NCBI RefSeq assembly: GCF_000829395.1
Contig: NZ_AP014680.1
Span: forward strand, 868,001-932,000
DNA: 64,000 nt
Source of the DNA: Paucilactobacillus hokkaidonensis JCM 18461
GTDB lineage: Bacteria > Bacillota > Bacilli > Lactobacillales > Lactobacillaceae
Direction: 5' to 3'
The notes below the pieces were generated by a model that saw only the letters and a list, made by a program, of their open reading frames with translations, was not told where the DNA came from and searched no databases. Below, piece by piece: positions 1-64,000 of the stretch (position 1 is the first letter of the stretch; the number at the start of each line of letters is the position of its first letter). Both the position numbers and the translations under genes were made by a program.

Positions 1-10
1 TTTTTCATTG

Positions 11-643
11 TTATGCTGCCTCGCTTTTTTGTTTACTTTTATTTTTGACATACCGGTTGTAGATCCAACTAGTGAAATTAGCCATCATTTGAATAAGGGT
101 CTTGATAACGAGATAGCCGATGGGTGCAATGATGAGCATCAAACCTAAAGCGGTCACGCCAATCCCCATGAAAAAGACGCTTGTCGGAATGGAGGCACTC
201 CAAACCATGATACCGCCAACGATTGCTGCAACGCCGGCAACCACGATTCCTAGTATCGTGACAATTAGGGCGATAAAGATAGCTACGATTGCAACGAAAA
301 AGCCAATCAGTACCCCAATAATTGCGATCACAATCGGAATTGCGACGGGAGAGGCCAATAATGCCAATAAAACTAACCAAATCATGCGAATATTTTTCTT
401 TGATTTGGGTTCGTAATGAGGTTTACCAGCTTCTTCATTATCCAAATTTCGGATGGAATAGTCCGCCAAAATTTTACGTGACAATTGTTTTGGCGTTCCC
501 AATTTATGAATGATCATGGCCTCACTGGTCATCTGGGCATCCAAAATATATTCACTGTAAAACTCCAATACGTCCGCTTGTTCTTCTTTAGTTAATTGAG
601 TTAAATATTTTGCTAATTCTTGAATGTAGGGGTTAGTTTCCAT
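11..643 (-). CDS. DUF1700-family (HAAS-domain) integral membrane protein
   Basis: A 210-residue protein. Residues 1-65 are a soluble helical segment (YIQELAKYL, EEQADVLEFY) typical of the HAAS/DUF1700 domain. Residues about 86-195 are four or more very hydrophobic membrane segments, and the C-terminus is basic (KNKSKQK). Its start lies 11 bases inside the upstream padR gene and is preceded by GGGAGGA, so the two genes are translationally coupled. PadR-DUF1700 pairs are a recurring Firmicute arrangement linked to membrane or cell-envelope stress. The family assignment rests on composition and context; the molecular activity is unknown. Confidence 0.8.
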   Translation of the reverse strand: METNPYIQELAKYLTQLTKEEQADVLEFYSEYILDAQMTSEAMIIHKLGTPKQLSRKILADYSIRNLDNEEAGKPHYEPKSKKNIRMIWLVLLALLASPVAIPIVIAIIGVLIGFFVAIVAIFIALIVTILGIVVAGVAAIVGGIMVWSASIPTSVFFMGIGVTALGLMLIIAPIGYLVIKTLIQMMANFTSWIYNRYVKNKSKQKSEAA

Positions 644-953
644 CAGTTGTTCCTCCCAAAATTTGGTCCACCGTGGCCCGATATTGTGTCCAATCTGCTC
701 TGATTTGCGTTAATCTGGTTTTACCGGTATCAGTAATGCGATAATAGCGGCGATTACGTCCTTGAAAAGATTCATCATAGGTGTCTAACCATTTTTCTTT
801 GCGCAGACGGCGTAAAACGGGATACATGGTTGATTCAGAGACAGGTGTAAATTCTTGGACGCGTTGTGTTAACGCGTAACCATAATAATTTTCCTGCGTT
901 AACAGGGCAAGAACACAACCATCTAATAGTTCAGTGGTAATTGAAATGCTCAT
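633..953 (-). CDS. PadR-family transcriptional regulator
   Basis: A 106-residue winged-helix protein. It opens with MSISITTELLDGCVLALL, then ENYYGYALTQRVQEF and the recognition and wing segment ESTMYPVLRRLRKEKWL, the PadR signature; YYRITDTGK follows. I start it at the ATG at 953 rather than further upstream because AGGAGA sits just before that ATG and family members begin there. It probably represses its own operon with the DUF1700 protein: a strong promoter and a TATATT/AATATA palindrome lie directly upstream. The inducing signal cannot be read from the sequence. Confidence 0.9.
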   Translation of the reverse strand: MSISITTELLDGCVLALLTQENYYGYALTQRVQEFTPVSESTMYPVLRRLRKEKWLDTYDESFQGRNRRYYRITDTGKTRLTQIRADWTQYRATVDQILGGTTDGN

Positions 954-973
954 AGCTATTTCTCCTGTCATAT

Positions 974-1031
974 TATATTCAATATAGTATTGGTGCAAAA
1001 ACAATATAGCAAAAATCTAAGTTATTGTCAA
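974..1031 (-). promoter_or_regulatory. Promoter and probable PadR operator of padR-DUF1700
   Basis: Reading the minus strand, TTGACA (1031-1026), a 17-base spacer and TATATT (1008-1003) form a near-consensus sigma-A promoter. A perfect inverted repeat TATATT-C-AATATA at 974-986 lies just after the predicted start and is a good candidate for autorepression by PadR. Confidence 0.65.
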
Positions 1032-1097
1032 TTAACTGATAACTTGTTCATGGAGATTATGGTATACTGCCAGGTATAATAAATTAGGAGTACAGGG

Positions 1098-1298
1098 ATG
1101 AATAAATTACAGTTATTATTAATCACGATTATTTCAGTAGTTGTTTTTGGTGGGCTCGTGTGGGCCACCTTGATCAATTTAATTGCTGGTATTTGGCTGA
1201 TTGTGGCTTGGATTTTAGGATTTATTGTTGCAACTAGCCTGATCACGTTTGTGGTTGCAAAGGCCCAAATGAAGCACAATGAAACAAAGGAGCAATAA
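1098..1298 (+). CDS. Small two-helix membrane protein
   Basis: A 66-residue protein made of two hydrophobic helices (about residues 4-25 and 29-54) and a charged tail (KAQMKHNETKEQ). AGGAG lies 8 bases before the ATG. It runs into the next gene: the ribosome site of the CPBP protease lies inside its last codons, so the two are co-transcribed and probably coupled. No family is recognised. Confidence 0.7.
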   Translation: MNKLQLLLITIISVVVFGGLVWATLINLIAGIWLIVAWILGFIVATSLITFVVAKAQMKHNETKEQ

Positions 1299-1299
1299 A

Positions 1300-2034
1300 A
1301 TGCAAACACAAGCATGGGACCGATTTTGGCAGCAAAAAACACCAACTAATTTTTTTAATTGGTTGGTGAGTTTACTAAAGCGGATTGCCTTAATCGGAGT
1401 TTTATTCATTTTAATCCAGCTACCGCCAACCGCCATGTCATTAATTAAAAATCATCCACACTTAGATGTGGTTTCAGTGTCCGGGTTAGTTATTTTTGTG
1501 GGATTGTTTTTGGTAATTATCAACTGGGCGTACAAATTATTTAAACGCTACAATACGACCTCAATAAAACCGAGCCGGCCAGCACAAGATTTCAGAACAG
1601 TTATCTTTGGTTATGTGGCAATTTTTGTCGGTCAAATGGTGCTGGGCTGGTTAAATGCTTTTTTAAATCACCAAACTCAAACCGCTAACAATAATGCTGT
1701 GGCAAAGTTAATGAATGGCAATACATTAATTATGGTTGCGTTTAGCATTTCAACCGTACTACTAACACCATTTGCGGAGGAACTTATTTTTCGAGGGGTT
1801 CTGACCAATTTATTTTTTAAGCCGAATCAGTTTTGGTGGAAAATTATTCTATCTGGGGTTGTCTTTTCTTTGGGGCATGCCAGTACGACCCTGATTAGTT
1901 TCTTGATTTATTTTTATATGGGTGGCGTGTTGGCGTTTGTGTACCAAAAGACTGGTAAGATTAAAAATGCAATTATGTTGCATGCCTTGAATAACTTGGT
2001 GGCAATTATCGAGATGTTGAGTTTGTTGAACTAA
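1300..2034 (+). CDS. CPBP-family intramembrane metalloprotease
   Basis: A 244-residue polytopic membrane protein with the CPBP (CAAX protease and bacteriocin-processing, Abi) motifs. EELIFRG at residues 160-166 supplies the glutamate pair and arginine, His193 lies in SLGHAS, and His228 lies in LHALNN. These are the metal-binding and catalytic positions of the family. The ATG at 1300 is preferred over one seven codons upstream because AAAGGAG sits at the right distance. Lactobacillar CPBP proteins are often linked to bacteriocin self-immunity, but no bacteriocin gene is nearby, so the substrate is open. Confidence 0.85.
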   Translation: MQTQAWDRFWQQKTPTNFFNWLVSLLKRIALIGVLFILIQLPPTAMSLIKNHPHLDVVSVSGLVIFVGLFLVIINWAYKLFKRYNTTSIKPSRPAQDFRTVIFGYVAIFVGQMVLGWLNAFLNHQTQTANNNAVAKLMNGNTLIMVAFSISTVLLTPFAEELIFRGVLTNLFFKPNQFWWKIILSGVVFSLGHASTTLISFLIYFYMGGVLAFVYQKTGKIKNAIMLHALNNLVAIIEMLSLLN

Positions 2035-2037
2035 TGT

Positions 2038-2077
2038 AAAATCCTCCTAAGATACTTTTCTATCTCAGGAGGATTTT
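2038..2077. terminator. Bidirectional intrinsic terminator
   Basis: AAAATCCTCCTAAGATA and its near-exact reverse complement TATCTCAGGAGGATTTTA form a long stem flanked by A and T runs. It sits between the convergent CPBP and OhrR-like genes and can serve both strands. Confidence 0.85.
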
Positions 2078-2082
2078 ATAAT

Positions 2083-2544
2083 TTAAATTTCCGGAATGAT
2101 ACTATCCAGTCGGCGGGTAATATCATTAATTTCATCAACGCGTTTTTGGTAGTCTTTTTTGGGCAAATCTAGGCGGTTAATACCATTTTTTACTTTGCTG
2201 ACAATTAGTGCTCTTTTTTGTTCAGCAGCAGTGGTCAATTTAACGATGACGTGGCGTTCATCGTCGCGATCTTTTTGACGGCTAATCCAGCCATGTTGCT
2301 CCAAGCGCTTTAACAGTGGCGTGAGTGTGCCGCTATCCAAGTTAATGCAATTTCCTAATTCACGCATGGATATCTGACCATCTTTGGCATCCCACAGTGT
2401 TGATAAAACCAGATATTGAGGATATGTCAGTTTAAATTCAGCTAATATTTCAGAATAGAATTTATTAAAACGTTTATTTGCATCATATAGTGCGAAGCAA
2501 ATTTGATTGTCTATGTTGAGTGGTTGGTCTAAATCGTGATTCAA
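2083..2544 (-). CDS. MarR-family regulator, OhrR-type (peroxide-sensing)
   Basis: A 153-residue winged-helix protein. It resembles OhrR more than generic MarR proteins: an N-terminal ICFALYDANKRF carrying a single Cys16, then LTYPQYLVLSTLW, LDSGTLTPLLKRLEQ and the wing RDDERHVIVKLT. In OhrR the equivalent cysteine is oxidised by organic hydroperoxides and releases the repressor. The start is a TTG at 2544: AGGAGG lies 7 bases upstream, while ATGs further upstream have no ribosome site. No ohr peroxidase gene is adjacent. The divergent neighbour is alsS, so control of acetolactate synthase is possible but unproven. Confidence 0.82.
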   Translation of the reverse strand: MNHDLDQPLNIDNQICFALYDANKRFNKFYSEILAEFKLTYPQYLVLSTLWDAKDGQISMRELGNCINLDSGTLTPLLKRLEQHGWISRQKDRDDERHVIVKLTTAAEQKRALIVSKVKNGINRLDLPKKDYQKRVDEINDITRRLDSIIPEI

Positions 2545-2589
2545 AATGGTTCCTCCTAAAGAAAATATGTAATTTTGATTGTACACAAC

Positions 2590-2618
2590 ATTTTATCCCA
2601 GATTGGTAAGTTTGCCAA
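2590..2618 (-). promoter_or_regulatory. Sigma-A promoter of the OhrR-like gene
   Basis: On the minus strand TTGGCA (2618-2613), a 17-base spacer and TAAAAT (2595-2590) form a good vegetative promoter about 45 bases before the TTG start. Confidence 0.6.
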
Positions 2619-2671
2619 ACAATCCGATCATGTGAAATTTAAATGTGTAATAATTATTTTTATAAAGCGGT

Positions 2672-2727
2672 TGTAAATGCTTTTACACTGCTAAAGTGAT
2701 TAAATCAATGTTTTTGATTTTCACTTT
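2672..2727. promoter_or_regulatory. Two inverted repeats in the alsS upstream region
   Basis: TGTAAATGCTTTTACA (2672-2687) is a TGTAAA/TTTACA dyad. It is immediately followed by a longer dyad with arms AAAGTGATTAAATCAA (2693-2708) and TTGATTTTCACTTT (2714-2727). They lie about 90-140 bases upstream of the alsS start and may be operator sites. The binding protein is unknown; the first only loosely resembles a CcpA cre site. Confidence 0.4.
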
Positions 2728-2815
2728 ATTTCACAAGCAATAAAGATAACTTTGCATCTGAGAAAAAAGTGGTAGGCTATTAATAATTACCAGTGCACAT
2801 AAGGGAGGAATTATT

Positions 2816-4495
2816 TTGGCAGATGAACAGCGTTACGGTGCAGATGCACTCGTTGAAAGTTTAATTAACCATCAAGTGAAGTATGTATTCGGGATTCCAG
2901 GAGCAAAGATCGATCGATTATTTGAATTACTCGATCATCCTAAGGATCCAAATTCGCCACAGTTGATTGTGACCCGGCATGAACAAAATGCTGGTTTCTT
3001 GGCTTCTGGTATTGGTCGTTTAACCGGCCAACCAGGTGTGGTGGCAACGACATCCGGTCCAGGTGCTAGTAACTTAGCGACACCGGTTGTTACAGCTACA
3101 GCTGAAGGTGACCCGATTGTTGCCATTTCTGGTCAGGTACCGCTAAAAGACCTCTTTCGGCAGACGCATCAAAGCATGGCTAATAAGGAATTATTTGCTC
3201 CAATCACTAAGTTTAGTGCTGAAATCGGTGATCCTGAAAATATTTCCGAAGTGGTTGCAAATGCTTTTCAGTCGGCAACAGAAGGTAAGCAAGGAGCTAG
3301 TTTTATTAGTTTACCCCAAGATGTTGACGATGCTAAGGTAACCACAAAGGCATTACCACCATTGTCAGCTCCTAAATTGGGACCAGCAAGTGGTGAGTCA
3401 TTGGCTGAACTGGTTCGCCGGATTAAAACTGCTAAACTACCTGTCTTATTAGTCGGCATGCGGGCATCCTCACCAGATGTAACGGCTGCTATTCGTAAAC
3501 TAGTTAAAAAGGCTGGAATTCCAGTTGTAGAAACATTTCAAGGTGCTGGAATTATTTCACACGAACTAGAACAAGATTATTTCTTTGGTCGGGTCGGTTT
3601 ATTCCGGAACCAACCAGGAGATAAATTATTAAAACATGCCGATTTGGTGATTACTGTTGGTTATGATGCCATTGAATATGAACCACGTAACTGGAATGCT
3701 GAACAAGATGCTGTGATTACGGTGATTGATACAACAGCACCACAGTTGGATAAAAATTTCCAACCAACGACCGAGTTGATTGGTGATATTGCGGCCACGG
3801 TCTCTGATTTGGCAGATCAAGTTGAAAATTATCAACCAGCGGATGAATCGAAACAGTATTTACAAGATTTGCATACTGAAATTGAAGCTGATCAACACGA
3901 AACCATTCCAGCTGGCAAGGGTAATCTAAACCACCCATTAGCTGTTATTGAAGCTTTGCAGCAACGAGTTGATGATAAAATGACCGTTTCGGTTGATGTG
4001 GGGAGCCATTATATTTGGATGGCCCGGCACTTCCGAAGTTATGAGCCTCGCCATTTATTGTTTAGTAATGGGATGCAGACGCTTGGAGTGGCGCTACCTT
4101 GGTCAATTTCGGCTGCGTTAGTTCGGCCCAATGCTAAATCAGTCTCTGTTTCTGGGGATGCCGGATTCTTATTTACTGGACAAGAACTGGAGACAGCCGT
4201 TCGTTTAGGCCTTAATACGGTTCATTTGATTTGGAATGATGGTTATTATGATATGGTTCGTTTCCAAGAAATTATGAAATACGGTAAAGATGCCGCGGTT
4301 AAATTTGGCCCAGTTGATTATGTTAAATACGCCCAGAGTTTTGGTGCGACCGGCTTGCGAGTTGAAAGCCCTGATCAATTGGGAGCAGTACTTGATCAAG
4401 CCTTTGCGACTGATGGTCCCGTTGTGGTGGATATTCCAATCGATTATTCCCATAATGCGGAATTAGGCGAGACGATGTTAGCGGATCAATTTTAA
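2816..4495 (+). CDS. alsS: Catabolic acetolactate synthase
   Basis: A 559-residue thiamine-diphosphate enzyme that condenses two pyruvates to 2-acetolactate in the cytosol. The ThDP-activating Glu56 lies in TRHEQNAGF. The central domain spans about 190-350, and the ThDP/Mg motif begins at SGDAGFLFTGQELETA and ends at NDGYYDMV (about 440-475). No small regulatory subunit gene follows and an acetolactate decarboxylase gene does, so this is the acetoin-forming AlsS and not biosynthetic IlvB. It starts at a TTG with GGGAGG upstream. The OhrR-type regulator is divergent, and two dyads lie between them. Confidence 0.96.
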   Translation: MADEQRYGADALVESLINHQVKYVFGIPGAKIDRLFELLDHPKDPNSPQLIVTRHEQNAGFLASGIGRLTGQPGVVATTSGPGASNLATPVVTATAEGDPIVAISGQVPLKDLFRQTHQSMANKELFAPITKFSAEIGDPENISEVVANAFQSATEGKQGASFISLPQDVDDAKVTTKALPPLSAPKLGPASGESLAELVRRIKTAKLPVLLVGMRASSPDVTAAIRKLVKKAGIPVVETFQGAGIISHELEQDYFFGRVGLFRNQPGDKLLKHADLVITVGYDAIEYEPRNWNAEQDAVITVIDTTAPQLDKNFQPTTELIGDIAATVSDLADQVENYQPADESKQYLQDLHTEIEADQHETIPAGKGNLNHPLAVIEALQQRVDDKMTVSVDVGSHYIWMARHFRSYEPRHLLFSNGMQTLGVALPWSISAALVRPNAKSVSVSGDAGFLFTGQELETAVRLGLNTVHLIWNDGYYDMVRFQEIMKYGKDAAVKFGPVDYVKYAQSFGATGLRVESPDQLGAVLDQAFATDGPVVVDIPIDYSHNAELGETMLADQF

Positions 4496-4512
4496 AATAG
4501 TGTTAAATGGAG

Positions 4513-4556
4513 TAGAGTTAAGGTGTGGGTTTTAGAACACTGGAGCTCTATTTTTA
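4513..4556 (+). terminator. Weak imperfect hairpin after alsS
   Basis: TAGAG...GTGT and ACAC...CTCTA pair with small internal loops and are followed by TTTTT. It may attenuate rather than stop transcription between alsS and the decarboxylase gene, which has its own ribosome site but no obvious strong promoter. Confidence 0.4.
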
Positions 4557-4590
4557 ATTAGATTAAATGTGTTCAAAGAAAGGAATAAAT

Positions 4591-5304
4591 ATGCGAGATA
4601 CTATAACATTATATCAGCACGGAACCTTAGCGATGCTTGTCGCTGGGCTATTTGAAGGAACATTGCCGTTAGGTGAACTATTGGAACATGGTGACACTGG
4701 AATTGGAACTGCCGACAGTCTGGATGGTGAGATGGTAATTGTTGATGGTCAGGCTTATAAGGTGCAAGGCAGCGGTAAGGTGGTTCCACTGACACCTGAC
4801 ACTAAAGTACCATTTGCATCCGTCCACTTTATGGATGCCCAGGAAACCCGTTCGTTAGTCGGAGTGACTGACGAACAGTTAAAAGAACAACTGCAGGCTG
4901 AAATGAAAATGGATAATGTTTTTGTAGGCGTCCGTATTGATGGGACGTTTAGCCATATGCATACACGGGCGGTTAACAAACAGGTACGACCGTTTCCAAA
5001 TTTAACTGCTGCAACACGGGTTCAGCCTGAATTTGAACAAGATCAGGTTAGTGGATCCGTGGTTGGTTATTTTTCACCGCATCTTTTCCAAGGCGCAACA
5101 GTTGGCGGCTTTCACTGGCACTTTATTAATACGACAAGAGATTTTGGTGGTCATATCTTAGACTTTACAGTTAATCAGGCCGAAATCTCTGTGCAGGTAT
5201 TAGAAAATATGGTCCAACATTTACCAATTACCAATACGGAATTCAGAGCTAAGAATATGGCTTTGGATAGTTTAAATAAGGATATTGATGAAGCGGAACA
5301 CTAA
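4591..5304 (+). CDS. aldB: Alpha-acetolactate decarboxylase
   Basis: A 237-residue enzyme that converts 2-acetolactate to acetoin. The zinc ligands are visible as His175 and His177 in GGFHWHF and His188 in GGHILDF. N-terminal features TLAMLVAGLFEGTL and TGIGTADSLDGEM are family hallmarks. The ATG at 4591 is chosen because AAAGGAA precedes it. Directly downstream of alsS, it completes the pyruvate-to-acetoin route, which disposes of pyruvate, limits acidification and diverts acetolactate from branched-chain amino acid synthesis. Confidence 0.96.
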   Translation: MRDTITLYQHGTLAMLVAGLFEGTLPLGELLEHGDTGIGTADSLDGEMVIVDGQAYKVQGSGKVVPLTPDTKVPFASVHFMDAQETRSLVGVTDEQLKEQLQAEMKMDNVFVGVRIDGTFSHMHTRAVNKQVRPFPNLTAATRVQPEFEQDQVSGSVVGYFSPHLFQGATVGGFHWHFINTTRDFGGHILDFTVNQAEISVQVLENMVQHLPITNTEFRAKNMALDSLNKDIDEAEH

Positions 5305-5337
5305 AAAATTAATAATTGATAAAGTAGAAGTATTTAG

Positions 5338-5366
5338 TTGCAACCGCTTACATTATATGATATAGT
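5338..5366 (+). promoter_or_regulatory. Strong promoter of a small RNA, overlapped by a cre-like site
   Basis: TTGCAA (5338-5343), a 17-base spacer and TATAGT (5361-5366) form a sigma-A promoter. TGCAACCGCTTACA (5339-5352) fits the CcpA cre consensus TGWAANCGNTNWCA with one deviation and overlaps the -35 box, so carbon catabolite repression of the downstream RNA is plausible. No ORF with a ribosome site starts downstream; the product appears to be RNA. Confidence 0.6.
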
Positions 5367-5372
5367 ACTAAT

Positions 5373-5659
5373 TGAGGAAGGCCAAATAGTTCTTGCATCG
5401 CAGCAGGGAAGTTAAGCCATTAGGGGCCTGATTTCTAGAGCAAGGATCGTTTTCTGGATGCTGAAGTTGAGTAGGCAAGCAGCAGCGTAAGAATGACTCT
5501 AAATATCGAAACTATAAATGGATGATTGTAGTCACCAGTGTGCGTCAGGGAATGTTAAATAGCAACTTTGCGGGAGAAGTTTAGTAGTATAGTGATTGCA
5601 AAGTCGCTTGGATCTTCCGAAAAAGTCCGCCAATATTAAAAATTGGCGGCTCTTTTTTT
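5373..5659 (+). ncRNA. Independently transcribed structured RNA of about 287 nt, family not recognised
   Basis: The segment has its own promoter and a clean intrinsic terminator, with no convincing ORF between. Its 5' end (GGAAGGCCA, 5376-5384) can pair with TGGATCTTCC (5609-5618), closing the whole molecule. Inside, AGGCC/GGCCT and ACTTTGC/GCAAAGT form further helices, as expected for a folded RNA. I checked for RNase P (GGAAAGTCCATGC-type core), tmRNA and SRP conserved motifs and found none. It could be a lactobacillar 6S-like or regulatory RNA, but the length and shape do not settle this. Confidence 0.55.
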
Positions 5660-5660
5660 A
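5627..5660 (+). terminator. Intrinsic terminator of the ~287-nt RNA
   Basis: CCGCCAAT-ATTAAAA-ATTGGCGG forms an eight-base-pair stem followed by CTCTTTTTTT. Confidence 0.88.
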
Positions 5661-5787
5661 CCATATTTTAGCTATTTTGCTTATGCTTACCATAATATTT
5701 AAATTAAAATTCACATTTTTTTCAAATTTAGCTGATAGTATATAACTACAGTCAGATACAGAAAAATGACGGGAAGGATGATGTTAG

Positions 5788-5904
5788 ATGAACCATTTAA
5801 GCAAAGACGAATTAGAAGAACGATCCGAAATGGATAATCAAGCAGCAGAATTTTCATTGGAATTAATTTGTAATGAAACTCAAAATGAATGTGATCAAAA
5901 ATAA
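5788..5904 (+). CDS. Possible 38-residue acidic small protein
   Basis: The ORF starts MNHLSKDELEERSEMDN and ends with NECDQK. GGGAAGG lies 10 bases before the ATG. It is acidic, has two cysteines and no membrane segment. It sits between the structured RNA and the ABC-F leader, with a stop well before the next promoter. No family is recognised. The coding call rests on the ribosome site and reading-frame length only; a shorter overlapping frame starts at 5780. Confidence 0.35.
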   Translation: MNHLSKDELEERSEMDNQAAEFSLELICNETQNECDQK

Positions 5905-5910
5905 ATAAAC

Positions 5911-6112
5911 TTGTTTTTTTTGTTATGGCATGCTATATTGACAATATCTTATGAAAAACGGGGTATTAAGCCAGTGCGCAACTAATTATTTTCAGCAACT
6001 AAATCTATCTGTAAATTATACGGGTGGAGTGAACTTTGAGCTGGGATTGATTAGAGTGCGTGCGGGCTGAGTATCGAAATGAAGTCGGCACACTCACTAG
6101 AGTGTGCTTTTT
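5911..6112 (+). promoter_or_regulatory. Promoter and transcription-attenuator leader of the ABC-F gene
   Basis: TTGTTT (5911-5916), 17 bases, then TATATT (5934-5939) preceded by TG form a strong promoter. The leader ends in a perfect terminator, GCACACTC-ACTA-GAGTGTGC plus TTTTT (6088-6112), about 50 bases before the ABC-F start. GAGTGCGTGC (6054-6063) can pair instead with the terminator's 5' arm, leaving a two-base bulge, which is a classic antiterminator. The antiterminator half overlaps the end of a 39-codon upstream ORF. Antibiotic-resistance ABC-F genes are commonly induced by ribosome stalling in such leaders. Confidence 0.65.
5951..6070 (+). CDS. Candidate upstream ORF (leader peptide) of the ABC-F attenuator
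   Basis: A 39-codon frame begins at ATG 5951, only about five bases after the predicted transcription start, and ends at TGA 6068-6070. There is no Shine-Dalgarno site, so it would be nearly leaderless. Alternatively, GGTGGAG (6023-6029) is well placed for a tiny overlapping leader ORF, TTG-AGC-TGG-GAT-TGA at 6036-6050. Either would place a translating ribosome across the antiterminator at 6054-6063. Which one is used cannot be decided by eye. Confidence 0.3.
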   Translation: MKNGVLSQCATNYFQQLNLSVNYTGGVNFELGLIRVRAG

Positions 6113-6164
6113 GTGTGGCCTAAAATCACAAAATAAACAATCCCTTGAAATGAGGGACAATTAA

Positions 6165-7688
6165 ATGACACAAATTAAAATAGTACAACTTGAAAAAGTA
6201 GTTGCCGGGCAAACTTTGTTTACAACGGCTTCACTCACAGCGAACGGTCGTGAGATCGTCGGTGTAATTGGTAATAATGGTACAGGGAAGACCACATTGA
6301 TGCGAATTATCGCAGGGATGGATGCAGACTTCACCGGGCAGCGATTAATTCAAGGGCAGGTTGGCTTGGTGGCGCAAGTTAATCCAATTACGGATCGAAG
6401 TGGCGGTCAAGAAACAGTTACGAAAATTAGAACGATGTTAGCACAAAATCCGGAAATATTAATCTTAGATGAACCGACCGCTAACTTGGATGAAGAACAT
6501 CAAGATTGGCTCGTGGGACAGTTGCGATCTTTTAGGGGGCTAATCTTAGTGATCTCACACGATCAGCACTTTTTAACGCAAATTGCGACTTGCATTTGGG
6601 CGTTTGAAAATCATACTGTGACCCAATTCAATGGTTCGTTAACGGCATATGAACAATTGAAAACACAAACTAATTTAAATCAAACCCATGAGTATCAACG
6701 GCAACATCGCCAAGAACATGAGTTAAAGTTGGCCGTTCAAGCACGGAAAGAAAAGGCCGCCCATATTCGCCGTGGTAGTCGCCAGATGGGGCGTGTTGAA
6801 CGGGCCAAAACTAAATCGGCGCGTGAACAAAATGCTGGCAAGATGGAACACAATGCACATGCTTTATTGATGCGAGCGGAGAAACAAGCAGTGGTTACTA
6901 AGCCATTTGAACAACGTGCAATTAAACTAATGCAAACCGATTTTCCGATTTTTAAGGGTAAAACAGTTGTCAGTGCCGATCACTTAGATGTTAAGAATGT
7001 TAATAAAACGTTGTTACAACAAGTTTCATTTCAAATTAAACCTGGTGAACGTGTGGCACTGGTGGGGCCTAATGGGATCGGTAAAACTTCTTTAATTCAA
7101 GCCATCATATCTCACGCAATGCACACCAATTTATCGCAGCACGCAAAGATCGGTTATTTTAATCAAGATATTACAACTTTACCATTGGATCAGTCGGTGT
7201 GGGGATTTATCCAACGGGCAAGTGGTTTAGACAATGAACGAACTAAAACGATACTGGGTGCATTTGGGTTATCGGCTCCGTTTTATCCGCGATTAATTGG
7301 GTCCTTAAGTGGCGGTGAGCAAGTTAAGCTGCAATTGCTGAGTATTTTGTTGGGCGAGAGTAATTTTTTAATTTTAGATGAACCGACTAACTTTCTGGAT
7401 ACGCAGGCATTACAGGCATTGGCGGACTATTTGCACCATTATCCTGGAACTGTGTTACTTGTATCGCACGATATTAATTTTCGGCAACAAGTGGCAACCA
7501 GAACACTATTATTTCAAAATAAGCACCTCATTGATCCAACTAAAACAACCATGCATGCCCAAAAGCCAAGTGAGTTACCGTTATTACAATTAAAATATGA
7601 TCGGCTGATGGCCACTGGTGAGGGCAGTGTGCAGGAGTTACAAGAACTTAAGCAGCAGATCGAGCAATTAAAGCAGCATGCATTATGA
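6165..7688 (+). CDS. ABC-F family ATPase, probable ribosome-protection factor
   Basis: A 507-residue soluble protein with two ABC domains and no membrane segments. NBD1 has Walker A GNNGTGKT (36-43), signature SGGQ (79-82) and Walker B LILDEPTANLD (98-109). NBD2 has GPNGIGKT (301-308), SGGEQ (382-386) and LILDEPTNFLD (402-412). The charged linker (about 165-270) is where ABC-F proteins reach the peptidyl-transferase centre, and a coiled-coil tail ends the protein. The short NBD1 and the attenuator leader fit the antibiotic-resistance branch (Msr/Vga/Lsa/VmlR type). Which drugs it acts on, if any, cannot be read from sequence. Confidence 0.85.
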   Translation: MTQIKIVQLEKVVAGQTLFTTASLTANGREIVGVIGNNGTGKTTLMRIIAGMDADFTGQRLIQGQVGLVAQVNPITDRSGGQETVTKIRTMLAQNPEILILDEPTANLDEEHQDWLVGQLRSFRGLILVISHDQHFLTQIATCIWAFENHTVTQFNGSLTAYEQLKTQTNLNQTHEYQRQHRQEHELKLAVQARKEKAAHIRRGSRQMGRVERAKTKSAREQNAGKMEHNAHALLMRAEKQAVVTKPFEQRAIKLMQTDFPIFKGKTVVSADHLDVKNVNKTLLQQVSFQIKPGERVALVGPNGIGKTSLIQAIISHAMHTNLSQHAKIGYFNQDITTLPLDQSVWGFIQRASGLDNERTKTILGAFGLSAPFYPRLIGSLSGGEQVKLQLLSILLGESNFLILDEPTNFLDTQALQALADYLHHYPGTVLLVSHDINFRQQVATRTLLFQNKHLIDPTKTTMHAQKPSELPLLQLKYDRLMATGEGSVQELQELKQQIEQLKQHAL

Positions 7689-7704
7689 GCCAGTTTTAAT
7701 CAAA

Positions 7705-7733
7705 TTGACATTAAATTAAAATAGGATTAAAAT
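7705..7733 (+). promoter_or_regulatory. Sigma-A promoter of the isoleucine epimerase gene
   Basis: A consensus TTGACA (7705-7710), 17-base spacer and TAAAAT (7728-7733) lie about 50 bases before the start. The gene is therefore transcribed separately from the ABC-F gene. Confidence 0.75.
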
Positions 7734-7781
7734 CTTATGTATATTTCATTGGAAAATTACAATTGGAGGAATACATAGAAG

Positions 7782-9134
7782 ATGGATCTTAAGACGAATA
7801 AAGCACATGCAATGATTGCAGAAGAAAACCGCCACTATGCTAAATCAGCGCGAATTAATTATTTTGATTTGGTGATTGATCATGCGCACGGGGCTGAGTT
7901 AGTGGATGTTGATGGTAATAAATATATTGATCTATTGGCCAGTGCTTCAGCAATTAATGTTGGGCATACGCACGAAAAAGTGGTGCAGGCAATTCAAGAT
8001 CAGGCAGCCAAATTAATTCACTACACGCCGGCCTATTTTCATCACGAGCCCGGACAACAGTTAGCTAAGAAATTAGCTGAAATCGCGCCGGGTGATTCGG
8101 AGAAAATGGTTACGTTTGGCAACTCTGGGTCCGATGCTAATGATGCAATTATTAAATTTGCACGGGCATATACCGGTCGGTCATACGTGGTTTCTTACAT
8201 GAATAGCTACCACGGATCGACATATGGTTCTCAGACACTATCCGGTTGCAGCTTGAATATGACTCGTAAAATTGGCCCAATGCTACCTAATGTAGTCCAT
8301 GTTCCATTTCCAGATGCTTATCGGACGTACCCTAATGAAACATTACATGATGTCTCGGTTCGTTATTTTGATGAATTTAAGCGCCCATTTGAAACTTATC
8401 TACCGGCCGATGAAACGGCGGTAGTATTGATTGAACCAATTCAAGGGGATGGCGGCATCGTTAAAGCGCCTGATGAATATTTGCATTGGGTCTATGATTT
8501 TTGCCAGGAACACGGTATTTTGTTTGCTGTGGATGAAGTTAATCAAGGCCTTGGCCGAACGGGTAAAATGTGGAGTATTGATAACTTTGGGATCGAACCC
8601 GATTTGATGTCAGTGGGTAAATCACTGGCTTCAGGGATGCCACTGAGTGCGGTAATTGGTAAAAAAGAAGTAATGGAATCACTGGATGCTCCGGCCCACT
8701 TGTTTACCACTTCTGGTAATCCAGTTTGTTGTGCGGCCTCGCTGGCAACGTTGCAGGTGATTGAAGATGAACATTTGGTTGAAAAGTCTGCAACGGATGG
8801 GGCTTATGCGAAACAAGCATTTAAAAAAATGCAGGAGCGGTATGCGTTTATTGGGGATGTGCGGATGTATGGCCTGAATGGCGGTATTGAAATTGTGATG
8901 GACAAACAATCGAAGACGCCCGATGCAGATGCGGCCACTAAAATTATTTATCGTGCCTTTCAAAAGGGATTAGTAATAATTACTCTGCAAGGCAATATTT
9001 TAAGATTCCAGCCACCTTTGGTGATTACCCGAGATCAATTAAATGAAGCACTCCAAAAGTTGGATGATATCTTTGCAGAATTGGATCAAGGATTGATTGA
9101 GTTGCCGGATGATCTGGGTAATGTTGGTTGGTAA
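7782..9134 (+). CDS. Isoleucine 2-epimerase (PLP-dependent, class III aminotransferase fold)
   Basis: A 450-residue fold-type I PLP enzyme. It matches my memory of the Lactobacillus buchneri isoleucine 2-epimerase in length and through long shared blocks (INVGHTHEKVV, HYTPAYFHH, FGNSGSDANDAIIKFARAYTG). The PLP lysine is Lys280 in SVGKSLASG, with Asp251 in FAVDEVNQG and the phosphate-binding GSD at 116-118. The enzyme interconverts L-isoleucine and D-allo-isoleucine and acts on other non-polar amino acids. Many databases would call it 4-aminobutyrate aminotransferase; the sequence favours the epimerase. It is monocistronic, with its own promoter and terminator. Confidence 0.88.
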   Translation: MDLKTNKAHAMIAEENRHYAKSARINYFDLVIDHAHGAELVDVDGNKYIDLLASASAINVGHTHEKVVQAIQDQAAKLIHYTPAYFHHEPGQQLAKKLAEIAPGDSEKMVTFGNSGSDANDAIIKFARAYTGRSYVVSYMNSYHGSTYGSQTLSGCSLNMTRKIGPMLPNVVHVPFPDAYRTYPNETLHDVSVRYFDEFKRPFETYLPADETAVVLIEPIQGDGGIVKAPDEYLHWVYDFCQEHGILFAVDEVNQGLGRTGKMWSIDNFGIEPDLMSVGKSLASGMPLSAVIGKKEVMESLDAPAHLFTTSGNPVCCAASLATLQVIEDEHLVEKSATDGAYAKQAFKKMQERYAFIGDVRMYGLNGGIEIVMDKQSKTPDADAATKIIYRAFQKGLVIITLQGNILRFQPPLVITRDQLNEALQKLDDIFAELDQGLIELPDDLGNVGW

Positions 9135-9162
9135 TGCCTAAATATCTATTAGATTAAAAATA

Positions 9163-9199
9163 AGCCCTCAACTTCATATTTGAAGTTGAGGGCCATTTT
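9163..9199 (+). terminator. Intrinsic terminator after the epimerase gene
   Basis: GCCCTCAACTTCA-TATT-TGAAGTTGAGGGC is a perfect 13-base-pair stem followed by CATTTTAG. Confidence 0.9.
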
Positions 9200-9333
9200 A
9201 GTTTGGAAATCAATTTTCATTGGTTAAAAAATACTGCAAGTTGCGCAAAGCGTTCGTAAATTCGTTAAAAAAGTTAGTTAGAATTTTGCGATCATAATAT
9301 CATCTGAATGCCATGCGAAAGGGATTAGAGCTT

Positions 9334-9342
9334 TGTTATACT
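9334..9342 (+). promoter_or_regulatory. Extended -10 promoter of toxin mRNA 1
   Basis: TGT-TATACT (TGn extension plus -10) with a poor -35 box. It is conserved in copy 2 at the same relative place. The predicted mRNA begins near 9349, leaving a leader of about 130 nt before the toxin start. Confidence 0.6.
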
Positions 9343-9480
9343 AGTAAGGCGGGAAGCTTTAAGGGGGCATGAAGTTGTGAGTTAAGTTTCAAAACAATGG
9401 AATGCGGTATGGCTGACTGGCTGTTTTTTGAAAGGAAATGCTGCCAATGTGGTATTAATCTAAGGGAAGAGTCAGTTGTT

Positions 9481-9588
9481 GTGTCTGTTACAGATGCAAT
9501 TTTGTTGATGCTGAATTTTGGTGTGTTATTACTCACGCTAATCAGCGTCATTGTGGCAACTGTAGTGGCGATTATCAAGCGAAAATAG
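9481..9588 (+). CDS. Hol-Tox-type toxic membrane peptide (type I toxin), copy 1
   Basis: A 35-residue peptide starting at GTG: VSVTDAILLMLNFG, then a continuous hydrophobic helix, ending in the basic tail IIKRK. This is the pattern of the putative holin-like toxin family (TxpA/BsrG relatives), which act at the membrane. AGGGAAG lies about 11 bases upstream, a wide spacing typical of poorly translated toxin mRNAs. The convergent RNA at 9613-9737, long leader and 5'-3' complementarity support a type I system. A longer in-frame ATG start at 9397 is unlikely because its extra residues are not conserved in copy 2. Confidence 0.8.
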   Translation: MSVTDAILLMLNFGVLLLTLISVIVATVVAIIKRK

Positions 9589-9612
9589 CTTGTAATCAAA
9601 ACTCTAAAGACG

Positions 9613-9737
9613 CAAAAAGCCACCCATTAATAACTTTGACCGGTTAGAGGTGACTTAGTTTCATCATTAACCAGTCAGTCATCCTTAAAATGGCTCCGCT
9701 GGAAGGACGTGCCCAAAAGCGCGTTCTTTTCTTTTAC
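9613..9737 (-). ncRNA. Antitoxin RNA of toxin copy 1 (RatA-like)
   Basis: On the minus strand TGC-TATAAT (-10 at 9749-9744, TGn extended) starts a transcript near 9737. It runs toward the toxin gene and ends at a hairpin whose 3' arm GGGTGGCT is followed by TTTTT (9618-9614). The RNA, about 125 nt, is complementary to the 3' untranslated region of the toxin mRNA, as RatA is to txpA. No ORF is evident. Confidence 0.72.
9705..9735 (+). terminator. Terminator of toxin mRNA 1
   Basis: GGACGTGC-CCAAAA-GCGCGTTC forms an eight-base-pair stem with two G-U pairs, followed by TTTTCTTTT. Transcripts reaching here include the whole antitoxin-complementary region. Confidence 0.7.
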
Positions 9738-9898
9738 AAATTCATTATAGCATGGAAACTAAAATTTTAGTAGAAGTTTGAGATACTAAATTTAAGCTAT
9801 TTATCTACGCTAAAAAGCCATAAATTCGTTAAAAAAGTTGGTTAGAATTTTGCGGTCATAATATCATCTAAATGCCATGCGAAAGGGATTAGAGCTTT

Positions 9899-9907
9899 GC
9901 TATACTA
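9899..9907 (+). promoter_or_regulatory. Extended -10 promoter of toxin mRNA 2
   Basis: TGC-TATACT, equivalent to the copy 1 promoter; predicted start near 9914. Confidence 0.6.
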
Positions 9908-10040
9908 GTAAGGCGGGAAGTTTTAAGGGACATGAAATTGTGATTTAGTGTTAATACAATGGATTGTTTAATGGCTGACTGGTTGCTTTTGAAAAGGGGT
10001 GATGCCATGTGGTATCAACCTGAAGAAAGGACCAATCATT

Positions 10041-10145
10041 GTGTCGATTGTAGATGCAATTTTGTTGATGCTAGATTTCGGTGGGTTACTGCTCATGTTA
10101 ATCAGTGTCATTGTGGGAATTGTGGTGGCGATTATCAAGCGGTAG
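10041..10145 (+). CDS. Hol-Tox-type toxic membrane peptide (type I toxin), copy 2
   Basis: A 34-residue peptide from GTG: VSIVDAILLMLDFGG, a hydrophobic helix, and the tail AIIKR. AAAGGA lies about 10 bases before the GTG. It differs from copy 1 at about ten positions but keeps the D-A-I-L-L-M-L start, the F-G turn and the basic end. Its leader GGCTGACTGGTT can pair with AACCAGTCAGTC in its 3' region, the end-to-end folding known for type I toxin mRNAs. A longer frame running 9959-10210 overlaps it out of phase and is not conserved in copy 1. Confidence 0.8.
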   Translation: MSIVDAILLMLDFGGLLLMLISVIVGIVVAIIKR

Positions 10146-10175
10146 TAGCTTGTAATCAAAACTATAAAAGTACAC

Positions 10176-10301
10176 GAAAAAAGCCACCCTCTACAACTTT
10201 GACCAGTTGAAGGTGACTTAGTACACTTATTAACCAGTCAGTCATTCTTAAGATGGCTCCGCTGGGAAGGACATGCTGACAGGCATGTCCTTTTCATTTA
10301 C
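10176..10301 (-). ncRNA. Antitoxin RNA of toxin copy 2 (RatA-like)
   Basis: The minus-strand promoter TGT-TATAAT (-10 at 10313-10308) starts near 10301. The hairpin ending GGGTGGCT plus TTTTTT (10182-10177) terminates it. It is about 126 nt, aligns with the copy 1 antitoxin, and differs enough that each may prefer its own toxin. Confidence 0.72.
10267..10296 (+). terminator. Terminator of toxin mRNA 2
   Basis: AAGGACATGC-TGACAG-GCATGTCCTT is a perfect ten-base-pair hairpin followed by TTCATTT. Confidence 0.8.
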
Positions 10302-10343
10302 AGACTTATTATAACATGGAAATTAGTAATTTAATAGTTATTT

Positions 10344-10352
10344 GGCGTAGGG
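10344..10352 (+). repeat. Target-site duplication, left copy
   Basis: GGCGTAGGG occurs here and again at 11900-11908, exactly flanking the insertion sequence. Nine bases is usual for ISLre2-family elements. Confidence 0.85.
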
Positions 10353-11899
10353 GTATGTGTCAAGTTTTCCTAGATACCTTTTATTCGACTTAATATTTAT
10401 ACATCCGAATTAACGGGAGTATGCTTTTGCCATTGCCCCTATGGGGCTACTCGTTGATGAATCAACAGTAATATTACCAATTTTAACGCCTATGTGATGT
10501 GAACGTGTTTTTCGGTTTAAATCTGTGAACCTAATTGATTTAATTGACTCGAGAGATACTTCAATTTTAAGTTCTCTTAGCCTTCTTAATCCTGATGATA
10601 GGTCTTGATTAAGATGTCTGTTAACTCTTGCTAGTATGAGAACTAACATAGCTTGTAATCCTTCTTTAGACCAACTCTTACCCTGCTTTTTTAAGCGGTA
10701 GGTGAAAGCTCTGTGTGAGCTCTCAACTGAGCCTAATTTGCCCATATATTTATAGCCGCGATCTTTGGGACGTTTGATATATTTCCAATTACGGCTTAGA
10801 TAATGTCTTAATTTGATCAACTTTTCGGAATCTTTTCCAGTTGTAATTTGCGATTCAAAAGTATCTAAAATAGCCTCTAATTGGTTCAAATTATGTCCTC
10901 TAATAGCTGCTGTAGCCTTTCTACTTAACGGGTTTTGTAGACCGATGGTCTGCTCGAATTTTCGAATAAAGTGATACCGATCAATTACATACTCAACTTT
11001 TTTTGCCCCAGGAACTAATTCGCGCATACTGATGGGATCATATCCAGGAGCGGCATCACTTGCTAAAAACACTACCATTTCGCTTAATTTATAATGTACT
11101 TCCAGATAATCACAAACTTGTTTTCGTGCTTTTAAATGATTAGTTTCAACAAATTCACGCTTATTTACTGGGCCAGCATTAGTGGATTCGTATACCCTAT
11201 AATGATGCACAGAAACCCGTTGCTTACCACGTTCTCGGACTTCAAAAGCATCTCCTTCAATTACTAAATTATCACTTTTTTACGATGAACAATTTCTTTA
11301 TCAAGTGTTTCTTCCTCGACAGCAACGATGTCGGCCATCTCTCTAACGATTTTGTCGACTGCCCATGCACTAATATCAGTCTGACTGGCAAGGTTAATCA
11401 TATCCGCTGTGTTTCTCATGGTAGTCATTTGACCAATCTTACTAACAACACTTTTGAAATATGGTGAAAACCTTTTTCGCGACACAAGTTTTAAATGTGT
11501 ATCCAATGGAAAATAATTGGTTCCATCTGTCTTCCTATAGCATCGACGTTCAAATGAAACGGCACCAAACATAAAATTAATTGTTCGTGGTTGTCGGTTA
11601 ATAAAGGTATGGTCACTTGGAATCTGAGAAACTAACGTTTCGTCTAATTGAATTAAGTATTTAGATACAATTTCTTGAAACATTTCCCGCAAACAACGAA
11701 TAACTTGTTCCTCCAAATCAAATAAACTATCTAAATTCTTCAATGAATCAATAAAATCTGCTAAAATAAACATGGAAGACCTGCATCCTTTCTTTTAATC
11801 TTGGTCGATTAAAAGGCTACAGGTCTTTTCTTATATATTCAATCTAAAATGAATATTCCTAGAAATATGTTGACCATCTAGGAAAACCTTACACTAACG
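10353..11899 (-). mobile_element. ISLre2-family insertion sequence
   Basis: The element is about 1.55 kb. Its ends are imperfect inverted repeats matching at 19 of 23 bases: the left begins GTATGTGTCAAGTTTTCC and the right, reversed, begins GTTAGTGTAAGGTTTTCC. A nine-base target duplication flanks it. It carries one transposase frame on the minus strand, broken by a frameshift. It separates toxin copy 2 from a truncated third toxin. Confidence 0.88.
10410..11773 (-). pseudogene. ISLre2 (UPF0236) transposase split by a frameshift
   Basis: The N-terminal part (11773-11264, 169 residues, starting MFILADFIDSL) and the C-terminal part (to 10410) are in different frames. They join at the A6 run 11281-11276: reading back one base turns HRKK-VII-stop into HRKK-SDNLVIEGDAF, which continues into VHHYRVYESTNAGP. 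Joined, the protein would be about 450 residues, the normal size, with DAAPGYDP and DRYHFIRKF in the C-terminal half and a conserved end. I see no other break. A recent inactivating indel is most likely; slippage on the A run restoring the frame is possible. Confidence 0.8.
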
Positions 11900-11908
11900 G
11901 CGTAGGGA
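11900..11908 (+). repeat. Target-site duplication, right copy
   Basis: GGCGTAGGG, identical to the left copy at 10344-10352. Confidence 0.85.
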
Positions 11909-11940
11909 GCAGTTATTTTGCTTACTGCTGTCCCTAACTG

Positions 11941-12030
11941 TTGATGCTAGATTTCGGTGGACTAATGCTCGCGTTAATCAGCGTCATTGTGGCGATTATC
12001 AAGCGGGTGGTGGAGCTTGATTCTGAATAG
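11941..12030 (+). pseudogene. Truncated third Hol-Tox toxin gene
   Basis: The frame LMLDFGGLMLALISVIVAII, then KRVVELDSE, matches the toxins from the third helix turn onward. It lacks the start, ribosome site, first six residues and any antitoxin promoter, and has a longer tail. It is a relic showing that the array once had at least three toxin genes. Confidence 0.75.
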
Positions 12031-12083
12031 TTGCACGCACTCGTGGAATCGTCTGCACGCACACACTCAATGGCAACACTGCT

Positions 12084-12233
12084 TTATCGATATGCCTGTT
12101 TCACTGTTACCCGTGGTTCATAATGCATGATTTCAATAATGTGGGGCAGCTGTCCATCCATAACTACGGGCATCGTTGTTAGTACCGATGTGTCTGTTTC
12201 TGGCTGTGGTAAATCAGAAAAGTCATATTTTAA
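12084..12233 (-). pseudogene. Short coding relic of unknown origin
   Basis: Between the toxin relic and the ATPase gene a minus-strand frame of about 49 codons reads like protein (DFSDLPQPETDTSV, MPVVMDGQLPHIIEIMHYEP), but it opens directly after a stop with no start or ribosome site. It could be the 3' end of a gene lost by rearrangement. I do not recognise the family; the rest of 12031-12253 shows nothing else. Confidence 0.3.
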
Positions 12234-12253
12234 TTACGATTATTTTTTTCCAC

Positions 12254-14980
12254 TTAGTTGAATTGTTCCGCTTTCTTACCACTTTCCTTACGGTATGCAA
12301 TGCGGGCCAGTTTTATAATTTCCGTAATTACTAAGACGATTACTCCTGCAATAATTGGGATTAACCAACCAAAGAAGAAGTTAACACTGGTTGTGTGGAA
12401 AATACCATGCATGAATGGAAGATAGATAATTCCCATTTGCAACAGGATTAAAACACCAATGATATAAAACGCCATTTTATTTTGGAAAAAATACTTAGAA
12501 ATAACGGGATAGGAGTTGCGGATATTGAACAGATAGAAAATTTTACCAAAGATGATAATATTTAATGTCATTGTGCTAGCTACAACTGTTGGAACACCTA
12601 GGCCGGTGACCCAATCAAATGCCCAAATTCCTAGTCCGGAGATCAAGACGGAAACATAGACAATCTCGACGATATCCATTTTAGACAGGATTCCTGATTT
12701 AACCGAGCGGGGTCCACGCATCATAATGCCACTCTCTGGCGGTTCAAAGATAAACGCAAACTGGATTGTTAGGGCCGAAACCATGTTGATCCATAACAAC
12801 TGAGTTGGGTACAAGGGCATTTCTTGTCCAAGTAAAATACTGAAAGCAACTACTAAACCCTCAGCGAAACTAGTTGGTAGTAAGAATCGAATAGTTTTAT
12901 TGATGTTATCAAAGACATGCCGACCTTCACGAACAGCAGCAACAATATCAGTAAATTTATCGTTAGCTAACACCATATTCGCTGATTCTTTGGCTACTTC
13001 GGTTCCCTTAATCCCCATTGCAACCCCGATATCGGCTTGTTTCAGAGCTGGTGCATCATTGACTCCATCCCCGGTCATCGAAACAACGTGACCATTGGCT
13101 CGCTGCGCATTGACAATTTGCAGCTTGTTTTTAGGGGTTGTCCGAGCAAACACATTATATTCATCAATATGATCTTGTAATTGTTCGGGGGACATTTCAT
13201 CAATTTCAGGACCGGTAATTGCATTAATTCGCTCATCCAAGCCTAAAGTGGCCGCAATTGCCTTAGCCGTATCTGGGTGATCACCGGTGATCATTTTTAC
13301 TTTGATACCAGCCTGGCGCAGTTGGATAATTGACTGCGCAACTTCTTCACGTGGCGGATCAATCATACCAACCATACCGGCAATTATCATGTCTTGGCCG
13401 ATACTAATAGGATCAATATCTTCAATATCTGTTGCGACTGGTTGATATGCTAAAGCCACAACTCGTAATCCCTGGGCGGTCATTTTGGCCATTTGATCTT
13501 CCCAGTATTGTTCATCGATCGGCATGCCGTTTTCAACCGCCATATTGATAATCGTAGCGGGCGAACCCTTAAGCATTAATACACGCTGGCCTTCAAAATC
13601 AACTAAACGTGCAGAGTACCGAATTGCAGAGTCGAAAGGAAGCGAATCAATGGGTTCAGAATCTGGATATTCGCCAGTTAACTTTTTAAATAGGGTGGTC
13701 AATGCACCATCAGTGGGTTCACCAGTGATTTCCCAAACGCCATCTTCATGATGTAACTGAGCATCAGTAGTTTGACCAGCAATATTGATCAGCCAACGCA
13801 TATTGTCATCACTGTGCCAGTCGACTGTTTTTCCGTTGTATTGAAGTTGACCATCTAAGTCGAGGTTACCCTCGGCGTCGTAACCCACACCACTTATTTC
13901 ATAGACGCGGTCTGCGGTGGTGGCAACTGTGACGGTCATTTCATTTTTGGTCAGTGTACCAGTTTTATCGGTGTTAACAATGTCCACGGCGCCTAAAGTT
14001 TCTACGGCCGGTAATGTTTTCACAATGACATTTTTCTTGGTCATTTGTTGGGTTCCCATGGCTAGCACAACGGAGGTGCTGGCTGGCAAACCTTCGGGCA
14101 TTGAGCCCACGACCATAGTGACAATGACTATTAAGAGGATTGGCAGACTATAAACTTGTGTCAACCACCCAATAATAAACAATATTGCCGCCGCAATTAA
14201 GATGGCAACGGATAAACCAAATCCGAGTTTATTTAAGTTGCGCATTAAGGGTGTCGGTTGTTCTTTAACTTCACTAACTGACTGTTGGATGTGACCAATT
14301 TCGGTATCAATGGCCGTTGCGGTCACAATTCCAAGTGCCGAACCGGTCGTGACCAATGTTGAGGCAAATGCCATATTGGTTTGCGATGTAATGGCTAAAT
14401 CACCATTAGTAAGTGGTTCATCAGTTTTTTCAACAGAAACTGATTCCCCAGTTAAGGATGATTCTTGCACACTAAAATTATCGGCCGAGATGAGTCGCAG
14501 GTCGGCTGGAATTGCATCCCCAGCTTCTAAGTTAACTAAATCGCCCACGACGAGCTCACGAGAATCCAGTTCTAGTTTTTCATCACCACGGATGACAAAG
14601 TTTTTAGAAATTAGTAATTCACTAATTTTAGCGAGCGCATCATCAGCCTGGCGTTCTTGCACATAACCGATAATGGCGTTGGCAATAATTACCAATGCAA
14701 TAACGATTGAGTCAGAGTAGTGGTGCATTAGAAAGGTAACAATCGCCGCGACCGCTAAAATATAGATGATACTGTTATTGAATTGTTTAATGAAACGAAT
14801 AAAATTGGATTTTTTCTTTGCTGTTAATTCATTACGTCCGTTTTTAGTTAATCGTTCCTGGGCCTCTGCTCGACTTAATCCTTCTTCAGGATCAGTCTTG
14901 AGTGTGTCGGCAATTTCAGCGCTCGACATTTGCCACCATTGTTGATTGTTAGTTTGTATATGCGGGTCATCGTCAATCAT
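12254..14980 (-). CDS. P-type cation-transporting ATPase (P2 type, probably calcium)
   Basis: A 908-residue membrane pump. In order: the cation-ATPase N-terminal domain (about 10-75), first helices, the actuator with SLTGESVSVEK, TM4 with MPEGLPAS, Asp338 in NTDKTGTLTKNE (the phosphorylated residue), the nucleotide-binding domain, the TGDGVNDAP hinge around residue 638, and six C-terminal helices. PEGLP in TM4 places it with the P2A/PMR1-like Ca2+ or Mn2+ pumps, though P2 sequences cannot be assigned an ion reliably. AGGTGG precedes the ATG. It is monocistronic. Confidence 0.9.
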   Translation of the reverse strand: MIDDDPHIQTNNQQWWQMSSAEIADTLKTDPEEGLSRAEAQERLTKNGRNELTAKKKSNFIRFIKQFNNSIIYILAVAAIVTFLMHHYSDSIVIALVIIANAIIGYVQERQADDALAKISELLISKNFVIRGDEKLELDSRELVVGDLVNLEAGDAIPADLRLISADNFSVQESSLTGESVSVEKTDEPLTNGDLAITSQTNMAFASTLVTTGSALGIVTATAIDTEIGHIQQSVSEVKEQPTPLMRNLNKLGFGLSVAILIAAAILFIIGWLTQVYSLPILLIVIVTMVVGSMPEGLPASTSVVLAMGTQQMTKKNVIVKTLPAVETLGAVDIVNTDKTGTLTKNEMTVTVATTADRVYEISGVGYDAEGNLDLDGQLQYNGKTVDWHSDDNMRWLINIAGQTTDAQLHHEDGVWEITGEPTDGALTTLFKKLTGEYPDSEPIDSLPFDSAIRYSARLVDFEGQRVLMLKGSPATIINMAVENGMPIDEQYWEDQMAKMTAQGLRVVALAYQPVATDIEDIDPISIGQDMIIAGMVGMIDPPREEVAQSIIQLRQAGIKVKMITGDHPDTAKAIAATLGLDERINAITGPEIDEMSPEQLQDHIDEYNVFARTTPKNKLQIVNAQRANGHVVSMTGDGVNDAPALKQADIGVAMGIKGTEVAKESANMVLANDKFTDIVAAVREGRHVFDNINKTIRFLLPTSFAEGLVVAFSILLGQEMPLYPTQLLWINMVSALTIQFAFIFEPPESGIMMRGPRSVKSGILSKMDIVEIVYVSVLISGLGIWAFDWVTGLGVPTVVASTMTLNIIIFGKIFYLFNIRNSYPVISKYFFQNKMAFYIIGVLILLQMGIIYLPFMHGIFHTTSVNFFFGWLIPIIAGVIVLVITEIIKLARIAYRKESGKKAEQFN

Positions 14981-15035
14981 ATAATTTTTTCCACCTGTTC
15001 GTTTTTAGTTTTTGATTTTAGTTTGAAAATTGGTA

Positions 15036-15064
15036 CTTGCTTGGTGAATTGGACCAAGAGCAAG
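15036..15064. promoter_or_regulatory. Inverted repeat upstream of the ATPase gene
   Basis: CTTGCTTGGT and ACCAAGAGCAAG are near-exact inverse arms around GAATTGG. It lies in the probable leader of the ATPase gene and could be an operator or RNA hairpin. Nothing else is seen in 14981-15200. Confidence 0.35.
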
Positions 15065-15200
15065 ACGTCCACAACCTTCCAAATATCATTTTTTAACGTA
15101 AGATTAATTATATCATTGTAATGGCATAACTTGAAAGCAAAAAGTAAAGTTGATTGAGTTCTATGTTCATTTTTTAATTACCGAAATTTAACAAACAGTA

Positions 15201-15239
15201 GTAAATCGCTTTCAAGTTACTAGATGAATATGCTAAGCT
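15201..15239 (+). promoter_or_regulatory. Promoter of the SDR pair with a cre-like half site
   Basis: TTCAAG (15211-15216), a 17-base spacer and TAAGCT (15234-15239) form a moderate promoter. GTAAATCGCTTTCA (15201-15214) matches 12 of 14 cre positions and overlaps the -35 box, so CcpA repression is possible. Confidence 0.4.
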
Positions 15240-15269
15240 AAAATGGAAAAAATAGTGGAGGAATAAAGA

Positions 15270-16010
15270 ATGCATGTTAAGGATCAAATTGTCGTGATCA
15301 CTGGGGCGTCTTCCGGAATTGGTAAGGCCACTGCTATTAAATTAGCAAAATTAGGTGCCAAAGTTATGTTGGGAGCAAGACGGGCAACTGAGTTGCAAAG
15401 CATTGTTGCCCAGATTGAAAAAAACGGTGGAGTTGCTCAGTATCGGGTTACCGATGTTACTAAATTTGAGGATGTCCGTCAGCTTGTCAATGCGGCTAAG
15501 AAAGTATTTGGCCGGGTTGACGTATTATATTGCAATGCTGGTGTGATGCCTGTTGCAACTATTGATAGTTTGAGTATTGATGAAATTAATGCAATGGTGG
15601 ACATTAATATTAAGGGTGTATTACACGGAATCAAAGCTGTATTACCAACTTTCCATGAGCAGGGTAGCGGTCATTTGATTGCCACGGCCTCAAATTCTGC
15701 CCACGTTATAAATTCGCGATTTGCAGTTTATGCGGCCACTAAATTTGCTGTTCGGGCAATCATGGATGGGTTGCGGCAAGAAGAGATTGGTAATCATATT
15801 CGGTCTACGATCATTTCGCCAGGGGCAGTTAATACTAATTTATATAAAACTTCGAGCGATCCAACCACTCGCGCCGAGTTACAGCAAGTGGAACGAGACC
15901 GTGGGATTAATCCAGATACAATTGCCGATGCAGTGGTTTACGCAATGACGCAGCCAGATAATATTGGTGTTAATGAAGTTTTACTACGTGAAATTCAGCA
16001 AGATGATTAG
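15270..16010 (+). CDS. Short-chain dehydrogenase/reductase, copy 1
   Basis: A 246-residue classical SDR. The cofactor motif TGASSGIG lies at 11-18, NAG near residue 90, and catalytic Tyr154 and Lys158 in VYAATKF. Basic residues after strand 2 (GARRATE) suggest NADP(H). GGAGG precedes the ATG. It forms a two-gene operon with a paralogue nine bases downstream. The substrate is unknown; relatives are annotated as YdfG-like hydroxy-acid or carbonyl reductases. Confidence 0.85.
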   Translation: MHVKDQIVVITGASSGIGKATAIKLAKLGAKVMLGARRATELQSIVAQIEKNGGVAQYRVTDVTKFEDVRQLVNAAKKVFGRVDVLYCNAGVMPVATIDSLSIDEINAMVDINIKGVLHGIKAVLPTFHEQGSGHLIATASNSAHVINSRFAVYAATKFAVRAIMDGLRQEEIGNHIRSTIISPGAVNTNLYKTSSDPTTRAELQQVERDRGINPDTIADAVVYAMTQPDNIGVNEVLLREIQQDD

Positions 16011-16019
16011 GAGCAAATA

Positions 16020-16760
16020 ATGGAAATTAAAAATCAAGTGGTTGTAATTACGGGAGCGTCAACAGGAATCGGTAGGGCCACTGCATTAGCTTTAAGTAAA
16101 TTGGGAGCTAAGGTAGTATTGGGAGCAAGAAGAGCAAGTAAATTGGAATCATTAGTCGCTGAAATCAAACAAAATGGTGGTGATGCAGTTTATCAAATTA
16201 CTGATGTCACTGATTTTTCACAGGTCAAAAAATTAATTGATGTGGCTGTTACCCAATTTGGCCGAGTTGATGTGTTATTTAACAATGCTGGTGTCATACC
16301 GGTTGGGTCGCTGAGTGATTTGTCAGTTATGTCAACTGAGCATCTGGTAGATGTGAATATTAAGGGTGTTTTGTACGGAATTAAGGCTGTGCTGCCAGTA
16401 ATGCATCAACAAGGCAGCGGGCATATTATTACAACTGGTTCTAATGCCAGCCATGTTATTACACCAGAATTTGCAACATATGCCAGTACTAAATTTGCCG
16501 TGCGGGCAATCATGGACGGCTTACGACAAGAAGAAATTGGTAATCATATTCGAGCTACTTTAATCGCTCCAGGTACGGTTAATACTAATTTATATGAGTC
16601 CATCAGTGATCCGGTTAAGCAGCAGCAATCAAAAGAATTTGTTGCTGCACATGGAATGAATCCTGCAGTGATTGCTAACGCGGTTATCTATGCATTGGAA
16701 CAGCCGGATAATATTGGCGTTAATGAAGTTTTGATTAGGGATGTGGAACAAGCCGATTAG
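16020..16760 (+). CDS. Short-chain dehydrogenase/reductase, copy 2
   Basis: A 246-residue SDR, the same length as its upstream neighbour and clearly a tandem duplicate (FAVRAIMDGLRQEEIGNHIR, QPDNIGVNEVL shared). TGASTGIG at 11-18, Tyr154 and Lys158 in TYASTKF, and GARRASK after strand 2 indicate NADP(H). AGGAG lies in the nine-base intergenic gap. Both copies keep all catalytic residues, so they have probably diverged in substrate. Confidence 0.85.
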   Translation: MEIKNQVVVITGASTGIGRATALALSKLGAKVVLGARRASKLESLVAEIKQNGGDAVYQITDVTDFSQVKKLIDVAVTQFGRVDVLFNNAGVIPVGSLSDLSVMSTEHLVDVNIKGVLYGIKAVLPVMHQQGSGHIITTGSNASHVITPEFATYASTKFAVRAIMDGLRQEEIGNHIRATLIAPGTVNTNLYESISDPVKQQQSKEFVAAHGMNPAVIANAVIYALEQPDNIGVNEVLIRDVEQAD

Positions 16761-16782
16761 ATTGGGTTAAGTAATAATGCAA

Positions 16783-16813
16783 AAAAAGACTGGGAAATTT
16801 TCCGAGTCTTTTT
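16783..16813. terminator. Bidirectional terminator between SDR pair and LysR gene
   Basis: AAAAAGACTGGGAAA and TTTTCCGAGTCTTTTT form a stem with a one-base irregularity between convergent genes. Confidence 0.8.
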
Positions 16814-16824
16814 GGATTAAAAAA

Positions 16825-17712
16825 TTATTGCTGATGAATTTTGTATAATTCCGATCGAATTTTAAATTCTAGTCGTTCGAGCTCTTTTTGTTCCGTGCCA
16901 GGCACTTTCCTTTTAACTGCGACTACGGGCAATGCCGGAGGCTGCTCGACTAAACGTAAAGAACGTAAATTAGAGTCGCGCAACAGTAATTGATGGGCCA
17001 GTGATTCTGGAATTAAGGACCAGGCCTGTTTGAACGATAGATAAGGTAAAATTAAAGTTCCGGCATCAAGCACCACTAGTGGTTGTAATTCGCTGTCCCA
17101 ACACATTGTGTGCCAGGCATCGAATTCATCGTTCCATGGCATGTAGATTTCATCATGGCGCGACAACATGTCCACAGTGACCATATCTGGATATTCGCTG
17201 AGATTGTTAGTGACCAACATTAAGTGCTCTTCACTTATTTTACGAGTATTGATTTGGTGGCGATACATTTTATAAAAGGTAAAACCAATATCAGCAGTGC
17301 CGCTTTCCACGCAACTGTAGATATAGTCAGCGTTACCATTAATTAATGAATATCTTAGAGTAGGATCTTCTTTCATTAACAACGGACAAATAATAGAAAG
17401 AATTGATTCACTAATAGAAGGCGCACTGGCCACTTTAATGTTGTGAAAATTAGCTGATTCCTTTAAATTGGTCGTTTGGTGAACTAACTGCATCCATTGT
17501 TCAGCAATTGGAACCAGCTTTTCGCCATACCGGGTCAACGTCACGGTGGGTTGTCCTTTGAGGCGATTAATTAGCGTAACGCCTAACTGTGATTCTAAAC
17601 GTCGTAATCGATTACTAACTGCTGCTTGGGTAATATATAACGAATCAGCGGCTTGTGAAATTTGTTTGTACTCAACGATTTTTAAAAATGTTTGCAATAA
17701 TTCGGGATTCAA
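16825..17712 (-). CDS. LysR-family transcriptional regulator
   Basis: A 295-residue LysR-type protein. The N-terminal helix-turn-helix spans about 1-60 (LLQTFLKIVEYKQISQAADSLYITQAAVSNRLRRLE), followed by a linker helix and a periplasmic-binding-like effector domain (about 90-290). The start is a TTG with a weak purine-rich site upstream. The target genes and co-inducer are unknown; it is convergent with the SDR pair rather than divergent, so a direct link is uncertain. Confidence 0.85.
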   Translation of the reverse strand: MNPELLQTFLKIVEYKQISQAADSLYITQAAVSNRLRRLESQLGVTLINRLKGQPTVTLTRYGEKLVPIAEQWMQLVHQTTNLKESANFHNIKVASAPSISESILSIICPLLMKEDPTLRYSLINGNADYIYSCVESGTADIGFTFYKMYRHQINTRKISEEHLMLVTNNLSEYPDMVTVDMLSRHDEIYMPWNDEFDAWHTMCWDSELQPLVVLDAGTLILPYLSFKQAWSLIPESLAHQLLLRDSNLRSLRLVEQPPALPVVAVKRKVPGTEQKELERLEFKIRSELYKIHQQ

Positions 17713-17750
17713 AAGATCAACTCTTTTCTTTGAAAACTATGTGGACCGGT

Positions 17751-18392
17751 TTATTCATTGTATGTTATTAATTGAGAATCATTATCTGATAACTTCAAAA
17801 TTGAAATACCACCATTTTTAGGGTAGTTATCCAGCGTATTGATATGATGATAATCTGCTAAAGTTCTAATAAAAGTACCGTGAGTCACCAGCAAAATGTT
17901 GGCATTATCGTGAGCATCTTTACGGAGCTGGTTTAAACCAGCTTGCCAGCGCTTAATTACCTGCGCGTATGTTTCGGCCAAGTTGCTGGGGTCGGCCAAA
18001 TGCATTAATCGCCGAGCTTCTATCAATCCTTTGTCAGCAATGATTTCTTCTTGGGTATTGTAACCGGCTGGCTGACCAACTTGTTTCCAAGTTGCATCAG
18101 AATCCAAGCCTTCAAAATAACCAAACAATACTTCGCGAAAATCAGAGTTAACTTTTGAGACTGGGGGAACTTGGTCCAATTGTTGTAAAATTAGATTTTT
18201 AGTATCAATTGCGCGGTTGAGATCAGAAGAATAGGCGTAGTCAAAATGGACTGAGCTAAGCGTTTGTCCTGTTTTAATTGCATCTTGACGTCCCTTTTTA
18301 GTTAGGTCTGAATCACACCACCCTTGCATACGATTAAAAGAATTTAATAATGTTTCACCATGCCGGATGACATAAACCGTTAAATTAGCCAT
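17751..18392 (-). CDS. Histidine phosphatase family protein (phosphoglycerate mutase-like)
   Basis: A 213-residue protein with the catalytic RHGET (His11), a second histidine in LLVTHGTF, and SDLNRAIDTKNL. AAAGGGG precedes the ATG. It belongs to the broad branch that includes GpmB/CobC-like phosphatases, and the substrate cannot be assigned. It lies just upstream of the LysR gene on the same strand and may be co-transcribed with it. Confidence 0.85.
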   Translation of the reverse strand: MANLTVYVIRHGETLLNSFNRMQGWCDSDLTKKGRQDAIKTGQTLSSVHFDYAYSSDLNRAIDTKNLILQQLDQVPPVSKVNSDFREVLFGYFEGLDSDATWKQVGQPAGYNTQEEIIADKGLIEARRLMHLADPSNLAETYAQVIKRWQAGLNQLRKDAHDNANILLVTHGTFIRTLADYHHINTLDNYPKNGGISILKLSDNDSQLITYNE

Positions 18393-18450
18393 TAAGATAC
18401 CCCTTTCAATGATAAATTCATAATATCTTAAAAAAAGTTAATATTCAAGC

Positions 18451-18478
18451 TTGTAATGAAAGCGAATTCATATATAAT
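18451..18478 (+). promoter_or_regulatory. PTS operon promoter with cre-like site in the spacer
   Basis: TTGTAA (18451-18456), 16 bases, then TATAAT (18473-18478) make a strong promoter. TGAAAGCGAATTCA (18457-18470) fits the cre consensus at 13 of 14 positions and fills the spacer, so CcpA would block polymerase directly. Confidence 0.7.
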
Positions 18479-18569
18479 ATGTTTAGGCATTAAAATTGCA
18501 TTTGTTACTAAGCAATTATTTTTTTGTAATTTATTGTCACATTTTTTTATATTCAGGGAGGTATTTATA

Positions 18570-19346
18570 ATGGATGTCACGTTATCGGTATGGCAGGCTT
18601 TATTGATTGCCATTTGGGTTGCGCTAGTTGAATCACGAGTTCTTGGATTTGCGACACTGACAATGCGGTTTAGCCCATTAATGACCGGGATGATGGTCGG
18701 ATTTATCATGGGTGATATTAAACAGGCCATGATTGTTACGGCAGCAATTCAGTTGGTTTACATGGGTTTTGTTGCTCCAGGTGGTGCATTGCCAGCTGAG
18801 CCTGCAATTGGTGCTGCCATTGCGGTTCCAGTTGCACTGTTAGGTCATATGAGTCCTCAAGGGGCGATCGCCATTGCGGTTCCAGTTGCATTGTTAGGAA
18901 GTTACCTGTATCAGTTCCGGTTCTTCCTAAACACATTTGCGTTAAAGCCAATGGACAAGTATGCACGTGAGGGAAATGCCCACGGATTGAGACTTTCAAT
19001 TATTGGGATTCCAACCTTAATTTCGTTTGTACTATTTATTCCACTAATTTTTATTGCACTTTACTTTGGGGCTCCAGTTATTTCTAGTTTAGTTTCCAGC
19101 ATTGCTCACGGGACAGTTATTCATGTTTTGAATACCGTTGGTGGTGGCCTGGCTGCTCTAGGAATTGCAATTATCATGCAAGTTATTGGTAAGACACGCT
19201 TATTACCATTCTTCTTCTTGGCCTACTTTATGAGTGTGGCATTTGCCAAATTAAATATTAACATGACTATTTACGCAATCTTCGGTGTTATCTTTGCGAT
19301 CTTGTACGTTACACTTTCGCAAAAGAATGCATCAGACAATAGTTAA
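18570..19346 (+). CDS. PTS mannose/fructose/sorbose-family transporter subunit IIC
   Basis: A 258-residue polytopic membrane protein, one of the two sugar-channel subunits of a mannose-class PTS. The motifs LGFATLTMRFSPLMTG and GFVAPGGALPAEPAIGAAIAVP are typical of IIC. The ATG at 18570 follows GGGAGG and is chosen over a start 38 codons upstream that would lie across the promoter. First gene of a IIC-IID-IIA-IIB operon with separate IIA and IIB genes. The sugar cannot be inferred from sequence. Confidence 0.92.
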   Translation: MDVTLSVWQALLIAIWVALVESRVLGFATLTMRFSPLMTGMMVGFIMGDIKQAMIVTAAIQLVYMGFVAPGGALPAEPAIGAAIAVPVALLGHMSPQGAIAIAVPVALLGSYLYQFRFFLNTFALKPMDKYAREGNAHGLRLSIIGIPTLISFVLFIPLIFIALYFGAPVISSLVSSIAHGTVIHVLNTVGGGLAALGIAIIMQVIGKTRLLPFFFLAYFMSVAFAKLNINMTIYAIFGVIFAILYVTLSQKNASDNS

Positions 19347-19360
19347 AGGAGGACTAGAAA

Positions 19361-20257
19361 ATGAGTGAAAATCCAACAGTAGAAGCAAGTAACGATGAAC
19401 CACAAGCAACAACTGAACATCGGATTCCACAACCAGATGCGATTACCAATAAAGATTTGATGAAATCATGGTTTGGCTGGTGGTGGGCTAATGAAATCCC
19501 GCATACATTTGACCGAATGCTAGCTCCTTCATTTTGTTTCGGTTTAATTCCAACATTACAAAAACTATATAAAGATAAAGATGAATTAGCTAAGGCATTT
19601 CAACGGCATTTATTATTCTTTAATACCCAAGCTACTTGGGGTGGTGGTACCCTAACCGGTGTAACCATTTCACTTGAAGAAGCACGTGCCAAAGCATTGG
19701 CAAATGGTGAAGAACCAATTTCAGAAGATATGATCAACAATACTAAAGTTGGTTTGATGGGTCCGTTAGCCGGGATTGGTGATTCGATTGATTCCGGAAC
19801 TGTCCAATATATTTTTATTGCGATGTTTTTACCATTTGCTAAGCAGGGTAATTTCTTAGGAGCATTGCTTCCATTCCTATGTTTTGCAATTGCAACCTTC
19901 ACTTACGGTTATTACTTTACCAAGATGGGTTATTCATTAGGGCGGTCTGCCGCTAAAGAAATCATGACTGGTGGCCGGATGCAAGGAATTATTGATGGTC
20001 TAGGAATCTTAGGTCTTTACATGATGGGTATTTTAGCCGGTCAATACATCACAGTGAGAAGTTACTTGAAATTCTCAATTAGTGGCAAAGTATTTAACGT
20101 GAACTCAATTTTGAATGAAATTTTACCAGGAGCTTTACCATTACTGGCAGTTATGCTTGTGTACTGGTATTTCCAACGCCAAGGACTTAAAATCACCCGT
20201 GCCTTGTTATACTTAACTGGTGCCTTGATTGTACTAGGAATCTTCTACATCATCTAA
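19361..20257 (+). CDS. PTS mannose/fructose/sorbose-family transporter subunit IID
   Basis: A 298-residue IID subunit. It has an N-terminal soluble region (W-F-G-W-W-W-A-N-E), the family motif HLLFFNTQATWGGGTLTGV, GPLAGIGDSID, and C-terminal membrane helices. It partners IIC in sugar translocation. AAAGGAGG precedes the ATG, 14 bases after the IIC gene. Confidence 0.93.
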   Translation: MSENPTVEASNDEPQATTEHRIPQPDAITNKDLMKSWFGWWWANEIPHTFDRMLAPSFCFGLIPTLQKLYKDKDELAKAFQRHLLFFNTQATWGGGTLTGVTISLEEARAKALANGEEPISEDMINNTKVGLMGPLAGIGDSIDSGTVQYIFIAMFLPFAKQGNFLGALLPFLCFAIATFTYGYYFTKMGYSLGRSAAKEIMTGGRMQGIIDGLGILGLYMMGILAGQYITVRSYLKFSISGKVFNVNSILNEILPGALPLLAVMLVYWYFQRQGLKITRALLYLTGALIVLGIFYII

Positions 20258-20284
20258 TTAGCTAACGGAGGTTGAGATTAAATT

Positions 20285-20704
20285 ATGAAACGTGCATTTT
20301 TAGTAATTACACATGGTGACATGGGTACTGAAACAGTCAAAAGTATGGAACTCTTAATGGGTCCCCAAGAAAATGTAACTGCGTTGGGTTTACACCCAGG
20401 CGAATCAGTTGATTCATTACGAGATCAAGCTTACGAGGTTCTAGCCAAAAATGAGGACCAGTATGAGGAAACTATTGTATTGGTTGATTTGCTTGGCGGG
20501 AGTCCATCGAACGTTTCATTATCGACATTAGCTAAGTATCGCGAATTAAAGATTGTAACCGGATTAAGTTTGCCATTGCTAATTAACTTATTGAACTTTT
20601 CAGAGGCAGAGGCTGATACTGAAAAGCTGATCAACGATTCTATTGATGTTGCTAAGGATGGTATGAAGCTAATTGATAAGAACTTTTTGCAACATAAAAG
20701 TTAA
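20285..20704 (+). CDS. PTS mannose-family phosphocarrier subunit IIA
   Basis: A 139-residue cytosolic IIA. The phosphorylated residue is His10 in VITHGDMG, and DLLGGSPSN is the second family motif. It takes phosphate from HPr and passes it to IIB. ACGGAGG lies about 12 bases before the ATG. Third gene of the operon. Confidence 0.92.
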   Translation: MKRAFLVITHGDMGTETVKSMELLMGPQENVTALGLHPGESVDSLRDQAYEVLAKNEDQYEETIVLVDLLGGSPSNVSLSTLAKYRELKIVTGLSLPLLINLLNFSEAEADTEKLINDSIDVAKDGMKLIDKNFLQHKS

Positions 20705-20759
20705 TGATTAGGTTATAATGTAAGTAATATCAATAATTAATGTATTGGAGGAATCAACA

Positions 20760-21242
20760 ATGGGAATAATTAATTTAGCTCGTGTCGATGATCGTTTAAT
20801 TCACGGTCAAGTAATGACAAAATGGACCAAAGGTTTTGGAACTAACTCAGTTTATGTGGTGGATAACGCTACTGCAGCTGATGACTTTATGAAAGACATT
20901 TACGTCAGCACAAATTCAACTGGTGGTTTGAGCATTAAAGTGTATTCAGCCACAGAAGTTGCCGAAGAATGGAAGAAAAATCAATTTGGTGATGACAAAG
21001 TAGTGATTGTCTTTAAGTACATCAAAGAAGTGCAAGAAGCACTTGATGCTGGACTTGAACTTAAATCATTAAATATCGGTGGGGTTTCTAAGAAACCAAA
21101 TACTGAATTTGTTATTCCAACGGTGGCCATTGGTGATGAAGAGCGTGCTTTATTAAAAGCAATTCATGATAGCGGCATTGATGTGTTCTTCCAAACCGTA
21201 CCAGATTCTAGAAAAGTTGAATATAATTCAGCTATCAAGTAA
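20760..21242 (+). CDS. PTS mannose/fructose/sorbose-family subunit IIB
   Basis: A 160-residue cytosolic IIB whose phosphorylated His15 lies in RVDDRLIHGQVMTKW. It phosphorylates the incoming sugar. The ATG at 20760 follows TTGGAGGA; an ATG five codons upstream lacks a ribosome site. TTATAAT-like sequence upstream could give an internal promoter. Last gene of the PTS operon; no sugar-catabolic enzyme or LevR-type activator is adjacent. Confidence 0.93.
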   Translation: MGIINLARVDDRLIHGQVMTKWTKGFGTNSVYVVDNATAADDFMKDIYVSTNSTGGLSIKVYSATEVAEEWKKNQFGDDKVVIVFKYIKEVQEALDAGLELKSLNIGGVSKKPNTEFVIPTVAIGDEERALLKAIHDSGIDVFFQTVPDSRKVEYNSAIK

Positions 21243-21277
21243 AACTTGACGTTGATGACAAGTTTTGTAACGATTAA

Positions 21278-21307
21278 AGTCTGGGGCTATGTTCCCAGAC
21301 TTTTTTG
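21278..21307 (+). terminator. Terminator of the PTS operon
   Basis: AGTCTGGG-GCTATGTT-CCCAGACT plus TTTTTT forms a perfect eight-base-pair stem. Confidence 0.9.
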
Positions 21308-21383
21308 GTTATGGATGTGATTGAAAAATGATCAGGTCCCAACCAACTTTTTTGCACTCTATCAAAGAATTAGAGGATCAATT

Positions 21384-22031
21384 TTGAAAAATAACTATGA
21401 GGTTTACCCCGATAAAATCAGAACGTATACTACTTCAATCATTTTTCTGGCCTTTGCACTTGGCTTTTTGGCGATTATTTTCGTGAAAACTTGGTTGATT
21501 TTAAAACTCTTTGCCATTTTTTTCGGCGTTTTATTTGCTTATTTAGCCTATAAAACATTTCGTGATGGTCATTTAGATCACCCGGATTATCTGATTAATG
21601 ATCAAGGAGTTACTGATAACACTAAGGATTCTCCTGTGACAGTTTCGTGGGATGATATTCTAAAAATTGAAATGACGCCTAATAATGCTGTCATGCAAAT
21701 TGGTATTTTAGCGACTAGTACTGTTAGTGATGAGGCTCAAAAGGCAACGGCATTAAAAGATAATTTGTCCAATAATGGTAATTTGGCCTTTTATTCAATT
21801 ATGATTGATGGGTTTCGCTATCGACAAAAGCCGTTTTTAAAGATTTTTAAAGAGCTAGAGCGACAGGGAATTGAACATAATCCACAGATCTTAATTAGTG
21901 AATATATTGATCTTGAAACAAAACGGAAGATGGCCGATAAACGGGATGCTGAAATCAGAGCCGCGCGAAAACAAAGAAAATTGGAACAACGGATGAATAA
22001 TCCTAAAAAACATTGGTGGCAACGAAGTTAG
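21384..22031 (+). CDS. Membrane-anchored protein of unknown function
   Basis: About 215 residues with two hydrophobic helices near the N-terminus (TTSIIFLAFALGFLAIIFV and a second following closely). A soluble domain follows, with a PH-like feel (VSWDDILKIEM), and a strongly basic C-terminal tail ends KKHWWQRS. AGAGGA precedes the TTG at 21384. A frame extension to a TTG at 21321 has no ribosome site and begins just past the PTS terminator. I recognise no named family; a small PH-domain membrane protein is one possibility. Confidence 0.6.
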   Translation: MKNNYEVYPDKIRTYTTSIIFLAFALGFLAIIFVKTWLILKLFAIFFGVLFAYLAYKTFRDGHLDHPDYLINDQGVTDNTKDSPVTVSWDDILKIEMTPNNAVMQIGILATSTVSDEAQKATALKDNLSNNGNLAFYSIMIDGFRYRQKPFLKIFKELERQGIEHNPQILISEYIDLETKRKMADKRDAEIRAARKQRKLEQRMNNPKKHWWQRS

Positions 22032-22042
22032 TTGGCAGTGGT

Positions 22043-22097
22043 AAAGAGTGAGAAAATGAGCGAGTAGATTCTAAACTCCTCATTTTCCACTCTTTTT
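22043..22097. repeat. Hairpin terminator, collapsed relative of element A
   Basis: GAGTGAGAAAATGAG pairs with CTCATTTTCCACTC and is followed by TTTTT, so it can terminate the upstream gene. The loop GCGAGTAGATTCTAAACTC resembles the conserved strand of the larger elements at 34.6 and 61.2 kb (GGCGATTAGATTCTGAGC). Confidence 0.65.
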
Positions 22098-22159
22098 AAT
22101 TAACATTTTAAAAACAGCGTTATACTGGGACTATCAAATTAAAAGAAAGAAGTATAAAA

Positions 22160-24673
22160 ATGGCTGTTCAACATCGTGAAACGATTCCTGAAAATATTGA
22201 AGTTACTGGTGCACACGTTAATAATTTAAAAAATATTGATGTGAAAATACCATTAAATGCATTTGTCGCTATCACTGGACGCTCTGGATCCGGCAAATCT
22301 TCATTAGCAATGGGGGTTTTGTATGCTGAAGGAGCTAGACGTTATTTAGATGCGTTATCAACCTATACTAGAAGACGAATCAGTCAAGTTGGAAAGGCGG
22401 CAGTTGACCAGGTTAAACATTTGCCATCTGCGTTGGCACTGCGTCAACGACCCACTGTTCCTGGAGTTCGCTCTACAGTGGGAACGATGACTGAAAGCTT
22501 AAATGTATTACGATTAATGTTTTCACGACTGGGCTCGCATCGGTGTCCCAATGGTCATCAGATTCCACCAACGCTTGAAGTAGCCGAAAATATGGGGTAC
22601 GTCACGTGTCCAGTTTGCCATGTCACGTTTATGGCTTTTGGGGCAGAGGACTTTGCTTTTAATTCACAGGGGGCTTGCCCGGACTGTAATGGAACAGGAA
22701 AAATTAGACAGATTATGCCTGAAAGGCTGATTCCAGACCAGACGTTAACCCTACGACAAGGAGCGGTGGCGTCATGGCGTTTGCCTGGCCGTAATTTTAT
22801 GATCTATGTGGCGCAACAAATTGGTATTCCAATTGATACACCATTTAATCAATTGAGTGCAGCACAGCAAAAACAAGTTTGGTCCGGAAAAAAGGAACAA
22901 TATGCGATTAATATTCCTTCAAAGACAGGGAAAATTTTTCATATGGATAATGCACAGTATGAAAATGCGTTTGCGGCAGTTGAGGACAGCTTGGCGACTA
23001 CTACTAACGAACGTGCGATTCAAAGACTGAATCGATTCTATGATTTCACCACCTGTCCAACTTGCCATGGTAATCGGTTTGATCCTAAATTAATGACAAC
23101 TAAGCTTGCAGATTTAAATATTGCACAAGTATCACAAATGACAATGACTGAGTTAATGGATTTTGCAGATAAGATTCTGGACTGGTTGCCCGATAAAATG
23201 CAACCGATTGGTAAAAATTTAGTTGGTGAATTTTCAAATAGTCTTCAGCCAATTTTAGATTTAGGACTAGACTATTTAACCTTGGACCGGCCTGGTGAAA
23301 CGTTATCCACTGGTGAACTACAGCGAATTCAGCTGGGTAGAACGTTACGCAGTGAAACAACCGGTGTATTGTACATTTTGGATGAGCCATCAATTGGGTT
23401 GCATCCGGCCAATGTTGCTGGGTTAATCAAAATTTTGCGTCAATTAGTATCTATGGGCAATTCCTTGGTAGTAGTCGATCACGATACAAGCATCATTAGT
23501 GCGGCCGATTATGTTATTGAAATTGGACCAGCGGCTGGTAATGATGGTGGTACGATTGTTGCACAGGGAACGGTAGCTGAAATTAAACGAGAATCACAAT
23601 CACTAATTGCGCCATTTTTAACTGGGACGGCGACATTACGAGACCGACCAATCATTGCTAATGAGCAACCAACTGAAAATAAGCAATTACAAGTGACAGT
23701 TAACGATCGGTATAATTTACATAATGTTACTGCTAAATTCTTATTAAATCGATTGAACGTTGTTTCTGGTTATTCAGGTGCTGGTAAATCAACCTTAATT
23801 TTAGATAGCTTAATTCCCGCATTAAAGGCTGCCAATGCCGGTAGTGCTCTGCCGAAATATGTTAAGTCGGTTGCGACTGGTGGAATTAAGAATATCGTGA
23901 CGGTCGATTCGGTACCAGTGGGTAAAAATGTTCGTTCTACAGTTGCGACTTATACAGGCATATTAGATGAACTACGAAAACTATTTGCACAAACTGATGA
24001 AGCGCAACAAGCACAATTTAATGCAAGTCATTTTTCATACAACGTTAAGGCAGGTGCTTGCCCAACCTGTAATGGGACTGGATCGATTTCATTAGATATT
24101 CAGTATTTACCAGATATGGTGGAAGAGTGTCCCACTTGTCATGGCAAACGGTATAATGACGAAACGCTGCAAATTAAATGGAACAACATGAGTATTGCTG
24201 ATGTTTTGGCCTTGGATGTTAATGGTGCCATTAAAGTATTTGAACAGACACCAAAAATAAAATCAATGTTGAGTCAGTTGCAATCAATGGGATTAGGTTA
24301 CTTACATTTAGGTGAAAGCACGCCGGCATTATCAGGCGGTGAAGCTCAACGATTAAAGTTAGTGTCGCATATGGGACGAAAGCAAGATGAGACGCTATTT
24401 GTATTTGATGAACCATCCGTTGGGTTGCATCCATTAGACATTCAAACGTTGATTAAGGTATTTGATCAGTTATTAGCCAAAGGGGCCACCATTATTACCA
24501 TTGAACACGATCTAGACATTTTAGCTAACGCTGATTACATTATTGATTTAGGGCCTAAGGGTGGACAGCTGGGTGGTCAAATTGTTGGTAGCGGCACACC
24601 GCAAGAGCTGGCAAATAATCAAAATAGTGAAACAGGCAAGTTTCTTAAGCAACATTTACAATTATTCCAATAA
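22160..24673 (+). CDS. UvrA-like ABC ATPase (short UvrA paralogue)
   Basis: An 837-residue tandem ABC protein of the UvrA family. Walker A motifs are GRSGSGKSS (about 38-46) and GYSGAGKST. Zinc-finger pairs CPVC/CPDC and CPTC/CPTC flank the insertion domains, signatures are LSTGELQR and LSGGEAQR, and Walker B is FVFDEPSVGLHP. It is about 100 residues shorter than housekeeping UvrA, mainly in the first half where UvrB binds, so it is a UvrA2-type paralogue. Such proteins are linked to DNA-damage or drug tolerance. It has no uvrB neighbour here. Confidence 0.87.
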   Translation: MAVQHRETIPENIEVTGAHVNNLKNIDVKIPLNAFVAITGRSGSGKSSLAMGVLYAEGARRYLDALSTYTRRRISQVGKAAVDQVKHLPSALALRQRPTVPGVRSTVGTMTESLNVLRLMFSRLGSHRCPNGHQIPPTLEVAENMGYVTCPVCHVTFMAFGAEDFAFNSQGACPDCNGTGKIRQIMPERLIPDQTLTLRQGAVASWRLPGRNFMIYVAQQIGIPIDTPFNQLSAAQQKQVWSGKKEQYAINIPSKTGKIFHMDNAQYENAFAAVEDSLATTTNERAIQRLNRFYDFTTCPTCHGNRFDPKLMTTKLADLNIAQVSQMTMTELMDFADKILDWLPDKMQPIGKNLVGEFSNSLQPILDLGLDYLTLDRPGETLSTGELQRIQLGRTLRSETTGVLYILDEPSIGLHPANVAGLIKILRQLVSMGNSLVVVDHDTSIISAADYVIEIGPAAGNDGGTIVAQGTVAEIKRESQSLIAPFLTGTATLRDRPIIANEQPTENKQLQVTVNDRYNLHNVTAKFLLNRLNVVSGYSGAGKSTLILDSLIPALKAANAGSALPKYVKSVATGGIKNIVTVDSVPVGKNVRSTVATYTGILDELRKLFAQTDEAQQAQFNASHFSYNVKAGACPTCNGTGSISLDIQYLPDMVEECPTCHGKRYNDETLQIKWNNMSIADVLALDVNGAIKVFEQTPKIKSMLSQLQSMGLGYLHLGESTPALSGGEAQRLKLVSHMGRKQDETLFVFDEPSVGLHPLDIQTLIKVFDQLLAKGATIITIEHDLDILANADYIIDLGPKGGQLGGQIVGSGTPQELANNQNSETGKFLKQHLQLFQ

Positions 24674-24792
24674 AAACAAGTAGGCCGTGGGTTAATTTCT
24701 TTAAATTACCCTAAAAAATAGGCGCGCAACGCAGCTAATGTTGATTGTATGCTAAAATGTACTCTGATCACTTTAGAGATGGAGAAACCGAT

Positions 24793-26919
24793 ATGAATAA
24801 TCAGCCATCAGGATTCAAGCGTTGGCTTGCTGAATTCAAAGAATGGTTGTCGCCATTGTGGCAACAATTTAAGCAGATATTAAAACGATTCTGGCACCGA
24901 TTCCAATTAACTCGGTGGATTATTATCGTCTTTTTGTCTTTATTTTTATTAGTTAGCGGCTATTTGACTGTGGTGGCCAAAACTGCACATGTCAGTAACT
25001 TAAAGGCCACACTGGAAAAACCGACAATGGTTTATGATAAAGATAATGATTCTGCCGGAAGTTTGTATTCGCAAAAGGGGACCTATGTCTCGTTAGCTAA
25101 AATTTCAACTAATGTCCAGAACTCGGTATTATCAACTGAAGATCGTGATTTTTATCATGAACATGGTTTTTCAGTTAAAGGAATTGGACGGGCGGCCTTT
25201 TTGTATGCCAAAAATAAAGTTTTACACAGAGATTATATTTCTGGTGGTGGGAGTACGTTGACCCAACAACTAGTAAAAAATGCATACCTGACCCAGCAGC
25301 AAACTTTTACACGAAAAGCCAAGGAAATTTTTCTATCAATTGAAGTTGAAAATGTTTATTCTAAAAGTGATATTTTAGCGATGTATTTAAATAACGCTTA
25401 TTTTGGCAATGGTGTATGGGGTGTACAAGACGCGGCACAGCGATATTTTAACTGTTCTGCGAGTGAATTGACGGTACCTCAATCAGCAGTGTTAGCGGGG
25501 ATGTTGACCTCACCAAGTGGTTACGATCCGGTAGCTCATCCAAAGGCATCCAAGCAGCGCCGTAATGTGGTTTTGCAGTTGATGGTAGAAAACGGTAAAT
25601 TATCACAATCACAGGCAACTAGTTATAAGAAAACAGCCTTGACGATTACAAATGGATACAAACAAACGGATACTTACAAGTACCCTTATTACTTTGATGC
25701 AGTCATTAATGAAGCAATCAATAAATATAATTTATCAGAAGAAGATATTATGAATAAAGGGTATAAGATTTACACCACCCTTGATCAAAATCAGCAACAA
25801 GATATGCAAACAGTTTTCAAAAATGATAATAATTTTCCAGCTGACTCCACTGATGGCACACAAGTCCAGGCGGCTTCAGTTGCTATTAATCCGAATAATG
25901 GTGGGGTCACTGCTGTAGTTGGTGGTCGTGGAACGCATGTTTTCCGAGGCTTTAATCGAGCCACCCAAATGAAGCGACAACCAGGATCAGCGATTAAACC
26001 GATTGCCGTTTATACACCAGCACTGGAAAATGGATATTATTATGATTCAATTTTGCAAGATAAAAAGCAGTCATATGGTACCAATAATTACACACCTAAA
26101 AATTATGATGATACCTATAGTGGCAAAGTGCCGGCATATAAAGCCTTAGCACAAAGTTTGAATGCGCCGACAGTTTGGTTATTAAATAAAATTGGAGTTA
26201 ATAAGGGTTATGAATCTGTTAAGAAGTTTGGATTACCGGTCACAAACAAAGATAAAAATCTAGCATTAGCATTAGGTGGCTTGTCTACTGGAGTATCACC
26301 ACAGCAGTTAGCCGGGGCCTATACGGCGTTTGCCAATGATGGGAAACTGACAACTCCGCACTATATAACTAAAATTGTGGATGCTTCAGGTAAAACGATT
26401 GTCAATAATGATAATCCAAAGAAAAAACAAATTATTTCTAAAAAAGTTGCCAAACAGATGACCAGTATGATGTTAGGTGTCTTTAATGACGGAACTGGAA
26501 GAACTGCTAAACCAACTGGTTACTCGGTCGCTGGAAAGACGGGTAGTACTTCATCGGATGTAGTTAACGGACAAGACTCTGAACGGGATAAATGGATTGT
26601 TGGTTATACGCCTGATGTCGTGGTTGCAACCTGGGAAGGTTATGATACAACCGACGTTGATCATACATTGAGCGATACCAGTTATGTTAATACGAATACA
26701 TTATTCAAAACTGAAATGACCCAAATATTGCCAAATACTAAGCAAACAGAATTTAATACAAAGGACGCGGCTACTTTAGCTAAGAATAAGGATGATTCAG
26801 CAACAAGCGTCTGGGATGAAGTCCAAAATGGAGCGTCACAATTTGGTGATAAGGTCTCACAAGGAGCTAGTTCATTTGGGCAAAAAGCTGCAGATTGGTG
26901 GAGTAATTTGACCAACTAA
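24793..26919 (+). CDS. Class A penicillin-binding protein (PBP2a type)
   Basis: A 708-residue bifunctional peptidoglycan synthase. A cytosolic basic N-terminus is followed by one membrane anchor (about 41-62). The glycosyltransferase domain has catalytic Glu116 in STEDRDFYHEHG and GGGSTLTQQLVKN. The transpeptidase domain has Ser399-x-x-Lys402 in PGSAIKP, SLN (S-x-N) and Lys582 in KTGST. The low-complexity tail is rich in Ser, Gln and Gly. The ATG at 24793 follows a GGAG site. It acts at the outer face of the membrane. Monocistronic. Confidence 0.93.
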   Translation: MNNQPSGFKRWLAEFKEWLSPLWQQFKQILKRFWHRFQLTRWIIIVFLSLFLLVSGYLTVVAKTAHVSNLKATLEKPTMVYDKDNDSAGSLYSQKGTYVSLAKISTNVQNSVLSTEDRDFYHEHGFSVKGIGRAAFLYAKNKVLHRDYISGGGSTLTQQLVKNAYLTQQQTFTRKAKEIFLSIEVENVYSKSDILAMYLNNAYFGNGVWGVQDAAQRYFNCSASELTVPQSAVLAGMLTSPSGYDPVAHPKASKQRRNVVLQLMVENGKLSQSQATSYKKTALTITNGYKQTDTYKYPYYFDAVINEAINKYNLSEEDIMNKGYKIYTTLDQNQQQDMQTVFKNDNNFPADSTDGTQVQAASVAINPNNGGVTAVVGGRGTHVFRGFNRATQMKRQPGSAIKPIAVYTPALENGYYYDSILQDKKQSYGTNNYTPKNYDDTYSGKVPAYKALAQSLNAPTVWLLNKIGVNKGYESVKKFGLPVTNKDKNLALALGGLSTGVSPQQLAGAYTAFANDGKLTTPHYITKIVDASGKTIVNNDNPKKKQIISKKVAKQMTSMMLGVFNDGTGRTAKPTGYSVAGKTGSTSSDVVNGQDSERDKWIVGYTPDVVVATWEGYDTTDVDHTLSDTSYVNTNTLFKTEMTQILPNTKQTEFNTKDAATLAKNKDDSATSVWDEVQNGASQFGDKVSQGASSFGQKAADWWSNLTN

Positions 26920-26951
26920 AGCATGGACAACTAGATTTACAAATTTAAAAA

Positions 26952-26990
26952 TGGTCATATGATTCGTACTTGGAATCATGTGGCTTTTTT
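26952..26990 (+). terminator. Terminator after the PBP gene
   Basis: GTCATATGATTC-GTACTT-GGAATCATGTGGC followed by TTTTTTT. Confidence 0.85.
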
Positions 26991-27077
26991 TAGCAATAAA
27001 TCATAAACAACAGTTCTGATTCATCGACAAATGAAGTATACTAAAACATAGTAAACTATCGAGTAGAGGAAAATAAG

Positions 27078-28091
27078 ATGAGTAAAAAAACAACGATTCG
27101 TGATTTGGCGCAGGCAGCCGGAGTTTCTGTCACAACTGTTTCACAGATTTTGAATGGTAAGGGACAGCGGTTTAGCAGTGAAACACAGCAACACGTCTTG
27201 AAGCTGCAACAACAGCTGAATTATGTACCGGATTTTAATGCTCGTAATCTAATTATGAAATCATCGCAATCAATTGGCGTGCTGGTACCAAATATTGGGA
27301 ATCCATTTTTTAGTACCTTTATTAAGGGGGTTCAAACTACTGCGCGTGAGTTGAAATATATCCCGCTGATTTTTGGTGCCAATCATGATGAAAAAATTGA
27401 AAGTTATTATCTAGAAAAGATGATTGAACGGGCAACGGGGGGCATGATTATTGCCAGCGCCTCAATCACCACTGAAACCATTGATTCGACATTGAAAAAA
27501 AATGAAATTCCATATTTATTGATGGATCAAAATCCAATTGTTGATGGTGATCGGGTTCAAACAAACGATATTTTAGGCGGACAATTAGCGGCTGAGCATT
27601 TAATTAAATTAGGGCATCAAAAATTTGTGATAACAATGCCTAATGCTCCAACCGCTAATTTATTGCGCCGGGTTGAAGGCTTTAAACTGGCACTGACTAA
27701 AAATAGTATTTCGTTTGAGCATGCCGCAACGATTGTCTATTCACCCATGACCAAGGCAGGTGGATATCAGGCCACCAAGGCAGTTTTAGCTAGCCATGCT
27801 ACTGCGGTTTTTGCGATTAATGATGAAATGGCAATTGGGTTGTACAAGGGAATGCGTCAACAGAATATCAACGTTCCCACGGATATTTCAATTATTGGTT
27901 ATGACAATATCGATCTTGATGAATATATCACACCGACATTAACTACTATTCAACAGCCAATTTTAGAAATGGGAATTACGGCTACTAGGCTGTTAGTTAA
28001 TCGAATCAAACAACCGTTGATTGCCCCCCAGGTAACTGAGTTGCCGGTTCACTTAGTAGAACGAAATAGTACGGCAAAACCAAGAAGTTAA
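27078..28091 (+). CDS. rbsR: LacI-family repressor, probably RbsR
   Basis: A 337-residue LacI/GalR protein. The HTH lies at 6-26 (IRDLAQAAGVSVTTVSQILNGKG), the hinge region around 45-60, and a periplasmic-binding-like domain starts at IGVLVPNIGNPFF. It is next to ribokinase, which suggests ribose control, and a dyad with the central CG of LacI-family operators lies before rbsK. The first two HTH residues after MSKK (TTIRDLA) fit RbsR. Effector specificity is inferred from context. Confidence 0.82.
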   Translation: MSKKTTIRDLAQAAGVSVTTVSQILNGKGQRFSSETQQHVLKLQQQLNYVPDFNARNLIMKSSQSIGVLVPNIGNPFFSTFIKGVQTTARELKYIPLIFGANHDEKIESYYLEKMIERATGGMIIASASITTETIDSTLKKNEIPYLLMDQNPIVDGDRVQTNDILGGQLAAEHLIKLGHQKFVITMPNAPTANLLRRVEGFKLALTKNSISFEHAATIVYSPMTKAGGYQATKAVLASHATAVFAINDEMAIGLYKGMRQQNINVPTDISIIGYDNIDLDEYITPTLTTIQQPILEMGITATRLLVNRIKQPLIAPQVTELPVHLVERNSTAKPRS

Positions 28092-28100
28092 TTTAAGGTT

Positions 28101-28179
28101 TGTAAGCCTTTACTAGTTTGTGGTAGTCTATAGATAGAGTATTAGATTACTAATGTTATCTAAGGTAAAACGATTTACC
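28101..28179 (+). promoter_or_regulatory. rbsR-rbsK intergenic control region: LacI-type operator and cre-like site
   Basis: GGTAAAACGATTTACC (28164-28179) is a dyad with a central CG and six-base arms, typical of LacI-family operators, 27 bases before rbsK. TGTAAGCCTTTACT (28101-28114) resembles a cre site with two deviations. The rbsK promoter between them is not clear by eye. Confidence 0.5.
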
Positions 28180-28206
28180 CAATAAACAAATAAAGGGAGT
28201 TTTTTC

Positions 28207-29124
28207 ATGACAAATAAAGTAACGGTATTAGGAAGTCTAAATTTAGATACAACTTTGCGAATTAAACGGATGCCACAACCCGGCGAAACACTGATGACAG
28301 AAAACAAAAGTAGTGCTGCTGGTGGCAAAGGAGCTAACCAAGCCGTCGCCGCTTCACGGGCGGGGGCTCAAACCAGTTTTATTGGTCAAGTTGGTAAAGA
28401 TAGTGCCGGCCAATTCATGGTTGAATCACTGCAGGATGATAATATTAATACAGACGGTATTGCCGTTGATGAAACTGTTGGTACTGGTTCTGCATTTATT
28501 TTATTAGATGAAGATGGTCAAAACAGTATTTTAGTATACGGTGGTTCCAACAAACATGTTTCAAAACAAGAAGTTGATGCGGCTACAAAACAAATTAAAG
28601 AATCTGATTTCTTGATTTCTCAGTTCGAAACACCACAAGAAGCTGCATTAGAGGCGTTTAAATTAGCTAAAGAAAATAATGTCGTGACAATTTTAAACCC
28701 GGCACCGGCATCAAAAATTATGCCAGAATTATTGCAGGTAACTGACTTGATCGTTCCTAATGAAACGGAAAGTGCCAGTTTAACGGGCATTGAAATTACC
28801 GATGAAGCTTCAATGGTTGCCAGTGCAAAGGCATTTCAACAAATGGGTGTTAAAAACCTGATTATTACAGTAGGTAGTAAGGGTGCTTTTTATGCGACAG
28901 CGGGCGAGCACGACTTTGTACCAGCATTCAAAGTTAAGGCCGTTGATACGACTGCTGCAGGAGATACATTTATCGGTGCCTTAAGTTCACAATTGAAATC
29001 AGATCTGTCAAATATTGCCAGTTCACTGGTGTTTGCACAACGAGCAAGTTCAATTACAGTGCAACGTTTAGGTGCAATGCCATCGATCCCAACTGTGGCT
29101 GAAATAAAAGCCGCCAGTAAGTAG
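28207..29124 (+). CDS. rbsK: Ribokinase
   Basis: A 305-residue PfkB-family kinase that phosphorylates D-ribose to ribose 5-phosphate. Sugar-binding GGKGANQAVAASRAG and the catalytic DTTAAGDTFIGAL are present. AAAGGGAG precedes the ATG. No rbsD and no ribose transporter are adjacent, so uptake genes must be elsewhere. Confidence 0.92.
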   Translation: MTNKVTVLGSLNLDTTLRIKRMPQPGETLMTENKSSAAGGKGANQAVAASRAGAQTSFIGQVGKDSAGQFMVESLQDDNINTDGIAVDETVGTGSAFILLDEDGQNSILVYGGSNKHVSKQEVDAATKQIKESDFLISQFETPQEAALEAFKLAKENNVVTILNPAPASKIMPELLQVTDLIVPNETESASLTGIEITDEASMVASAKAFQQMGVKNLIITVGSKGAFYATAGEHDFVPAFKVKAVDTTAAGDTFIGALSSQLKSDLSNIASSLVFAQRASSITVQRLGAMPSIPTVAEIKAASK

Positions 29125-29200
29125 GATTGGCCTGATTGTGATAGGCAAGTAGTGTGAAAAATGATACAATGTTAGCATAAATTATTTTAGGAGGACTACC

Positions 29201-29545
29201 ATGGCTGTTAATATTTATGATTCTGCAAATCAAATGGAACGTGACCTACGTGAAACACAAGAATTCACTGCTTTAAAGGAAGCTTATGAAGCGATGAAAC
29301 AAGATGCTGCAACGTTTAAAATGTTTAGAGACTTTCAAACAATGCAAATGCAATTACAGCAGAAACAATATCAGGGACAACAGCCAAGTGAAGATGAAAT
29401 TAAAAATGCCCAGGAATTAGCTGGCAAGGTTGGCAAAGTTGATTCAATCAAACAGCTGATGGAAAAGGAAAAGGCTGTTGATCAATTGTTGAGTGACGTT
29501 AATAATGTCATTACAAAACCAATCCAAGAGTTATATCAAGAATAA
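29201..29545 (+). CDS. yheA: YheA/YlbF-family protein
   Basis: A 114-residue helical, charged, glutamine-rich protein (NIYDSANQMERDLRETQEF, MQMQLQQKQYQGQQP) of the YlbF/YmcA/YheA group. Its position just before yhaO-yhaN-yhaM supports YheA. Relatives YlbF and YmcA help RNase Y in Bacillus; the role of YheA itself is unknown. AGGAGG precedes the ATG. An imperfect hairpin ending in TTTTTT follows at about 29552-29590. Confidence 0.82.
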   Translation: MAVNIYDSANQMERDLRETQEFTALKEAYEAMKQDAATFKMFRDFQTMQMQLQQKQYQGQQPSEDEIKNAQELAGKVGKVDSIKQLMEKEKAVDQLLSDVNNVITKPIQELYQE

Positions 29546-29619
29546 CGACTAAGCTGAGTGCCGGTGTTTCACTAGTACTTGGCTTTTTTAGTAGTTGAAA
29601 GTTGAAATGGGGATATAAA

Positions 29620-30864
29620 ATGAAATTTATTCATACTGCTGATTTACATTTAGATAGTCCATTTTTAGGCCTACAAGATGCACCTGAGGACCTTTGGCAG
29701 TCAATTCAGCAATCAACATTTACGTCATTTGAACGAATTGTTGATGATGCACTTAAGTTTAAGATTGATTTCATTTGTATTGCTGGCGATATTTTTGATC
29801 GTGATCAACGTAGCATTGCGGCGGAAAATTTCTTTGTTCGGCAATGTTCACGACTTCAAGATGCCAATATCGATGTCTATTTGAGTTATGGTAATCATGA
29901 CTATCAAATGGTTACTGATGAGACTAAAGTTTTACCTGCTAATGTGCATGTGTTTGGCAATCAAGTAGAGACTAAGACATTGAAACTTGCTGATAAAACA
30001 ACAGTGGCCATTAGCGGCTTTAGTTATGGCAGTCGGTGGATTGATGATGATCAAACAAGTGAATATCCGATTAAAGCAAATGTTGATTGGCAAATTGGAA
30101 TGCTGCATGGTGCGTTGACGGGATTGAAAAATCCGCATGATAACTATGCTCCCTTTACTGTCCAAGAGTTGTTGGATAAAAATTATGACTATTGGGCGTT
30201 AGGACACATTCACAAACGACAAATACTGCACAGAAATCCGATTATTGCGTATTGTGGCAATGCACAAGGTCGTCATCGTAATGAGGCTGGTCCCAAGGGA
30301 TATTATTTGGTAACTGAAGAAAATCAACAGTTAGTTCCTGAATTTCATGAAACAGCGCCAATTGATTGGCAGACGATTTCACTCGAATTAGAGGAGACCG
30401 ATTCAGCAGCCGAATTAGTGACTAGTTTACAACGACAGGTTGAATTACAAGTAAATGATACAAAGTTGACTCTAGTATCAATTCAACTTACTGGTAGTGA
30501 AAAGCTAACTGATGAATTAATTGTACAGCTTGATAATGGCAGTATTTTGGCGCGATTACAGTCACAAATTAAAGATACTGCTACACTGAAGTTTTGGCCT
30601 TATGAAGCTAAAATAAGAGTCAGTGTTGATCAACCCAGTTTTACATCCTTAGATCAACATTATTGGGATGAAGCAGCACAAACTGTTTTTACTCATGAAA
30701 ATATAACGCAATTAGCAGAAAAATTATTTCAACATTCATTTATAGCAGATCAGTTTAGTCAGCCACAAACATTAACAGATTTACAGCAAGCTGTCACAAT
30801 GGCACTGCAGACAACCCAAAACCAGGAGGAACAGCAAGATGAAGATTCAGCAAATTCAAATTGA
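29620..30864 (+). CDS. yhaO: YhaO, SbcD-like metallophosphoesterase/DNA exonuclease
   Basis: A 414-residue Mre11/SbcD-type nuclease subunit. Metal-binding motifs are FIHTADLHLDS, AGDIFDRD, SYGNHDY and GHIHKRQ. The ATG at 29620 (MKFIHTADLHLDS) follows GGGGAT and matches the family start. It overlaps the next gene, yhaN, by 26 bases, which indicates coupled synthesis of a nuclease-ATPase complex for DNA-end processing. Confidence 0.9.
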   Translation: MKFIHTADLHLDSPFLGLQDAPEDLWQSIQQSTFTSFERIVDDALKFKIDFICIAGDIFDRDQRSIAAENFFVRQCSRLQDANIDVYLSYGNHDYQMVTDETKVLPANVHVFGNQVETKTLKLADKTTVAISGFSYGSRWIDDDQTSEYPIKANVDWQIGMLHGALTGLKNPHDNYAPFTVQELLDKNYDYWALGHIHKRQILHRNPIIAYCGNAQGRHRNEAGPKGYYLVTEENQQLVPEFHETAPIDWQTISLELEETDSAAELVTSLQRQVELQVNDTKLTLVSIQLTGSEKLTDELIVQLDNGSILARLQSQIKDTATLKFWPYEAKIRVSVDQPSFTSLDQHYWDEAAQTVFTHENITQLAEKLFQHSFIADQFSQPQTLTDLQQAVTMALQTTQNQEEQQDEDSANSN

Positions 30865-33400
30865 TGGTTTTGGTAAGTGGCAGGATCAATCATTTGATAT
30901 TGATTCGAATTTACAGATTGTATACGGCCAAAATGAAGCTGGTAAAACCACATTAAATCATTTTATTACCAGTGTTTTATTTGGCTTTGCCAATGGGCAT
31001 CAACAGTATCAACAGTATTTACCTAAAAATGGGGCGGCCTATGGTGGCCAGTTAACAATTAATGCCGATGACCAAGTGTATCGCTTGCAACGAACGAAGG
31101 GTAAAAATGGTGGCACTTTAAAAATTACCGATGAACAAGGACAGCCGGTTTCAACTGAACAATTGACACAGATCTTAGGCCCGATTGATCAAGAATTGTA
31201 TGCAGCGATTTTTAATTTCTCACAAACTGATTTAAATATGATCTTTAATTTAAGTCGAGAGGATTTACTTACTCACCTGCAGCGAGTTGGTGCAGTAGGC
31301 AGTTCACAGTGGTTAGGGCTGATCAAGGAGCATGACAAAACTGCCGATGAAATTTATAAGCCCAAAGGACGTAAACCAGCATTAAATATTCGGTTGAAAG
31401 AATATGAACAATTAACTCAACAGGTGCACCAAGCAGCAGGGCAATATGACCACTATCAAGATCTACTAGTCCAAGTTGGCGAACAAGCAGATGAATTGAG
31501 AAAACGGCAACAGAAATTAACTGAAGTACAGGCAAAATTAGAACATGTGCAGGAACTAAATCGATTAATGCCAACTTTTATGAAATTAAAGTCTGCAACG
31601 ACTACCAAACAAGTTGCGTTGACTAATGGTGATGTGACACAAATTCAACAATTGCAGGCTGATTTGGCAGAAACTGCATCACAACGAGATCAACGACAAA
31701 CACAATTAGAAGCTGTTCAGCAAAGCAATCAATTGACTGGACAACAACAATTTTATTTTGATCACTTAAATCAGTTTAGTGAGTTAGCACAATTAATACC
31801 ACGACTTAGCTTAAAAGTTGAACAACAAGCAAAGCAAAATGAACAACTAGATACGTGGACAAACGCGCAACAACAAATTTTAACGCGCTATGGGGTTGAT
31901 CGACTACCGCAAGCACCAGCAGATAATCAAATTGAACTATTGGAACAGTTACAGGATCAACAAAAAGAAATTCAGACTAAATTAGAAAATATTGAACAAC
32001 CACAAACGAGAACACAAACAACAAATACTAAAACACCATGGTGGAGTTGGGCAATTGCTGCAGTATGTTTAGTTATTATGTTTATGGTGCCCAATGTGAT
32101 CGTTAAAGTTATTTTGGGAATTATTTTGTTAGGTAGTATTACTAGCCCAATTTGGCTGAAACAATCCCAGCAACAGGTCGATAATTCAAAGCAGCAAGCT
32201 GAGACTCAATCAATTCAATCTAAGTTAGATGCAGTTGCCAATCAATTGGCTGACTGGGGTCGCGATAATCAAATGGACCAGTTTGACCAAAGCCAATGGT
32301 TATCAGTTCAAGGAGATCTTCGACGGTTTAGTGATTTAGAACAACAAATTGAGCTAGTGAATAATGAAAAAGCAGAAATAAATCGGCAATTGTTAGATTT
32401 TAAACAAAAATTGGAGTTTGCTCATGATTGGATTTCAACTTCAGATCAGTCTGAAATACTAATTAGTCGAGTGGAACAATTTATTCAGGAGCAACAAAAT
32501 GCCAAAGAGACCTGGCAAAAGCAGCAACAAAAGTATGAGATATTAACTAAACAGTTACAAGAAATCAAGCAGCGTCAAGGTGAAAAGGAACAACAAAAGG
32601 CTGCTATTTATGCACGACTACAAATTAATAATGATGCTGATTTTAAAACCACTTATCAGCAATCGTTACAAGCGACTGTAAACCAAGAAAAAATTGCGGC
32701 GTTAACCAGCCAAATTACAGCTGATCAGCAAACAGAACTGGCCCAATTTGATAGTGTTGATGATTTAAAAGAGCAATTAAATCAGCTGCAAGGGGATGTA
32801 CGAGCTGATCAACAAGCAATTGATGATACATTTAAACGACAAACCAGTATCCAGTTGGAGATTGATCAGTTAGCCAAAAACGGAATTTTAAGCAGTTTGC
32901 GACAACAACAAGCTAACCTAGAGACAACTATTAATCAACTTGTTTTTGATTGGTTCAAGGAAAAGCTAGCTGCCACTTGGATTAATAAGGCGCTTCAATT
33001 TGCTTCGGCGGATCGATTCCCTAAGATTATCGATAAGGCTAATAATTACTTTGCAACTTTAACTAGACAGCACTATGATAAAATTGTAGTTGGGGATGAA
33101 GTTATTTCGGTAGTTGACAAATCTGGCCAGTCATTTGACGTTGGCGAATTATCGCAGGGAACGGCAGAACAACTCTATGTGTCCTTACGATTTGGTTTTG
33201 CAGTAGTCATGAGTGATACAGTTAATTTACCGTTATTGATTGATGATGGTTTTGTTAATTTTGATAATCTTAGAAAAGAAGCTGTGTTTGAAATTATTAA
33301 AAATATTAGTCAGGAGAATCAAGTGATTTATTTTACGGCTGATGATCGTATTTTAACTGAGGTTGATGATGAAAAAGTTATTAACTTGGATAAAGGGTAG
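30839..33400 (+). CDS. yhaN: YhaN, Rad50/SbcC-like ATPase
   Basis: An 853-residue SMC-like protein. It begins MKIQQIQIDGFGKWQ with Walker A YGQNEAGKTT (about 30-39). Long glutamine-rich coiled coils follow (about 180-390 and 460-680). Between them lie two hydrophobic segments (about residues 402-440), suggesting membrane insertion at the apex, as in YhaN proteins. The ABC signature ELSQGTAEQLYVSLRF and Walker B LPLLIDDGFVNFD lie at the end. Partner of YhaO. Confidence 0.9.
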   Translation: MKIQQIQIDGFGKWQDQSFDIDSNLQIVYGQNEAGKTTLNHFITSVLFGFANGHQQYQQYLPKNGAAYGGQLTINADDQVYRLQRTKGKNGGTLKITDEQGQPVSTEQLTQILGPIDQELYAAIFNFSQTDLNMIFNLSREDLLTHLQRVGAVGSSQWLGLIKEHDKTADEIYKPKGRKPALNIRLKEYEQLTQQVHQAAGQYDHYQDLLVQVGEQADELRKRQQKLTEVQAKLEHVQELNRLMPTFMKLKSATTTKQVALTNGDVTQIQQLQADLAETASQRDQRQTQLEAVQQSNQLTGQQQFYFDHLNQFSELAQLIPRLSLKVEQQAKQNEQLDTWTNAQQQILTRYGVDRLPQAPADNQIELLEQLQDQQKEIQTKLENIEQPQTRTQTTNTKTPWWSWAIAAVCLVIMFMVPNVIVKVILGIILLGSITSPIWLKQSQQQVDNSKQQAETQSIQSKLDAVANQLADWGRDNQMDQFDQSQWLSVQGDLRRFSDLEQQIELVNNEKAEINRQLLDFKQKLEFAHDWISTSDQSEILISRVEQFIQEQQNAKETWQKQQQKYEILTKQLQEIKQRQGEKEQQKAAIYARLQINNDADFKTTYQQSLQATVNQEKIAALTSQITADQQTELAQFDSVDDLKEQLNQLQGDVRADQQAIDDTFKRQTSIQLEIDQLAKNGILSSLRQQQANLETTINQLVFDWFKEKLAATWINKALQFASADRFPKIIDKANNYFATLTRQHYDKIVVGDEVISVVDKSGQSFDVGELSQGTAEQLYVSLRFGFAVVMSDTVNLPLLIDDGFVNFDNLRKEAVFEIIKNISQENQVIYFTADDRILTEVDDEKVINLDKG

Positions 33401-33408
33401 GTGAGATT

Positions 33409-34356
33409 ATGGCAAACAAAAAGTTATTTGAATTTGATGTAGATGAAGTGATGGATATCTTTGTTTTAATCAAAAGTGCTGATGCAAGGTTGGCTAAAAA
33501 TGGTAAGCGATTTTTGTCAATTACCTTTGAGGATGATTCTGGTGAATTAGCAGGTATGTATTGGGATGCAAAGGATGAAGATGTAGCCTTATTTGCGCCA
33601 GGAAAAGTGGTAAAACTAAACGCCAAACGAGAAAATTATCAAGGTAAGCCACAGGTTAGAATTATTGGGTTGCGATTGGCGAAAGAGACAGAGCCTCATG
33701 ATCCAAGTTATTTTTTGCCCCATGCTCCTGAAAAACGGACGGAAATTGAAGAGCAAATTGATCAGTTTATTTTTGAAATTACCGAACCTACTTGGAATCG
33801 AATTGTCCGCAATTTAATGCAAAAACATCATGAAGCCTTCTTTACTTTTCCGGCTGCCAAAACAAATCATCATGCATTTGCAGGGGGATTATCATTTCAT
33901 ACGTTGTCAATTTTAAGATTGGCTAAGTCAGTTGTTGAACAATATGAAGGAATTAATGCTCCATTGCTATATGCCGGTACTATTTTACATGATTTAGGAA
34001 AAACGGAGGAGTTATCAGGACCAGTTTCAACAAGTTATACAGTTGCTGGTAATTTGATCGGGCATATATCGCTTGTGGATGGTGAGATTGTTGCTGCTTG
34101 TCAAACCTTGAAACTAGATTCGGAGCAAGAGGATGTTTTGTTATTACGCCATGTTGTTTTAGCGCATCATGGAATGTTGGAATATGGTTCACCAGTGACA
34201 CCACATGTATTAGAGGCTGAAATTCTTCATCGTTTAGATGAAATGGATGCATCAATCATGATGATTCAGGGCGCTTTAGCACATACTAAGCCAGGTGAGT
34301 TTTCGGAAAAGGTGTTTGGGTTAGATAAACGTAACTTTTATAAGAGTGCGGAGTAA
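33409..34356 (+). CDS. yhaM: 3'-5' exoribonuclease YhaM
   Basis: A 315-residue nuclease with an N-terminal OB-fold (about 10-95, FLSITFEDDSGEL) and an HD domain (FHTLSILRLAKSVVE, LLYAGTILHDLGKTEEL, LAHHG). YhaM degrades RNA, and single-stranded DNA, from 3' ends and trims transcripts. GGTGAGATT precedes the ATG, eight bases after yhaN. Its stop codon is the first base pair of a 97-nt palindrome. Confidence 0.93.
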   Translation: MANKKLFEFDVDEVMDIFVLIKSADARLAKNGKRFLSITFEDDSGELAGMYWDAKDEDVALFAPGKVVKLNAKRENYQGKPQVRIIGLRLAKETEPHDPSYFLPHAPEKRTEIEEQIDQFIFEITEPTWNRIVRNLMQKHHEAFFTFPAAKTNHHAFAGGLSFHTLSILRLAKSVVEQYEGINAPLLYAGTILHDLGKTEELSGPVSTSYTVAGNLIGHISLVDGEIVAACQTLKLDSEQEDVLLLRHVVLAHHGMLEYGSPVTPHVLEAEILHRLDEMDASIMMIQGALAHTKPGEFSEKVFGLDKRNFYKSAE

Positions 34357-34450
34357 AGCGGTTAGTCACCGTGGGCTAAATAACTAATGACACAATCCGA
34401 TAAAGCACGGATTGTGTCATTAGTTATTTAGCCGTTAGGTGACTGCTTTA
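34354..34450. repeat. Near-perfect 97-nt palindrome abutting yhaM
   Basis: The distal stem is 26 perfect base pairs (from GGCTAAATAACTAATG at 34374 to its complement ending AGTTATTTAGCC at 34433) around loop ATAAAGCA. Below it GTCACC pairs with GGTGAC and TAAAGC with GCTTTA. There is no T-run, so it is not an ordinary terminator. The 5' arm starts at the yhaM stop codon. Confidence 0.8.
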
Positions 34451-34554
34451 CGCAGCACGTTTCAAAAAGAGCAGGAGTGTGGACTAAGGTTAGGTCTCAT
34501 AAGATGTTGTACGGAGCAACATGTTGCAGTAATAATATTTTTAGGACTAGATAC

Positions 34555-34584
34555 AAAAAGGACTGACGTTTGTCAGTCCTTTTG
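34555..34584. terminator. Bidirectional terminator between yhaM and prsA
   Basis: AAAAAGGACTGAC-GTTT-GTCAGTCCTTTT. On the minus strand it follows prsA and element A and ends in TTTTT. Between 34451 and 34554 I see only a short CAACATGTTG dyad and no credible gene. Confidence 0.85.
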
Positions 34585-34612
34585 TGGTTTTACAATATTT
34601 ATTTGTCGGAAC

Positions 34613-34725
34613 GTGTTCCGCAAGGCAGGCTCTTCCGCTTAGCCCAATATATTCTATGATCCCAAGTACAGGAATCATAGAATATATCATGCTAATGCTC
34701 GGAGTCTATTCGCCTTGCTGCACAC
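34613..34725 (-). repeat. Element A copy 1: structured 3' element of prsA
   Basis: Read on the minus strand: outer stem GTGT + GCAAGGC / GCCTTGC + ACAC. The 5' internal-loop strand is GAATAGACTCCGAGCATTAG, the distal stem is ATATATTCTATGATTCC against GGGATCATAGAATATAT, and the 3' internal-loop strand is GGCTAAGCGGAAGAGCCT. The same layout and loop strands recur at 61158-61267 with different stem sequences. It begins three bases after the prsA stop codon. Confidence 0.75.
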
Positions 34726-34727
34726 TC

Positions 34728-35636
34728 CTAATTTGATGAAGTCGTAGTTGAAGATGATGTTGCTAGATAATCATCTAGAATATTCTTCAAATCGCTATCC
34801 TTGATAGAAACATTACCCTTCTTCAAGACCTTCGTAACCACACTATGAAGCTTAGTACTGTTACTCATGTCTTCAGTAATGATTTGGTCTTTTAGATCAG
34901 CTGTATGTTGTTTTTCGGTTCCTTTACCTGGGTTTTTAACCATGTAAATAACTTGGTAACCACTATCAGTTTTAACAGGTGAAGTTGTATACTCGTTGGT
35001 CTTAAGCTTGAAAGCAGCTTTCTTATAAGCAGAGTCTAAAGAGGTATCTGTGTTATCAAATGCACTGACAACACCGCCATCACTTTTATTCGAAGTGTCA
35101 GTTGACTTGCTCTTAGCCAATTTCTTGAATGCTTTTAATTTGTCGCCATCTGTATTATTCAAGGTATCAATAATACTTTGAGCATCAGCTTTTTTAGCAA
35201 CTAAAATTTCAGCAGTCTGTACTTTTGGTTGGAATGACTTCCATTGTTTGTTGATATCTTTTTGACTTATCGTCGTATGGTCTTTAACAGCAGCCTTTAA
35301 CAACAAGTTAGAACGAATTTCATCTTTTAAACTAGAGGTTGTCATACTGTTTTGTGATAGAACGCTGCTAAATGATGAACCGTATTGTGATTTGTAAGTA
35401 TTGTATTCTTTTGTGACAGCCGATTTAGAAACGTCATCACCATATTGTTTTTCCAATACCTTATTTAAAATCATTTGTTGTAGCACTTGTTTACCACTTG
35501 AAGTTGATTTCAAGCTGCTGTAATAAGCACTTTCTGTAATTTTACCACCACTCGTGGTGGCGACAGCCTTGTTACCACACGCTGCCAATGGCACCATCAG
35601 TGCCACCCCGGCTAGAATTGCAAGCCATTTTTTCAT
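34728..35636 (-). CDS. prsA: PrsA-type foldase, lipoprotein peptidyl-prolyl isomerase
   Basis: A 302-residue lipoprotein with signal peptide [20 protein letters not shown] and lipobox Cys20. A parvulin-like domain spans about 135-245 ([37 protein letters not shown]), flanked by helical chaperone regions. It helps exported proteins fold outside the membrane. The tail is rich in Ser and Thr. It is monocistronic, convergent with yhaM, and ends in element A. Confidence 0.92.
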
Positions 35637-35790
35637 GTAATATCCACATCCATTTCTTAGATTTAAGTTTGAAAGCTCGAAAACTCACCCATCTAATATA
35701 ACACAAACCCAAAAGTGGGAAAGCAAAGTAGGTGAAAGTTTACAAAAAATTCACATCCTAAGCCTAAGCTTGATACTTTTTTAACTAAAT

Positions 35791-36051
35791 TTACTTTTTG
35801 TTAACGGTTGCTTCATTTAATCGATCAATCTCTGTTTGCATTTTAGTCTGTAGTTCTTTAATTTTATCAAGGCGTGGTTGTGTTTTGAAATTAAATTCAT
35901 CGATTTTTTTTTGCATTTCATCTAATTGAGGCTGAGTTTGTGTGATGGCTTCTTCTAATTTCGTAACGCTCGCGGCAAAATTTTTACTGGCAACACCCAG
36001 TTTCTTAGAATCACTTATCAGACCTTTAATTGAGTTAAGCGGATTTTTCAT
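35791..36051 (-). CDS. Small coiled-coil protein between prsA and hit
   Basis: An 86-residue charged helical protein (MKNPLNSIKGLISDSKKLG, then heptad-like LDEMQKKIDEFNFKTQPRLDKIKELQTKMQ). The ATG at 36051 follows GGAGG; upstream in-frame ATGs lie inside hit. It has no membrane helix, unlike YtxH/YhaH proteins that sit at a similar place in Bacillus. Function unknown. It follows hit directly and is probably co-transcribed. Confidence 0.75.
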   Translation of the reverse strand: MKNPLNSIKGLISDSKKLGVASKNFAASVTKLEEAITQTQPQLDEMQKKIDEFNFKTQPRLDKIKELQTKMQTEIDRLNEATVNKK

Positions 36052-36052
36052 A

Positions 36053-36481
36053 TTAAACCTCCAGGTGGTCAATGATTGATTGTTGAATTTTTTGATAGTC
36101 GGCTGGTGTGTAGTTAGCTGAATTATCTTTGAATACCATTTTAAAATCGTCATCATCAGTGTAGCGAGGGATTAAGTGAAAATGGGAGTGAAATACTGAT
36201 TGATACGCCACAGTACCATTATTATTTAAAACATTCATTCCCTTGATAGTTGGATTGGAAGCTCTAACGGCCCGAGCGATCTTTGGAATCCGGGCAAAGA
36301 CTTTGCTAGCTAGGTCTTCATCGTAAGCGAACAAGTCTGGTACGTGTTTTTTAGGAATTACAAGCGTGTGTCCAGGCGTTCCTTGAGAAATATCTAAAAA
36401 AGCTTTGACAACGTCATCTTCATAAACAGTATAGCTAGGAATTTCATTTGCAATGATTTTGCAAAAAATACAATCATCCAT
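36053..36481 (-). CDS. hit: HIT-family nucleotide hydrolase
   Basis: A 142-residue HIT protein. The triad is HSHFHLIPR with His98, His100 and His102, and the N-terminal Cys4/Cys7 pair in CIFCKI probably binds zinc. The family hydrolyses adenosine-nucleotide phosphoramidates and related compounds. The ATG at 36481 follows AGAGGG. It is divergent from the ecsAB operon, as in Bacillus. Confidence 0.92.
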   Translation of the reverse strand: MDDCIFCKIIANEIPSYTVYEDDVVKAFLDISQGTPGHTLVIPKKHVPDLFAYDEDLASKVFARIPKIARAVRASNPTIKGMNVLNNNGTVAYQSVFHSHFHLIPRYTDDDDFKMVFKDNSANYTPADYQKIQQSIIDHLEV

Positions 36482-36612
36482 CAAAAAGCCCTCTTTCAAT
36501 AATTATTATCTCTCAGTATACAAGACAATCATGAAGCGTGCACCTTTTTGTGACCTTTTTGATATGCTATAATTAACCGAAATACGATAAGTAAAAATAA
36601 GAAGGATAAATG

Positions 36613-37359
36613 ATGACATTAAAAGTTGAACACATCGTGGGTGGTTACTCACAGATTCCAGTTTTAAATGACGTCAGTTTTGACGTGGCAAATGGAGAGC
36701 TAGTTGGTTTAATTGGCTTGAATGGAGCAGGTAAATCAACCACTATCAATCATATTATCGGTTTATTAACGCCGTTTAAGGGTTCTATTAAAATTGATGG
36801 TGTCAGTTTGCAACAAGATAGTGAAAAATATAAGAGCCAAATTGCTTATATTCCAGAAACACCGGTTTTATATGATGAATTGACGTTAAAAGAACACCTT
36901 GAATTAACAATGACAGCCTATAGCTTAGAGCCTAAAGCAGCTTGGCAGCGGGTTAATGCGTTATTAAAAATATTTCGATTGGATAATAAGTTAGATTGGT
37001 TTCCAGCTAATTTTTCTAAAGGGATGAAACAAAAAGTAATGATTTGTTCCGCCTTTATGACGCAGGCAAAGTTGTTTATTATTGATGAACCATTCTATGG
37101 ACTTGATCCATTAGCTGTGCGTGATTTATTAACCCAAATTGAAGCAGTTAAGCAACGTGGTGCTGCAGTTTTAATGTCGACCCATGTTTTGGATACTGCC
37201 GAAAAATACTGTGATCGCTTTGTATTATTGGCAAATGGTCAGATCAAGGCTAAAGGGACTTTAAATGAATTAAGACAATTAGGTGACGGCAAGGATGAAT
37301 CGCTAGATGACATCTATTTGTCATTAGCAAAGGAAGATTTAGATGGAAAAACTGTATAA
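36613..37359 (+). CDS. ecsA: ABC transporter ATPase EcsA
   Basis: A 248-residue ABC ATPase. Walker A is GLNGAGKST (about 36-44), the Q-loop region YIPETP, the signature FSKGMKQK (a KG variant typical of EcsA) and Walker B LFIIDEPFYGLDP. Two ATGs are adjacent; the second (36613) has better spacing to GAAGGA. It overlaps ecsB by 17 bases. The Ecs transporter affects protein secretion and intramembrane proteolysis. Confidence 0.93.
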   Translation: MTLKVEHIVGGYSQIPVLNDVSFDVANGELVGLIGLNGAGKSTTINHIIGLLTPFKGSIKIDGVSLQQDSEKYKSQIAYIPETPVLYDELTLKEHLELTMTAYSLEPKAAWQRVNALLKIFRLDNKLDWFPANFSKGMKQKVMICSAFMTQAKLFIIDEPFYGLDPLAVRDLLTQIEAVKQRGAAVLMSTHVLDTAEKYCDRFVLLANGQIKAKGTLNELRQLGDGKDESLDDIYLSLAKEDLDGKTV

Positions 37360-38551
37360 AAAACGGCGAAGTCAACATTTTTTATTATTATTACGATACT
37401 GGCGCTTAGTTTTCAATGATCATTTTATGATTGCTTTGTTTGTTTTTTTAGGAGCGTTAATTTGGGGCTATTCCCAAGCTCTGGGGCAACTAAAGCCAAC
37501 TATTTGGTGGGCTAAGCCAGTTACAATCGTAATTTTATTAGTCTTAGTTCAACTTGGGCGGTTAGCAACGTTGATTGAGTCTGCGGATCCGGTCTTTTTA
37601 TTACCACAAAGTAAAATGATGGACCACTATTTAGCACAGTCGAAAAGGTATAGCCTTGTACTGGCAGAATTAATAGTTGTTATATGTACAGTGATTGTGA
37701 TGCCATTTTTATTAGCTGCTACAACTACGACCACATTGCAAGTTGGTTTCATTATTTTAACCGTGGCGGTATTGAAGGCCGCTTGGATGGATTCGGCATT
37801 AACTAAGTTATATGAGCGAAGCATGCAGCAACGCTGGATTAAGTTGATAGCCCAATGGATAATACCGTTGGTGATCTTAGTTGTTACCATCGAAGTGAAC
37901 CCAATTGTAGGATTTGTATTGGCACTGGCCTGGCTTGGATGGGCCAAACACCTGTTAATTAAGTCTAAAAATCAATTATTAAATTGGCGGTTAGCCGTTG
38001 CTACTGAAAGACAACGAATGCTTGGGGTGTATCGTTTCTTTAATCTATTTACGGATGTACCGGCAGTTCAAGGGACTATTCATCGGCGTAGGTATCTAGA
38101 TTTTATTGTGCACTTTTTAAGTCGCGATAAGTCCGTCTTTTCTTACTTGTATGCTCGTGGTTTAGTTCGTGGGACAGAAGTTAGCGGCCTAATTGTTCGT
38201 TTGACACTAATCGGAATGGTGATTGTGTTTTTTGTCCCCGAGTTTTGGCTGAATTTAATTTTATATCTACTGTTTATTTACCTAATCACCGTTCAAATCG
38301 TGCCTTTCTATTGGCAATATGACAACCACGTCTTTACCCATCTATATCCAGTTCAGGCAACAGAAAAAAATCGTAGCTTTCAAAAAATAATAAGTAAGAT
38401 AATGTTGATTGCAGCATTATTGCTCTGGTTAGCAAGCAGCACAACTCAGTTATCCTTGAGTGCAATGGGTATCAAGTTAGTTTTAGGAATCGTTGAAGTA
38501 TGGTTACTGTGTGGTGTGTACACAAAAGTTAGGATTGCAAATAAAAATTAA
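37343..38551 (+). CDS. ecsB: ABC transporter permease EcsB
   Basis: A 402-residue polytopic membrane protein with a family-typical N-terminus (LYKKRRSQHFLLLLRYWRLVFNDHF) and six or more membrane helices. The cytosolic central loop contains YRFFNLFTDVPAVQ and RRRYLDFI. It is the membrane partner of EcsA, whose gene it overlaps. Confidence 0.92.
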   Translation: MEKLYKKRRSQHFLLLLRYWRLVFNDHFMIALFVFLGALIWGYSQALGQLKPTIWWAKPVTIVILLVLVQLGRLATLIESADPVFLLPQSKMMDHYLAQSKRYSLVLAELIVVICTVIVMPFLLAATTTTTLQVGFIILTVAVLKAAWMDSALTKLYERSMQQRWIKLIAQWIIPLVILVVTIEVNPIVGFVLALAWLGWAKHLLIKSKNQLLNWRLAVATERQRMLGVYRFFNLFTDVPAVQGTIHRRRYLDFIVHFLSRDKSVFSYLYARGLVRGTEVSGLIVRLTLIGMVIVFFVPEFWLNLILYLLFIYLITVQIVPFYWQYDNHVFTHLYPVQATEKNRSFQKIISKIMLIAALLLWLASSTTQLSLSAMGIKLVLGIVEVWLLCGVYTKVRIANKN

Positions 38552-38567
38552 GTGAGGAATAGATTAA

Positions 38568-39212
38568 ATGCGAGTTAGAAATAAGCCGTGGGCACAACCG
38601 TTGATTGATGCTAATACTGAATTAATTACAGAAACGCCAGATCAGTTTGCTGGTAAATGGCAGGGGCGGTTTGAACAATCACAGCCAATCCATGTTGAAA
38701 TTGGTACCGGCAAGGGTCAATTTATTGTTGGAATGGCTAAGGCACATCCAGAGATTAATTTTGTAGGGGTAGAGATTCAAAAATCTGTGGCTGCTCTAGC
38801 TTTAAAGCTGGCCTTAAATGAGAACTTGCCTAACCTGCAGTTAGTTGCTGGTGCCGGGGAGTCAATTGATACTTATTTTAATGCCGGAGAGGTGAGTCGG
38901 GTTTATTTGAACTTTTCTGATCCATGGCCTAAAACAAGACATGAAAAACGACGATTAACGTATAAGGCGTTTTTAAATTCGTATCAAAATATTTTGCCTG
39001 CTGATGGGATAATTGAATTGAAAACAGATAATCAAGGCTTTTTCGAATATTCGTTGATGAGTTTGAATAATTTTGGACTGGTTTTTGATCATGTCTGGCT
39101 CGATTTGCATAATAGTGAGGAAAACGAAAATAATGTCGAAACTGAATATGAACAAAAATTTAGTGCGAAAGGACAACCAATTTATAAGGTGAAGGCTCAT
39201 TTTAGAGGGTAA
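38568..39212 (+). CDS. trmB: tRNA (guanine-N7-)-methyltransferase
   Basis: A 214-residue SAM-dependent enzyme that makes m7G46 in tRNA. The SAM motif is HVEIGTGKGQF, and the family motif NFSDPWPKTRHEKRRLT holds the catalytic Asp. GTGAGG precedes the ATG, 16 bases after ecsB. A hairpin without T-run (about 39220-39252) follows. Confidence 0.95.
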   Translation: MRVRNKPWAQPLIDANTELITETPDQFAGKWQGRFEQSQPIHVEIGTGKGQFIVGMAKAHPEINFVGVEIQKSVAALALKLALNENLPNLQLVAGAGESIDTYFNAGEVSRVYLNFSDPWPKTRHEKRRLTYKAFLNSYQNILPADGIIELKTDNQGFFEYSLMSLNNFGLVFDHVWLDLHNSEENENNVETEYEQKFSAKGQPIYKVKAHFRG

Positions 39213-39304
39213 ACAAAAAGAAGTGTGACAGAATTACAGAATTGTCCACTTCAATGATAGTTATTCTATAAAAGATTGCTGGGTTATTGGGTATTTTCTA
39301 TACT

Positions 39305-39634
39305 TTAAATCCGTTTTAAACTCAATACTGTCCCAGTCTTAGTGTCGGCCAAAAACTCATATGAAACTAATTGGTCGTCTTCGTAGCGGCTGACACCACC
39401 ACGGTAGGCCTCTGTTTTGAATGCAAATCGCTGGAAGGGAACTTTATTACTCTCAATCCATGATCCTTCAATGGGCCCTTCTTTTTGAAATGAATGCTTG
39501 ATTAAAGTTAAAATGTCACTTGGGTTAAGACGCTCAGCACCTAGCAAGCGACCAAGCAAAAAGCCTGTAACGCCAGAAACTCCCAGTGCGATTGGTAAGA
39601 CCCATCGATCAAATTGTTGTTGTGCAGTATCCAT
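39305..39634 (-). CDS. Small membrane-anchored protein of unknown function (PepSY-like C-terminus)
   Basis: A 109-residue protein with one N-terminal helix (LPIALGVSGVTGFLLGRLL, about 12-30). The extracytoplasmic domain ends in KTGTVLSLKRI, which resembles the last strand of PepSY-type domains. GGAGG precedes the ATG. It lies between trmB and ytpP on the opposite strand. Function unknown. Confidence 0.65.
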   Translation of the reverse strand: MDTAQQQFDRWVLPIALGVSGVTGFLLGRLLGAERLNPSDILTLIKHSFQKEGPIEGSWIESNKVPFQRFAFKTEAYRGGVSRYEDDQLVSYEFLADTKTGTVLSLKRI

Positions 39635-39816
39635 GCCATAACCTCCAGTACAATATCATTGATGCTAGTATACCAAATTATGGATTAGACGACAAAAGAA
39701 TAAAACAGGTGTGTTTTTAAAAGTAGAATAATTGAAGCAAATTTAGTGCTTTTAATTTTGATTTGGGTATAATAAGGCTAGTTGAATTAACACTTGAAAT
39801 TAAAGGGGATATCAGA

Positions 39817-40137
39817 ATGCAAGCAATCGCTAAAACTTCTAAAGATGAATTAATGGATCAAATAAAAACTGGTAAATATATGTTGTTTTTCTCTGCTGGC
39901 TGGTGTTCAGACTGTAACTTTATTAAGCCACAAATGCCTGCAATTGAAGCAGAATACTCAAATTATCAGTTTATTTCAATTGATCGTGATGAAAATTTAG
40001 ATCTTGCTGTTGAACTCAATGTGTTTGGCATTCCAAGTTTCATTGCTTTTGAAGATGGTAAAGAAACTGGACGGTTTGTTAATAAAGATCGTAAAACAAA
40101 GGAACAAGTCGAAAAATTTATTGATGATCTAGCTTAA
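39817..40137 (+). CDS. ytpP: Thioredoxin-like protein YtpP
   Basis: A 106-residue thioredoxin fold with active site GWCSDCNF (C-S-D-C rather than C-G-P-C) and the cis-proline FGIPSF. The ATG at 39817 follows AAAGGGG. Position before ytpR supports YtpP. The variant active-site dipeptide predicts a redox potential different from canonical thioredoxin. Confidence 0.9.
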   Translation: MQAIAKTSKDELMDQIKTGKYMLFFSAGWCSDCNFIKPQMPAIEAEYSNYQFISIDRDENLDLAVELNVFGIPSFIAFEDGKETGRFVNKDRKTKEQVEKFIDDLA

Positions 40138-40160
40138 TAAAAAACAATGCTAAGAATATA

Positions 40161-40187
40161 AATGGCGTAGCAACGCCATTTTTTTGT
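40161..40187 (+). terminator. Terminator after ytpP
   Basis: AATGGCGT-AGCA-ACGCCATT plus TTTTT. Confidence 0.9.
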
Positions 40188-40203
40188 GACGAAAGGATAA
40201 ATT

Positions 40204-40839
40204 ATGTTAATTGCAAGTTATAATCAAGCAGAACTTGGGGATGTTTTAGTTGTTGTCACTGCTGCAGATACGTTGGAGCAGGTGACTACAGTTCGTGATA
40301 ATATTGTAGAAATTGTGGACAAAGATGATGGTCACTTAATTGGATTTAACTTTTTACAGGTCCAAGAGATCTTGCCCAACTTTTCAGGAAACGGACAGGT
40401 TAAATTAAGTACTGAACAATTGGCTTCGTTAAACGGGGCAATTAAACAGGCTGGCTTTGCAACTCAATTAAATGCTGACGAAAGTTCTAAGTTTGTGATT
40501 GGATATGTTAAGGACTTAGAGAAACATCCCAATTCGGATCATTTGCATATTACAAAAACGATTGTAGATGGTAATCAAGAGCTAACTATTGTGTCTGGTT
40601 CACCTAATATTGCTAAAAATATCAAAGTTGTTGTTGCAAAAGTTGGAGCGATGATGCCGAGTGGTCAAATTATTTGGCCAGGACAATTGCGCGGTGTTTC
40701 AAGCAATGGTATGATTTGTTCAGGCAGAGAATTAGGATTAAAAAATGCACCGCAAAAACCTGGCGCATTAATTTTACCTGATAATTTTCAAGAAATTGGG
40801 CAACCATTTGATTTTGATAAAGGCAATCTGCTATTTTAG
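40204..40839 (+). CDS. ytpR: YtpR-family tRNA-binding-domain protein
   Basis: A 211-residue protein. The C-terminal half is a tRNA-binding OB-fold like the PheT N-terminus (KFVIGYVKDLEKHPNSDHLHITK, SGSPNIAKN, GMICSGRELGL). The N-terminal half is YtpR-specific. Function is not known. Its stop codon lies inside the loop of its terminator. Confidence 0.88.
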   Translation: MLIASYNQAELGDVLVVVTAADTLEQVTTVRDNIVEIVDKDDGHLIGFNFLQVQEILPNFSGNGQVKLSTEQLASLNGAIKQAGFATQLNADESSKFVIGYVKDLEKHPNSDHLHITKTIVDGNQELTIVSGSPNIAKNIKVVVAKVGAMMPSGQIIWPGQLRGVSSNGMICSGRELGLKNAPQKPGALILPDNFQEIGQPFDFDKGNLLF

Positions 40840-40856
40840 GATTGCCTTTTTATTTT
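40819..40856 (+). terminator. Terminator overlapping the ytpR stop codon
   Basis: AAAGGCAATC and GATTGCCTTT form a ten-base-pair stem; TTATTTTG follows. The ytpR stop codon lies in its loop, so termination and the end of translation are linked. Confidence 0.8.
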
Positions 40857-40872
40857 GACTGAGGTGAAGGTA

Positions 40873-41262
40873 ATGACAAATCAGTACGATGGACCATCTT
40901 TTTTTCGTCATCCTTCTAAAATAGGTAGTGATGAAATAAAACAACCAGAACGCCAAATATTGCATAATGCAAAAAAAACGCTGGAACGTGTGTACGTGCC
41001 ACCAGTGATGGCAAATAAAAAAGTCAGAGAGCATTTAAATTTAACCAAGATAATGCATCAATTGCACAAAGCGTCAGATGATTATTACGTATCAGTATCT
41101 GATCAAAAAATGGTACAAGCAAACAAAAAATTAGATAAAAGTACTGTAAAAATGACGAAACAATCTAGTAGTAATAAAGCGTTGGGTCATTCCCTAGGTG
41201 ATATTTTGAAGAGTGAACAAGACGCACAACGTGATCTTGCAATATTTAAACACCAAGACTAA
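40873..41262 (+). CDS. Unknown soluble protein between ytpR and murC
   Basis: A 129-residue basic protein without membrane helices (MTNQYDGPSFFRHPSK; LERVYVPPVMANKKVREHLNLTKIM). A Ser/Lys-rich segment leads to ALGHSLGDILKSEQDAQRDLAIF. The ATG at 40873 follows GAGGTGAAGG. In many Firmicutes a DNA translocase (SftA/FtsK) gene lies between ytpR and murC; this could be a remnant or replacement of its N-terminal region, but no motor motif is present. Confidence 0.65.
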   Translation: MTNQYDGPSFFRHPSKIGSDEIKQPERQILHNAKKTLERVYVPPVMANKKVREHLNLTKIMHQLHKASDDYYVSVSDQKMVQANKKLDKSTVKMTKQSSSNKALGHSLGDILKSEQDAQRDLAIFKHQD

Positions 41263-41287
41263 CTCATGGAAGGAATTATAAATAGCA

Positions 41288-42619
41288 ATGGATAATAAGA
41301 CAACATATTATTTCGTAGGAATAAAGGGTTCAGGAATGAGTGCATTGGCACTGGTGTTGCACGATAAGGGGTTTAAAGTGGAAGGGTCTGATATTGACCA
41401 ATATACTTTCACACAACGTGGTCTTGAAGGTGCCGGGATTGATATTTATTCGTTTGATCCAGCAAACATACATTCAGGCCTGACAATTATTGCAGGGAAT
41501 GCTTTCCCAGATGACCATCCGGAGATTGTTGCAGCAAAAAAACTAGGCCTGAAAATATATCGGTATCATGAATTTTTGGGCGAATTAATTGAAGGTTACA
41601 CCAGTATTGGGGTAGCTGGAGCACATGGTAAAACTAGTACAACGGGTTTATTAGCGCATGTTCTCAGTGGAATTGCACCAACCAGTTATTTAATTGGTGA
41701 TGGTAGTGGTAAGGGCAAGCCAGATGCACGCTTCTTCGTGTTCGAAGCAGATGAATATCGCCGCCACTTCATGGCTTATCATCCAGATTATGCGATTATG
41801 ACAAACATTGATTTTGATCATCCTGATTATTTTAGTGGGATGGCAGATGTTACCAGTGCGTTTGAAAGCTTTGGCAAACAAGTTAAAAAAGGAATCTTTG
41901 CGTGGGGCGATGATAAGAATCTGAGAAAATTAGATGTTGATGTTCCTGTTTATTACTATGGAACTGGTGCAACCGATGATTTTCGCGCAGCAGAAATCAA
42001 GCGAACTACCAAGGGATCTAGTTTTGACGTTTATTATCATGATGAATTTCTAGGTGACTTTGAAATTCCGTTGTTTGGTCAACATAATATTTTAAATAGT
42101 CTTGCAGTAATTGCAGTGGCTTATTTTGAAAAGGTCAACCTAGATGACATTAAAACTGAACTATTAACATTTAAAGGTGTAAAACGTCGGTTTAGTGAAC
42201 GCCAAGTGGCAGATATGACGATTATTGATGATTATGCGCACCATCCATCAGAAATTAAAGCAACCTTAGATGCCGCTCGTCAAAAATACCCAGATAAGGA
42301 AATTGTCGCTGTTTTCCAACCACATACATTTACTCGGACAATTGCTTTGTTAGATGATTTCGCGACCAGCCTTAATTTAGCTGATCAAGTCTATTTAACT
42401 GATATTTTTGGTTCTGTGAGAGAACATGCTGGTAAAATATCTAGTGCTGATTTAGGCGCTAAAATTAGTAAGGGTGGCACAGTATTGAAGTTGGATAATA
42501 TGTCTCCTTTACTTGATTATCACGATGCTGTAGTTGTTTTCATGGGTGCTGGGGATGTTCAAAAGTATGAACGGGCATATGAAACGTTATTAAGTAATAT
42601 AACTCCTAAGAATAATTAA
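41288..42619 (+). CDS. murC: UDP-N-acetylmuramate--L-alanine ligase
   Basis: A 443-residue Mur ligase that adds L-alanine to UDP-MurNAc in peptidoglycan synthesis. The N-terminal nucleotide-binding motif is [13 protein letters not shown], the ATP loop GAHGKTSTT (about 109-117), the central motifs include EADEYRR, and the C-terminal domain has [25 protein letters not shown] lies about 13 bases before the ATG, a longish spacing. Confidence 0.96.
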
Positions 42620-42698
42620 AGTACTAGTTGTTTCGCTTGCAGTTTATTCTTAGATTAGATAGAATGTTTGTCAAATAGAAATGAAAGAAGTGGATTGA

Positions 42699-43421
42699 GT
42701 GAACAATTTGAATGAAGATTATTCGCAGGCACAACGGCAAGTGGTCGGTAATGAGGCTGGGTTAGCCAAATTTATGACTCGGATGTATGGAAACATGGCG
42801 CTGGCTGTGCTTATGTCCGCATTAAGTTCGTTCTTAACCCTAACGGTGTTTAAGGAACAAGTATTTAATTATATGAGCCAACATTCAGGCATGATGTGGA
42901 TAATCTTATTAATACCAGTCGGATTATCATTAGGGATCAGTTTTAGGGCAACTCGTAATCCCGTTGCTAGTTTTATTATGTTGATGGCTGTATCCATTAT
43001 TTATGGTGTTACATTCGCCTTGATTAGCTCAGCTTACACGACGGCAAACATTACCTCAGCGTTTGTTTCATCTTCGGCTGTCTTTGTGACAATGGCCATC
43101 TATGGAAGTGTGACCAAACGTGACTTGAGCAAATTTGGAGCACATGCAACTGCGGCATTGGTAGCTTTAATTATTGCCAGTGTAATTAATATGTTTTTGC
43201 AAAGCCCAGCCATTACTTATATTTTTTCATATATTGCAGTCATTATCTTCACTGTATTGACCGCTTGGGATGCCCAAAAAATGAAGAACATTTATTTGCG
43301 CTTTGGTGATCAGGTATCTGTTGGTGGTTTGGCCGTGATGGGTGCATTGCAATTGTATCTTGATTTTGTAAATATTTTTATTAGCCTGTTACAAATTTTT
43401 GGGATGAGTGATCGTAACTAA
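42699..43421 (+). CDS. Bax inhibitor-1 (YccA/BI-1) family membrane protein
   Basis: A 240-residue protein with seven hydrophobic segments and the BI-1 features FMTRMYGNMALAVLMSA and LTAWDAQKMKNIY, ending QLYLDFVNIFISLLQIFG. GTG start after AGAAGTGG. The bacterial family includes YetJ, a pH-sensitive calcium leak channel, and YccA; this one's role is unknown. Confidence 0.9.
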   Translation: MNNLNEDYSQAQRQVVGNEAGLAKFMTRMYGNMALAVLMSALSSFLTLTVFKEQVFNYMSQHSGMMWIILLIPVGLSLGISFRATRNPVASFIMLMAVSIIYGVTFALISSAYTTANITSAFVSSSAVFVTMAIYGSVTKRDLSKFGAHATAALVALIIASVINMFLQSPAITYIFSYIAVIIFTVLTAWDAQKMKNIYLRFGDQVSVGGLAVMGALQLYLDFVNIFISLLQIFGMSDRN

Positions 43422-43436
43422 TGTTTAATAAACGGG

Positions 43437-43475
43437 CAAAAACACTGATGACATGTTAGTCATTGGTGTTTTTTT
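43437..43475 (+). terminator. Terminator after the BI-1 gene
   Basis: AAAAACACTGATGAC and GTCATTGGTGTTTTTTT form a stem with one mismatch. Confidence 0.85.
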
Positions 43476-43547
43476 CATTTTTCACTAAAACAACAGCTCT
43501 TTTTGGTACAATAGGAGTGATAGAAATAATTTAGTCAGGGGATTATT

Positions 43548-46214
43548 ATGACAAAACAGTTATTATTAATTGATGGTAATAGTGTAGCGTTTCGGGCTTT
43601 TTTTGCCCTGCATTCGCAGCTAGATAAATTTACAAATAAAAATGGTCTCCACACCACAGCAATTTATGGGTTTAATTTGATGCTTGATCACGTTTTAAAA
43701 GTTGTTAAACCGGATGCCGCATTAGTAGCGTTTGATGCTGGCAAGACTACTTTTAGGACTGAAATGTTTGCAGATTATAAGGGTGGTCGTTCTAAAACTC
43801 CACCAGAACTTTCAGAGCAGATGCCATATTTAAAACAATTGGTCACTGCATATGGGATTAAAAACTATGAACTAGTAAATTATGAAGCCGATGATATTAT
43901 TGGTACGTTGGCTAAAGAAGCAAGTGACAATGGGTACAATACGACGATTGTGACTGGTGATCGCGATCTTACTCAATTAGCGACTGATCAAATAACCGTT
44001 TCTGTAACTCATAAGGGTGTTACTGAAGTGGAACATTATACCCCGGAGCATGTGCTCGAAAAGTTTGATCTTACCCCAAATCAAATTGTTGATATGAAAG
44101 GGCTAATGGGTGATACATCGGATAATTATCCAGGAGTTACTAAGGTCGGTGAAAAAACAGCAATCAAGCTATTGAAGGAATATGGTTCAGTTGAAAACTT
44201 GTATGAGCATGTTGATGAATTAAAACCCAGCAAAATGAAAGAACATCTGATTGAGGATCATGATCAGGCCTTGATGTCCAAAAAGTTGGCACGAATTAAC
44301 CAGTCAGCGCCGTTGGAAATTAGTTTAGCGGAGCTTACTTACCAAGGACCACAAACCGATGAGTTAGTTAAATTTTATCAGGAAATGAATTTTCAATCAT
44401 TTTTGAGCAAGATGAATGTTGAACAAACAGAATTATCATTAGATACCCCGGTTGATAAGGCAATTGATTATACTGTCTTGACAGCCGATAATCTTGAGCT
44501 GGTAAAAAAATTGGGCAAGTCTGTTGTCTTTTATTTAGAAATGCCAGATGCCAATTACCACATTTCTCCATTCGCTGGGTTTGTGATTGGACATGGTGAT
44601 CAGTGGCTGGTGAGTCGTGATGTTGAATTATTACAGCAACCTGGTTTAACTAAATTATTGGTCAGTACTGAAATAAAAAAGAATGTGTTTAATGCCAAAG
44701 CAATGATTGTTGGATTGAATCGGTTAGGGGTGCAATTAAACAATGTTGATTTTGATTTACTCCTAGTTTCATACTTATTAAACACAAATGACAATAGCGA
44801 TGATCTTGGCTTGGTAGCACACGAACATGGCTATGAAGATATCGAAGCAGATGAAATCATTTACGGTAAAGGAGTTAAGCGTGCTATTCCTGACGATGAT
44901 GAAAAATTATTTACTCATTTGGCTAAGAAGGCACGGGCAATTGATTTATTAGCAACACAGTTGTTTGATGAACTTGAAGAAAATGAACAAACACCATTGT
45001 ATACAGACATTGAACTGCCATTAACCAATGTGTTGGCGCAAATGGAGATCATGGGTATTAAGGTGGATACTGACCGTTTAAGTGCAATGGGCAGTCAATT
45101 AATTGAAAGATTAAGTGAGATTGAGCAGACTATTTATCAAGAAGCAGGTCAAGAATTCAATATTAAGTCAACTAAACAACTTGGTGAGATTTTATTTGAA
45201 CAGATGAAATTACCAGTGATTAAGAAAACTAAGACTGGCTATTCTACCGCTGTCGACGTGTTAGAAAAATTGCGGGATCAAGCACCAATTGTTGATAATA
45301 TTTTAAAGTATCGCCAAATTGCTAAATTGCAATCAACTTATATCGAGGGCTTACTAAAAGTTGTTCATTCTAGTGACCAAAAAATTCATACACGGTATCT
45401 GCAGACATTGACTCAAACTGGACGGTTATCATCGGTCGATCCTAACCTACAAAATATTCCAATTAGGTTAGAAGAAGGTCGTAAAATCAGACAATCATTT
45501 GTACCCAGTCATCCTGACTGGGAGATCTTTTCTTCTGATTATTCACAGATCGAACTTCGTGTGTTAGCACATGTCACTGGGGATGAAAATCTGCAAGAAG
45601 CCTTTTTAGAGGATCAAGATATTCATGCAAGTACGGCGCGTCGAATCTTTAAACTAGGACCAGATGCAAAAATTGATCGTAATTTACGTCGTCAAGCAAA
45701 GGCGGTTAACTTTGGAATTGTTTACGGTATTAGTGACTATGGATTATCACAAAATATTGGAATTACTCGTAAGCAGGCGAAGACGTTTATTGATACTTAT
45801 TTTGAGGAATATCCGGGAGTTAAAAAGTACATCAATAACGTTGTCAAAGAAGCAAAGAAGACTGGGTATGTTGAAACATTGACTCATCGTCGGCGCTATT
45901 TACCAGATATTAACGCTGATAATTTTAATAAGCGCTCATTTGCGGAAAGAACGGCTATGAACACACCAATTCAAGGTAGTGCCGCAGATATCATCAAGAT
46001 TGCCATGATCGGCATGCAAACAGCACTAAAGGAAAATGGTTTAAAGGCTAAAATGTTACTTCAAATTCACGATGAGTTAGTTTTTGAAGCGCCCAAAGAG
46101 GAGATCCCAATATTAGAAAAGTTGGTCCCAAGTGTAATGGATTCAGCAGTCAAATTGGATGTGCCATTGAAAGTAGAAAGTGCTCATGGAGCTACTTGGT
46201 ACGATGCAAAATAA
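43548..46214 (+). CDS. polA: DNA polymerase I
   Basis: An 888-residue family A polymerase. The 5'-nuclease domain (1 to about 290) has GNSVAFRAFFAL, YEADDIIGTL and GVTKVGEKTA. The polymerase domain (about 590-888) has DYSQIELRVLAH, RRQAKAVNFGIVYG and IHDELVFE. The central region lacks the D-x-E exonuclease motif: FYLEMPDANY stands where the first acidic pair should be. Proofreading is thus probably lost, as in Bacillus Pol I. It fills Okazaki and repair gaps. Confidence 0.96.
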   Translation: MTKQLLLIDGNSVAFRAFFALHSQLDKFTNKNGLHTTAIYGFNLMLDHVLKVVKPDAALVAFDAGKTTFRTEMFADYKGGRSKTPPELSEQMPYLKQLVTAYGIKNYELVNYEADDIIGTLAKEASDNGYNTTIVTGDRDLTQLATDQITVSVTHKGVTEVEHYTPEHVLEKFDLTPNQIVDMKGLMGDTSDNYPGVTKVGEKTAIKLLKEYGSVENLYEHVDELKPSKMKEHLIEDHDQALMSKKLARINQSAPLEISLAELTYQGPQTDELVKFYQEMNFQSFLSKMNVEQTELSLDTPVDKAIDYTVLTADNLELVKKLGKSVVFYLEMPDANYHISPFAGFVIGHGDQWLVSRDVELLQQPGLTKLLVSTEIKKNVFNAKAMIVGLNRLGVQLNNVDFDLLLVSYLLNTNDNSDDLGLVAHEHGYEDIEADEIIYGKGVKRAIPDDDEKLFTHLAKKARAIDLLATQLFDELEENEQTPLYTDIELPLTNVLAQMEIMGIKVDTDRLSAMGSQLIERLSEIEQTIYQEAGQEFNIKSTKQLGEILFEQMKLPVIKKTKTGYSTAVDVLEKLRDQAPIVDNILKYRQIAKLQSTYIEGLLKVVHSSDQKIHTRYLQTLTQTGRLSSVDPNLQNIPIRLEEGRKIRQSFVPSHPDWEIFSSDYSQIELRVLAHVTGDENLQEAFLEDQDIHASTARRIFKLGPDAKIDRNLRRQAKAVNFGIVYGISDYGLSQNIGITRKQAKTFIDTYFEEYPGVKKYINNVVKEAKKTGYVETLTHRRRYLPDINADNFNKRSFAERTAMNTPIQGSAADIIKIAMIGMQTALKENGLKAKMLLQIHDELVFEAPKEEIPILEKLVPSVMDSAVKLDVPLKVESAHGATWYDAK

Positions 46215-46239
46215 TGTCTGTTAATTGGAGGAGTTTAAC

Positions 46240-47076
46240 ATGCCAGAATTACCTGAAGTGGAAACTGTTCGACGTGGGTTATTGAAAATTGCGACAGATC
46301 GAAAAATCACTGGTATTGATGTTTTATATGGTAAAACCATAACTAATGATGTTGAATTTTTTAGGCAGTCTTTGATTGGTCAGACAATTAAAACGGTGGA
46401 TCGAAGGGGAAAGTATCTTTTGTTCCGGTTTAGCAATCACCTTACAATGATTTCTCACTTGCGAATGGAAGGAAAATACTTTAATTTGCCAGAAGGTGAA
46501 GAACCGCGTAAACATACACATGTTGTGTTTCATTTTGATGATCAAACCAAACTGTGTTATAACGATACGCGTAAATTTGGACGCATGACTTTAGTGAAAA
46601 CTGGCGAAGAAATGCAAGTGGCAGGGTTGAAAACGATTGGACCAGAGCCAACGACAGATAGTCTAACAATTGAGTATTTGACTGAAATTATGTCTAAGAG
46701 TCGTCGGGAAATCAAACCGTTCTTACTAGATCAAAGTAAAGTAGCGGGATTAGGCAATATTTATGTTGATGAGGTATTATGGATGAGCCAAATCAATCCA
46801 TTGGAACCGGTCAATCATTTAACAAGTGAAAAAATTAGTCAATTAAGAGATAACATTATTGAAGAGCTGGCTGTAGCAACTAAACATCATGGCACAACAG
46901 TTCATTCATATACTACTGCGTTTGGCGAGGCCGGTGAATTTCAGAGCCATTTGCACGCTTATGGCAACGCTGGAAAGCCTTGTGAACGGTGTGGTACCAC
47001 GTTAGTTAAAACAAAGGTTGCGCAGCGTGGAACGACATATTGTCCACATTGCCAAATCTTAGGGGTGGTTGTATGA
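46240..47076 (+). CDS. mutM: Formamidopyrimidine-DNA glycosylase
   Basis: A 278-residue repair glycosylase/AP lyase. The catalytic N-terminus is PELPEVETVRRGL after Met removal. The H2TH region has KVAGLGNIYVDE, and the C-terminal zinc finger CERCG...CPHCQ. The ATG at 46240 follows GGAGG and is fixed by the need for Pro2. It removes 8-oxoguanine. Its stop overlaps the coaE start (ATGA). Confidence 0.96.
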   Translation: MPELPEVETVRRGLLKIATDRKITGIDVLYGKTITNDVEFFRQSLIGQTIKTVDRRGKYLLFRFSNHLTMISHLRMEGKYFNLPEGEEPRKHTHVVFHFDDQTKLCYNDTRKFGRMTLVKTGEEMQVAGLKTIGPEPTTDSLTIEYLTEIMSKSRREIKPFLLDQSKVAGLGNIYVDEVLWMSQINPLEPVNHLTSEKISQLRDNIIEELAVATKHHGTTVHSYTTAFGEAGEFQSHLHAYGNAGKPCERCGTTLVKTKVAQRGTTYCPHCQILGVVV

Positions 47077-47672
47077 CAACTATTCTGGGATTAACGGGGG
47101 GAATTGCGACTGGCAAGTCTACGGTTAGTGCATTCTTTAAAAGCAAGGATATCCCAGTCATTGATGCTGATGTTGTTGCTCGACAGGTAGTAAAAATTGA
47201 TTCAGCGGGATTACGACAGATTATCGCCGCTTTTGGGCCTCGATTTTTAAATGTTGATCATAGTTTAAATCGAAAACAGTTAGGTGAATTAGTTTTCACA
47301 CATCCCGATAAATTAACTGAGCTGAATGAAATTATGCAGCCATTGATTGCAAATGAGGTTCAACGGCAAATATCGACATTTAAACAGTTAAAGGTTCCAT
47401 TAGTTGTACTCGATGCACCATTGTTGTTTGAACAACACTATGAAAATGTGGTAGATTTAATCATGGTAGTAACGACCACGCCAGCAATTCAGTTAGATCG
47501 GCTAATGAAACGAAATCAATTGAGTCAAAAAAACGCTGAGAAAAGAATTAGTGCGCAATGGTCGTTAATTGAAAAAGAAAAACGGGCTGATGTTGTGATT
47601 GACAATTCACGTTCAATTGAAGCAACAAATCAGCAAGTGGTAGAATGGCTTGAAATTAATCATTTGGTCTAA
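47073..47672 (+). CDS. coaE: Dephospho-CoA kinase
   Basis: A 199-residue kinase for the last step of CoA synthesis. P-loop GLTGGIATGKST (about 6-17), DADVVARQV, and DAPLLFE are present. It starts at the ATG overlapping the mutM stop; GGGGTGG is the ribosome site. Confidence 0.95.
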   Translation: MTTILGLTGGIATGKSTVSAFFKSKDIPVIDADVVARQVVKIDSAGLRQIIAAFGPRFLNVDHSLNRKQLGELVFTHPDKLTELNEIMQPLIANEVQRQISTFKQLKVPLVVLDAPLLFEQHYENVVDLIMVVTTTPAIQLDRLMKRNQLSQKNAEKRISAQWSLIEKEKRADVVIDNSRSIEATNQQVVEWLEINHLV

Positions 47673-47691
47673 TTAAGAGGAAGTGAACTAA

Positions 47692-48165
47692 ATGCATTGT
47701 CCCCACTGTCAACACAATAGTTCGCGGGTAATTGATAGTCGGCCAACAGAAGATGGTCGCTGTATTCGACGACGGCGAGAATGTGAAAATTGTGGTTTTC
47801 GCTTTACAACGTTTGAACGTTGTGAGGAGACAACATTGTTAGTCATTAAAAAGGATGGTACCCGGGAGGCGTTTAGCCGCCAGAAACTTTTGAATGGGAT
47901 CATCAGGTCTGCAGAAAAACGACCGATTAGTATGGAAAAAATTACGCAGGTAGTCGACGAAATTGATAATCAGGTACGTGGTTTAGGTGAAAGTGAAGTA
48001 ACTAGTCAAGTAATTGGTGAATTTGTCATGAGCGCGCTGAAAGATTTGGATGAAATTGCATATATTCGGTTTGCAAGTGTATATCGACAGTTTAAAGATA
48101 TGGATGATTTTATGGCGGAACTACAAGCTGTGATGAAGCATGATAATTCACGAGGAAAAGGGTAG
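47692..48165 (+). CDS. nrdR: Transcriptional repressor NrdR
   Basis: A 157-residue regulator of ribonucleotide reductase genes. The N-terminal zinc ribbon is CPHC (3-6) to CENC (31-34) with GFRFTTFER, followed by an ATP-cone domain (VIKKDGTREAFSRQKL). It senses ATP/dATP and binds NrdR boxes. AGAGGAAG precedes the ATG. Confidence 0.96.
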   Translation: MHCPHCQHNSSRVIDSRPTEDGRCIRRRRECENCGFRFTTFERCEETTLLVIKKDGTREAFSRQKLLNGIIRSAEKRPISMEKITQVVDEIDNQVRGLGESEVTSQVIGEFVMSALKDLDEIAYIRFASVYRQFKDMDDFMAELQAVMKHDNSRGKG

Positions 48166-48176
48166 GGGGTAACAAA

Positions 48177-49544
48177 TTGGTCGATTATAATAGTTCCTTA
48201 TCTCCCCAAACTGGATTTTTGGTTTGTTTATCGAATCGATTTAGCACCTTTTCTGCAGATGTTTTAGTTAATCTTTATCAACCAATCTTGGGATCGCAAG
48301 CATTTGGATTATTTTATGCACTGAAATCTAATCTATCTAAGCACCCGGTAATCTCCAATCGAACTGCACATTCTCATTTATTGACGCGTCTAAATATTGA
48401 TGTTAAGCAACTATATCAAGCACGAATTAGACTAGAAGCATTGGGTTTAGTTCGTTCGTTTGAGACTAGTGATCAGTTGGGCGATGTGGTTGTGTATGAA
48501 CTACAACCGACGCTCACACCACAACAATTTATTGACGATGATTTATTGAGTGTTTTACTATTGGAGGCAATTGGTGAACAGAGTTTTGCTGATTTAGTGA
48601 ATGACAGCATTGCATACCAATACGATACCGTGTCACTACAGGCAGTGACCAAAAATTTCTTTGATTCTTATCACATTAACCAAAATGATGTCACTAAGTT
48701 ACCAGATACAATTCGTGAAAGTCGGCAGAAGTTTGAGGTTAGCAATGCCAATGAACATGGTAGTCTAATTAAATCAGATTTTGACTTTAAACTCTTACTG
48801 CAATTATTAAGTAGTCAGCCGATTGATACCAAAGATTTGACGGCTAATCGTCAGCTGATTGAAAATGAACATTTAATTTATGGGATAGATGAACCACAAA
48901 TGGCTCGTTTGATTATGCAAGCGACGAGTCTAACTAATAATCAGCTGGATAAAAAGCAGTTAAAGCATTTAATTTCTGCTAGTTACCAGCAAGTACCAAT
49001 TAAAACCGATGAACAGGTAAAAAATGAACCGGTCAAGACTGGTGAATTGAAGGATCTTACTGGTAATGAACAAGCACTGATCAATGCTTGCCAATCGTAT
49101 TCACCAATTGAGTTTTTACAAACATTGATGGTTCAAAAAAATGGGTTTGTAACAACTGGAGAAGAATATGTGCTCCGGGATTTAATTAATCGAAAATTAT
49201 TTGCTCCGGCTGTAGTTAACATGTTGATTTACTACGTTTTACAAGAACGAGGACAAGCTACGTTAACTAAAAATTTGATTGATACGGTTGCTAACAGCTG
49301 GTCACAAGCCAAGTTAACAACCCCGGTTCAGGCGTTGAATCAAATTAAAAATTACAATCAAAAGAAAACAACGAATAAACGTTCATCTGGTGGTAATTAC
49401 AATCGGCGTCAAGTCAAAGAAAAACTGCCAGATTGGGCACAAGATGATTACCAAACTACCACACAAAAGGCAACCCCAGAACAAATTGCCAAACTGAAGG
49501 CACAAATTGAACAACAACGTAAACAACAATCAAAGGAGGGATGA
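48177..49544 (+). CDS. dnaB: Replication initiation protein DnaB (Bacillus type, helicase loading)
   Basis: A 455-residue Firmicute DnaB/DnaD-like protein, not the replicative helicase. It has an N-terminal winged-helix region (FSTFSADVLVNLYQPILGSQAFGLFYAL), DnaB_2-type helical domains, and a basic Gln/Lys-rich tail (QKKTTNKRSS, AKLKAQIEQQRKQQ). With DnaI it loads the helicase at origins and restart sites. TTG start after AGGGGGT. It ends three bases before dnaI. Confidence 0.92.
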   Translation: MVDYNSSLSPQTGFLVCLSNRFSTFSADVLVNLYQPILGSQAFGLFYALKSNLSKHPVISNRTAHSHLLTRLNIDVKQLYQARIRLEALGLVRSFETSDQLGDVVVYELQPTLTPQQFIDDDLLSVLLLEAIGEQSFADLVNDSIAYQYDTVSLQAVTKNFFDSYHINQNDVTKLPDTIRESRQKFEVSNANEHGSLIKSDFDFKLLLQLLSSQPIDTKDLTANRQLIENEHLIYGIDEPQMARLIMQATSLTNNQLDKKQLKHLISASYQQVPIKTDEQVKNEPVKTGELKDLTGNEQALINACQSYSPIEFLQTLMVQKNGFVTTGEEYVLRDLINRKLFAPAVVNMLIYYVLQERGQATLTKNLIDTVANSWSQAKLTTPVQALNQIKNYNQKKTTNKRSSGGNYNRRQVKEKLPDWAQDDYQTTTQKATPEQIAKLKAQIEQQRKQQSKEG

Positions 49545-49547
49545 TCA

Positions 49548-50480
49548 ATGGAAAGCGTTAGTGAATCAATCAAGAAGTTGATGAAAAATCGGAATGTAGA
49601 TCCTGAATATCAAAAGTTAATTCAGCGAGTATATGCCGATAGTGATGTACAATCCTTTTTGCAGGAAAATAAGGGTAAGCTAACTGAAAATAGTATTCAA
49701 CGTGGCGAAGCAAAATTATATGAATTTGTTAATGAAAAATCGAAATTGGCTCGCAATGAAGAGATATTTGCACCGGGATATCAACCAACCTTGGTATTAA
49801 GCGGTAATTTAATTGATATTTCATACTTACCAACTAAAGAGTTATTAGCCAAACAGGCTCAGACAGCTCTTAAACACCGGGTTCGTTCAATTAGCATGCC
49901 TAAGTTGATCAATTCAGCCTCCTTTGATCAGTTTGATATGGATAATGCTTCACGAAATGAGGCATTGATGTTGGCCAATGAATTTGTGGCCGACTATCGT
50001 AATAAACCAGATCAGTTTCATCCTGGTCTTTATTTGTATGGTAGTTTTGGTGTTGGTAAATCATATCTATTAGGTGCAATTGCCAATGAACTGGCTAAGT
50101 ATAATGTTGCTACCACATTAATTCATTTTCCTAGTTTTGCCGTGGAAATGAAAAATGCAATCGGTGATAATAATACTGGTGACAAAATTGAATCAATTAA
50201 GAAGGCGCCAATTTTAATGTTAGATGATATTGGTGCTGATGCGATGTCTGCTTGGATCCGCGATGATGTTTTGGGTGTTATTCTGGAATATCGAATGCAG
50301 GCTGAGTTACCAACATTTTTTAGTTCGAACTTCTCAATGGTCGATTTTGAAAAAGAGCATCTCGCGGTTAATCAACGTGGGGATGTGGAGCCATTGAAGG
50401 CTAAACGGATAATGGAGCGAGTCCGGTTTTTGGCTCGTGAAGTTACCATGACTGGGAATAATCGACGGTCGAAGGCTTAA
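49548..50480 (+). CDS. dnaI: Primosomal protein DnaI (helicase loader)
   Basis: A 310-residue AAA+ ATPase. Its N-terminal domain (1 to about 100) interacts with the helicase. Walker A is YGSFGVGKSYL (about 165-172), Walker B ILMLDDIGAD, and there is a sensor FFSSNFS. AAGGAGGGATG precedes the ATG. It loads the replicative helicase with DnaB. Confidence 0.93.
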   Translation: MESVSESIKKLMKNRNVDPEYQKLIQRVYADSDVQSFLQENKGKLTENSIQRGEAKLYEFVNEKSKLARNEEIFAPGYQPTLVLSGNLIDISYLPTKELLAKQAQTALKHRVRSISMPKLINSASFDQFDMDNASRNEALMLANEFVADYRNKPDQFHPGLYLYGSFGVGKSYLLGAIANELAKYNVATTLIHFPSFAVEMKNAIGDNNTGDKIESIKKAPILMLDDIGADAMSAWIRDDVLGVILEYRMQAELPTFFSSNFSMVDFEKEHLAVNQRGDVEPLKAKRIMERVRFLAREVTMTGNNRRSKA

Positions 50481-50515
50481 TATTTAATTTTTTAGTCATC
50501 AGATATTTGCGAAGG

Positions 50516-50758
50516 CAGATGTCTAGGTAAGCTCAAAATAACAATCAATAAATCAAGGAACGCTTTATCAATCGTTATTTCTTCTTGCTATTTAGATAAC
50601 ATGTGTTCGCAGATACAGATGTCTAGGACTAAGTTTAAAACAACAATCAATAAATCAAGGAACGCTTTATCAATCGTTGCTTTTTCTTGCTATTTAGACT
50701 ACATGTGTTCGCAGAGACAGATGTCTAGGACTAAACTCACACTTTAGTTTGACATCTG
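50516..50758 (+). repeat. Element B: two tandem ~100-bp copies plus a partial third
   Basis: CAGATGTCTAGG begins units at 50516, 50616 and 50718. Each full unit holds a hairpin with arms AACAATCAATAAA and TTTATCAATCGTT around TCAAGGAACGC, then CTTGCTATTTAGA and ATGTGTTCGC. The partial third ends in a CAGATGTC/GACATCTG hairpin overlapping the infC -35 box. An inverted relative lies at 57733-57848. The space between dnaI and infC contains no ORF. Confidence 0.8.
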
Positions 50759-50777
50759 TTCACTAATTTGGTATATT
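50749..50777 (+). promoter_or_regulatory. Sigma-A promoter of the infC-rpmI-rplT operon
   Basis: Consensus TTGACA (50749-50754), 17 bases, TATATT (50772-50777). Predicted start near 50784, leaving a leader of about 160 nt. Confidence 0.8.
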
Positions 50778-50783
50778 AGAAAA

Positions 50784-50908
50784 GTTGAAAGATTAAGCAG
50801 AAGCACCCGCTTCTCGCCTTAGTGATTTGGATCGCTGGGCTCACGAGATTAATGAGTAGTTCTTGATAGGACTGCTAGTGGCGGGGTGCGTGTGCACCTC
50901 GCTTTTTG
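50784..50908 (+). promoter_or_regulatory. infC operon leader (L20 leader type) with attenuator terminator
   Basis: The leader is highly foldable (AGAAGCACCCGCTTCT hairpin near the 5' end). It ends in a terminator, GCGGGGTGC-GTGT-GCACCTCGC plus TTTTTG (50881-50908), before the infC ribosome site. In Bacillus the L20 protein binds an equivalent leader and promotes termination. Placement and terminator fit that class; the exact L20-binding fold was not verified. Confidence 0.75.
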
Positions 50909-50945
50909 TTTTTTCTTTCGCTAATAAATTTGGAGGTGTATTGCC

Positions 50946-51467
50946 ATAGCTCAAGATATGATGGTCAATGATGGAATTCGTGCTCGCGAAGTAAGATTAA
51001 TTGATGCCGACGGTAATCAGTTAGGTGTTAAGTCCAAGCAGGATGCATTGCAACTGGCCGATGATGCTGAATTAGACCTTGTTTTAGTCGCTCCGAAAGC
51101 CAAGCCACCCGTTGCCAGAATCATGGATTACGGTAAGTACCGGTTTGAATTACAAAAGAAGCAGCGAGAAGATCGTAAGAAACAAAAAGTTATTTCAGTA
51201 AAAGAAGTTCGCTTGAGCCCTACGATTGATACGAACGACTTTAATACTAAACTTAAAAATGCACGTAAGTTTTTAAGTAAAGGTGATAAGGTTCGTGTTT
51301 CAATTCGATTTAAGGGCCGAGCAATCACACATAAAGACATTGGTCGGAATGTGTTGAATCAAATGGCTTCTGAAACAAAGGATATTGCGTCAGTTGAACA
51401 GTATCCTAAAATGGATGGTCGGAGTATGTTTTTAACCTTAGCTCCGAATGCCGATAAACAAAAATAA
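50946..51467 (+). CDS. infC: Translation initiation factor IF-3
   Basis: About 173 residues. The N-domain ([21 protein letters not shown]-like start) and C-domain ([33 protein letters not shown]) are canonical. The first ATG (50958) has no ribosome site at proper distance. GGAGG at 50932-50936 points instead to a rare start, ATA at 50946 (nine-base spacing) or ATT at 50940 (three-base spacing), giving [10 protein letters not shown] non-AUG start is a known infC trait that lets IF-3 limit its own translation. Confidence 0.93.
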
Positions 51468-51490
51468 TGATGAGAAAGTAGGATATTGTT

Positions 51491-51688
51491 ATGCCAAAAA
51501 TGAAGACAAACCGTGCTGCTGCAAAGCGTTTTAAGAGAACTGCAAATGGTGGCCTTAAAAGTGCTAATGCCTATACTAGTCACCGTTTCCATGGTAAGAC
51601 AAAGAAACAACGTCGCCAATTACGTGGACTAAGCATGTTAAACAAGACTAACATCAAGCGTTACAAGAAATTATTAAACGTTAAATAA
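51491..51688 (+). CDS. rpmI: 50S ribosomal protein L35
   Basis: A 65-residue basic protein with the L35 pattern [21 protein letters not shown] and [10 protein letters not shown]. Second gene of the infC operon. Confidence 0.98.
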
Positions 51689-51725
51689 TTAAACTATTTT
51701 AAAAGAAACGTAGGAGGATACCACA

Positions 51726-52079
51726 ATGCGAGTTAAAGGTGGAACAGTTACACGCGCACGGCGCAAAAGAGTTTTAAAATTAGCAAAGGGTTATCGTGGT
51801 TCAAAGCATCGTTTATTCAAGACAGCTAAAAACCAGGTAATGAAGTCATATGTCTATGCCTTCAGAGATCGCAAGACAAACAAACGGAACTATCGTCAAC
51901 TTTGGATTACTCGAATTAATGCAGCTGCACGCTTAAACAATATCAGTTACAGCAAGTTGATGCATGGTTTGAAGTTAGCTGACATTAATATTAACCGTAA
52001 AATGTTGGCTGAATTGGCTGTTAGCGATGCTGCTGGATTTACAGCACTTGTTGATGAAGCTAAAAAAGCAAGCAAATAG
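51726..52079 (+). CDS. rplT: 50S ribosomal protein L20
   Basis: A 117-residue basic protein: [38 protein letters not shown], and a C-terminal domain that both binds 23S rRNA and, in Bacillus, the operon leader. AGGAGG precedes the ATG. Third gene of the operon. Confidence 0.98.
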
Positions 52080-52236
52080 TAATTAAGTTGAAGATTGGAG
52101 CAAATAATTTTTGTTCTAGTCTTTATTTTTTTGGTCCAAAAATTAGGATAGATGTGCTAAACTACTAGTGATAAGCTATTTAAACTTTTTGTCCGGTAAA
52201 AGCAACGGTAGCAACAGATTAAGTGAGGAAAATAAG

Positions 52237-52767
52237 ATGCTGAGGGAATTTAAACCAACGTGGATGATCAAATCGGTCTATTCCATCGAACCACAACAAT
52301 TAAAACAACAGGGAATTCGTGCTGTATTTACGGATTTAGATAATACTTTGATTGCTTGGAATAATCCTGATGGCACACCTGAGCTAAAAAGTTGGATGCA
52401 AGCACTGGAAGATGCTAAAATTCCACTGATTGTGATTTCTAACAACAATTATAAAAGAGTAAGACGAGCGGTGGAACCATTAGCATTACCTTTTATTTCT
52501 CGTGCCCTAAAGCCACTTGGTTTTGGTATTAAGCGAGCAGCTAAAAAGCTAGGCCTCCAGCCACATGAAGTGGTGATGGTTGGGGATCAATTATTGACTG
52601 ATATGGTTGCTGCAAATCAAGCCGGTGTTTACAGTATTTTAGTACGACCATTAATTGCAACAGATGCTTGGAATACGCGAATTAACCGTTTTTTTGAGCA
52701 ATATGTGATGAAACAATTGGTGGCACAATATCCGATGTTAAAATGGCAGGAGGAACTGAATGACTGA
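52237..52767 (+). CDS. yqeG: YqeG-family HAD hydrolase
   Basis: A 176-residue HAD-III phosphatase. The nucleophile motif is FTDLDNTLIAW, motif II VISNNN, and the C-terminal acidic motif VGDQLLTD. The ATG at 52237 follows GTGAGGA. First gene of the yqeG-yqeH-yhbY-nadD-yqeK-rsfS-yqeM run; substrate unknown. It overlaps yqeH by eight bases. Confidence 0.92.
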   Translation: MLREFKPTWMIKSVYSIEPQQLKQQGIRAVFTDLDNTLIAWNNPDGTPELKSWMQALEDAKIPLIVISNNNYKRVRRAVEPLALPFISRALKPLGFGIKRAAKKLGLQPHEVVMVGDQLLTDMVAANQAGVYSILVRPLIATDAWNTRINRFFEQYVMKQLVAQYPMLKWQEELND

Positions 52768-53884
52768 AGCTACAAAAGAAGAAAAACTGATTTGTATTGG
52801 TTGTGGTGCAACGATTCAAAGTGAAGATCCACAAGCAATTGGATACACACCAGAATCTGCGATCAAAAAAGGTCTAGAAAACAATGAATTGTATTGTCAA
52901 CGGTGTTTCAGACTACGGCATTATAATGAAATTGCTCCAGTTTCATTGACAGATGATGATTTTCTACGATTATTAAATCAAATTAGTGATGCAAAAGCTC
53001 TGATCGTGTACGTTGTTGATATTTTTGATTTTAATGGCAGTGTGATTCCAGGGCTGCATCGATTTGTTGGAAATAATCCAGTTTTATTGGTTGGTAACAA
53101 AGAAGACCTGTTACCACATTCTTTACGACGTTCTAAGTTGGCAGATTGGATGAGACAACAAGCTAATTTAAATGGTATTCATCCAGATGCAGTGGCACTT
53201 GTTTCGGCTAAGAAGAACCGTCAAGTTGATGATTTATTGGAATTAATTGAAAAGCGACGTCAGAATCGGGATGTTTACGTTGTTGGGGTGACCAATGTCG
53301 GTAAATCAACTTTAATTAATCAGATTATTAAGCAAACAACTGGTGTTAAAGAGCTGATCACGACTTCTAGATTTCCAGGGACAACCCTTGATAAGATTGA
53401 GATTCCATTAGATGATGGGCACCAATTGATTGATACACCAGGAATTATTCATCCAGATCAAATGGCCCATGTATTATCAGATCAAGCGCTGAAAATTGTG
53501 GCACCACAAAAAGAAATTAAACCGCGGACATTTCAATTAGATGAACAACAGACTATTTTCTTGGGTGGTGTTGCTCGCTTTGATTATGAGTATGGTCCTA
53601 AAAAGGGCGTTGTGGCTTATTTTGAGAATAACCTTAATTTACACCGTACTAAATTGAGTAATGCAGATGCCTTTTATGAAAAACATCTGGGTGACCTGTT
53701 AACGCCGCCAACTATGGATGAGAAAGACTCATTTCCAGCATTGGAGCGTCACGAATTTCACGTTGACGTCAAAAGTGACCTTGTAATAGAAGGACTTGGA
53801 TGGATAACAATACCAGCGGACGCAACCGTAGCAGGTTTTGCTCCTAAGGGAGTCTCGGTAATTATTCGCCGAGCAATGATTTAG
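52760..53884 (+). CDS. yqeH: Ribosome-biogenesis GTPase YqeH
   Basis: A 374-residue circularly permuted GTPase. The N-terminal zinc finger CIGCG...CQRC comes first. The G-motifs follow in permuted order: NKED (G4, LLVGNKEDLL), SAKK (G5), then GVTNVGKSTL (G1) and DTPG (G3). A C-terminal RNA-binding domain is present. It assists 30S subunit assembly. AGGAGGA precedes the ATG. Confidence 0.95.
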   Translation: MTEATKEEKLICIGCGATIQSEDPQAIGYTPESAIKKGLENNELYCQRCFRLRHYNEIAPVSLTDDDFLRLLNQISDAKALIVYVVDIFDFNGSVIPGLHRFVGNNPVLLVGNKEDLLPHSLRRSKLADWMRQQANLNGIHPDAVALVSAKKNRQVDDLLELIEKRRQNRDVYVVGVTNVGKSTLINQIIKQTTGVKELITTSRFPGTTLDKIEIPLDDGHQLIDTPGIIHPDQMAHVLSDQALKIVAPQKEIKPRTFQLDEQQTIFLGGVARFDYEYGPKKGVVAYFENNLNLHRTKLSNADAFYEKHLGDLLTPPTMDEKDSFPALERHEFHVDVKSDLVIEGLGWITIPADATVAGFAPKGVSVIIRRAMI

Positions 53885-53899
53885 AAAACGAGGAAAGCA

Positions 53900-54211
53900 A
53901 TGGAATTAAGAGGAAAACAAAAACGTTATCTACGTGCCCAGGCGCATTCATTACGACCACTGTTTGCAGTTGGTAAGGAAGGCCTCAGTGATAATTGGTT
54001 GGATCAATTAAGCGGGGCGTTAGATAAGCGTGAACTAATTAAAGTTAACATCTTACAAAATTCTGATGTGACGATTGATGAAGTTCAGCAATTTATCGAA
54101 AGTAAAACCAATATTCAAGTAGTCCAAAAAATTGGACGAGTATTAGTTTTATTTATGGTATCTCGTGATGAATCAATGCGCCAGTTATCACAGACTGTAA
54201 GCAAGATTTGA
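53900..54211 (+). CDS. yhbY: CRM-domain RNA-binding protein YhbY
   Basis: A 103-residue CRM/YhbY protein (MELRGKQKRYLRAQAHSLRPLFAVGKEGLSD in pieces, KRELIKVNIL, IGRVLVLF). It has a GxxG-like RNA-binding loop, and the family associates with pre-50S ribosomes. CGAGGAAAG precedes the ATG. Confidence 0.94.
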   Translation: MELRGKQKRYLRAQAHSLRPLFAVGKEGLSDNWLDQLSGALDKRELIKVNILQNSDVTIDEVQQFIESKTNIQVVQKIGRVLVLFMVSRDESMRQLSQTVSKI

Positions 54212-54223
54212 GGAAGTGATTTT

Positions 54224-54859
54224 TTGCAACATCAAACTACTACTGATGTAACTACACAAACTATTACGCAGACTAAAACAGATGGTCATAAAAGAAGAAT
54301 TGGGTTGTATGGTGGAACGTTTAATCCAATTCACACAAGCCATTTAATTGTGGCCGACCAAGTTGGTAATGCATTAGGATTGGATGAAGTTTTGTTCTTA
54401 CCTGATATGATTCCACCTCATGTGGACGCAAAAGATTCAATTAATCCACAATTACGAATTGATATGATTCAGTTGGCTATTGAAGATAATCCAATGTTTG
54501 GAATTGAATTGGCTGAGGTAAAACGTGGTGGAATTAGTTATACGTTTGATACAATTAAGGAACTAAAAAGAGTTCATCCTGAAAATGATTATTATTTTAT
54601 CATTGGTGGCGACATGGTTGCGTATTTGCCTACATGGCATCGAATTGATGAGCTGGCCAATATGGTCACATTTGTCGGTGTAAGACGACTTGGGTATGAG
54701 ACTAAAAGTAAGTATCCAGTGATTTGGGTTGACGCACCACTAATCGACATTAGTTCTACTGATATCAGACATCGGGTTGAAACCGGGCAATCAGTGCGTT
54801 ATTTAGTACCAAATAAGGTTGCTGCATTTATAAAGGAGCATCGTTTATATCTTGAATGA
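54224..54859 (+). CDS. nadD: Nicotinate-nucleotide adenylyltransferase
   Basis: A 211-residue nucleotidyltransferase for NAD synthesis: GLYGGTFNPIHTSHL with the HxxH ATP site, FIIGGDMV, WHRIDEL, and ISSTDIR near the end. It starts at a TTG after GAGGAAG and carries about 25 extra N-terminal residues rich in Thr and Gln before the core. It overlaps yqeK by eight bases. Confidence 0.95.
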   Translation: MQHQTTTDVTTQTITQTKTDGHKRRIGLYGGTFNPIHTSHLIVADQVGNALGLDEVLFLPDMIPPHVDAKDSINPQLRIDMIQLAIEDNPMFGIELAEVKRGGISYTFDTIKELKRVHPENDYYFIIGGDMVAYLPTWHRIDELANMVTFVGVRRLGYETKSKYPVIWVDAPLIDISSTDIRHRVETGQSVRYLVPNKVAAFIKEHRLYLE

Positions 54860-55460
54860 AGAATTAATCTATCAACAACATTTGATTCCAAACACGCGGT
54901 TAGAATTGATTTCAATTTTAAAAGGCGCCTTAAGTAAAACAAGGTTTGAACACGTTCTCCGAGTTGAACAGACGGCAATTAAATTGGCCAAGCTTAATGA
55001 TGTTGATATTGAAAAGGCTAGCCTAGCTGGATTAGTTCATGATTATGCCAAGCAACGTCCTGATCAAGATTTTATTACTATTATTAATGAAAATAAAATG
55101 GATCCGGATTTGCTTAATTATAGTAATGCTATTTGGCACGGTGTCGTGGGCGCTGAACTGGTCAAACAAGAACTTAATATTTGGGATGAAGATATTTTAA
55201 ATGCTGTCCGACACCATACAACGGGTGCAGCGGTTATGAGTAAATTGGAACAGGTTATTTATATGGCTGACTATATTGAGCCAGGGCGTGAATTTCCGGG
55301 AGTTGAAACAGCAAGGGACGTTACAAAAGCAAATCTAAGTGCAGGTGTAAGTTATCAAACGAAACAAACACTTCAATATTTAATTGAACACAATAAAGCT
55401 GTGTACCCGGAAACAATTACGACCTATAATGCATGGGTTGCAGATAATGGAGGTATTTAA
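54852..55460 (+). CDS. yqeK: YqeK-family HD-domain hydrolase
   Basis: A 202-residue HD-domain protein (FEHVLRVEQTAIKLA, GLVHDYAKQ, WHGVVGAEL, AVRHHTTGA, YMADYIEPGR). YqeK enzymes hydrolyse diadenosine tetraphosphate. TTG start inside nadD with AAGGAG about 13 bases upstream. Confidence 0.94.
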   Translation: MNEELIYQQHLIPNTRLELISILKGALSKTRFEHVLRVEQTAIKLAKLNDVDIEKASLAGLVHDYAKQRPDQDFITIINENKMDPDLLNYSNAIWHGVVGAELVKQELNIWDEDILNAVRHHTTGAAVMSKLEQVIYMADYIEPGREFPGVETARDVTKANLSAGVSYQTKQTLQYLIEHNKAVYPETITTYNAWVADNGGI

Positions 55461-55816
55461 TGGATAGCAAAGAGATTTTAAAGACAGTAGTAAGGGCTGC
55501 TGATGATAAACGTGCTGAAGACATGGTTGCGTTAGATGTCAGAGAAGTTAGTCTGATGGCTGATTATTTTGTCATTATGGATGCAAATTCAAAACGACAA
55601 GTACAAGCAATTGCTGAGGCAGTGGTCGATCAGGATCAAGCATCAGATATCACAGTAAAACAAGTTGAAGGTAAACAGACTGGTGAATGGGTGCTAGTAG
55701 ATTTAGGCGATGTGATTGTGCATATTTTCCAAAAAGAACAGCGTGAATACTATAATTTAGAAAAATTATGGTCACAAGCACCATTGGTTAATATTGATGC
55801 GTGGATGGAAGTATGA
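55460..55816 (+). CDS. rsfS: Ribosome silencing factor RsfS
   Basis: A 118-residue RsfS/Iojap protein (DKRAEDMVALDVREVSLMADYFVI, EWVLVDLGDVIVHIF, YYNLEKLW). It binds L14 and blocks subunit joining in starvation. Its start shares a base with the yqeK stop. Confidence 0.96.
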   Translation: MDSKEILKTVVRAADDKRAEDMVALDVREVSLMADYFVIMDANSKRQVQAIAEAVVDQDQASDITVKQVEGKQTGEWVLVDLGDVIVHIFQKEQREYYNLEKLWSQAPLVNIDAWMEV

Positions 55817-56553
55817 TTTATGCCAGCTTCGCCCAGCTATATGACGAACTATTTGACGAGAAACTATATGTTGAATGGGAAGAATTTGTCACAGCACAAA
55901 TAAATCCTAATAGTAATACTTTGGACCTTGCTGGTGGGGCTGGCAGACTAGCAACTTTGTTAGCAAAACGTAATTATTCGGTTGACGTGGCGGACCTATC
56001 TACAGAAATGCTTAGCTTGGCTGAACAGCATGCCCGGGAAAACAATGTAGATATTAAATTGTTTGAGGCTAATATGCTTGATCTTAGTGAGTTGAGTCAG
56101 TACGATAACATTCTATGTTTTGCTGATTCATTGTGTTATTTAAAGGATTTAACGCAAATTGAAACCACCTTTACTCAGGTAAACGGACATTTAACTGATA
56201 ATGGGATGTTTTTGTTTGATGTAATTACACCGTATCAGACGGACTATGTTTATCCTGATTATATGTATAATTATGAGGATGAGCAACATGAGCGCGCTTT
56301 TTTATGGCAAAGCTATGCTGACGAACAACAAGAACATGGTGTGATTCACGAGCTAACTTTTTTTAATCAAATTAACAAGCAAAATAAGTATGAGCGTGTT
56401 GCTGAAACTCATTTTGAAAAGACGTATGAACTTGATCAATATTTGGCGGCACTGAAACAAGCTAATTTTAGCAAAGTAACGGTTAGCGCTGACTTTGGTC
56501 ATCAAAAAATTAATGAGCAGACAACACGGTGGTTTTTTGTTTGTCAAAAGTGA
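55813..56553 (+). CDS. yqeM: Class I SAM-dependent methyltransferase (YqeM)
   Basis: A 246-residue methyltransferase with SAM motif NTLDLAGGAGRLATLLA (DLAGGAGR in place of the usual acidic-GxGxG) and VADLSTEMLSLAEQ. The ATG at 55813 overlaps the rsfS stop (ATGA) and follows GGAAG. Target unknown. Confidence 0.88.
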   Translation: MIYASFAQLYDELFDEKLYVEWEEFVTAQINPNSNTLDLAGGAGRLATLLAKRNYSVDVADLSTEMLSLAEQHARENNVDIKLFEANMLDLSELSQYDNILCFADSLCYLKDLTQIETTFTQVNGHLTDNGMFLFDVITPYQTDYVYPDYMYNYEDEQHERAFLWQSYADEQQEHGVIHELTFFNQINKQNKYERVAETHFEKTYELDQYLAALKQANFSKVTVSADFGHQKINEQTTRWFFVCQK

Positions 56554-56563
56554 GTGTGGTTAG

Positions 56564-57703
56564 ATGAAAGCGGTTGGGCTGGTAGCAGAATATAATCCGT
56601 TGCATAACGGTCATTTGTATCATTTAAAGATGGCCAAACAGATTACCAAAGCGGATGTTACAGTTGCCGTGATGAGCGGTAATTTTACGCAGCGGGCTGA
56701 ACCAACAATTTTAGACAAATGGCAACGAACTAAAGAAGCATTATCCGTTGGAGTTGATTTGGTGGTTGAATTACCAATGCAGTATGCAGTCCAACCAGCC
56801 CATCTATTTGCGAGTGGAGCACTTTCATTATTGGATAGTTTGCAGATTGACGATTTTGTTTTTGGAGCCGAACATCCAGATTGGGACTTTAATTCACTAG
56901 TTCAAGCTGAAAATAAGTTTGAGTCCACCGATTTTTCAAAATATAATGCTACTTACGCGACTGCTTTTAATAACCAGTTAATTGAGCATACTGGTATTTC
57001 TTTAACGGAACCAAATGATATTTTAGCGTTTGGATACACTAAAGCTAAACTGAAGTCAAAATTATCGGTTAACTTACATCCGGTTAAGCGCGTTGGTAGT
57101 GCCTATCATGATGAAAAAATTGATGACACCAGTTCTATTAGTAGTGCCAGTGCGATTAGAAAGGCTGTAAAAAATGGTAGTGCTGGTTTTGAATCGCTAG
57201 TACCAGAACAAACTGCGGTAGATTTAAAAGAGTTGAAGGATGTTAATGATTGGAATGATTTATATCCATTGCTGCGATATCAACTAATTCAAGCACCATT
57301 GAACTATTTGGCACAGACATATCAAATGTCTGAGGGATTAGAACATCGATTAAAACAGGCTGCACAAAGGGCTTCTGATTTTGATGCGTTTATGCGGTTG
57401 GCTAAGAGTAAACGATACACGTATTCTCGGATACAGCGAGTTTGTTTGTATGCACTTTTACAAATTAGTGATGAACAGATGCAAATTAAAAATAAACAGT
57501 TGTATTTGCGAATATTAGGTTTTAATCACCTTGGTCAAGAATATTTACATCAGATTAAGAAAACTGTTAAAATACCAATAATTACAAAAGTAGATCAAAA
57601 GAGTAGAGATGGACAGTTGCAATTAGATTACCGTGCAGGAAAGTTGTATGAACAATTATCTGGTGTAGAACAGGATATGCGACGTAGACCGATTATTGTT
57701 TAG
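56564..57703 (+). CDS. tmcAL: tRNA(Met) cytidine acetate ligase
   Basis: A 379-residue protein (formerly YlbM). The N-terminal nucleotidyltransferase motif is GLVAEYNPLHNGHLYHL and SGNFTQRAEP; SSISSASAIRKAV is the conserved ATP-site loop. TmcAL makes N4-acetylcytidine at the wobble base of elongator tRNA-Met using acetate and ATP. Last gene of the yqeG cluster. Confidence 0.93.
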   Translation: MKAVGLVAEYNPLHNGHLYHLKMAKQITKADVTVAVMSGNFTQRAEPTILDKWQRTKEALSVGVDLVVELPMQYAVQPAHLFASGALSLLDSLQIDDFVFGAEHPDWDFNSLVQAENKFESTDFSKYNATYATAFNNQLIEHTGISLTEPNDILAFGYTKAKLKSKLSVNLHPVKRVGSAYHDEKIDDTSSISSASAIRKAVKNGSAGFESLVPEQTAVDLKELKDVNDWNDLYPLLRYQLIQAPLNYLAQTYQMSEGLEHRLKQAAQRASDFDAFMRLAKSKRYTYSRIQRVCLYALLQISDEQMQIKNKQLYLRILGFNHLGQEYLHQIKKTVKIPIITKVDQKSRDGQLQLDYRAGKLYEQLSGVEQDMRRRPIIV

Positions 57704-57732
57704 TTTAGTATTTTTCAGACTTTTTTTGGACA

Positions 57733-57848
57733 TGTTCGTAAGGTCGGATATCAATAGTTAGGTTGCAAATAACAATTAATAAGTCGATTTATAGTTTATT
57801 GATTGTTATTTGCAACTTAGTTTGTGAAATCTAAACGTCCCACGAACA
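57733..57848 (-). repeat. Element B, inverted single copy upstream of yceD
   Basis: On the minus strand it shares GTGTTCG, then ACTAAG and AACAATCAATAAA in the same order as the 50.5 kb units. Outer arms are TGTTCGT/ACGAACA, and the inner stem GTTGCAAATAACAATTAATAA pairs over 21 positions with its partner at 57795-57816. It ends 18 bases before the yceD promoter. Confidence 0.7.
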
Positions 57849-57865
57849 CTGTCAAGGATATAACG

Positions 57866-57894
57866 TTGACAATCAATTTGTGTCCTAGTATAAT
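57866..57894 (+). promoter_or_regulatory. Sigma-A promoter of yceD-rpmF
   Basis: Perfect consensus TTGACA (57866-57871), 17 bases, TATAAT (57889-57894). Because it lies inside the in-frame upstream extension of yceD, it fixes the true start at 57923. Confidence 0.9.
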
Positions 57895-57922
57895 TAAGCA
57901 CGTTGCATTAGGAGGTAGTACC

Positions 57923-58483
57923 ATGAAATGGTCATTGAATGAACTGCAGCAATACCAAGATGAGCCACTTTCGTTGAATAGTACGATTGACCTGAACGCA
58001 TCATTAACTGAGCGTTTCCCCGATTTGATTTTGGCAGTAGCTCCCGTGAACGTAACGGGATATCTTTCTTATGAAAAAGGGGATGTGATGGTAACAGCCA
58101 CGGTTAAAACCGATTTGACCTTACCATCAACGCGCTCATTGACACCGGTGAAATTTCCAACTCAATTTACATTCACTGAGTACTATTTGGAGGATGAAAG
58201 TCATATTGAGCGATATGAAAATGATGAAACGGTGATTGTGTTGGATGACGATCGAAAGATTGATTTTGATGAGGCAGTGGCAGAAAACATTGTCTTAGAG
58301 CTTCCAATGCGCGTTTTGTCCAAAGAAGAGCAACAACAAGGAGCGCCATTACCAACTGGAAGTGGTTGGGAAGTGGTCTCTGAAGAAGATTATGTTGCTA
58401 ATGGGACAAAACATGACTCAGTTGATCCACGTCTAGCTAAATTAAAAGAATTACTTCCTGATCAGGATGATAACAATAATTAG
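57923..58483 (+). CDS. yceD: YceD/DUF177-family 23S rRNA accumulation protein
   Basis: A 186-residue acidic protein (MKWSLNELQQYQDEPLSLN; YLSYEKGDVMVTATVKTDLTLPSTRSL; RKIDFDEAVAENIVLELPMRVL). It pairs with rpmF, the usual context of YceD, which supports 50S assembly. AGGAGG precedes the ATG at 57923. Confidence 0.94.
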   Translation: MKWSLNELQQYQDEPLSLNSTIDLNASLTERFPDLILAVAPVNVTGYLSYEKGDVMVTATVKTDLTLPSTRSLTPVKFPTQFTFTEYYLEDESHIERYENDETVIVLDDDRKIDFDEAVAENIVLELPMRVLSKEEQQQGAPLPTGSGWEVVSEEDYVANGTKHDSVDPRLAKLKELLPDQDDNNN

Positions 58484-58535
58484 CAGACAAGTTTAAAATT
58501 TCAGTGGATAATTTTTTTGATAGGAGGTGGCATTA

Positions 58536-58715
58536 ATGGCTGTTCCAGCACGAAAAACATCAAAGACTAAAAAGGCAATGCGTCGCGGACACATTAAACT
58601 TTCAGTTCCTGGTTTGGCACCATGTCCAAATTGTGGAGAATTACGTAAATCACATATGGTTTGCCCAAATTGTGGATTCTACGATGGCAAGCAAGTAGTT
58701 AGTGATAACAATTAA
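58536..58715 (+). CDS. rpmF: 50S ribosomal protein L32
   Basis: A 59-residue L32 with N-terminus [18 protein letters not shown] and a zinc-binding pair CPNCG/CPNCG. AGGAGG precedes the ATG at 58536. Confidence 0.98.
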
Positions 58716-58726
58716 TTAATATAAAA

Positions 58727-58766
58727 AAGAAACATTCACGGCGCCGGACCTGAATGTTTCTTTTTT
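58727..58766 (+). terminator. Terminator after rpmF
   Basis: AGAAACATTCA and TGAATGTTTCT around a GC-rich loop, followed by TTTTTT. Confidence 0.9.
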
Positions 58767-58806
58767 TAGATTTAATATAAAATAAATATGGAAGGAGTGC
58801 TGAGCA

Positions 58807-59508
58807 ATGTTTGAGGTAACAACTTTACATATTATCTTGCGGCTAGTTTTAATTATATTAATTTCCGGAATTATTGGTTATGATCGTGAGCATAAAAGTC
58901 GTCCAGCAGGGATTAGAACAACGATGTTAGTTGGAGTGGGAGCTTGTATCATTGCCATGACACAGCAAGAAATTGCATATCAGGCAATTCAGTTTACAAT
59001 TGCACATCGTAATTTAGGTAATGTTGTACGAACTGACCAAGCACGTCTAATTTGCCAGGTGGTTAGTGGCATTGGATTTTTAGGTGCCGGAACAATTATA
59101 GTTCATCGTGGTGATATTTCGGGCTTAACGACGGCTGCATCATTGTGGGTGACAGCTGGGTTAGGGATAGTAGTCGGAATGGGCTATTATGAAATTGCTG
59201 TAATTAGTTCATTAGTTGTAATTTGTGTGTTGATGTTTGTCAAACGGATTATTCATGTGAATGTACTTTTAAAATTAGAAGTACAATATCTGAACAAAAA
59301 AGAAGCTTTAGCGGTTACTGACCAGTACTTTGATGACCACGGGATTAAGATTCGGAAGGTCAAACTTTCGTCGAAAATAATTGCTGAACGACTACAGTTT
59401 ACCAGTTATTTTGAATTATCATTACCAAAACAAATGACACTTGCACAAGTGGAAAATGACTTAGCTCATAAACAGGAGATCATTGCAGTTAGAAGAATTG
59501 AAGTTTAA
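58807..59508 (+). CDS. MgtC/SapB-family membrane protein
   Basis: A 233-residue protein: an MgtC domain (about 1-145) with GIIGYDREHKSRPAGIRTTMLVGVGA in pieces, SGIGFLGAGTI and GLTTAASLWVTAGLGI, then a soluble ACT-like domain. MgtC proteins modulate F-ATPase and magnesium or acid adaptation. GGAAGGAG precedes the ATG. No other magnesium gene is nearby. Confidence 0.9.
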   Translation: MFEVTTLHIILRLVLIILISGIIGYDREHKSRPAGIRTTMLVGVGACIIAMTQQEIAYQAIQFTIAHRNLGNVVRTDQARLICQVVSGIGFLGAGTIIVHRGDISGLTTAASLWVTAGLGIVVGMGYYEIAVISSLVVICVLMFVKRIIHVNVLLKLEVQYLNKKEALAVTDQYFDDHGIKIRKVKLSSKIIAERLQFTSYFELSLPKQMTLAQVENDLAHKQEIIAVRRIEV

Positions 59509-59538
59509 ACAATCTAACATCAGAACTTTTTTGTTTAC

Positions 59539-59720
59539 ACTGAAAGTGAAGTCAAGACCGTCCATACTCTCTGGGACTTCGAGTCCGTAATTTAAAAGGG
59601 CATCCTGCACTTTCATCGCACAAATATGATTTAAGATTGAGGACCTAAGAGGCCGTGTTTAGGAAATGATTTAATGCGCTGAAAGTATAGTTACGACTTC
59701 ATAAACTTGATAAGGAAGTG
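59539..59720 (+). ncRNA. Candidate IS110 bridge RNA region
   Basis: Non-coding sequence just 5' of the transposase. TGAAAGTG (59541-59548) pairs exactly with CACTTTCA (59608-59615), enclosing GAAGTC/GACTTC and GGACT-TCG-AGTCC. A second hairpin CCTAA/TTAGG (59644-59663) has a ten-base loop. Bridge RNAs of IS110-group elements lie at this place and consist of a stem-loop followed by two internal-loop hairpins. The guide loops were not identified. Confidence 0.45.
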
Positions 59721-59725
59721 ATATT

Positions 59726-60934
59726 TTGTCTGATGTAATCGCATTGGATGTTTCAAAAAACCACAGCTACGCTGTTTGGTATCGTAATAATAAATGCTTA
59801 AGCGAGTTCAACTTTCAACATAATAAAGTGGGATTTCAACGGCTCAAAAGAATTGTGGATGAAGCGAAGAGCCCAACAGTTTACTTTGAAGCCACTGGTA
59901 TTTATTCTCGCCCAGTTGCTCGTTTTTGTCAGGATAATCAGTTCAAGTATGCTCAGTTAAATCCATTAGAACTTCATCTTCATTCTGAAAATTTGCGACG
60001 TATTAAAACTGACAAGGTTGATGCACATAAAATGGCTCACGCAGTAGTAGAAAAAAAATACCGATGCACTAATACCTGGTCTAAAAATTATCGAAAATTA
60101 CACGAATTAAGTCGATTCTATGATCAAATAAGTGATGAAATTAAGTTGAAACGTCTCAGACTATATACGGCTCTTGATCAAACTTTTCCTGAGGAAGAAC
60201 AGCTTTTTACTAATCAAGTCTCAAAATTAGCCTTGAACGTAATTCTGCTATTTCCTCACCCAGATTTGGTACGATCTTTTTCGCGTACGCGTTTAAAAAA
60301 TAAACTAATGTCTCAAATTGATAAAAGATTATCCCAAGCCAAAGGCTTGAAGTACGCAGAAAAGCTTCTTAAATTTGCTAAAATTAGTTATCCGGCCGCT
60401 GACGTCGATAGTATTCAAGTTCAGGAAGTTAAGTACTACTGTCGCCAATTAATTGAGCTAACCAAGGAAAAAGATGCATTAGTAAAACAAACAGAGAAAT
60501 TAGCACAATCATTGCAAGTTTATAAAATTTATACCTCAATACCTGGTATTGGACCTTTAACGGCCTCTCGTTTGCTAGGTGAACTCGGTGATATTACTCG
60601 TTTTGATAATGCTAATCAACTAAATGACTATATTGGTATTGATTTAAACCGTTATCAATCAGGTAAGTATCAACGACAGGACCATATTAATAAACGCGGT
60701 AATCCACATGGTCGAGCGCTTGTTTATATAATTGTTCGTAATATGATTCGTCAGAAAGCAGTGGCTAATAATCACATTGTTGATTATTATTACCGACTAA
60801 AAAAGCGACCTATCCCTAAACGAGATAAGGTCGCAGTGGTTGCCTGTATGAACAGGACACTAAAATGCCTTTATGCCATGGTAACAGCAGGCACTGAATA
60901 CGTTTATGCGTATGCGGACTCGCGGTCCCTTTAA
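59726..60934 (+). CDS. IS110-family transposase (DEDD, bridge-RNA-guided recombinase family)
   Basis: A 402-residue protein. The N-terminal RuvC-like DEDD domain starts ALDVSKNHSYAVW, then FEATGIYSRPV, KTDKVDAHKMAHA. A helical middle and the C-terminal Transposase_20 domain follow: TSIPGIGPLTASRLLGELGDI and KRGNPHGRALVY with the catalytic serine region. TTG start after AAGGAAG. The frame is intact and no motif is missing, so it may be active. Confidence 0.93.
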   Translation: MSDVIALDVSKNHSYAVWYRNNKCLSEFNFQHNKVGFQRLKRIVDEAKSPTVYFEATGIYSRPVARFCQDNQFKYAQLNPLELHLHSENLRRIKTDKVDAHKMAHAVVEKKYRCTNTWSKNYRKLHELSRFYDQISDEIKLKRLRLYTALDQTFPEEEQLFTNQVSKLALNVILLFPHPDLVRSFSRTRLKNKLMSQIDKRLSQAKGLKYAEKLLKFAKISYPAADVDSIQVQEVKYYCRQLIELTKEKDALVKQTEKLAQSLQVYKIYTSIPGIGPLTASRLLGELGDITRFDNANQLNDYIGIDLNRYQSGKYQRQDHINKRGNPHGRALVYIIVRNMIRQKAVANNHIVDYYYRLKKRPIPKRDKVAVVACMNRTLKCLYAMVTAGTEYVYAYADSRSL

Positions 60935-61008
60935 AAACTCGGAGTTAGATTACTCCATAACTGAATAATATTCCTTTTCTCAGTATTTTTAAAGTTAAAT
61001 ATTGAGAT

Positions 61009-61031
61009 TGGGTTTGTGTACCCATTTTTTG
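61009..61031 (+). terminator. Terminator downstream of the IS110 transposase
   Basis: TGGGT-TTGTG-TACCCA followed by TTTTTTG. A GGAGT-TAGATT-ACTCC hairpin lies closer to the gene (about 60939-60956). From 61032 to 61157 I see only an imperfect GATTCAC/GTGAACC dyad. Confidence 0.7.
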
Positions 61032-61157
61032 TGACCGTTTACGACCTCTAACCTTAATTCCAAGAGCATGATTCACTTCGTGAACCATAAATTAAAATTA
61101 ATAATTCAAGACCATAAGATTAAATCTGGGGCTTGACTAATCGTAGGAAAAAAGAGA

Positions 61158-61267
61158 GTGGGCAATAAGGCGATTAGATTCTGAGCATAGTCTAGATTAA
61201 CGAATGATCCGGACTTTGGATCGTTTGTTAATCGTAGCTAAGCGGAAGAATCTGCCTTATTGCCCAC
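61158..61267 (+). repeat. Element A copy 2
   Basis: Outer stem GTGGGCAATAAGGC / GCCTTATTGCCCAC (14 bp). The 5' internal strand is GATTAGATTCTGAGCATAGT, the distal stem GATTAACGAATGATCC / GGATCGTTTGTTAATC with loop GGACTTT, and the 3' internal strand GTAGCTAAGCGGAAGAATCT. The architecture equals copy 1 at 34.6 kb with compensatory differences in both stems. Confidence 0.78.
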
Positions 61268-61296
61268 GTTTTAGCAATAAAAGTTCGTAAATAATA

Positions 61297-61332
61297 AAGA
61301 GGACGCAGCAAACGGAGTTTGCTCATCCTCTT
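61297..61332 (-). terminator. Terminator of the alcohol dehydrogenase gene
   Basis: On the minus strand AAGAGGATGAGCAAAC-TCC-GTTTGCTGCGTCCTCTT with TATTATTT following. It has internal mismatches but is stable. Confidence 0.75.
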
Positions 61333-61360
61333 CTTATTCCAAATTAGGTATTAGTAATTT

Positions 61361-62377
61361 TTATAGTGACATATCAACGACTTCACGACCAACAATTTTG
61401 CTAGCTTTCATCTCATCAATAATATCATTAACTTCACTTAACTTACGTGTATGCACGATTGGATGAACTTTTCCTTCAGCACCAAATTGGAAAGCTTCGG
61501 CTAAGTCCTGGCGAGTTCCAACAAGGGAACCAGCCACTTGAATACCATCTAAAACCGTTTTAGCAATATTTAATTCCATGTTTCCCTGTGGGAGGGCAAC
61601 TGCAACTAAACGACCATCGGGTTTAAGTGAATCCACTGCTTGTGTAAAGGCATCAGCATTAACGGCTGTTACTTGAGCATTATTAACGCCACCAATTTTT
61701 TCTTGGATTTGTTCAGCAACGTGACCACCATGACGGTTGATTAAGAGATCAGCACCTAATTCTTTAGCCGCTGCTAGTTTGTCATCATTACCATCAACAA
61801 CTACCACGTGAGCACCAAAGACATTTTTAGCATATTGAATAGCTAAGTTTCCTAGGCCACCGGCACCAACAACTGAAACCCAATCACCAGGCTTAGTGTT
61901 ACCAACTTTAAGTGCTTTATACATTGTAACACCGGCACAAGTAATTGAACTGGCTTCAACTGGGTCAAGGCCATCGGGTACTTTAACGGCGTAATTAGCA
62001 TCAACAATTACTTGTTGTGCCATAGCACCATCAACTGTAAAGCCAGAATTACGGACGTTACGGCATAGTGTCTCACGACCAGTTAAACAATATTCACAGT
62101 GACCACAACCACCGAAGAACCAGGCAATAGAAACACGATCGCCAACCTTTAAACTAGTTACACCAGCACCTAATTTGCTGACACGGCCAACACCTTCGTG
62201 TCCAATGACACGACCAGGTACCTTACCAAAATCACCGGCAGCAACATGTAAGTCTGTGTGACAAAGACCACAATATTCTACATCTACTAGGGCTTCACCA
62301 TATTCAACAGGACGTAGAGTTTTCTCAACAATATCAACATATCCATCTACAGGATCACGAACTATAGCAGCTTTCAT
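61361..62377 (-). CDS. adhA: Zinc-dependent alcohol dehydrogenase
   Basis: A 338-residue MDR-family enzyme. Catalytic zinc ligands lie in CGLCHTDLH and GHEGVG, the structural zinc in [15 protein letters not shown], and the Rossmann motif is GAGGLGNLA, then VVDGNDDK, an NAD-type Asp. It is the AdhA/AdhP-like ethanol-acetaldehyde branch. The ATG at 62377 follows AAGAGGA; the upstream in-frame extension is AT-rich leader. Monocistronic. Confidence 0.92.
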
Positions 62378-62706
62378 AAAAAATATCCTCTTTTCAACTT
62401 TTTGTATAAATAACAACACGAGTTGAGCATAACAAATTGAGTAAATATTTTCAAGTGAAAAATGACACAAAAAAGGATATTTTAATAAAATAAAAGCTGC
62501 TTTTAATTAGTAAGCAGTGCATAAATATAAAGATTGTGATTTCACATACTTTGTTAGTGGTAATGATAATGTGTATTAATTTTAGAAAGGTTTGATAGTG
62601 ACTAGGTTTGATTAAAAAATTATGATAAAATAGAAGTGATTGTGAAAACCATTTAAGAATCATTTAATAAATCTATTTAAACTTATATTAGGAGTGGGAT
62701 GAATTC

Positions 62707-63393
62707 ATGAGTCGTATTTTAATTATTGAAGATGAAGAGAATCTAGCACGGTTTGTGGAGCTAGAATTAAAACATGAAGGTTACGATACTGTTGTCGCTT
62801 TAGATGGCCGTGAAGGACTAGAAGCCGCATTAAATCAGAATTTTGATGTTATTTTGTTAGATTTAATGTTGCCGGAATTAAATGGTATTGAAGTAGCCCG
62901 ACGTGTTCGTGAAGAAAAGAGCACTCCAATTATTATGATGACCGCGCGAGATTCTGTTATTGATCGTGTTTCTGGTCTTGATCACGGTGCCGATGACTAT
63001 ATTGTAAAGCCTTTTGCCATTGAAGAATTATTAGCTCGGGTTCGAGCATTATTACGACGAATTGACATTGTAGGCGCTCAAGGCGGCGTACACCAAACTA
63101 CAGTTAGTTATAAAGATTTAACGATTGAAAAAGAGAATCGAATTGTGCGACGTGGTAATGAAGTTATTAATTTAACTAAACGTGAGTACGAATTACTATT
63201 AATTTTGATGGAAAATGTAAATGTTGTTATGGCTCGCGATGTTTTGCTTAACCGCGTTTGGGGTTATGAATCACAAGTAGAAACCAATGTAGTTGATGTT
63301 TACATTCGTTATTTACGTAATAAAATCGATCGAATGGGTGAAAAGAGTTACATTCAAACTGTTCGTGGAACTGGTTATGTAATTCGATCTTAA
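62707..63393 (+). CDS. OmpR-family response regulator (ArlR/CovR-like)
   Basis: A 228-residue regulator. The receiver domain carries an acidic triad (EDEE near residues 8-11), the phosphorylated Asp in [12 protein letters not shown] (about residue 53), and Lys in VKPF. A winged-helix DNA-binding domain follows ([42 protein letters not shown]). AGGAGTGG precedes the ATG. It is followed by its kinase gene. ArlR or CovR/CsrR is the closest type by eye. Confidence 0.92.
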
Positions 63394-63425
63394 TTTAAAA
63401 ATCGCTGTTTGGGGATGTTACACGA

Positions 63426-64000
63426 GTGAAACCACAAAAGGACACTAAAAAAACTGAATATCGATTATCATTGAAAGTTAAATGGGCATTGGGGACGGCT
63501 TTAGGGGCGTTACTAATTTTTGCTGGTTTAACTTTTGTTTTATTTCATACATTTACGCAAGATTTATTGGAACAGGAACGACAAGATGTTAATCAATCCT
63601 TGGTGGCTATCAATCAGCACTTAAATGGTGAAAAAAATAAGCTGACTAAGACTAAAATTAATCGATCAATTCAGCCAGAGGGATTGTTGAGTGGCTCAAA
63701 TAAGTCTCCTAGCAAAATTTATGGGTCAAGTGTCACTAGGGGACTTAGCGCACCAGATATGATTGTCCGCATTTATGGTTTGAATGGTAAATTACTATTT
63801 AGTACGGGCAAACAGGTCTCTAAATTTAATGCTAGTAGCAAGAAGTCAGTTAAATTGGCTGCCGGAACTAAACATAAGGTTTTACTAGGCTCAATGCCCA
63901 TAGTTTCAACAAAGACGCATCATAAAATTGGCTATTTACAAGTTGAAAACAAATTAACTACCTATTATCAGGATTTTAATCGATTATTAATAATTTCTGG
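63426..64000 (+). CDS. Sensor histidine kinase, N-terminal part (runs off the window)
   Basis: GTG start after GGGGATG, 32 bases past the response regulator. 191 codons are visible: a basic N-terminus, a membrane helix (WALGTALGALLIFAGLTFVLF), an extracytoplasmic sensor segment (about 45-180) rich in Lys and Ser, and the start of a second helix (RLLIISG) at the edge. HAMP, H-box and ATPase domains lie outside. The pairing makes a kinase of the ArlS type very likely. Confidence 0.85.
   Translation, partial: MKPQKDTKKTEYRLSLKVKWALGTALGALLIFAGLTFVLFHTFTQDLLEQERQDVNQSLVAINQHLNGEKNKLTKTKINRSIQPEGLLSGSNKSPSKIYGSSVTRGLSAPDMIVRIYGLNGKLLFSTGKQVSKFNASSKKSVKLAAGTKHKVLLGSMPIVSTKTHHKIGYLQVENKLTTYYQDFNRLLIIS

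What the first reader, a model, noticed from the sequence alone, without database searches (positions are those of the whole stretch)
34613..61267. Element A: dispersed structured repeat with covarying stems and conserved internal loop
Copies at 34613-34725 (minus) and 61158-61267 (plus) share an outer stem ending AAGGC/GCCTT, an asymmetric loop with strands GA-TAGA-TC-GAGCAT and GCTAAGCGGAAGA, and a distal stem with a seven-base loop. Outer and distal stems differ in sequence but remain paired, which is strong evidence for selection on RNA structure. Both lie at gene 3' ends, one three bases after prsA. A collapsed relative terminates the gene at 22031.
Basis: seen in the sequence. Interest (0 to 1): 0.82.

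Follow-up and report, generated by a model that had tools for sequence, protein, structure and literature searches.

The report
Mobile RNA hairpins at gene ends
A roughly 115-base RNA hairpin with a conserved bulge is scattered in many copies over this lactic-acid-bacterium genome and related bacteria, often right after a gene's stop codon and on the gene's own strand; it looks like a jumping element whose RNA shape is kept by selection, and its role is not yet known.

Summary
The two copies (34610-34727 minus, 61156-61270 plus) belong to a dispersed hairpin family; a third intact copy lies at 34344-34461 (plus), a degenerate one at 57729-57851 (minus) and a relic at 22046. This genome holds at least 93 places, 14 of them chimeric or partial. 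Covariation far exceeds shuffled and slid controls. The frame, above all a 5-nt bulge opposite one U, recurs in Lactobacillaceae, in family f3 (probably Enterococcaceae; 72 of 105 genomes) and in 28 of 359 sampled genomes outside the order. No Rfam match above threshold falls on a copy. Copies often lie in sense at stop codons (41 of 86 within 25 nt, antisense 6 of 86), and G-U pairs exceed A-C mismatches, so the mRNA-sense strand seems to be the selected one. Sites are gained and lost between close species. Best reading: an EFAR-like mobile repeat whose sense RNA fold is selected, probably as a 3'-end element of mRNA. The mechanism is inferred, not shown.

The parts
61156..61270 (+). element copy, class A type 1 (intact)
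   Evidence: R1 134.4 bits, E 6.4e-36; 118.8 bits with R2
61299..61330 (+). terminator-like hairpin that follows the type-1 copy and seems part of the dispersed unit
   Evidence: read; similar hairpins follow many other type-1 copies (by eye)
34610..34727 (-). element copy, class A type 2, begins directly after the prsA stop codon
   Evidence: R1 108.1 bits, E 2.1e-28; prsA ORF 34728-35636 (-)
34344..34461 (+). element copy, class B; supplies the stop codon (TAA, ends 34356) of the yhaM-like gene
   Evidence: R1 66.4 bits, E 2e-16; R2 81.1 bits; C-terminus compared with relatives
34560..34579 (.). bidirectional terminator hairpin between the two facing copies
   Evidence: read; only a hairpin of this kind is present in relatives without elements
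57729..57851 (-). degenerate copy, antisense to both flanking genes
   Evidence: R2 31.6 bits, E 2.6e-6; sequence, genes
22046..22093 (+). probable collapsed relic, now a plain terminator
   Evidence: 22 of 27 bases of the 5' arm; R1 E only 0.18
59726..61147 (+). neighbouring IS110-family element (transposase gene 59726-60934; the right end is inferred from the shared junction); it abuts the A tract before the 61 kb copy
   Evidence: Pfam PF01548 and PF02371; same junction at other copies

Best explanation
A large family of non-autonomous dispersed repeats whose sense transcript is a long hairpin with a conserved 5-nt bulge opposite one U and class-specific inner loops. Shown: the fold covaries; mismatch types point to the sense strand; copies lie often at or inside stop codons of unrelated genes; they come and go between sister species; at least two young copies sit inside the distal hairpin of older copies. 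Inferred: transcribed as the 3' end of an mRNA or between two cistrons, the hairpin acts in cis as a 3'-end module that shields the upstream message from 3'-to-5' decay or fixes its 3' end, with the conserved bulge and loops as the site of a protein or RNase. Also inferred: it spreads by inserting at stem-loops such as terminators, like the EFAR repeats of Enterococcus faecalis (recalled), and copies at gene ends are those that survive. I put about 0.9 on 'selected as a sense-strand nucleic acid fold' and 0.45 on the cis 3'-end role.
For: Covariation; 92.6% of cells paired against 55.8% shuffled and 36-47% slid; covariation score 0.876 against 0.198 shuffled and at most 0.135 slid; families outside the order: 86.3% against 53.2%, score 0.854 against 0.217. 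Sense strand: G-U against A-C 158:18, 199:24 and 169:26 in A6, A4 and A2 with four variable outer positions left out, 169:27, 224:34 and 187:38 with all; by pair column 27:4, 25:4 and 25:5. Position: sense stop codon within 25 nt of the 5' end in 41 of 86 own, 42 of 95 same-genus and 37 of 63 same-family copies, antisense equivalents 6, 6 and 4; f9 family 16 of 28 against 0. Tandem gene pairs 26 co-directional against 5 opposite (p 2e-4). In annotated records the element lies 3-24 nt after a CDS on its strand in 4 of 5 records: E. faecalis, E. faecium twice, L. plantarum. In situ maintenance: at 13 shared-site comparisons 158 of 556 pairs changed, 66 by double and 32 by single changes that keep pairing. 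Mobility. Upstream genes of 42 own copies show no shared function; the commonest family has 3.
Against: No transcript, half-life or binding data. Elements are absent at orthologous ends of close relatives, so no single gene needs one. At shared sites 60 of 158 changed pairs are broken, 41 of them in four comparisons with indels, and gene conversion is not excluded. Of 72 own copies, 8 lie between divergent genes and 5 are antisense in tandem contexts by crude ORF calls; one window copy is antisense (57729). Only 1 of 8 copies of other families in the order has a sense stop within 25 nt. A terminator was found after only 29 of 75 own copies (control 10 of 78) and 26 of 75 in relatives (control 15 of 76). 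Model searches favour intact copies, alignments A2, A4, A6 and A7 are fitted to the model, and the higher-scoring strand was taken as the copy's strand. In A1, where a sequence motif fixed the strand, the excess is 38:5 by cell but only 8 against 5 by pair column.
Confidence: 0.45

Rival explanations
1. Purely selfish element: the fold is needed only for its own mobilisation (recognised as sense single-stranded DNA or as RNA by an unknown transposase or reverse transcriptase); gene-end placement reflects target choice (terminator stem-loops) and survival.
For: Nested insertions into stem-loops, closely alike young copies, tandem arrays and turnover between species; no common function of host genes.
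Against: Copies at shared sites keep pairing through compensatory changes. No linked mobility gene was found: of 72 f3 genomes with the element 20 have no Y1 transposase match, 11 of them with 20 or more copies; other transposase families were not tested.
Confidence: 0.35
2. DNA-level palindrome correction: template switching at replication keeps the arms complementary, so covariation arises without selection on RNA.
For: Long near-perfect arms; tandem duplications of the 3' half point to replication errors at the hairpin.
Against: Correction would erase the conserved bulge, which persists (5 nt in 85 of 89, G...A in 72, opposite U in 78 of 89; GNNNA opposite U in 16 of 16 outside the order), and gives no G-U over A-C excess.
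Confidence: 0.07
3. Ordinary intrinsic terminators that happen to be repeated.
For: Many copies lie at gene ends, and a collapsed form (22046) is a terminator.
Against: Most copies printed are not followed by a U tract; where a separate terminator hairpin was found it starts 17-30 nt on in 16 of 29 own cases; copies also lie between co-directional genes, e.g. upstream of a GTPase-like gene, kept in two species (read by eye).
Confidence: 0.08

Closest known systems
EFAR / Efa-1 repeats of Enterococcus faecalis
   Same: Efa-1 is listed as 163 bp, 65 copies, intergenic, 'a pair of adjacent SLSs' (PMC2267715, passages; that Efa-1 is EFAR is my inference). Type-1 units here are about 175 bp with two adjacent hairpins; E. 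faecalis itself carries a family member. From recall, EFAR inserts into stem-loop targets, as in the two nested cases.
   Different: EFAR letters could not be compared: the original paper was not found in the library; one held paper names EFAR among MITEs (PMC3733652, passage). The family here spans several families of the class and shows covariation and a sense-strand bias, which I did not see described in the passages read.
bcr repeats of the Bacillus cereus group
   Same: Dispersed, partly transcribed as parts of UTRs; co-transcription with bcr3 correlates with longer mRNA half-life (PMC3446304, passages).
   Different: No sequence relation was tested.
REP / BIME repeats with RAYT transposases
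   Same: Extragenic, high copy, palindromic.
   Different: REPs are 20-40 bp (PMC3733652, start of abstract), with GTAG or CGTC tags (its title); here about 115 nt, and a Y1 transposase is not required.

Membership tests
EFAR/Efa-1 | two adjacent stem-loops, about 163-170 bp | tested here: met
   type-1 unit in the window: 115-nt hairpin, 28 nt, 32-nt hairpin; a second hairpin was found after only part of all copies
EFAR/Efa-1 | occurs in E. faecalis as a high-copy repeat | tested here: inconclusive
   one E. faecalis copy confirmed by R2, 7 BLAST places in that 747-kb record; no E. faecalis chromosome was counted
EFAR/Efa-1 | nucleotide identity to published EFAR | not testable with these tools
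   paper not found in the library
EFAR/Efa-1 | insertion into stem-loop targets (recalled) | tested here: inconclusive
   two nested insertions in distal hairpins; flank complementarity in some type-1 copies only (by eye)
REP/RAYT | 20-40 bp palindrome with GTAG or CGTC tag | tested here: not met
   about 115 nt; the tags were not searched systematically
REP/RAYT | resident Y1 transposase | tested here: not met
   20 of 72 element-bearing f3 genomes have no PF01797 match; association not significant, Fisher p 0.12
Any Rfam 15 family | covariance-model match above the gathering score on a copy | tested here: not met
   window and 35 further loci: matches above threshold were an L20 leader, a T-box and a SAM riboswitch, none on a copy; sub-threshold matches on copies: mir-3524 (22 of 99 bits), L20 leader (28.6 of 58.7 bits) and two miRNA models
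Intrinsic terminator | hairpin directly followed by a U tract | tested here: not met
   tails printed; type 1 has GTTTTAG, most others fewer T
Integron attC site | complementary RYYYAAC...GTTRRRY ends (recalled) | tested here: not met
   5' end GAGTG, 3' end CACGTT: only GTG/CAC pair (by reading)

The most novel reading that the evidence does not exclude
A class-wide RNA module of Bacilli: an ancient, mobile 3'-end hairpin recognised through its conserved bulge and inner loops by one conserved RNA-binding or RNA-processing factor, marking the 3' ends of many unrelated messages; possibly spread through an RNA intermediate in the manner of a bacterial SINE, which would explain the sense-biased placement at stop codons.
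Probability: 0.17. Interest if true: 0.92.

Novelty: new variant of a known kind. Interest (0 to 1): 0.72.

Why it matters
If right, a structured RNA with probably thousands of copies (extrapolated from the per-genome counts) in lactic acid bacteria, enterococci and other Bacilli has escaped the RNA-family library, and gene 3' ends in these bacteria are repeatedly reset by a mobile RNA. Sister species with and without the element behind the same gene would be a natural experiment on mRNA 3' ends, and the conserved bulge a handle on an unknown binding factor.

Tried and rejected
Rfam with permissive E-values: only sub-threshold matches on copies. Prophage or virus origin: no viral contig with the strict class-A pattern; the prsA copy had no match in plasmids and the 61 kb copy none in phages; more distant relatives do occur on Enterococcus, Lactococcus and Lactobacillaceae plasmids and in records named Enterococcus and Listeria phage. 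Copies from outside the order had no plasmid match, nor had one f3 copy. Bridge RNA of the neighbouring IS110: rejected, since the IS matched only 4 of 113 stretches searched and abuts the T or A tract of the unit. A strict Lactobacillaceae-type pattern over the class gave 48 in this genome and 3 single hits in 397 others, with 1 control hit, which I read as chance; R2 then showed that this pattern had been too narrow. A strict terminator finder (23 of 80 own, control 8 of 81) was replaced by a fold-based one. In one search two of 30 f9 loci were misplaced because their contigs end early; recount. Literature: nothing on this family beyond EFAR/Efa-1 in the listings of the ten searches that ran; absence from print is not claimed beyond them.
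Full report
CHECK OF THE OBSERVATION. Their folds are far below dinucleotide shuffles (z -10.9 and -7.1). A broader model R2 adds a degenerate copy at 57729-57851 (-), E 2.6e-6.

COPY NUMBER. The 13-base loop strand occurs 19 times in the genome (0 when read backwards). R1 gave 114 rows over both strands, which I reduced by hand to 72 places by dropping the weaker strand of the palindromes. Rescanning the 53 stretches around them gave 88 places, of which 14 are chimeric with another repeat or partial. An independent pattern search counted 48 with 0 control hits here, and five of the ten own places it listed lie outside those stretches. So at least 93 places; the genome search scored only 150 of 1155 first-look candidates, so this is a lower bound.

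STRUCTURE. The hairpin has an outer stem, a 5-nt bulge opposite a single residue (5 nt in 85 of 89, G...A in 72, opposite U in 78 of 89 distinct rows of A6), a short stem, a second internal loop and a long, freely varying distal stem. Two other features are class-specific rather than universal: a G-N-A/G-N-A mismatch in the outer stem (21 of 89 rows) and a UGA/CGGAA-like inner loop (34 of 89). Covariation: 19 of 39 pairs with double changes in A1 against 9.8 shuffled. In A6, across families, 92.6% of cells are paired against 55.8% shuffled and 36-47% slid, covariation score 0.876 against 0.198; all 39 pairs show double changes there, but shuffles reach 35.9 on average, so that count alone says little. 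In A7, from outside the order, 86.3% against 53.2%, score 0.854 against 0.217. A6 and A7 are fitted to the model, which favours the structure; A1 was aligned by MAFFT, its structure written by hand.

WHICH STRAND. In stems, G-U pairs outnumber A-C mismatches 158:18, 199:24 and 169:26 in A6, A4 and A2, leaving out four variable outer positions, and 169:27, 224:34 and 187:38 with them; in A7 19:6. By pair column, which does not multiply related copies, it is 27:4, 25:4, 25:5 and 10:2. This is expected if the sense strand is the molecule that folds. Strand was assigned by the higher model score, usually by a wide margin (e.g. 138 against 59 bits). In A1, where the 13-mer fixed the strand, it is 38:5 by cell but only 8 against 5 by pair column, so the unbiased support is weaker.

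WHERE IT SITS. With crude ORF calls, 72 copies lie between convergent genes (33), co-directional genes with the element in sense (26), co-directional genes with it antisense (5) or divergent genes (8) (26 against 5, p 2e-4). A sense stop codon lies within 25 nt of the 5' end in 41 of 86 own, 42 of 95 same-genus, 37 of 63 same-family and 1 of 8 other-family copies; the antisense equivalents are 6, 6, 4 and 0. For f9 it is 16 of 28 against 0 (two misplaced loci dropped). Outside the order it is 5 of 10 against 0 of 10 (read by eye). The element itself holds the stop codon in 15 of 74 own and 19 of 79 same-genus cases with an open frame of 80 codons or more, as for the yhaM-like gene here. In annotated public records it lies 3-24 nt behind a CDS in 4 of 5 cases. 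A terminator-like hairpin follows 29 of 75 own copies (13 skipped), in 16 of them 17-30 nt on, against 10 of 78 on the antisense side; in relatives 26 of 75 against 15 of 76. Upstream genes are unrelated to each other (42 scanned).

MOBILITY. The prsA/yhaM junction holds only a terminator hairpin in two same-genus relatives (91% and 84% PrsA identity) and one chimeric copy, on the yhaM side, in a third. Another site is occupied in G006 and lacks an element here. Type-1 copies are 82-98% alike over their unit with largely unrelated flanks. Two of them lie inside the distal hairpin of an older copy, and the joined flanks fold back into the expected host hairpin (the second host's 3' end is itself rearranged). 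Tandem arrays and 3'-half duplications occur. On the other hand, shared sites exist between species, and there changed pairs are mostly kept paired: 98 of 158, 66 by double changes (13 comparisons, some between paralogous segments, gene conversion not excluded; 41 of the 60 broken pairs fall in four comparisons).

DISTRIBUTION. f1 is Lactobacillaceae (G236 and the named Pediococcus parvulus locus L219 share contig position and score); f3 is probably Enterococcaceae (107 of 117 plasmid records similar to an f3 copy are Enterococcus). R1: 7 of 7 genomes of the genus, 135 of 301 of the family, 17 of 40 genera, 23 of 198 of the order, 4 of 14 of one f9 genus with up to 73 rows. R2: 72 of 105 f3 genomes, up to the scoring limit of 35 matches, and 32 of 398 in the class; 28 of these lie among the 359 genomes outside the order (359 counted from the list of the same draw). 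I read 10 loci of those; the GNNNA bulge opposite U is present in 16 of 16 copies aligned from them. E-values are rough and no decoy genomes were run for R2. Named hosts in the genome scan: the 80 stretches listed, of 108, all bear genus names that I know as Lactobacillaceae.

MECHANISM. Supported: a sense-strand fold under selection, enriched at gene ends, mobile. Inferred: a cis-acting 3'-end module (shield against 3'-to-5' decay, or a processing or binding site). Support by analogy only: co-transcription with the bcr3 repeat goes with longer half-life in B. cereus, a correlation its authors treat with caution (PMC3446304, passages). A purely selfish hairpin is the main rival; palindrome correction and plain terminators explain less.

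KNOWN OR NEW. No Rfam 15 match above threshold falls on a copy in the window and 35 further loci. The nearest described repeat is EFAR/Efa-1 of E. faecalis, probably a member of this family, but its letters could not be compared. I file the finding as a new variant of a known kind: MITE-like bacterial repeats, here as a widespread, covarying, sense-biased RNA family.

Noticed in passing
61128-61156; L134, L121, L329, L330: The end of an IS110-family element (CCTACGATTAGTCAAG) abuts the T or A tract bordering the repeat unit at five places in two species, which suggests that this IS110 targets the terminator edge of the unit.
   Followed up: partly
L121:8143-8305, L119:3849-4011, L116/L126/L135/L142/L151 around 2201: A second small repeat (GTCCAAAGAACTAACTGC... 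/ GCCATTATTACTTGCCGG...) forms chimeras with the element: its halves replace or interrupt one or both arms.
   Followed up: no
34344-34356: The yhaM-like gene here has a different C-terminal tail from its relatives: the element encodes the last codons and the stop.
   Followed up: partly
929156-933162 of contig C1 (window 61156 and just beyond its end): Two type-1 copies flanked by inverted copies of the same IS110-containing stretch, perhaps an inversion or duplication.
   Followed up: no
phages collection, records named Listeria phage LM 4-11-1 and LM 4-14-1: 130 records named Listeria phage match the family; the one opened is an unverified 3,950-base wastewater contig without annotation. 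They may be bacterial chromosome fragments; this was not tested.
   Followed up: no
50789-50917: An L20 leader above the gathering score, an ordinary feature.
   Followed up: no
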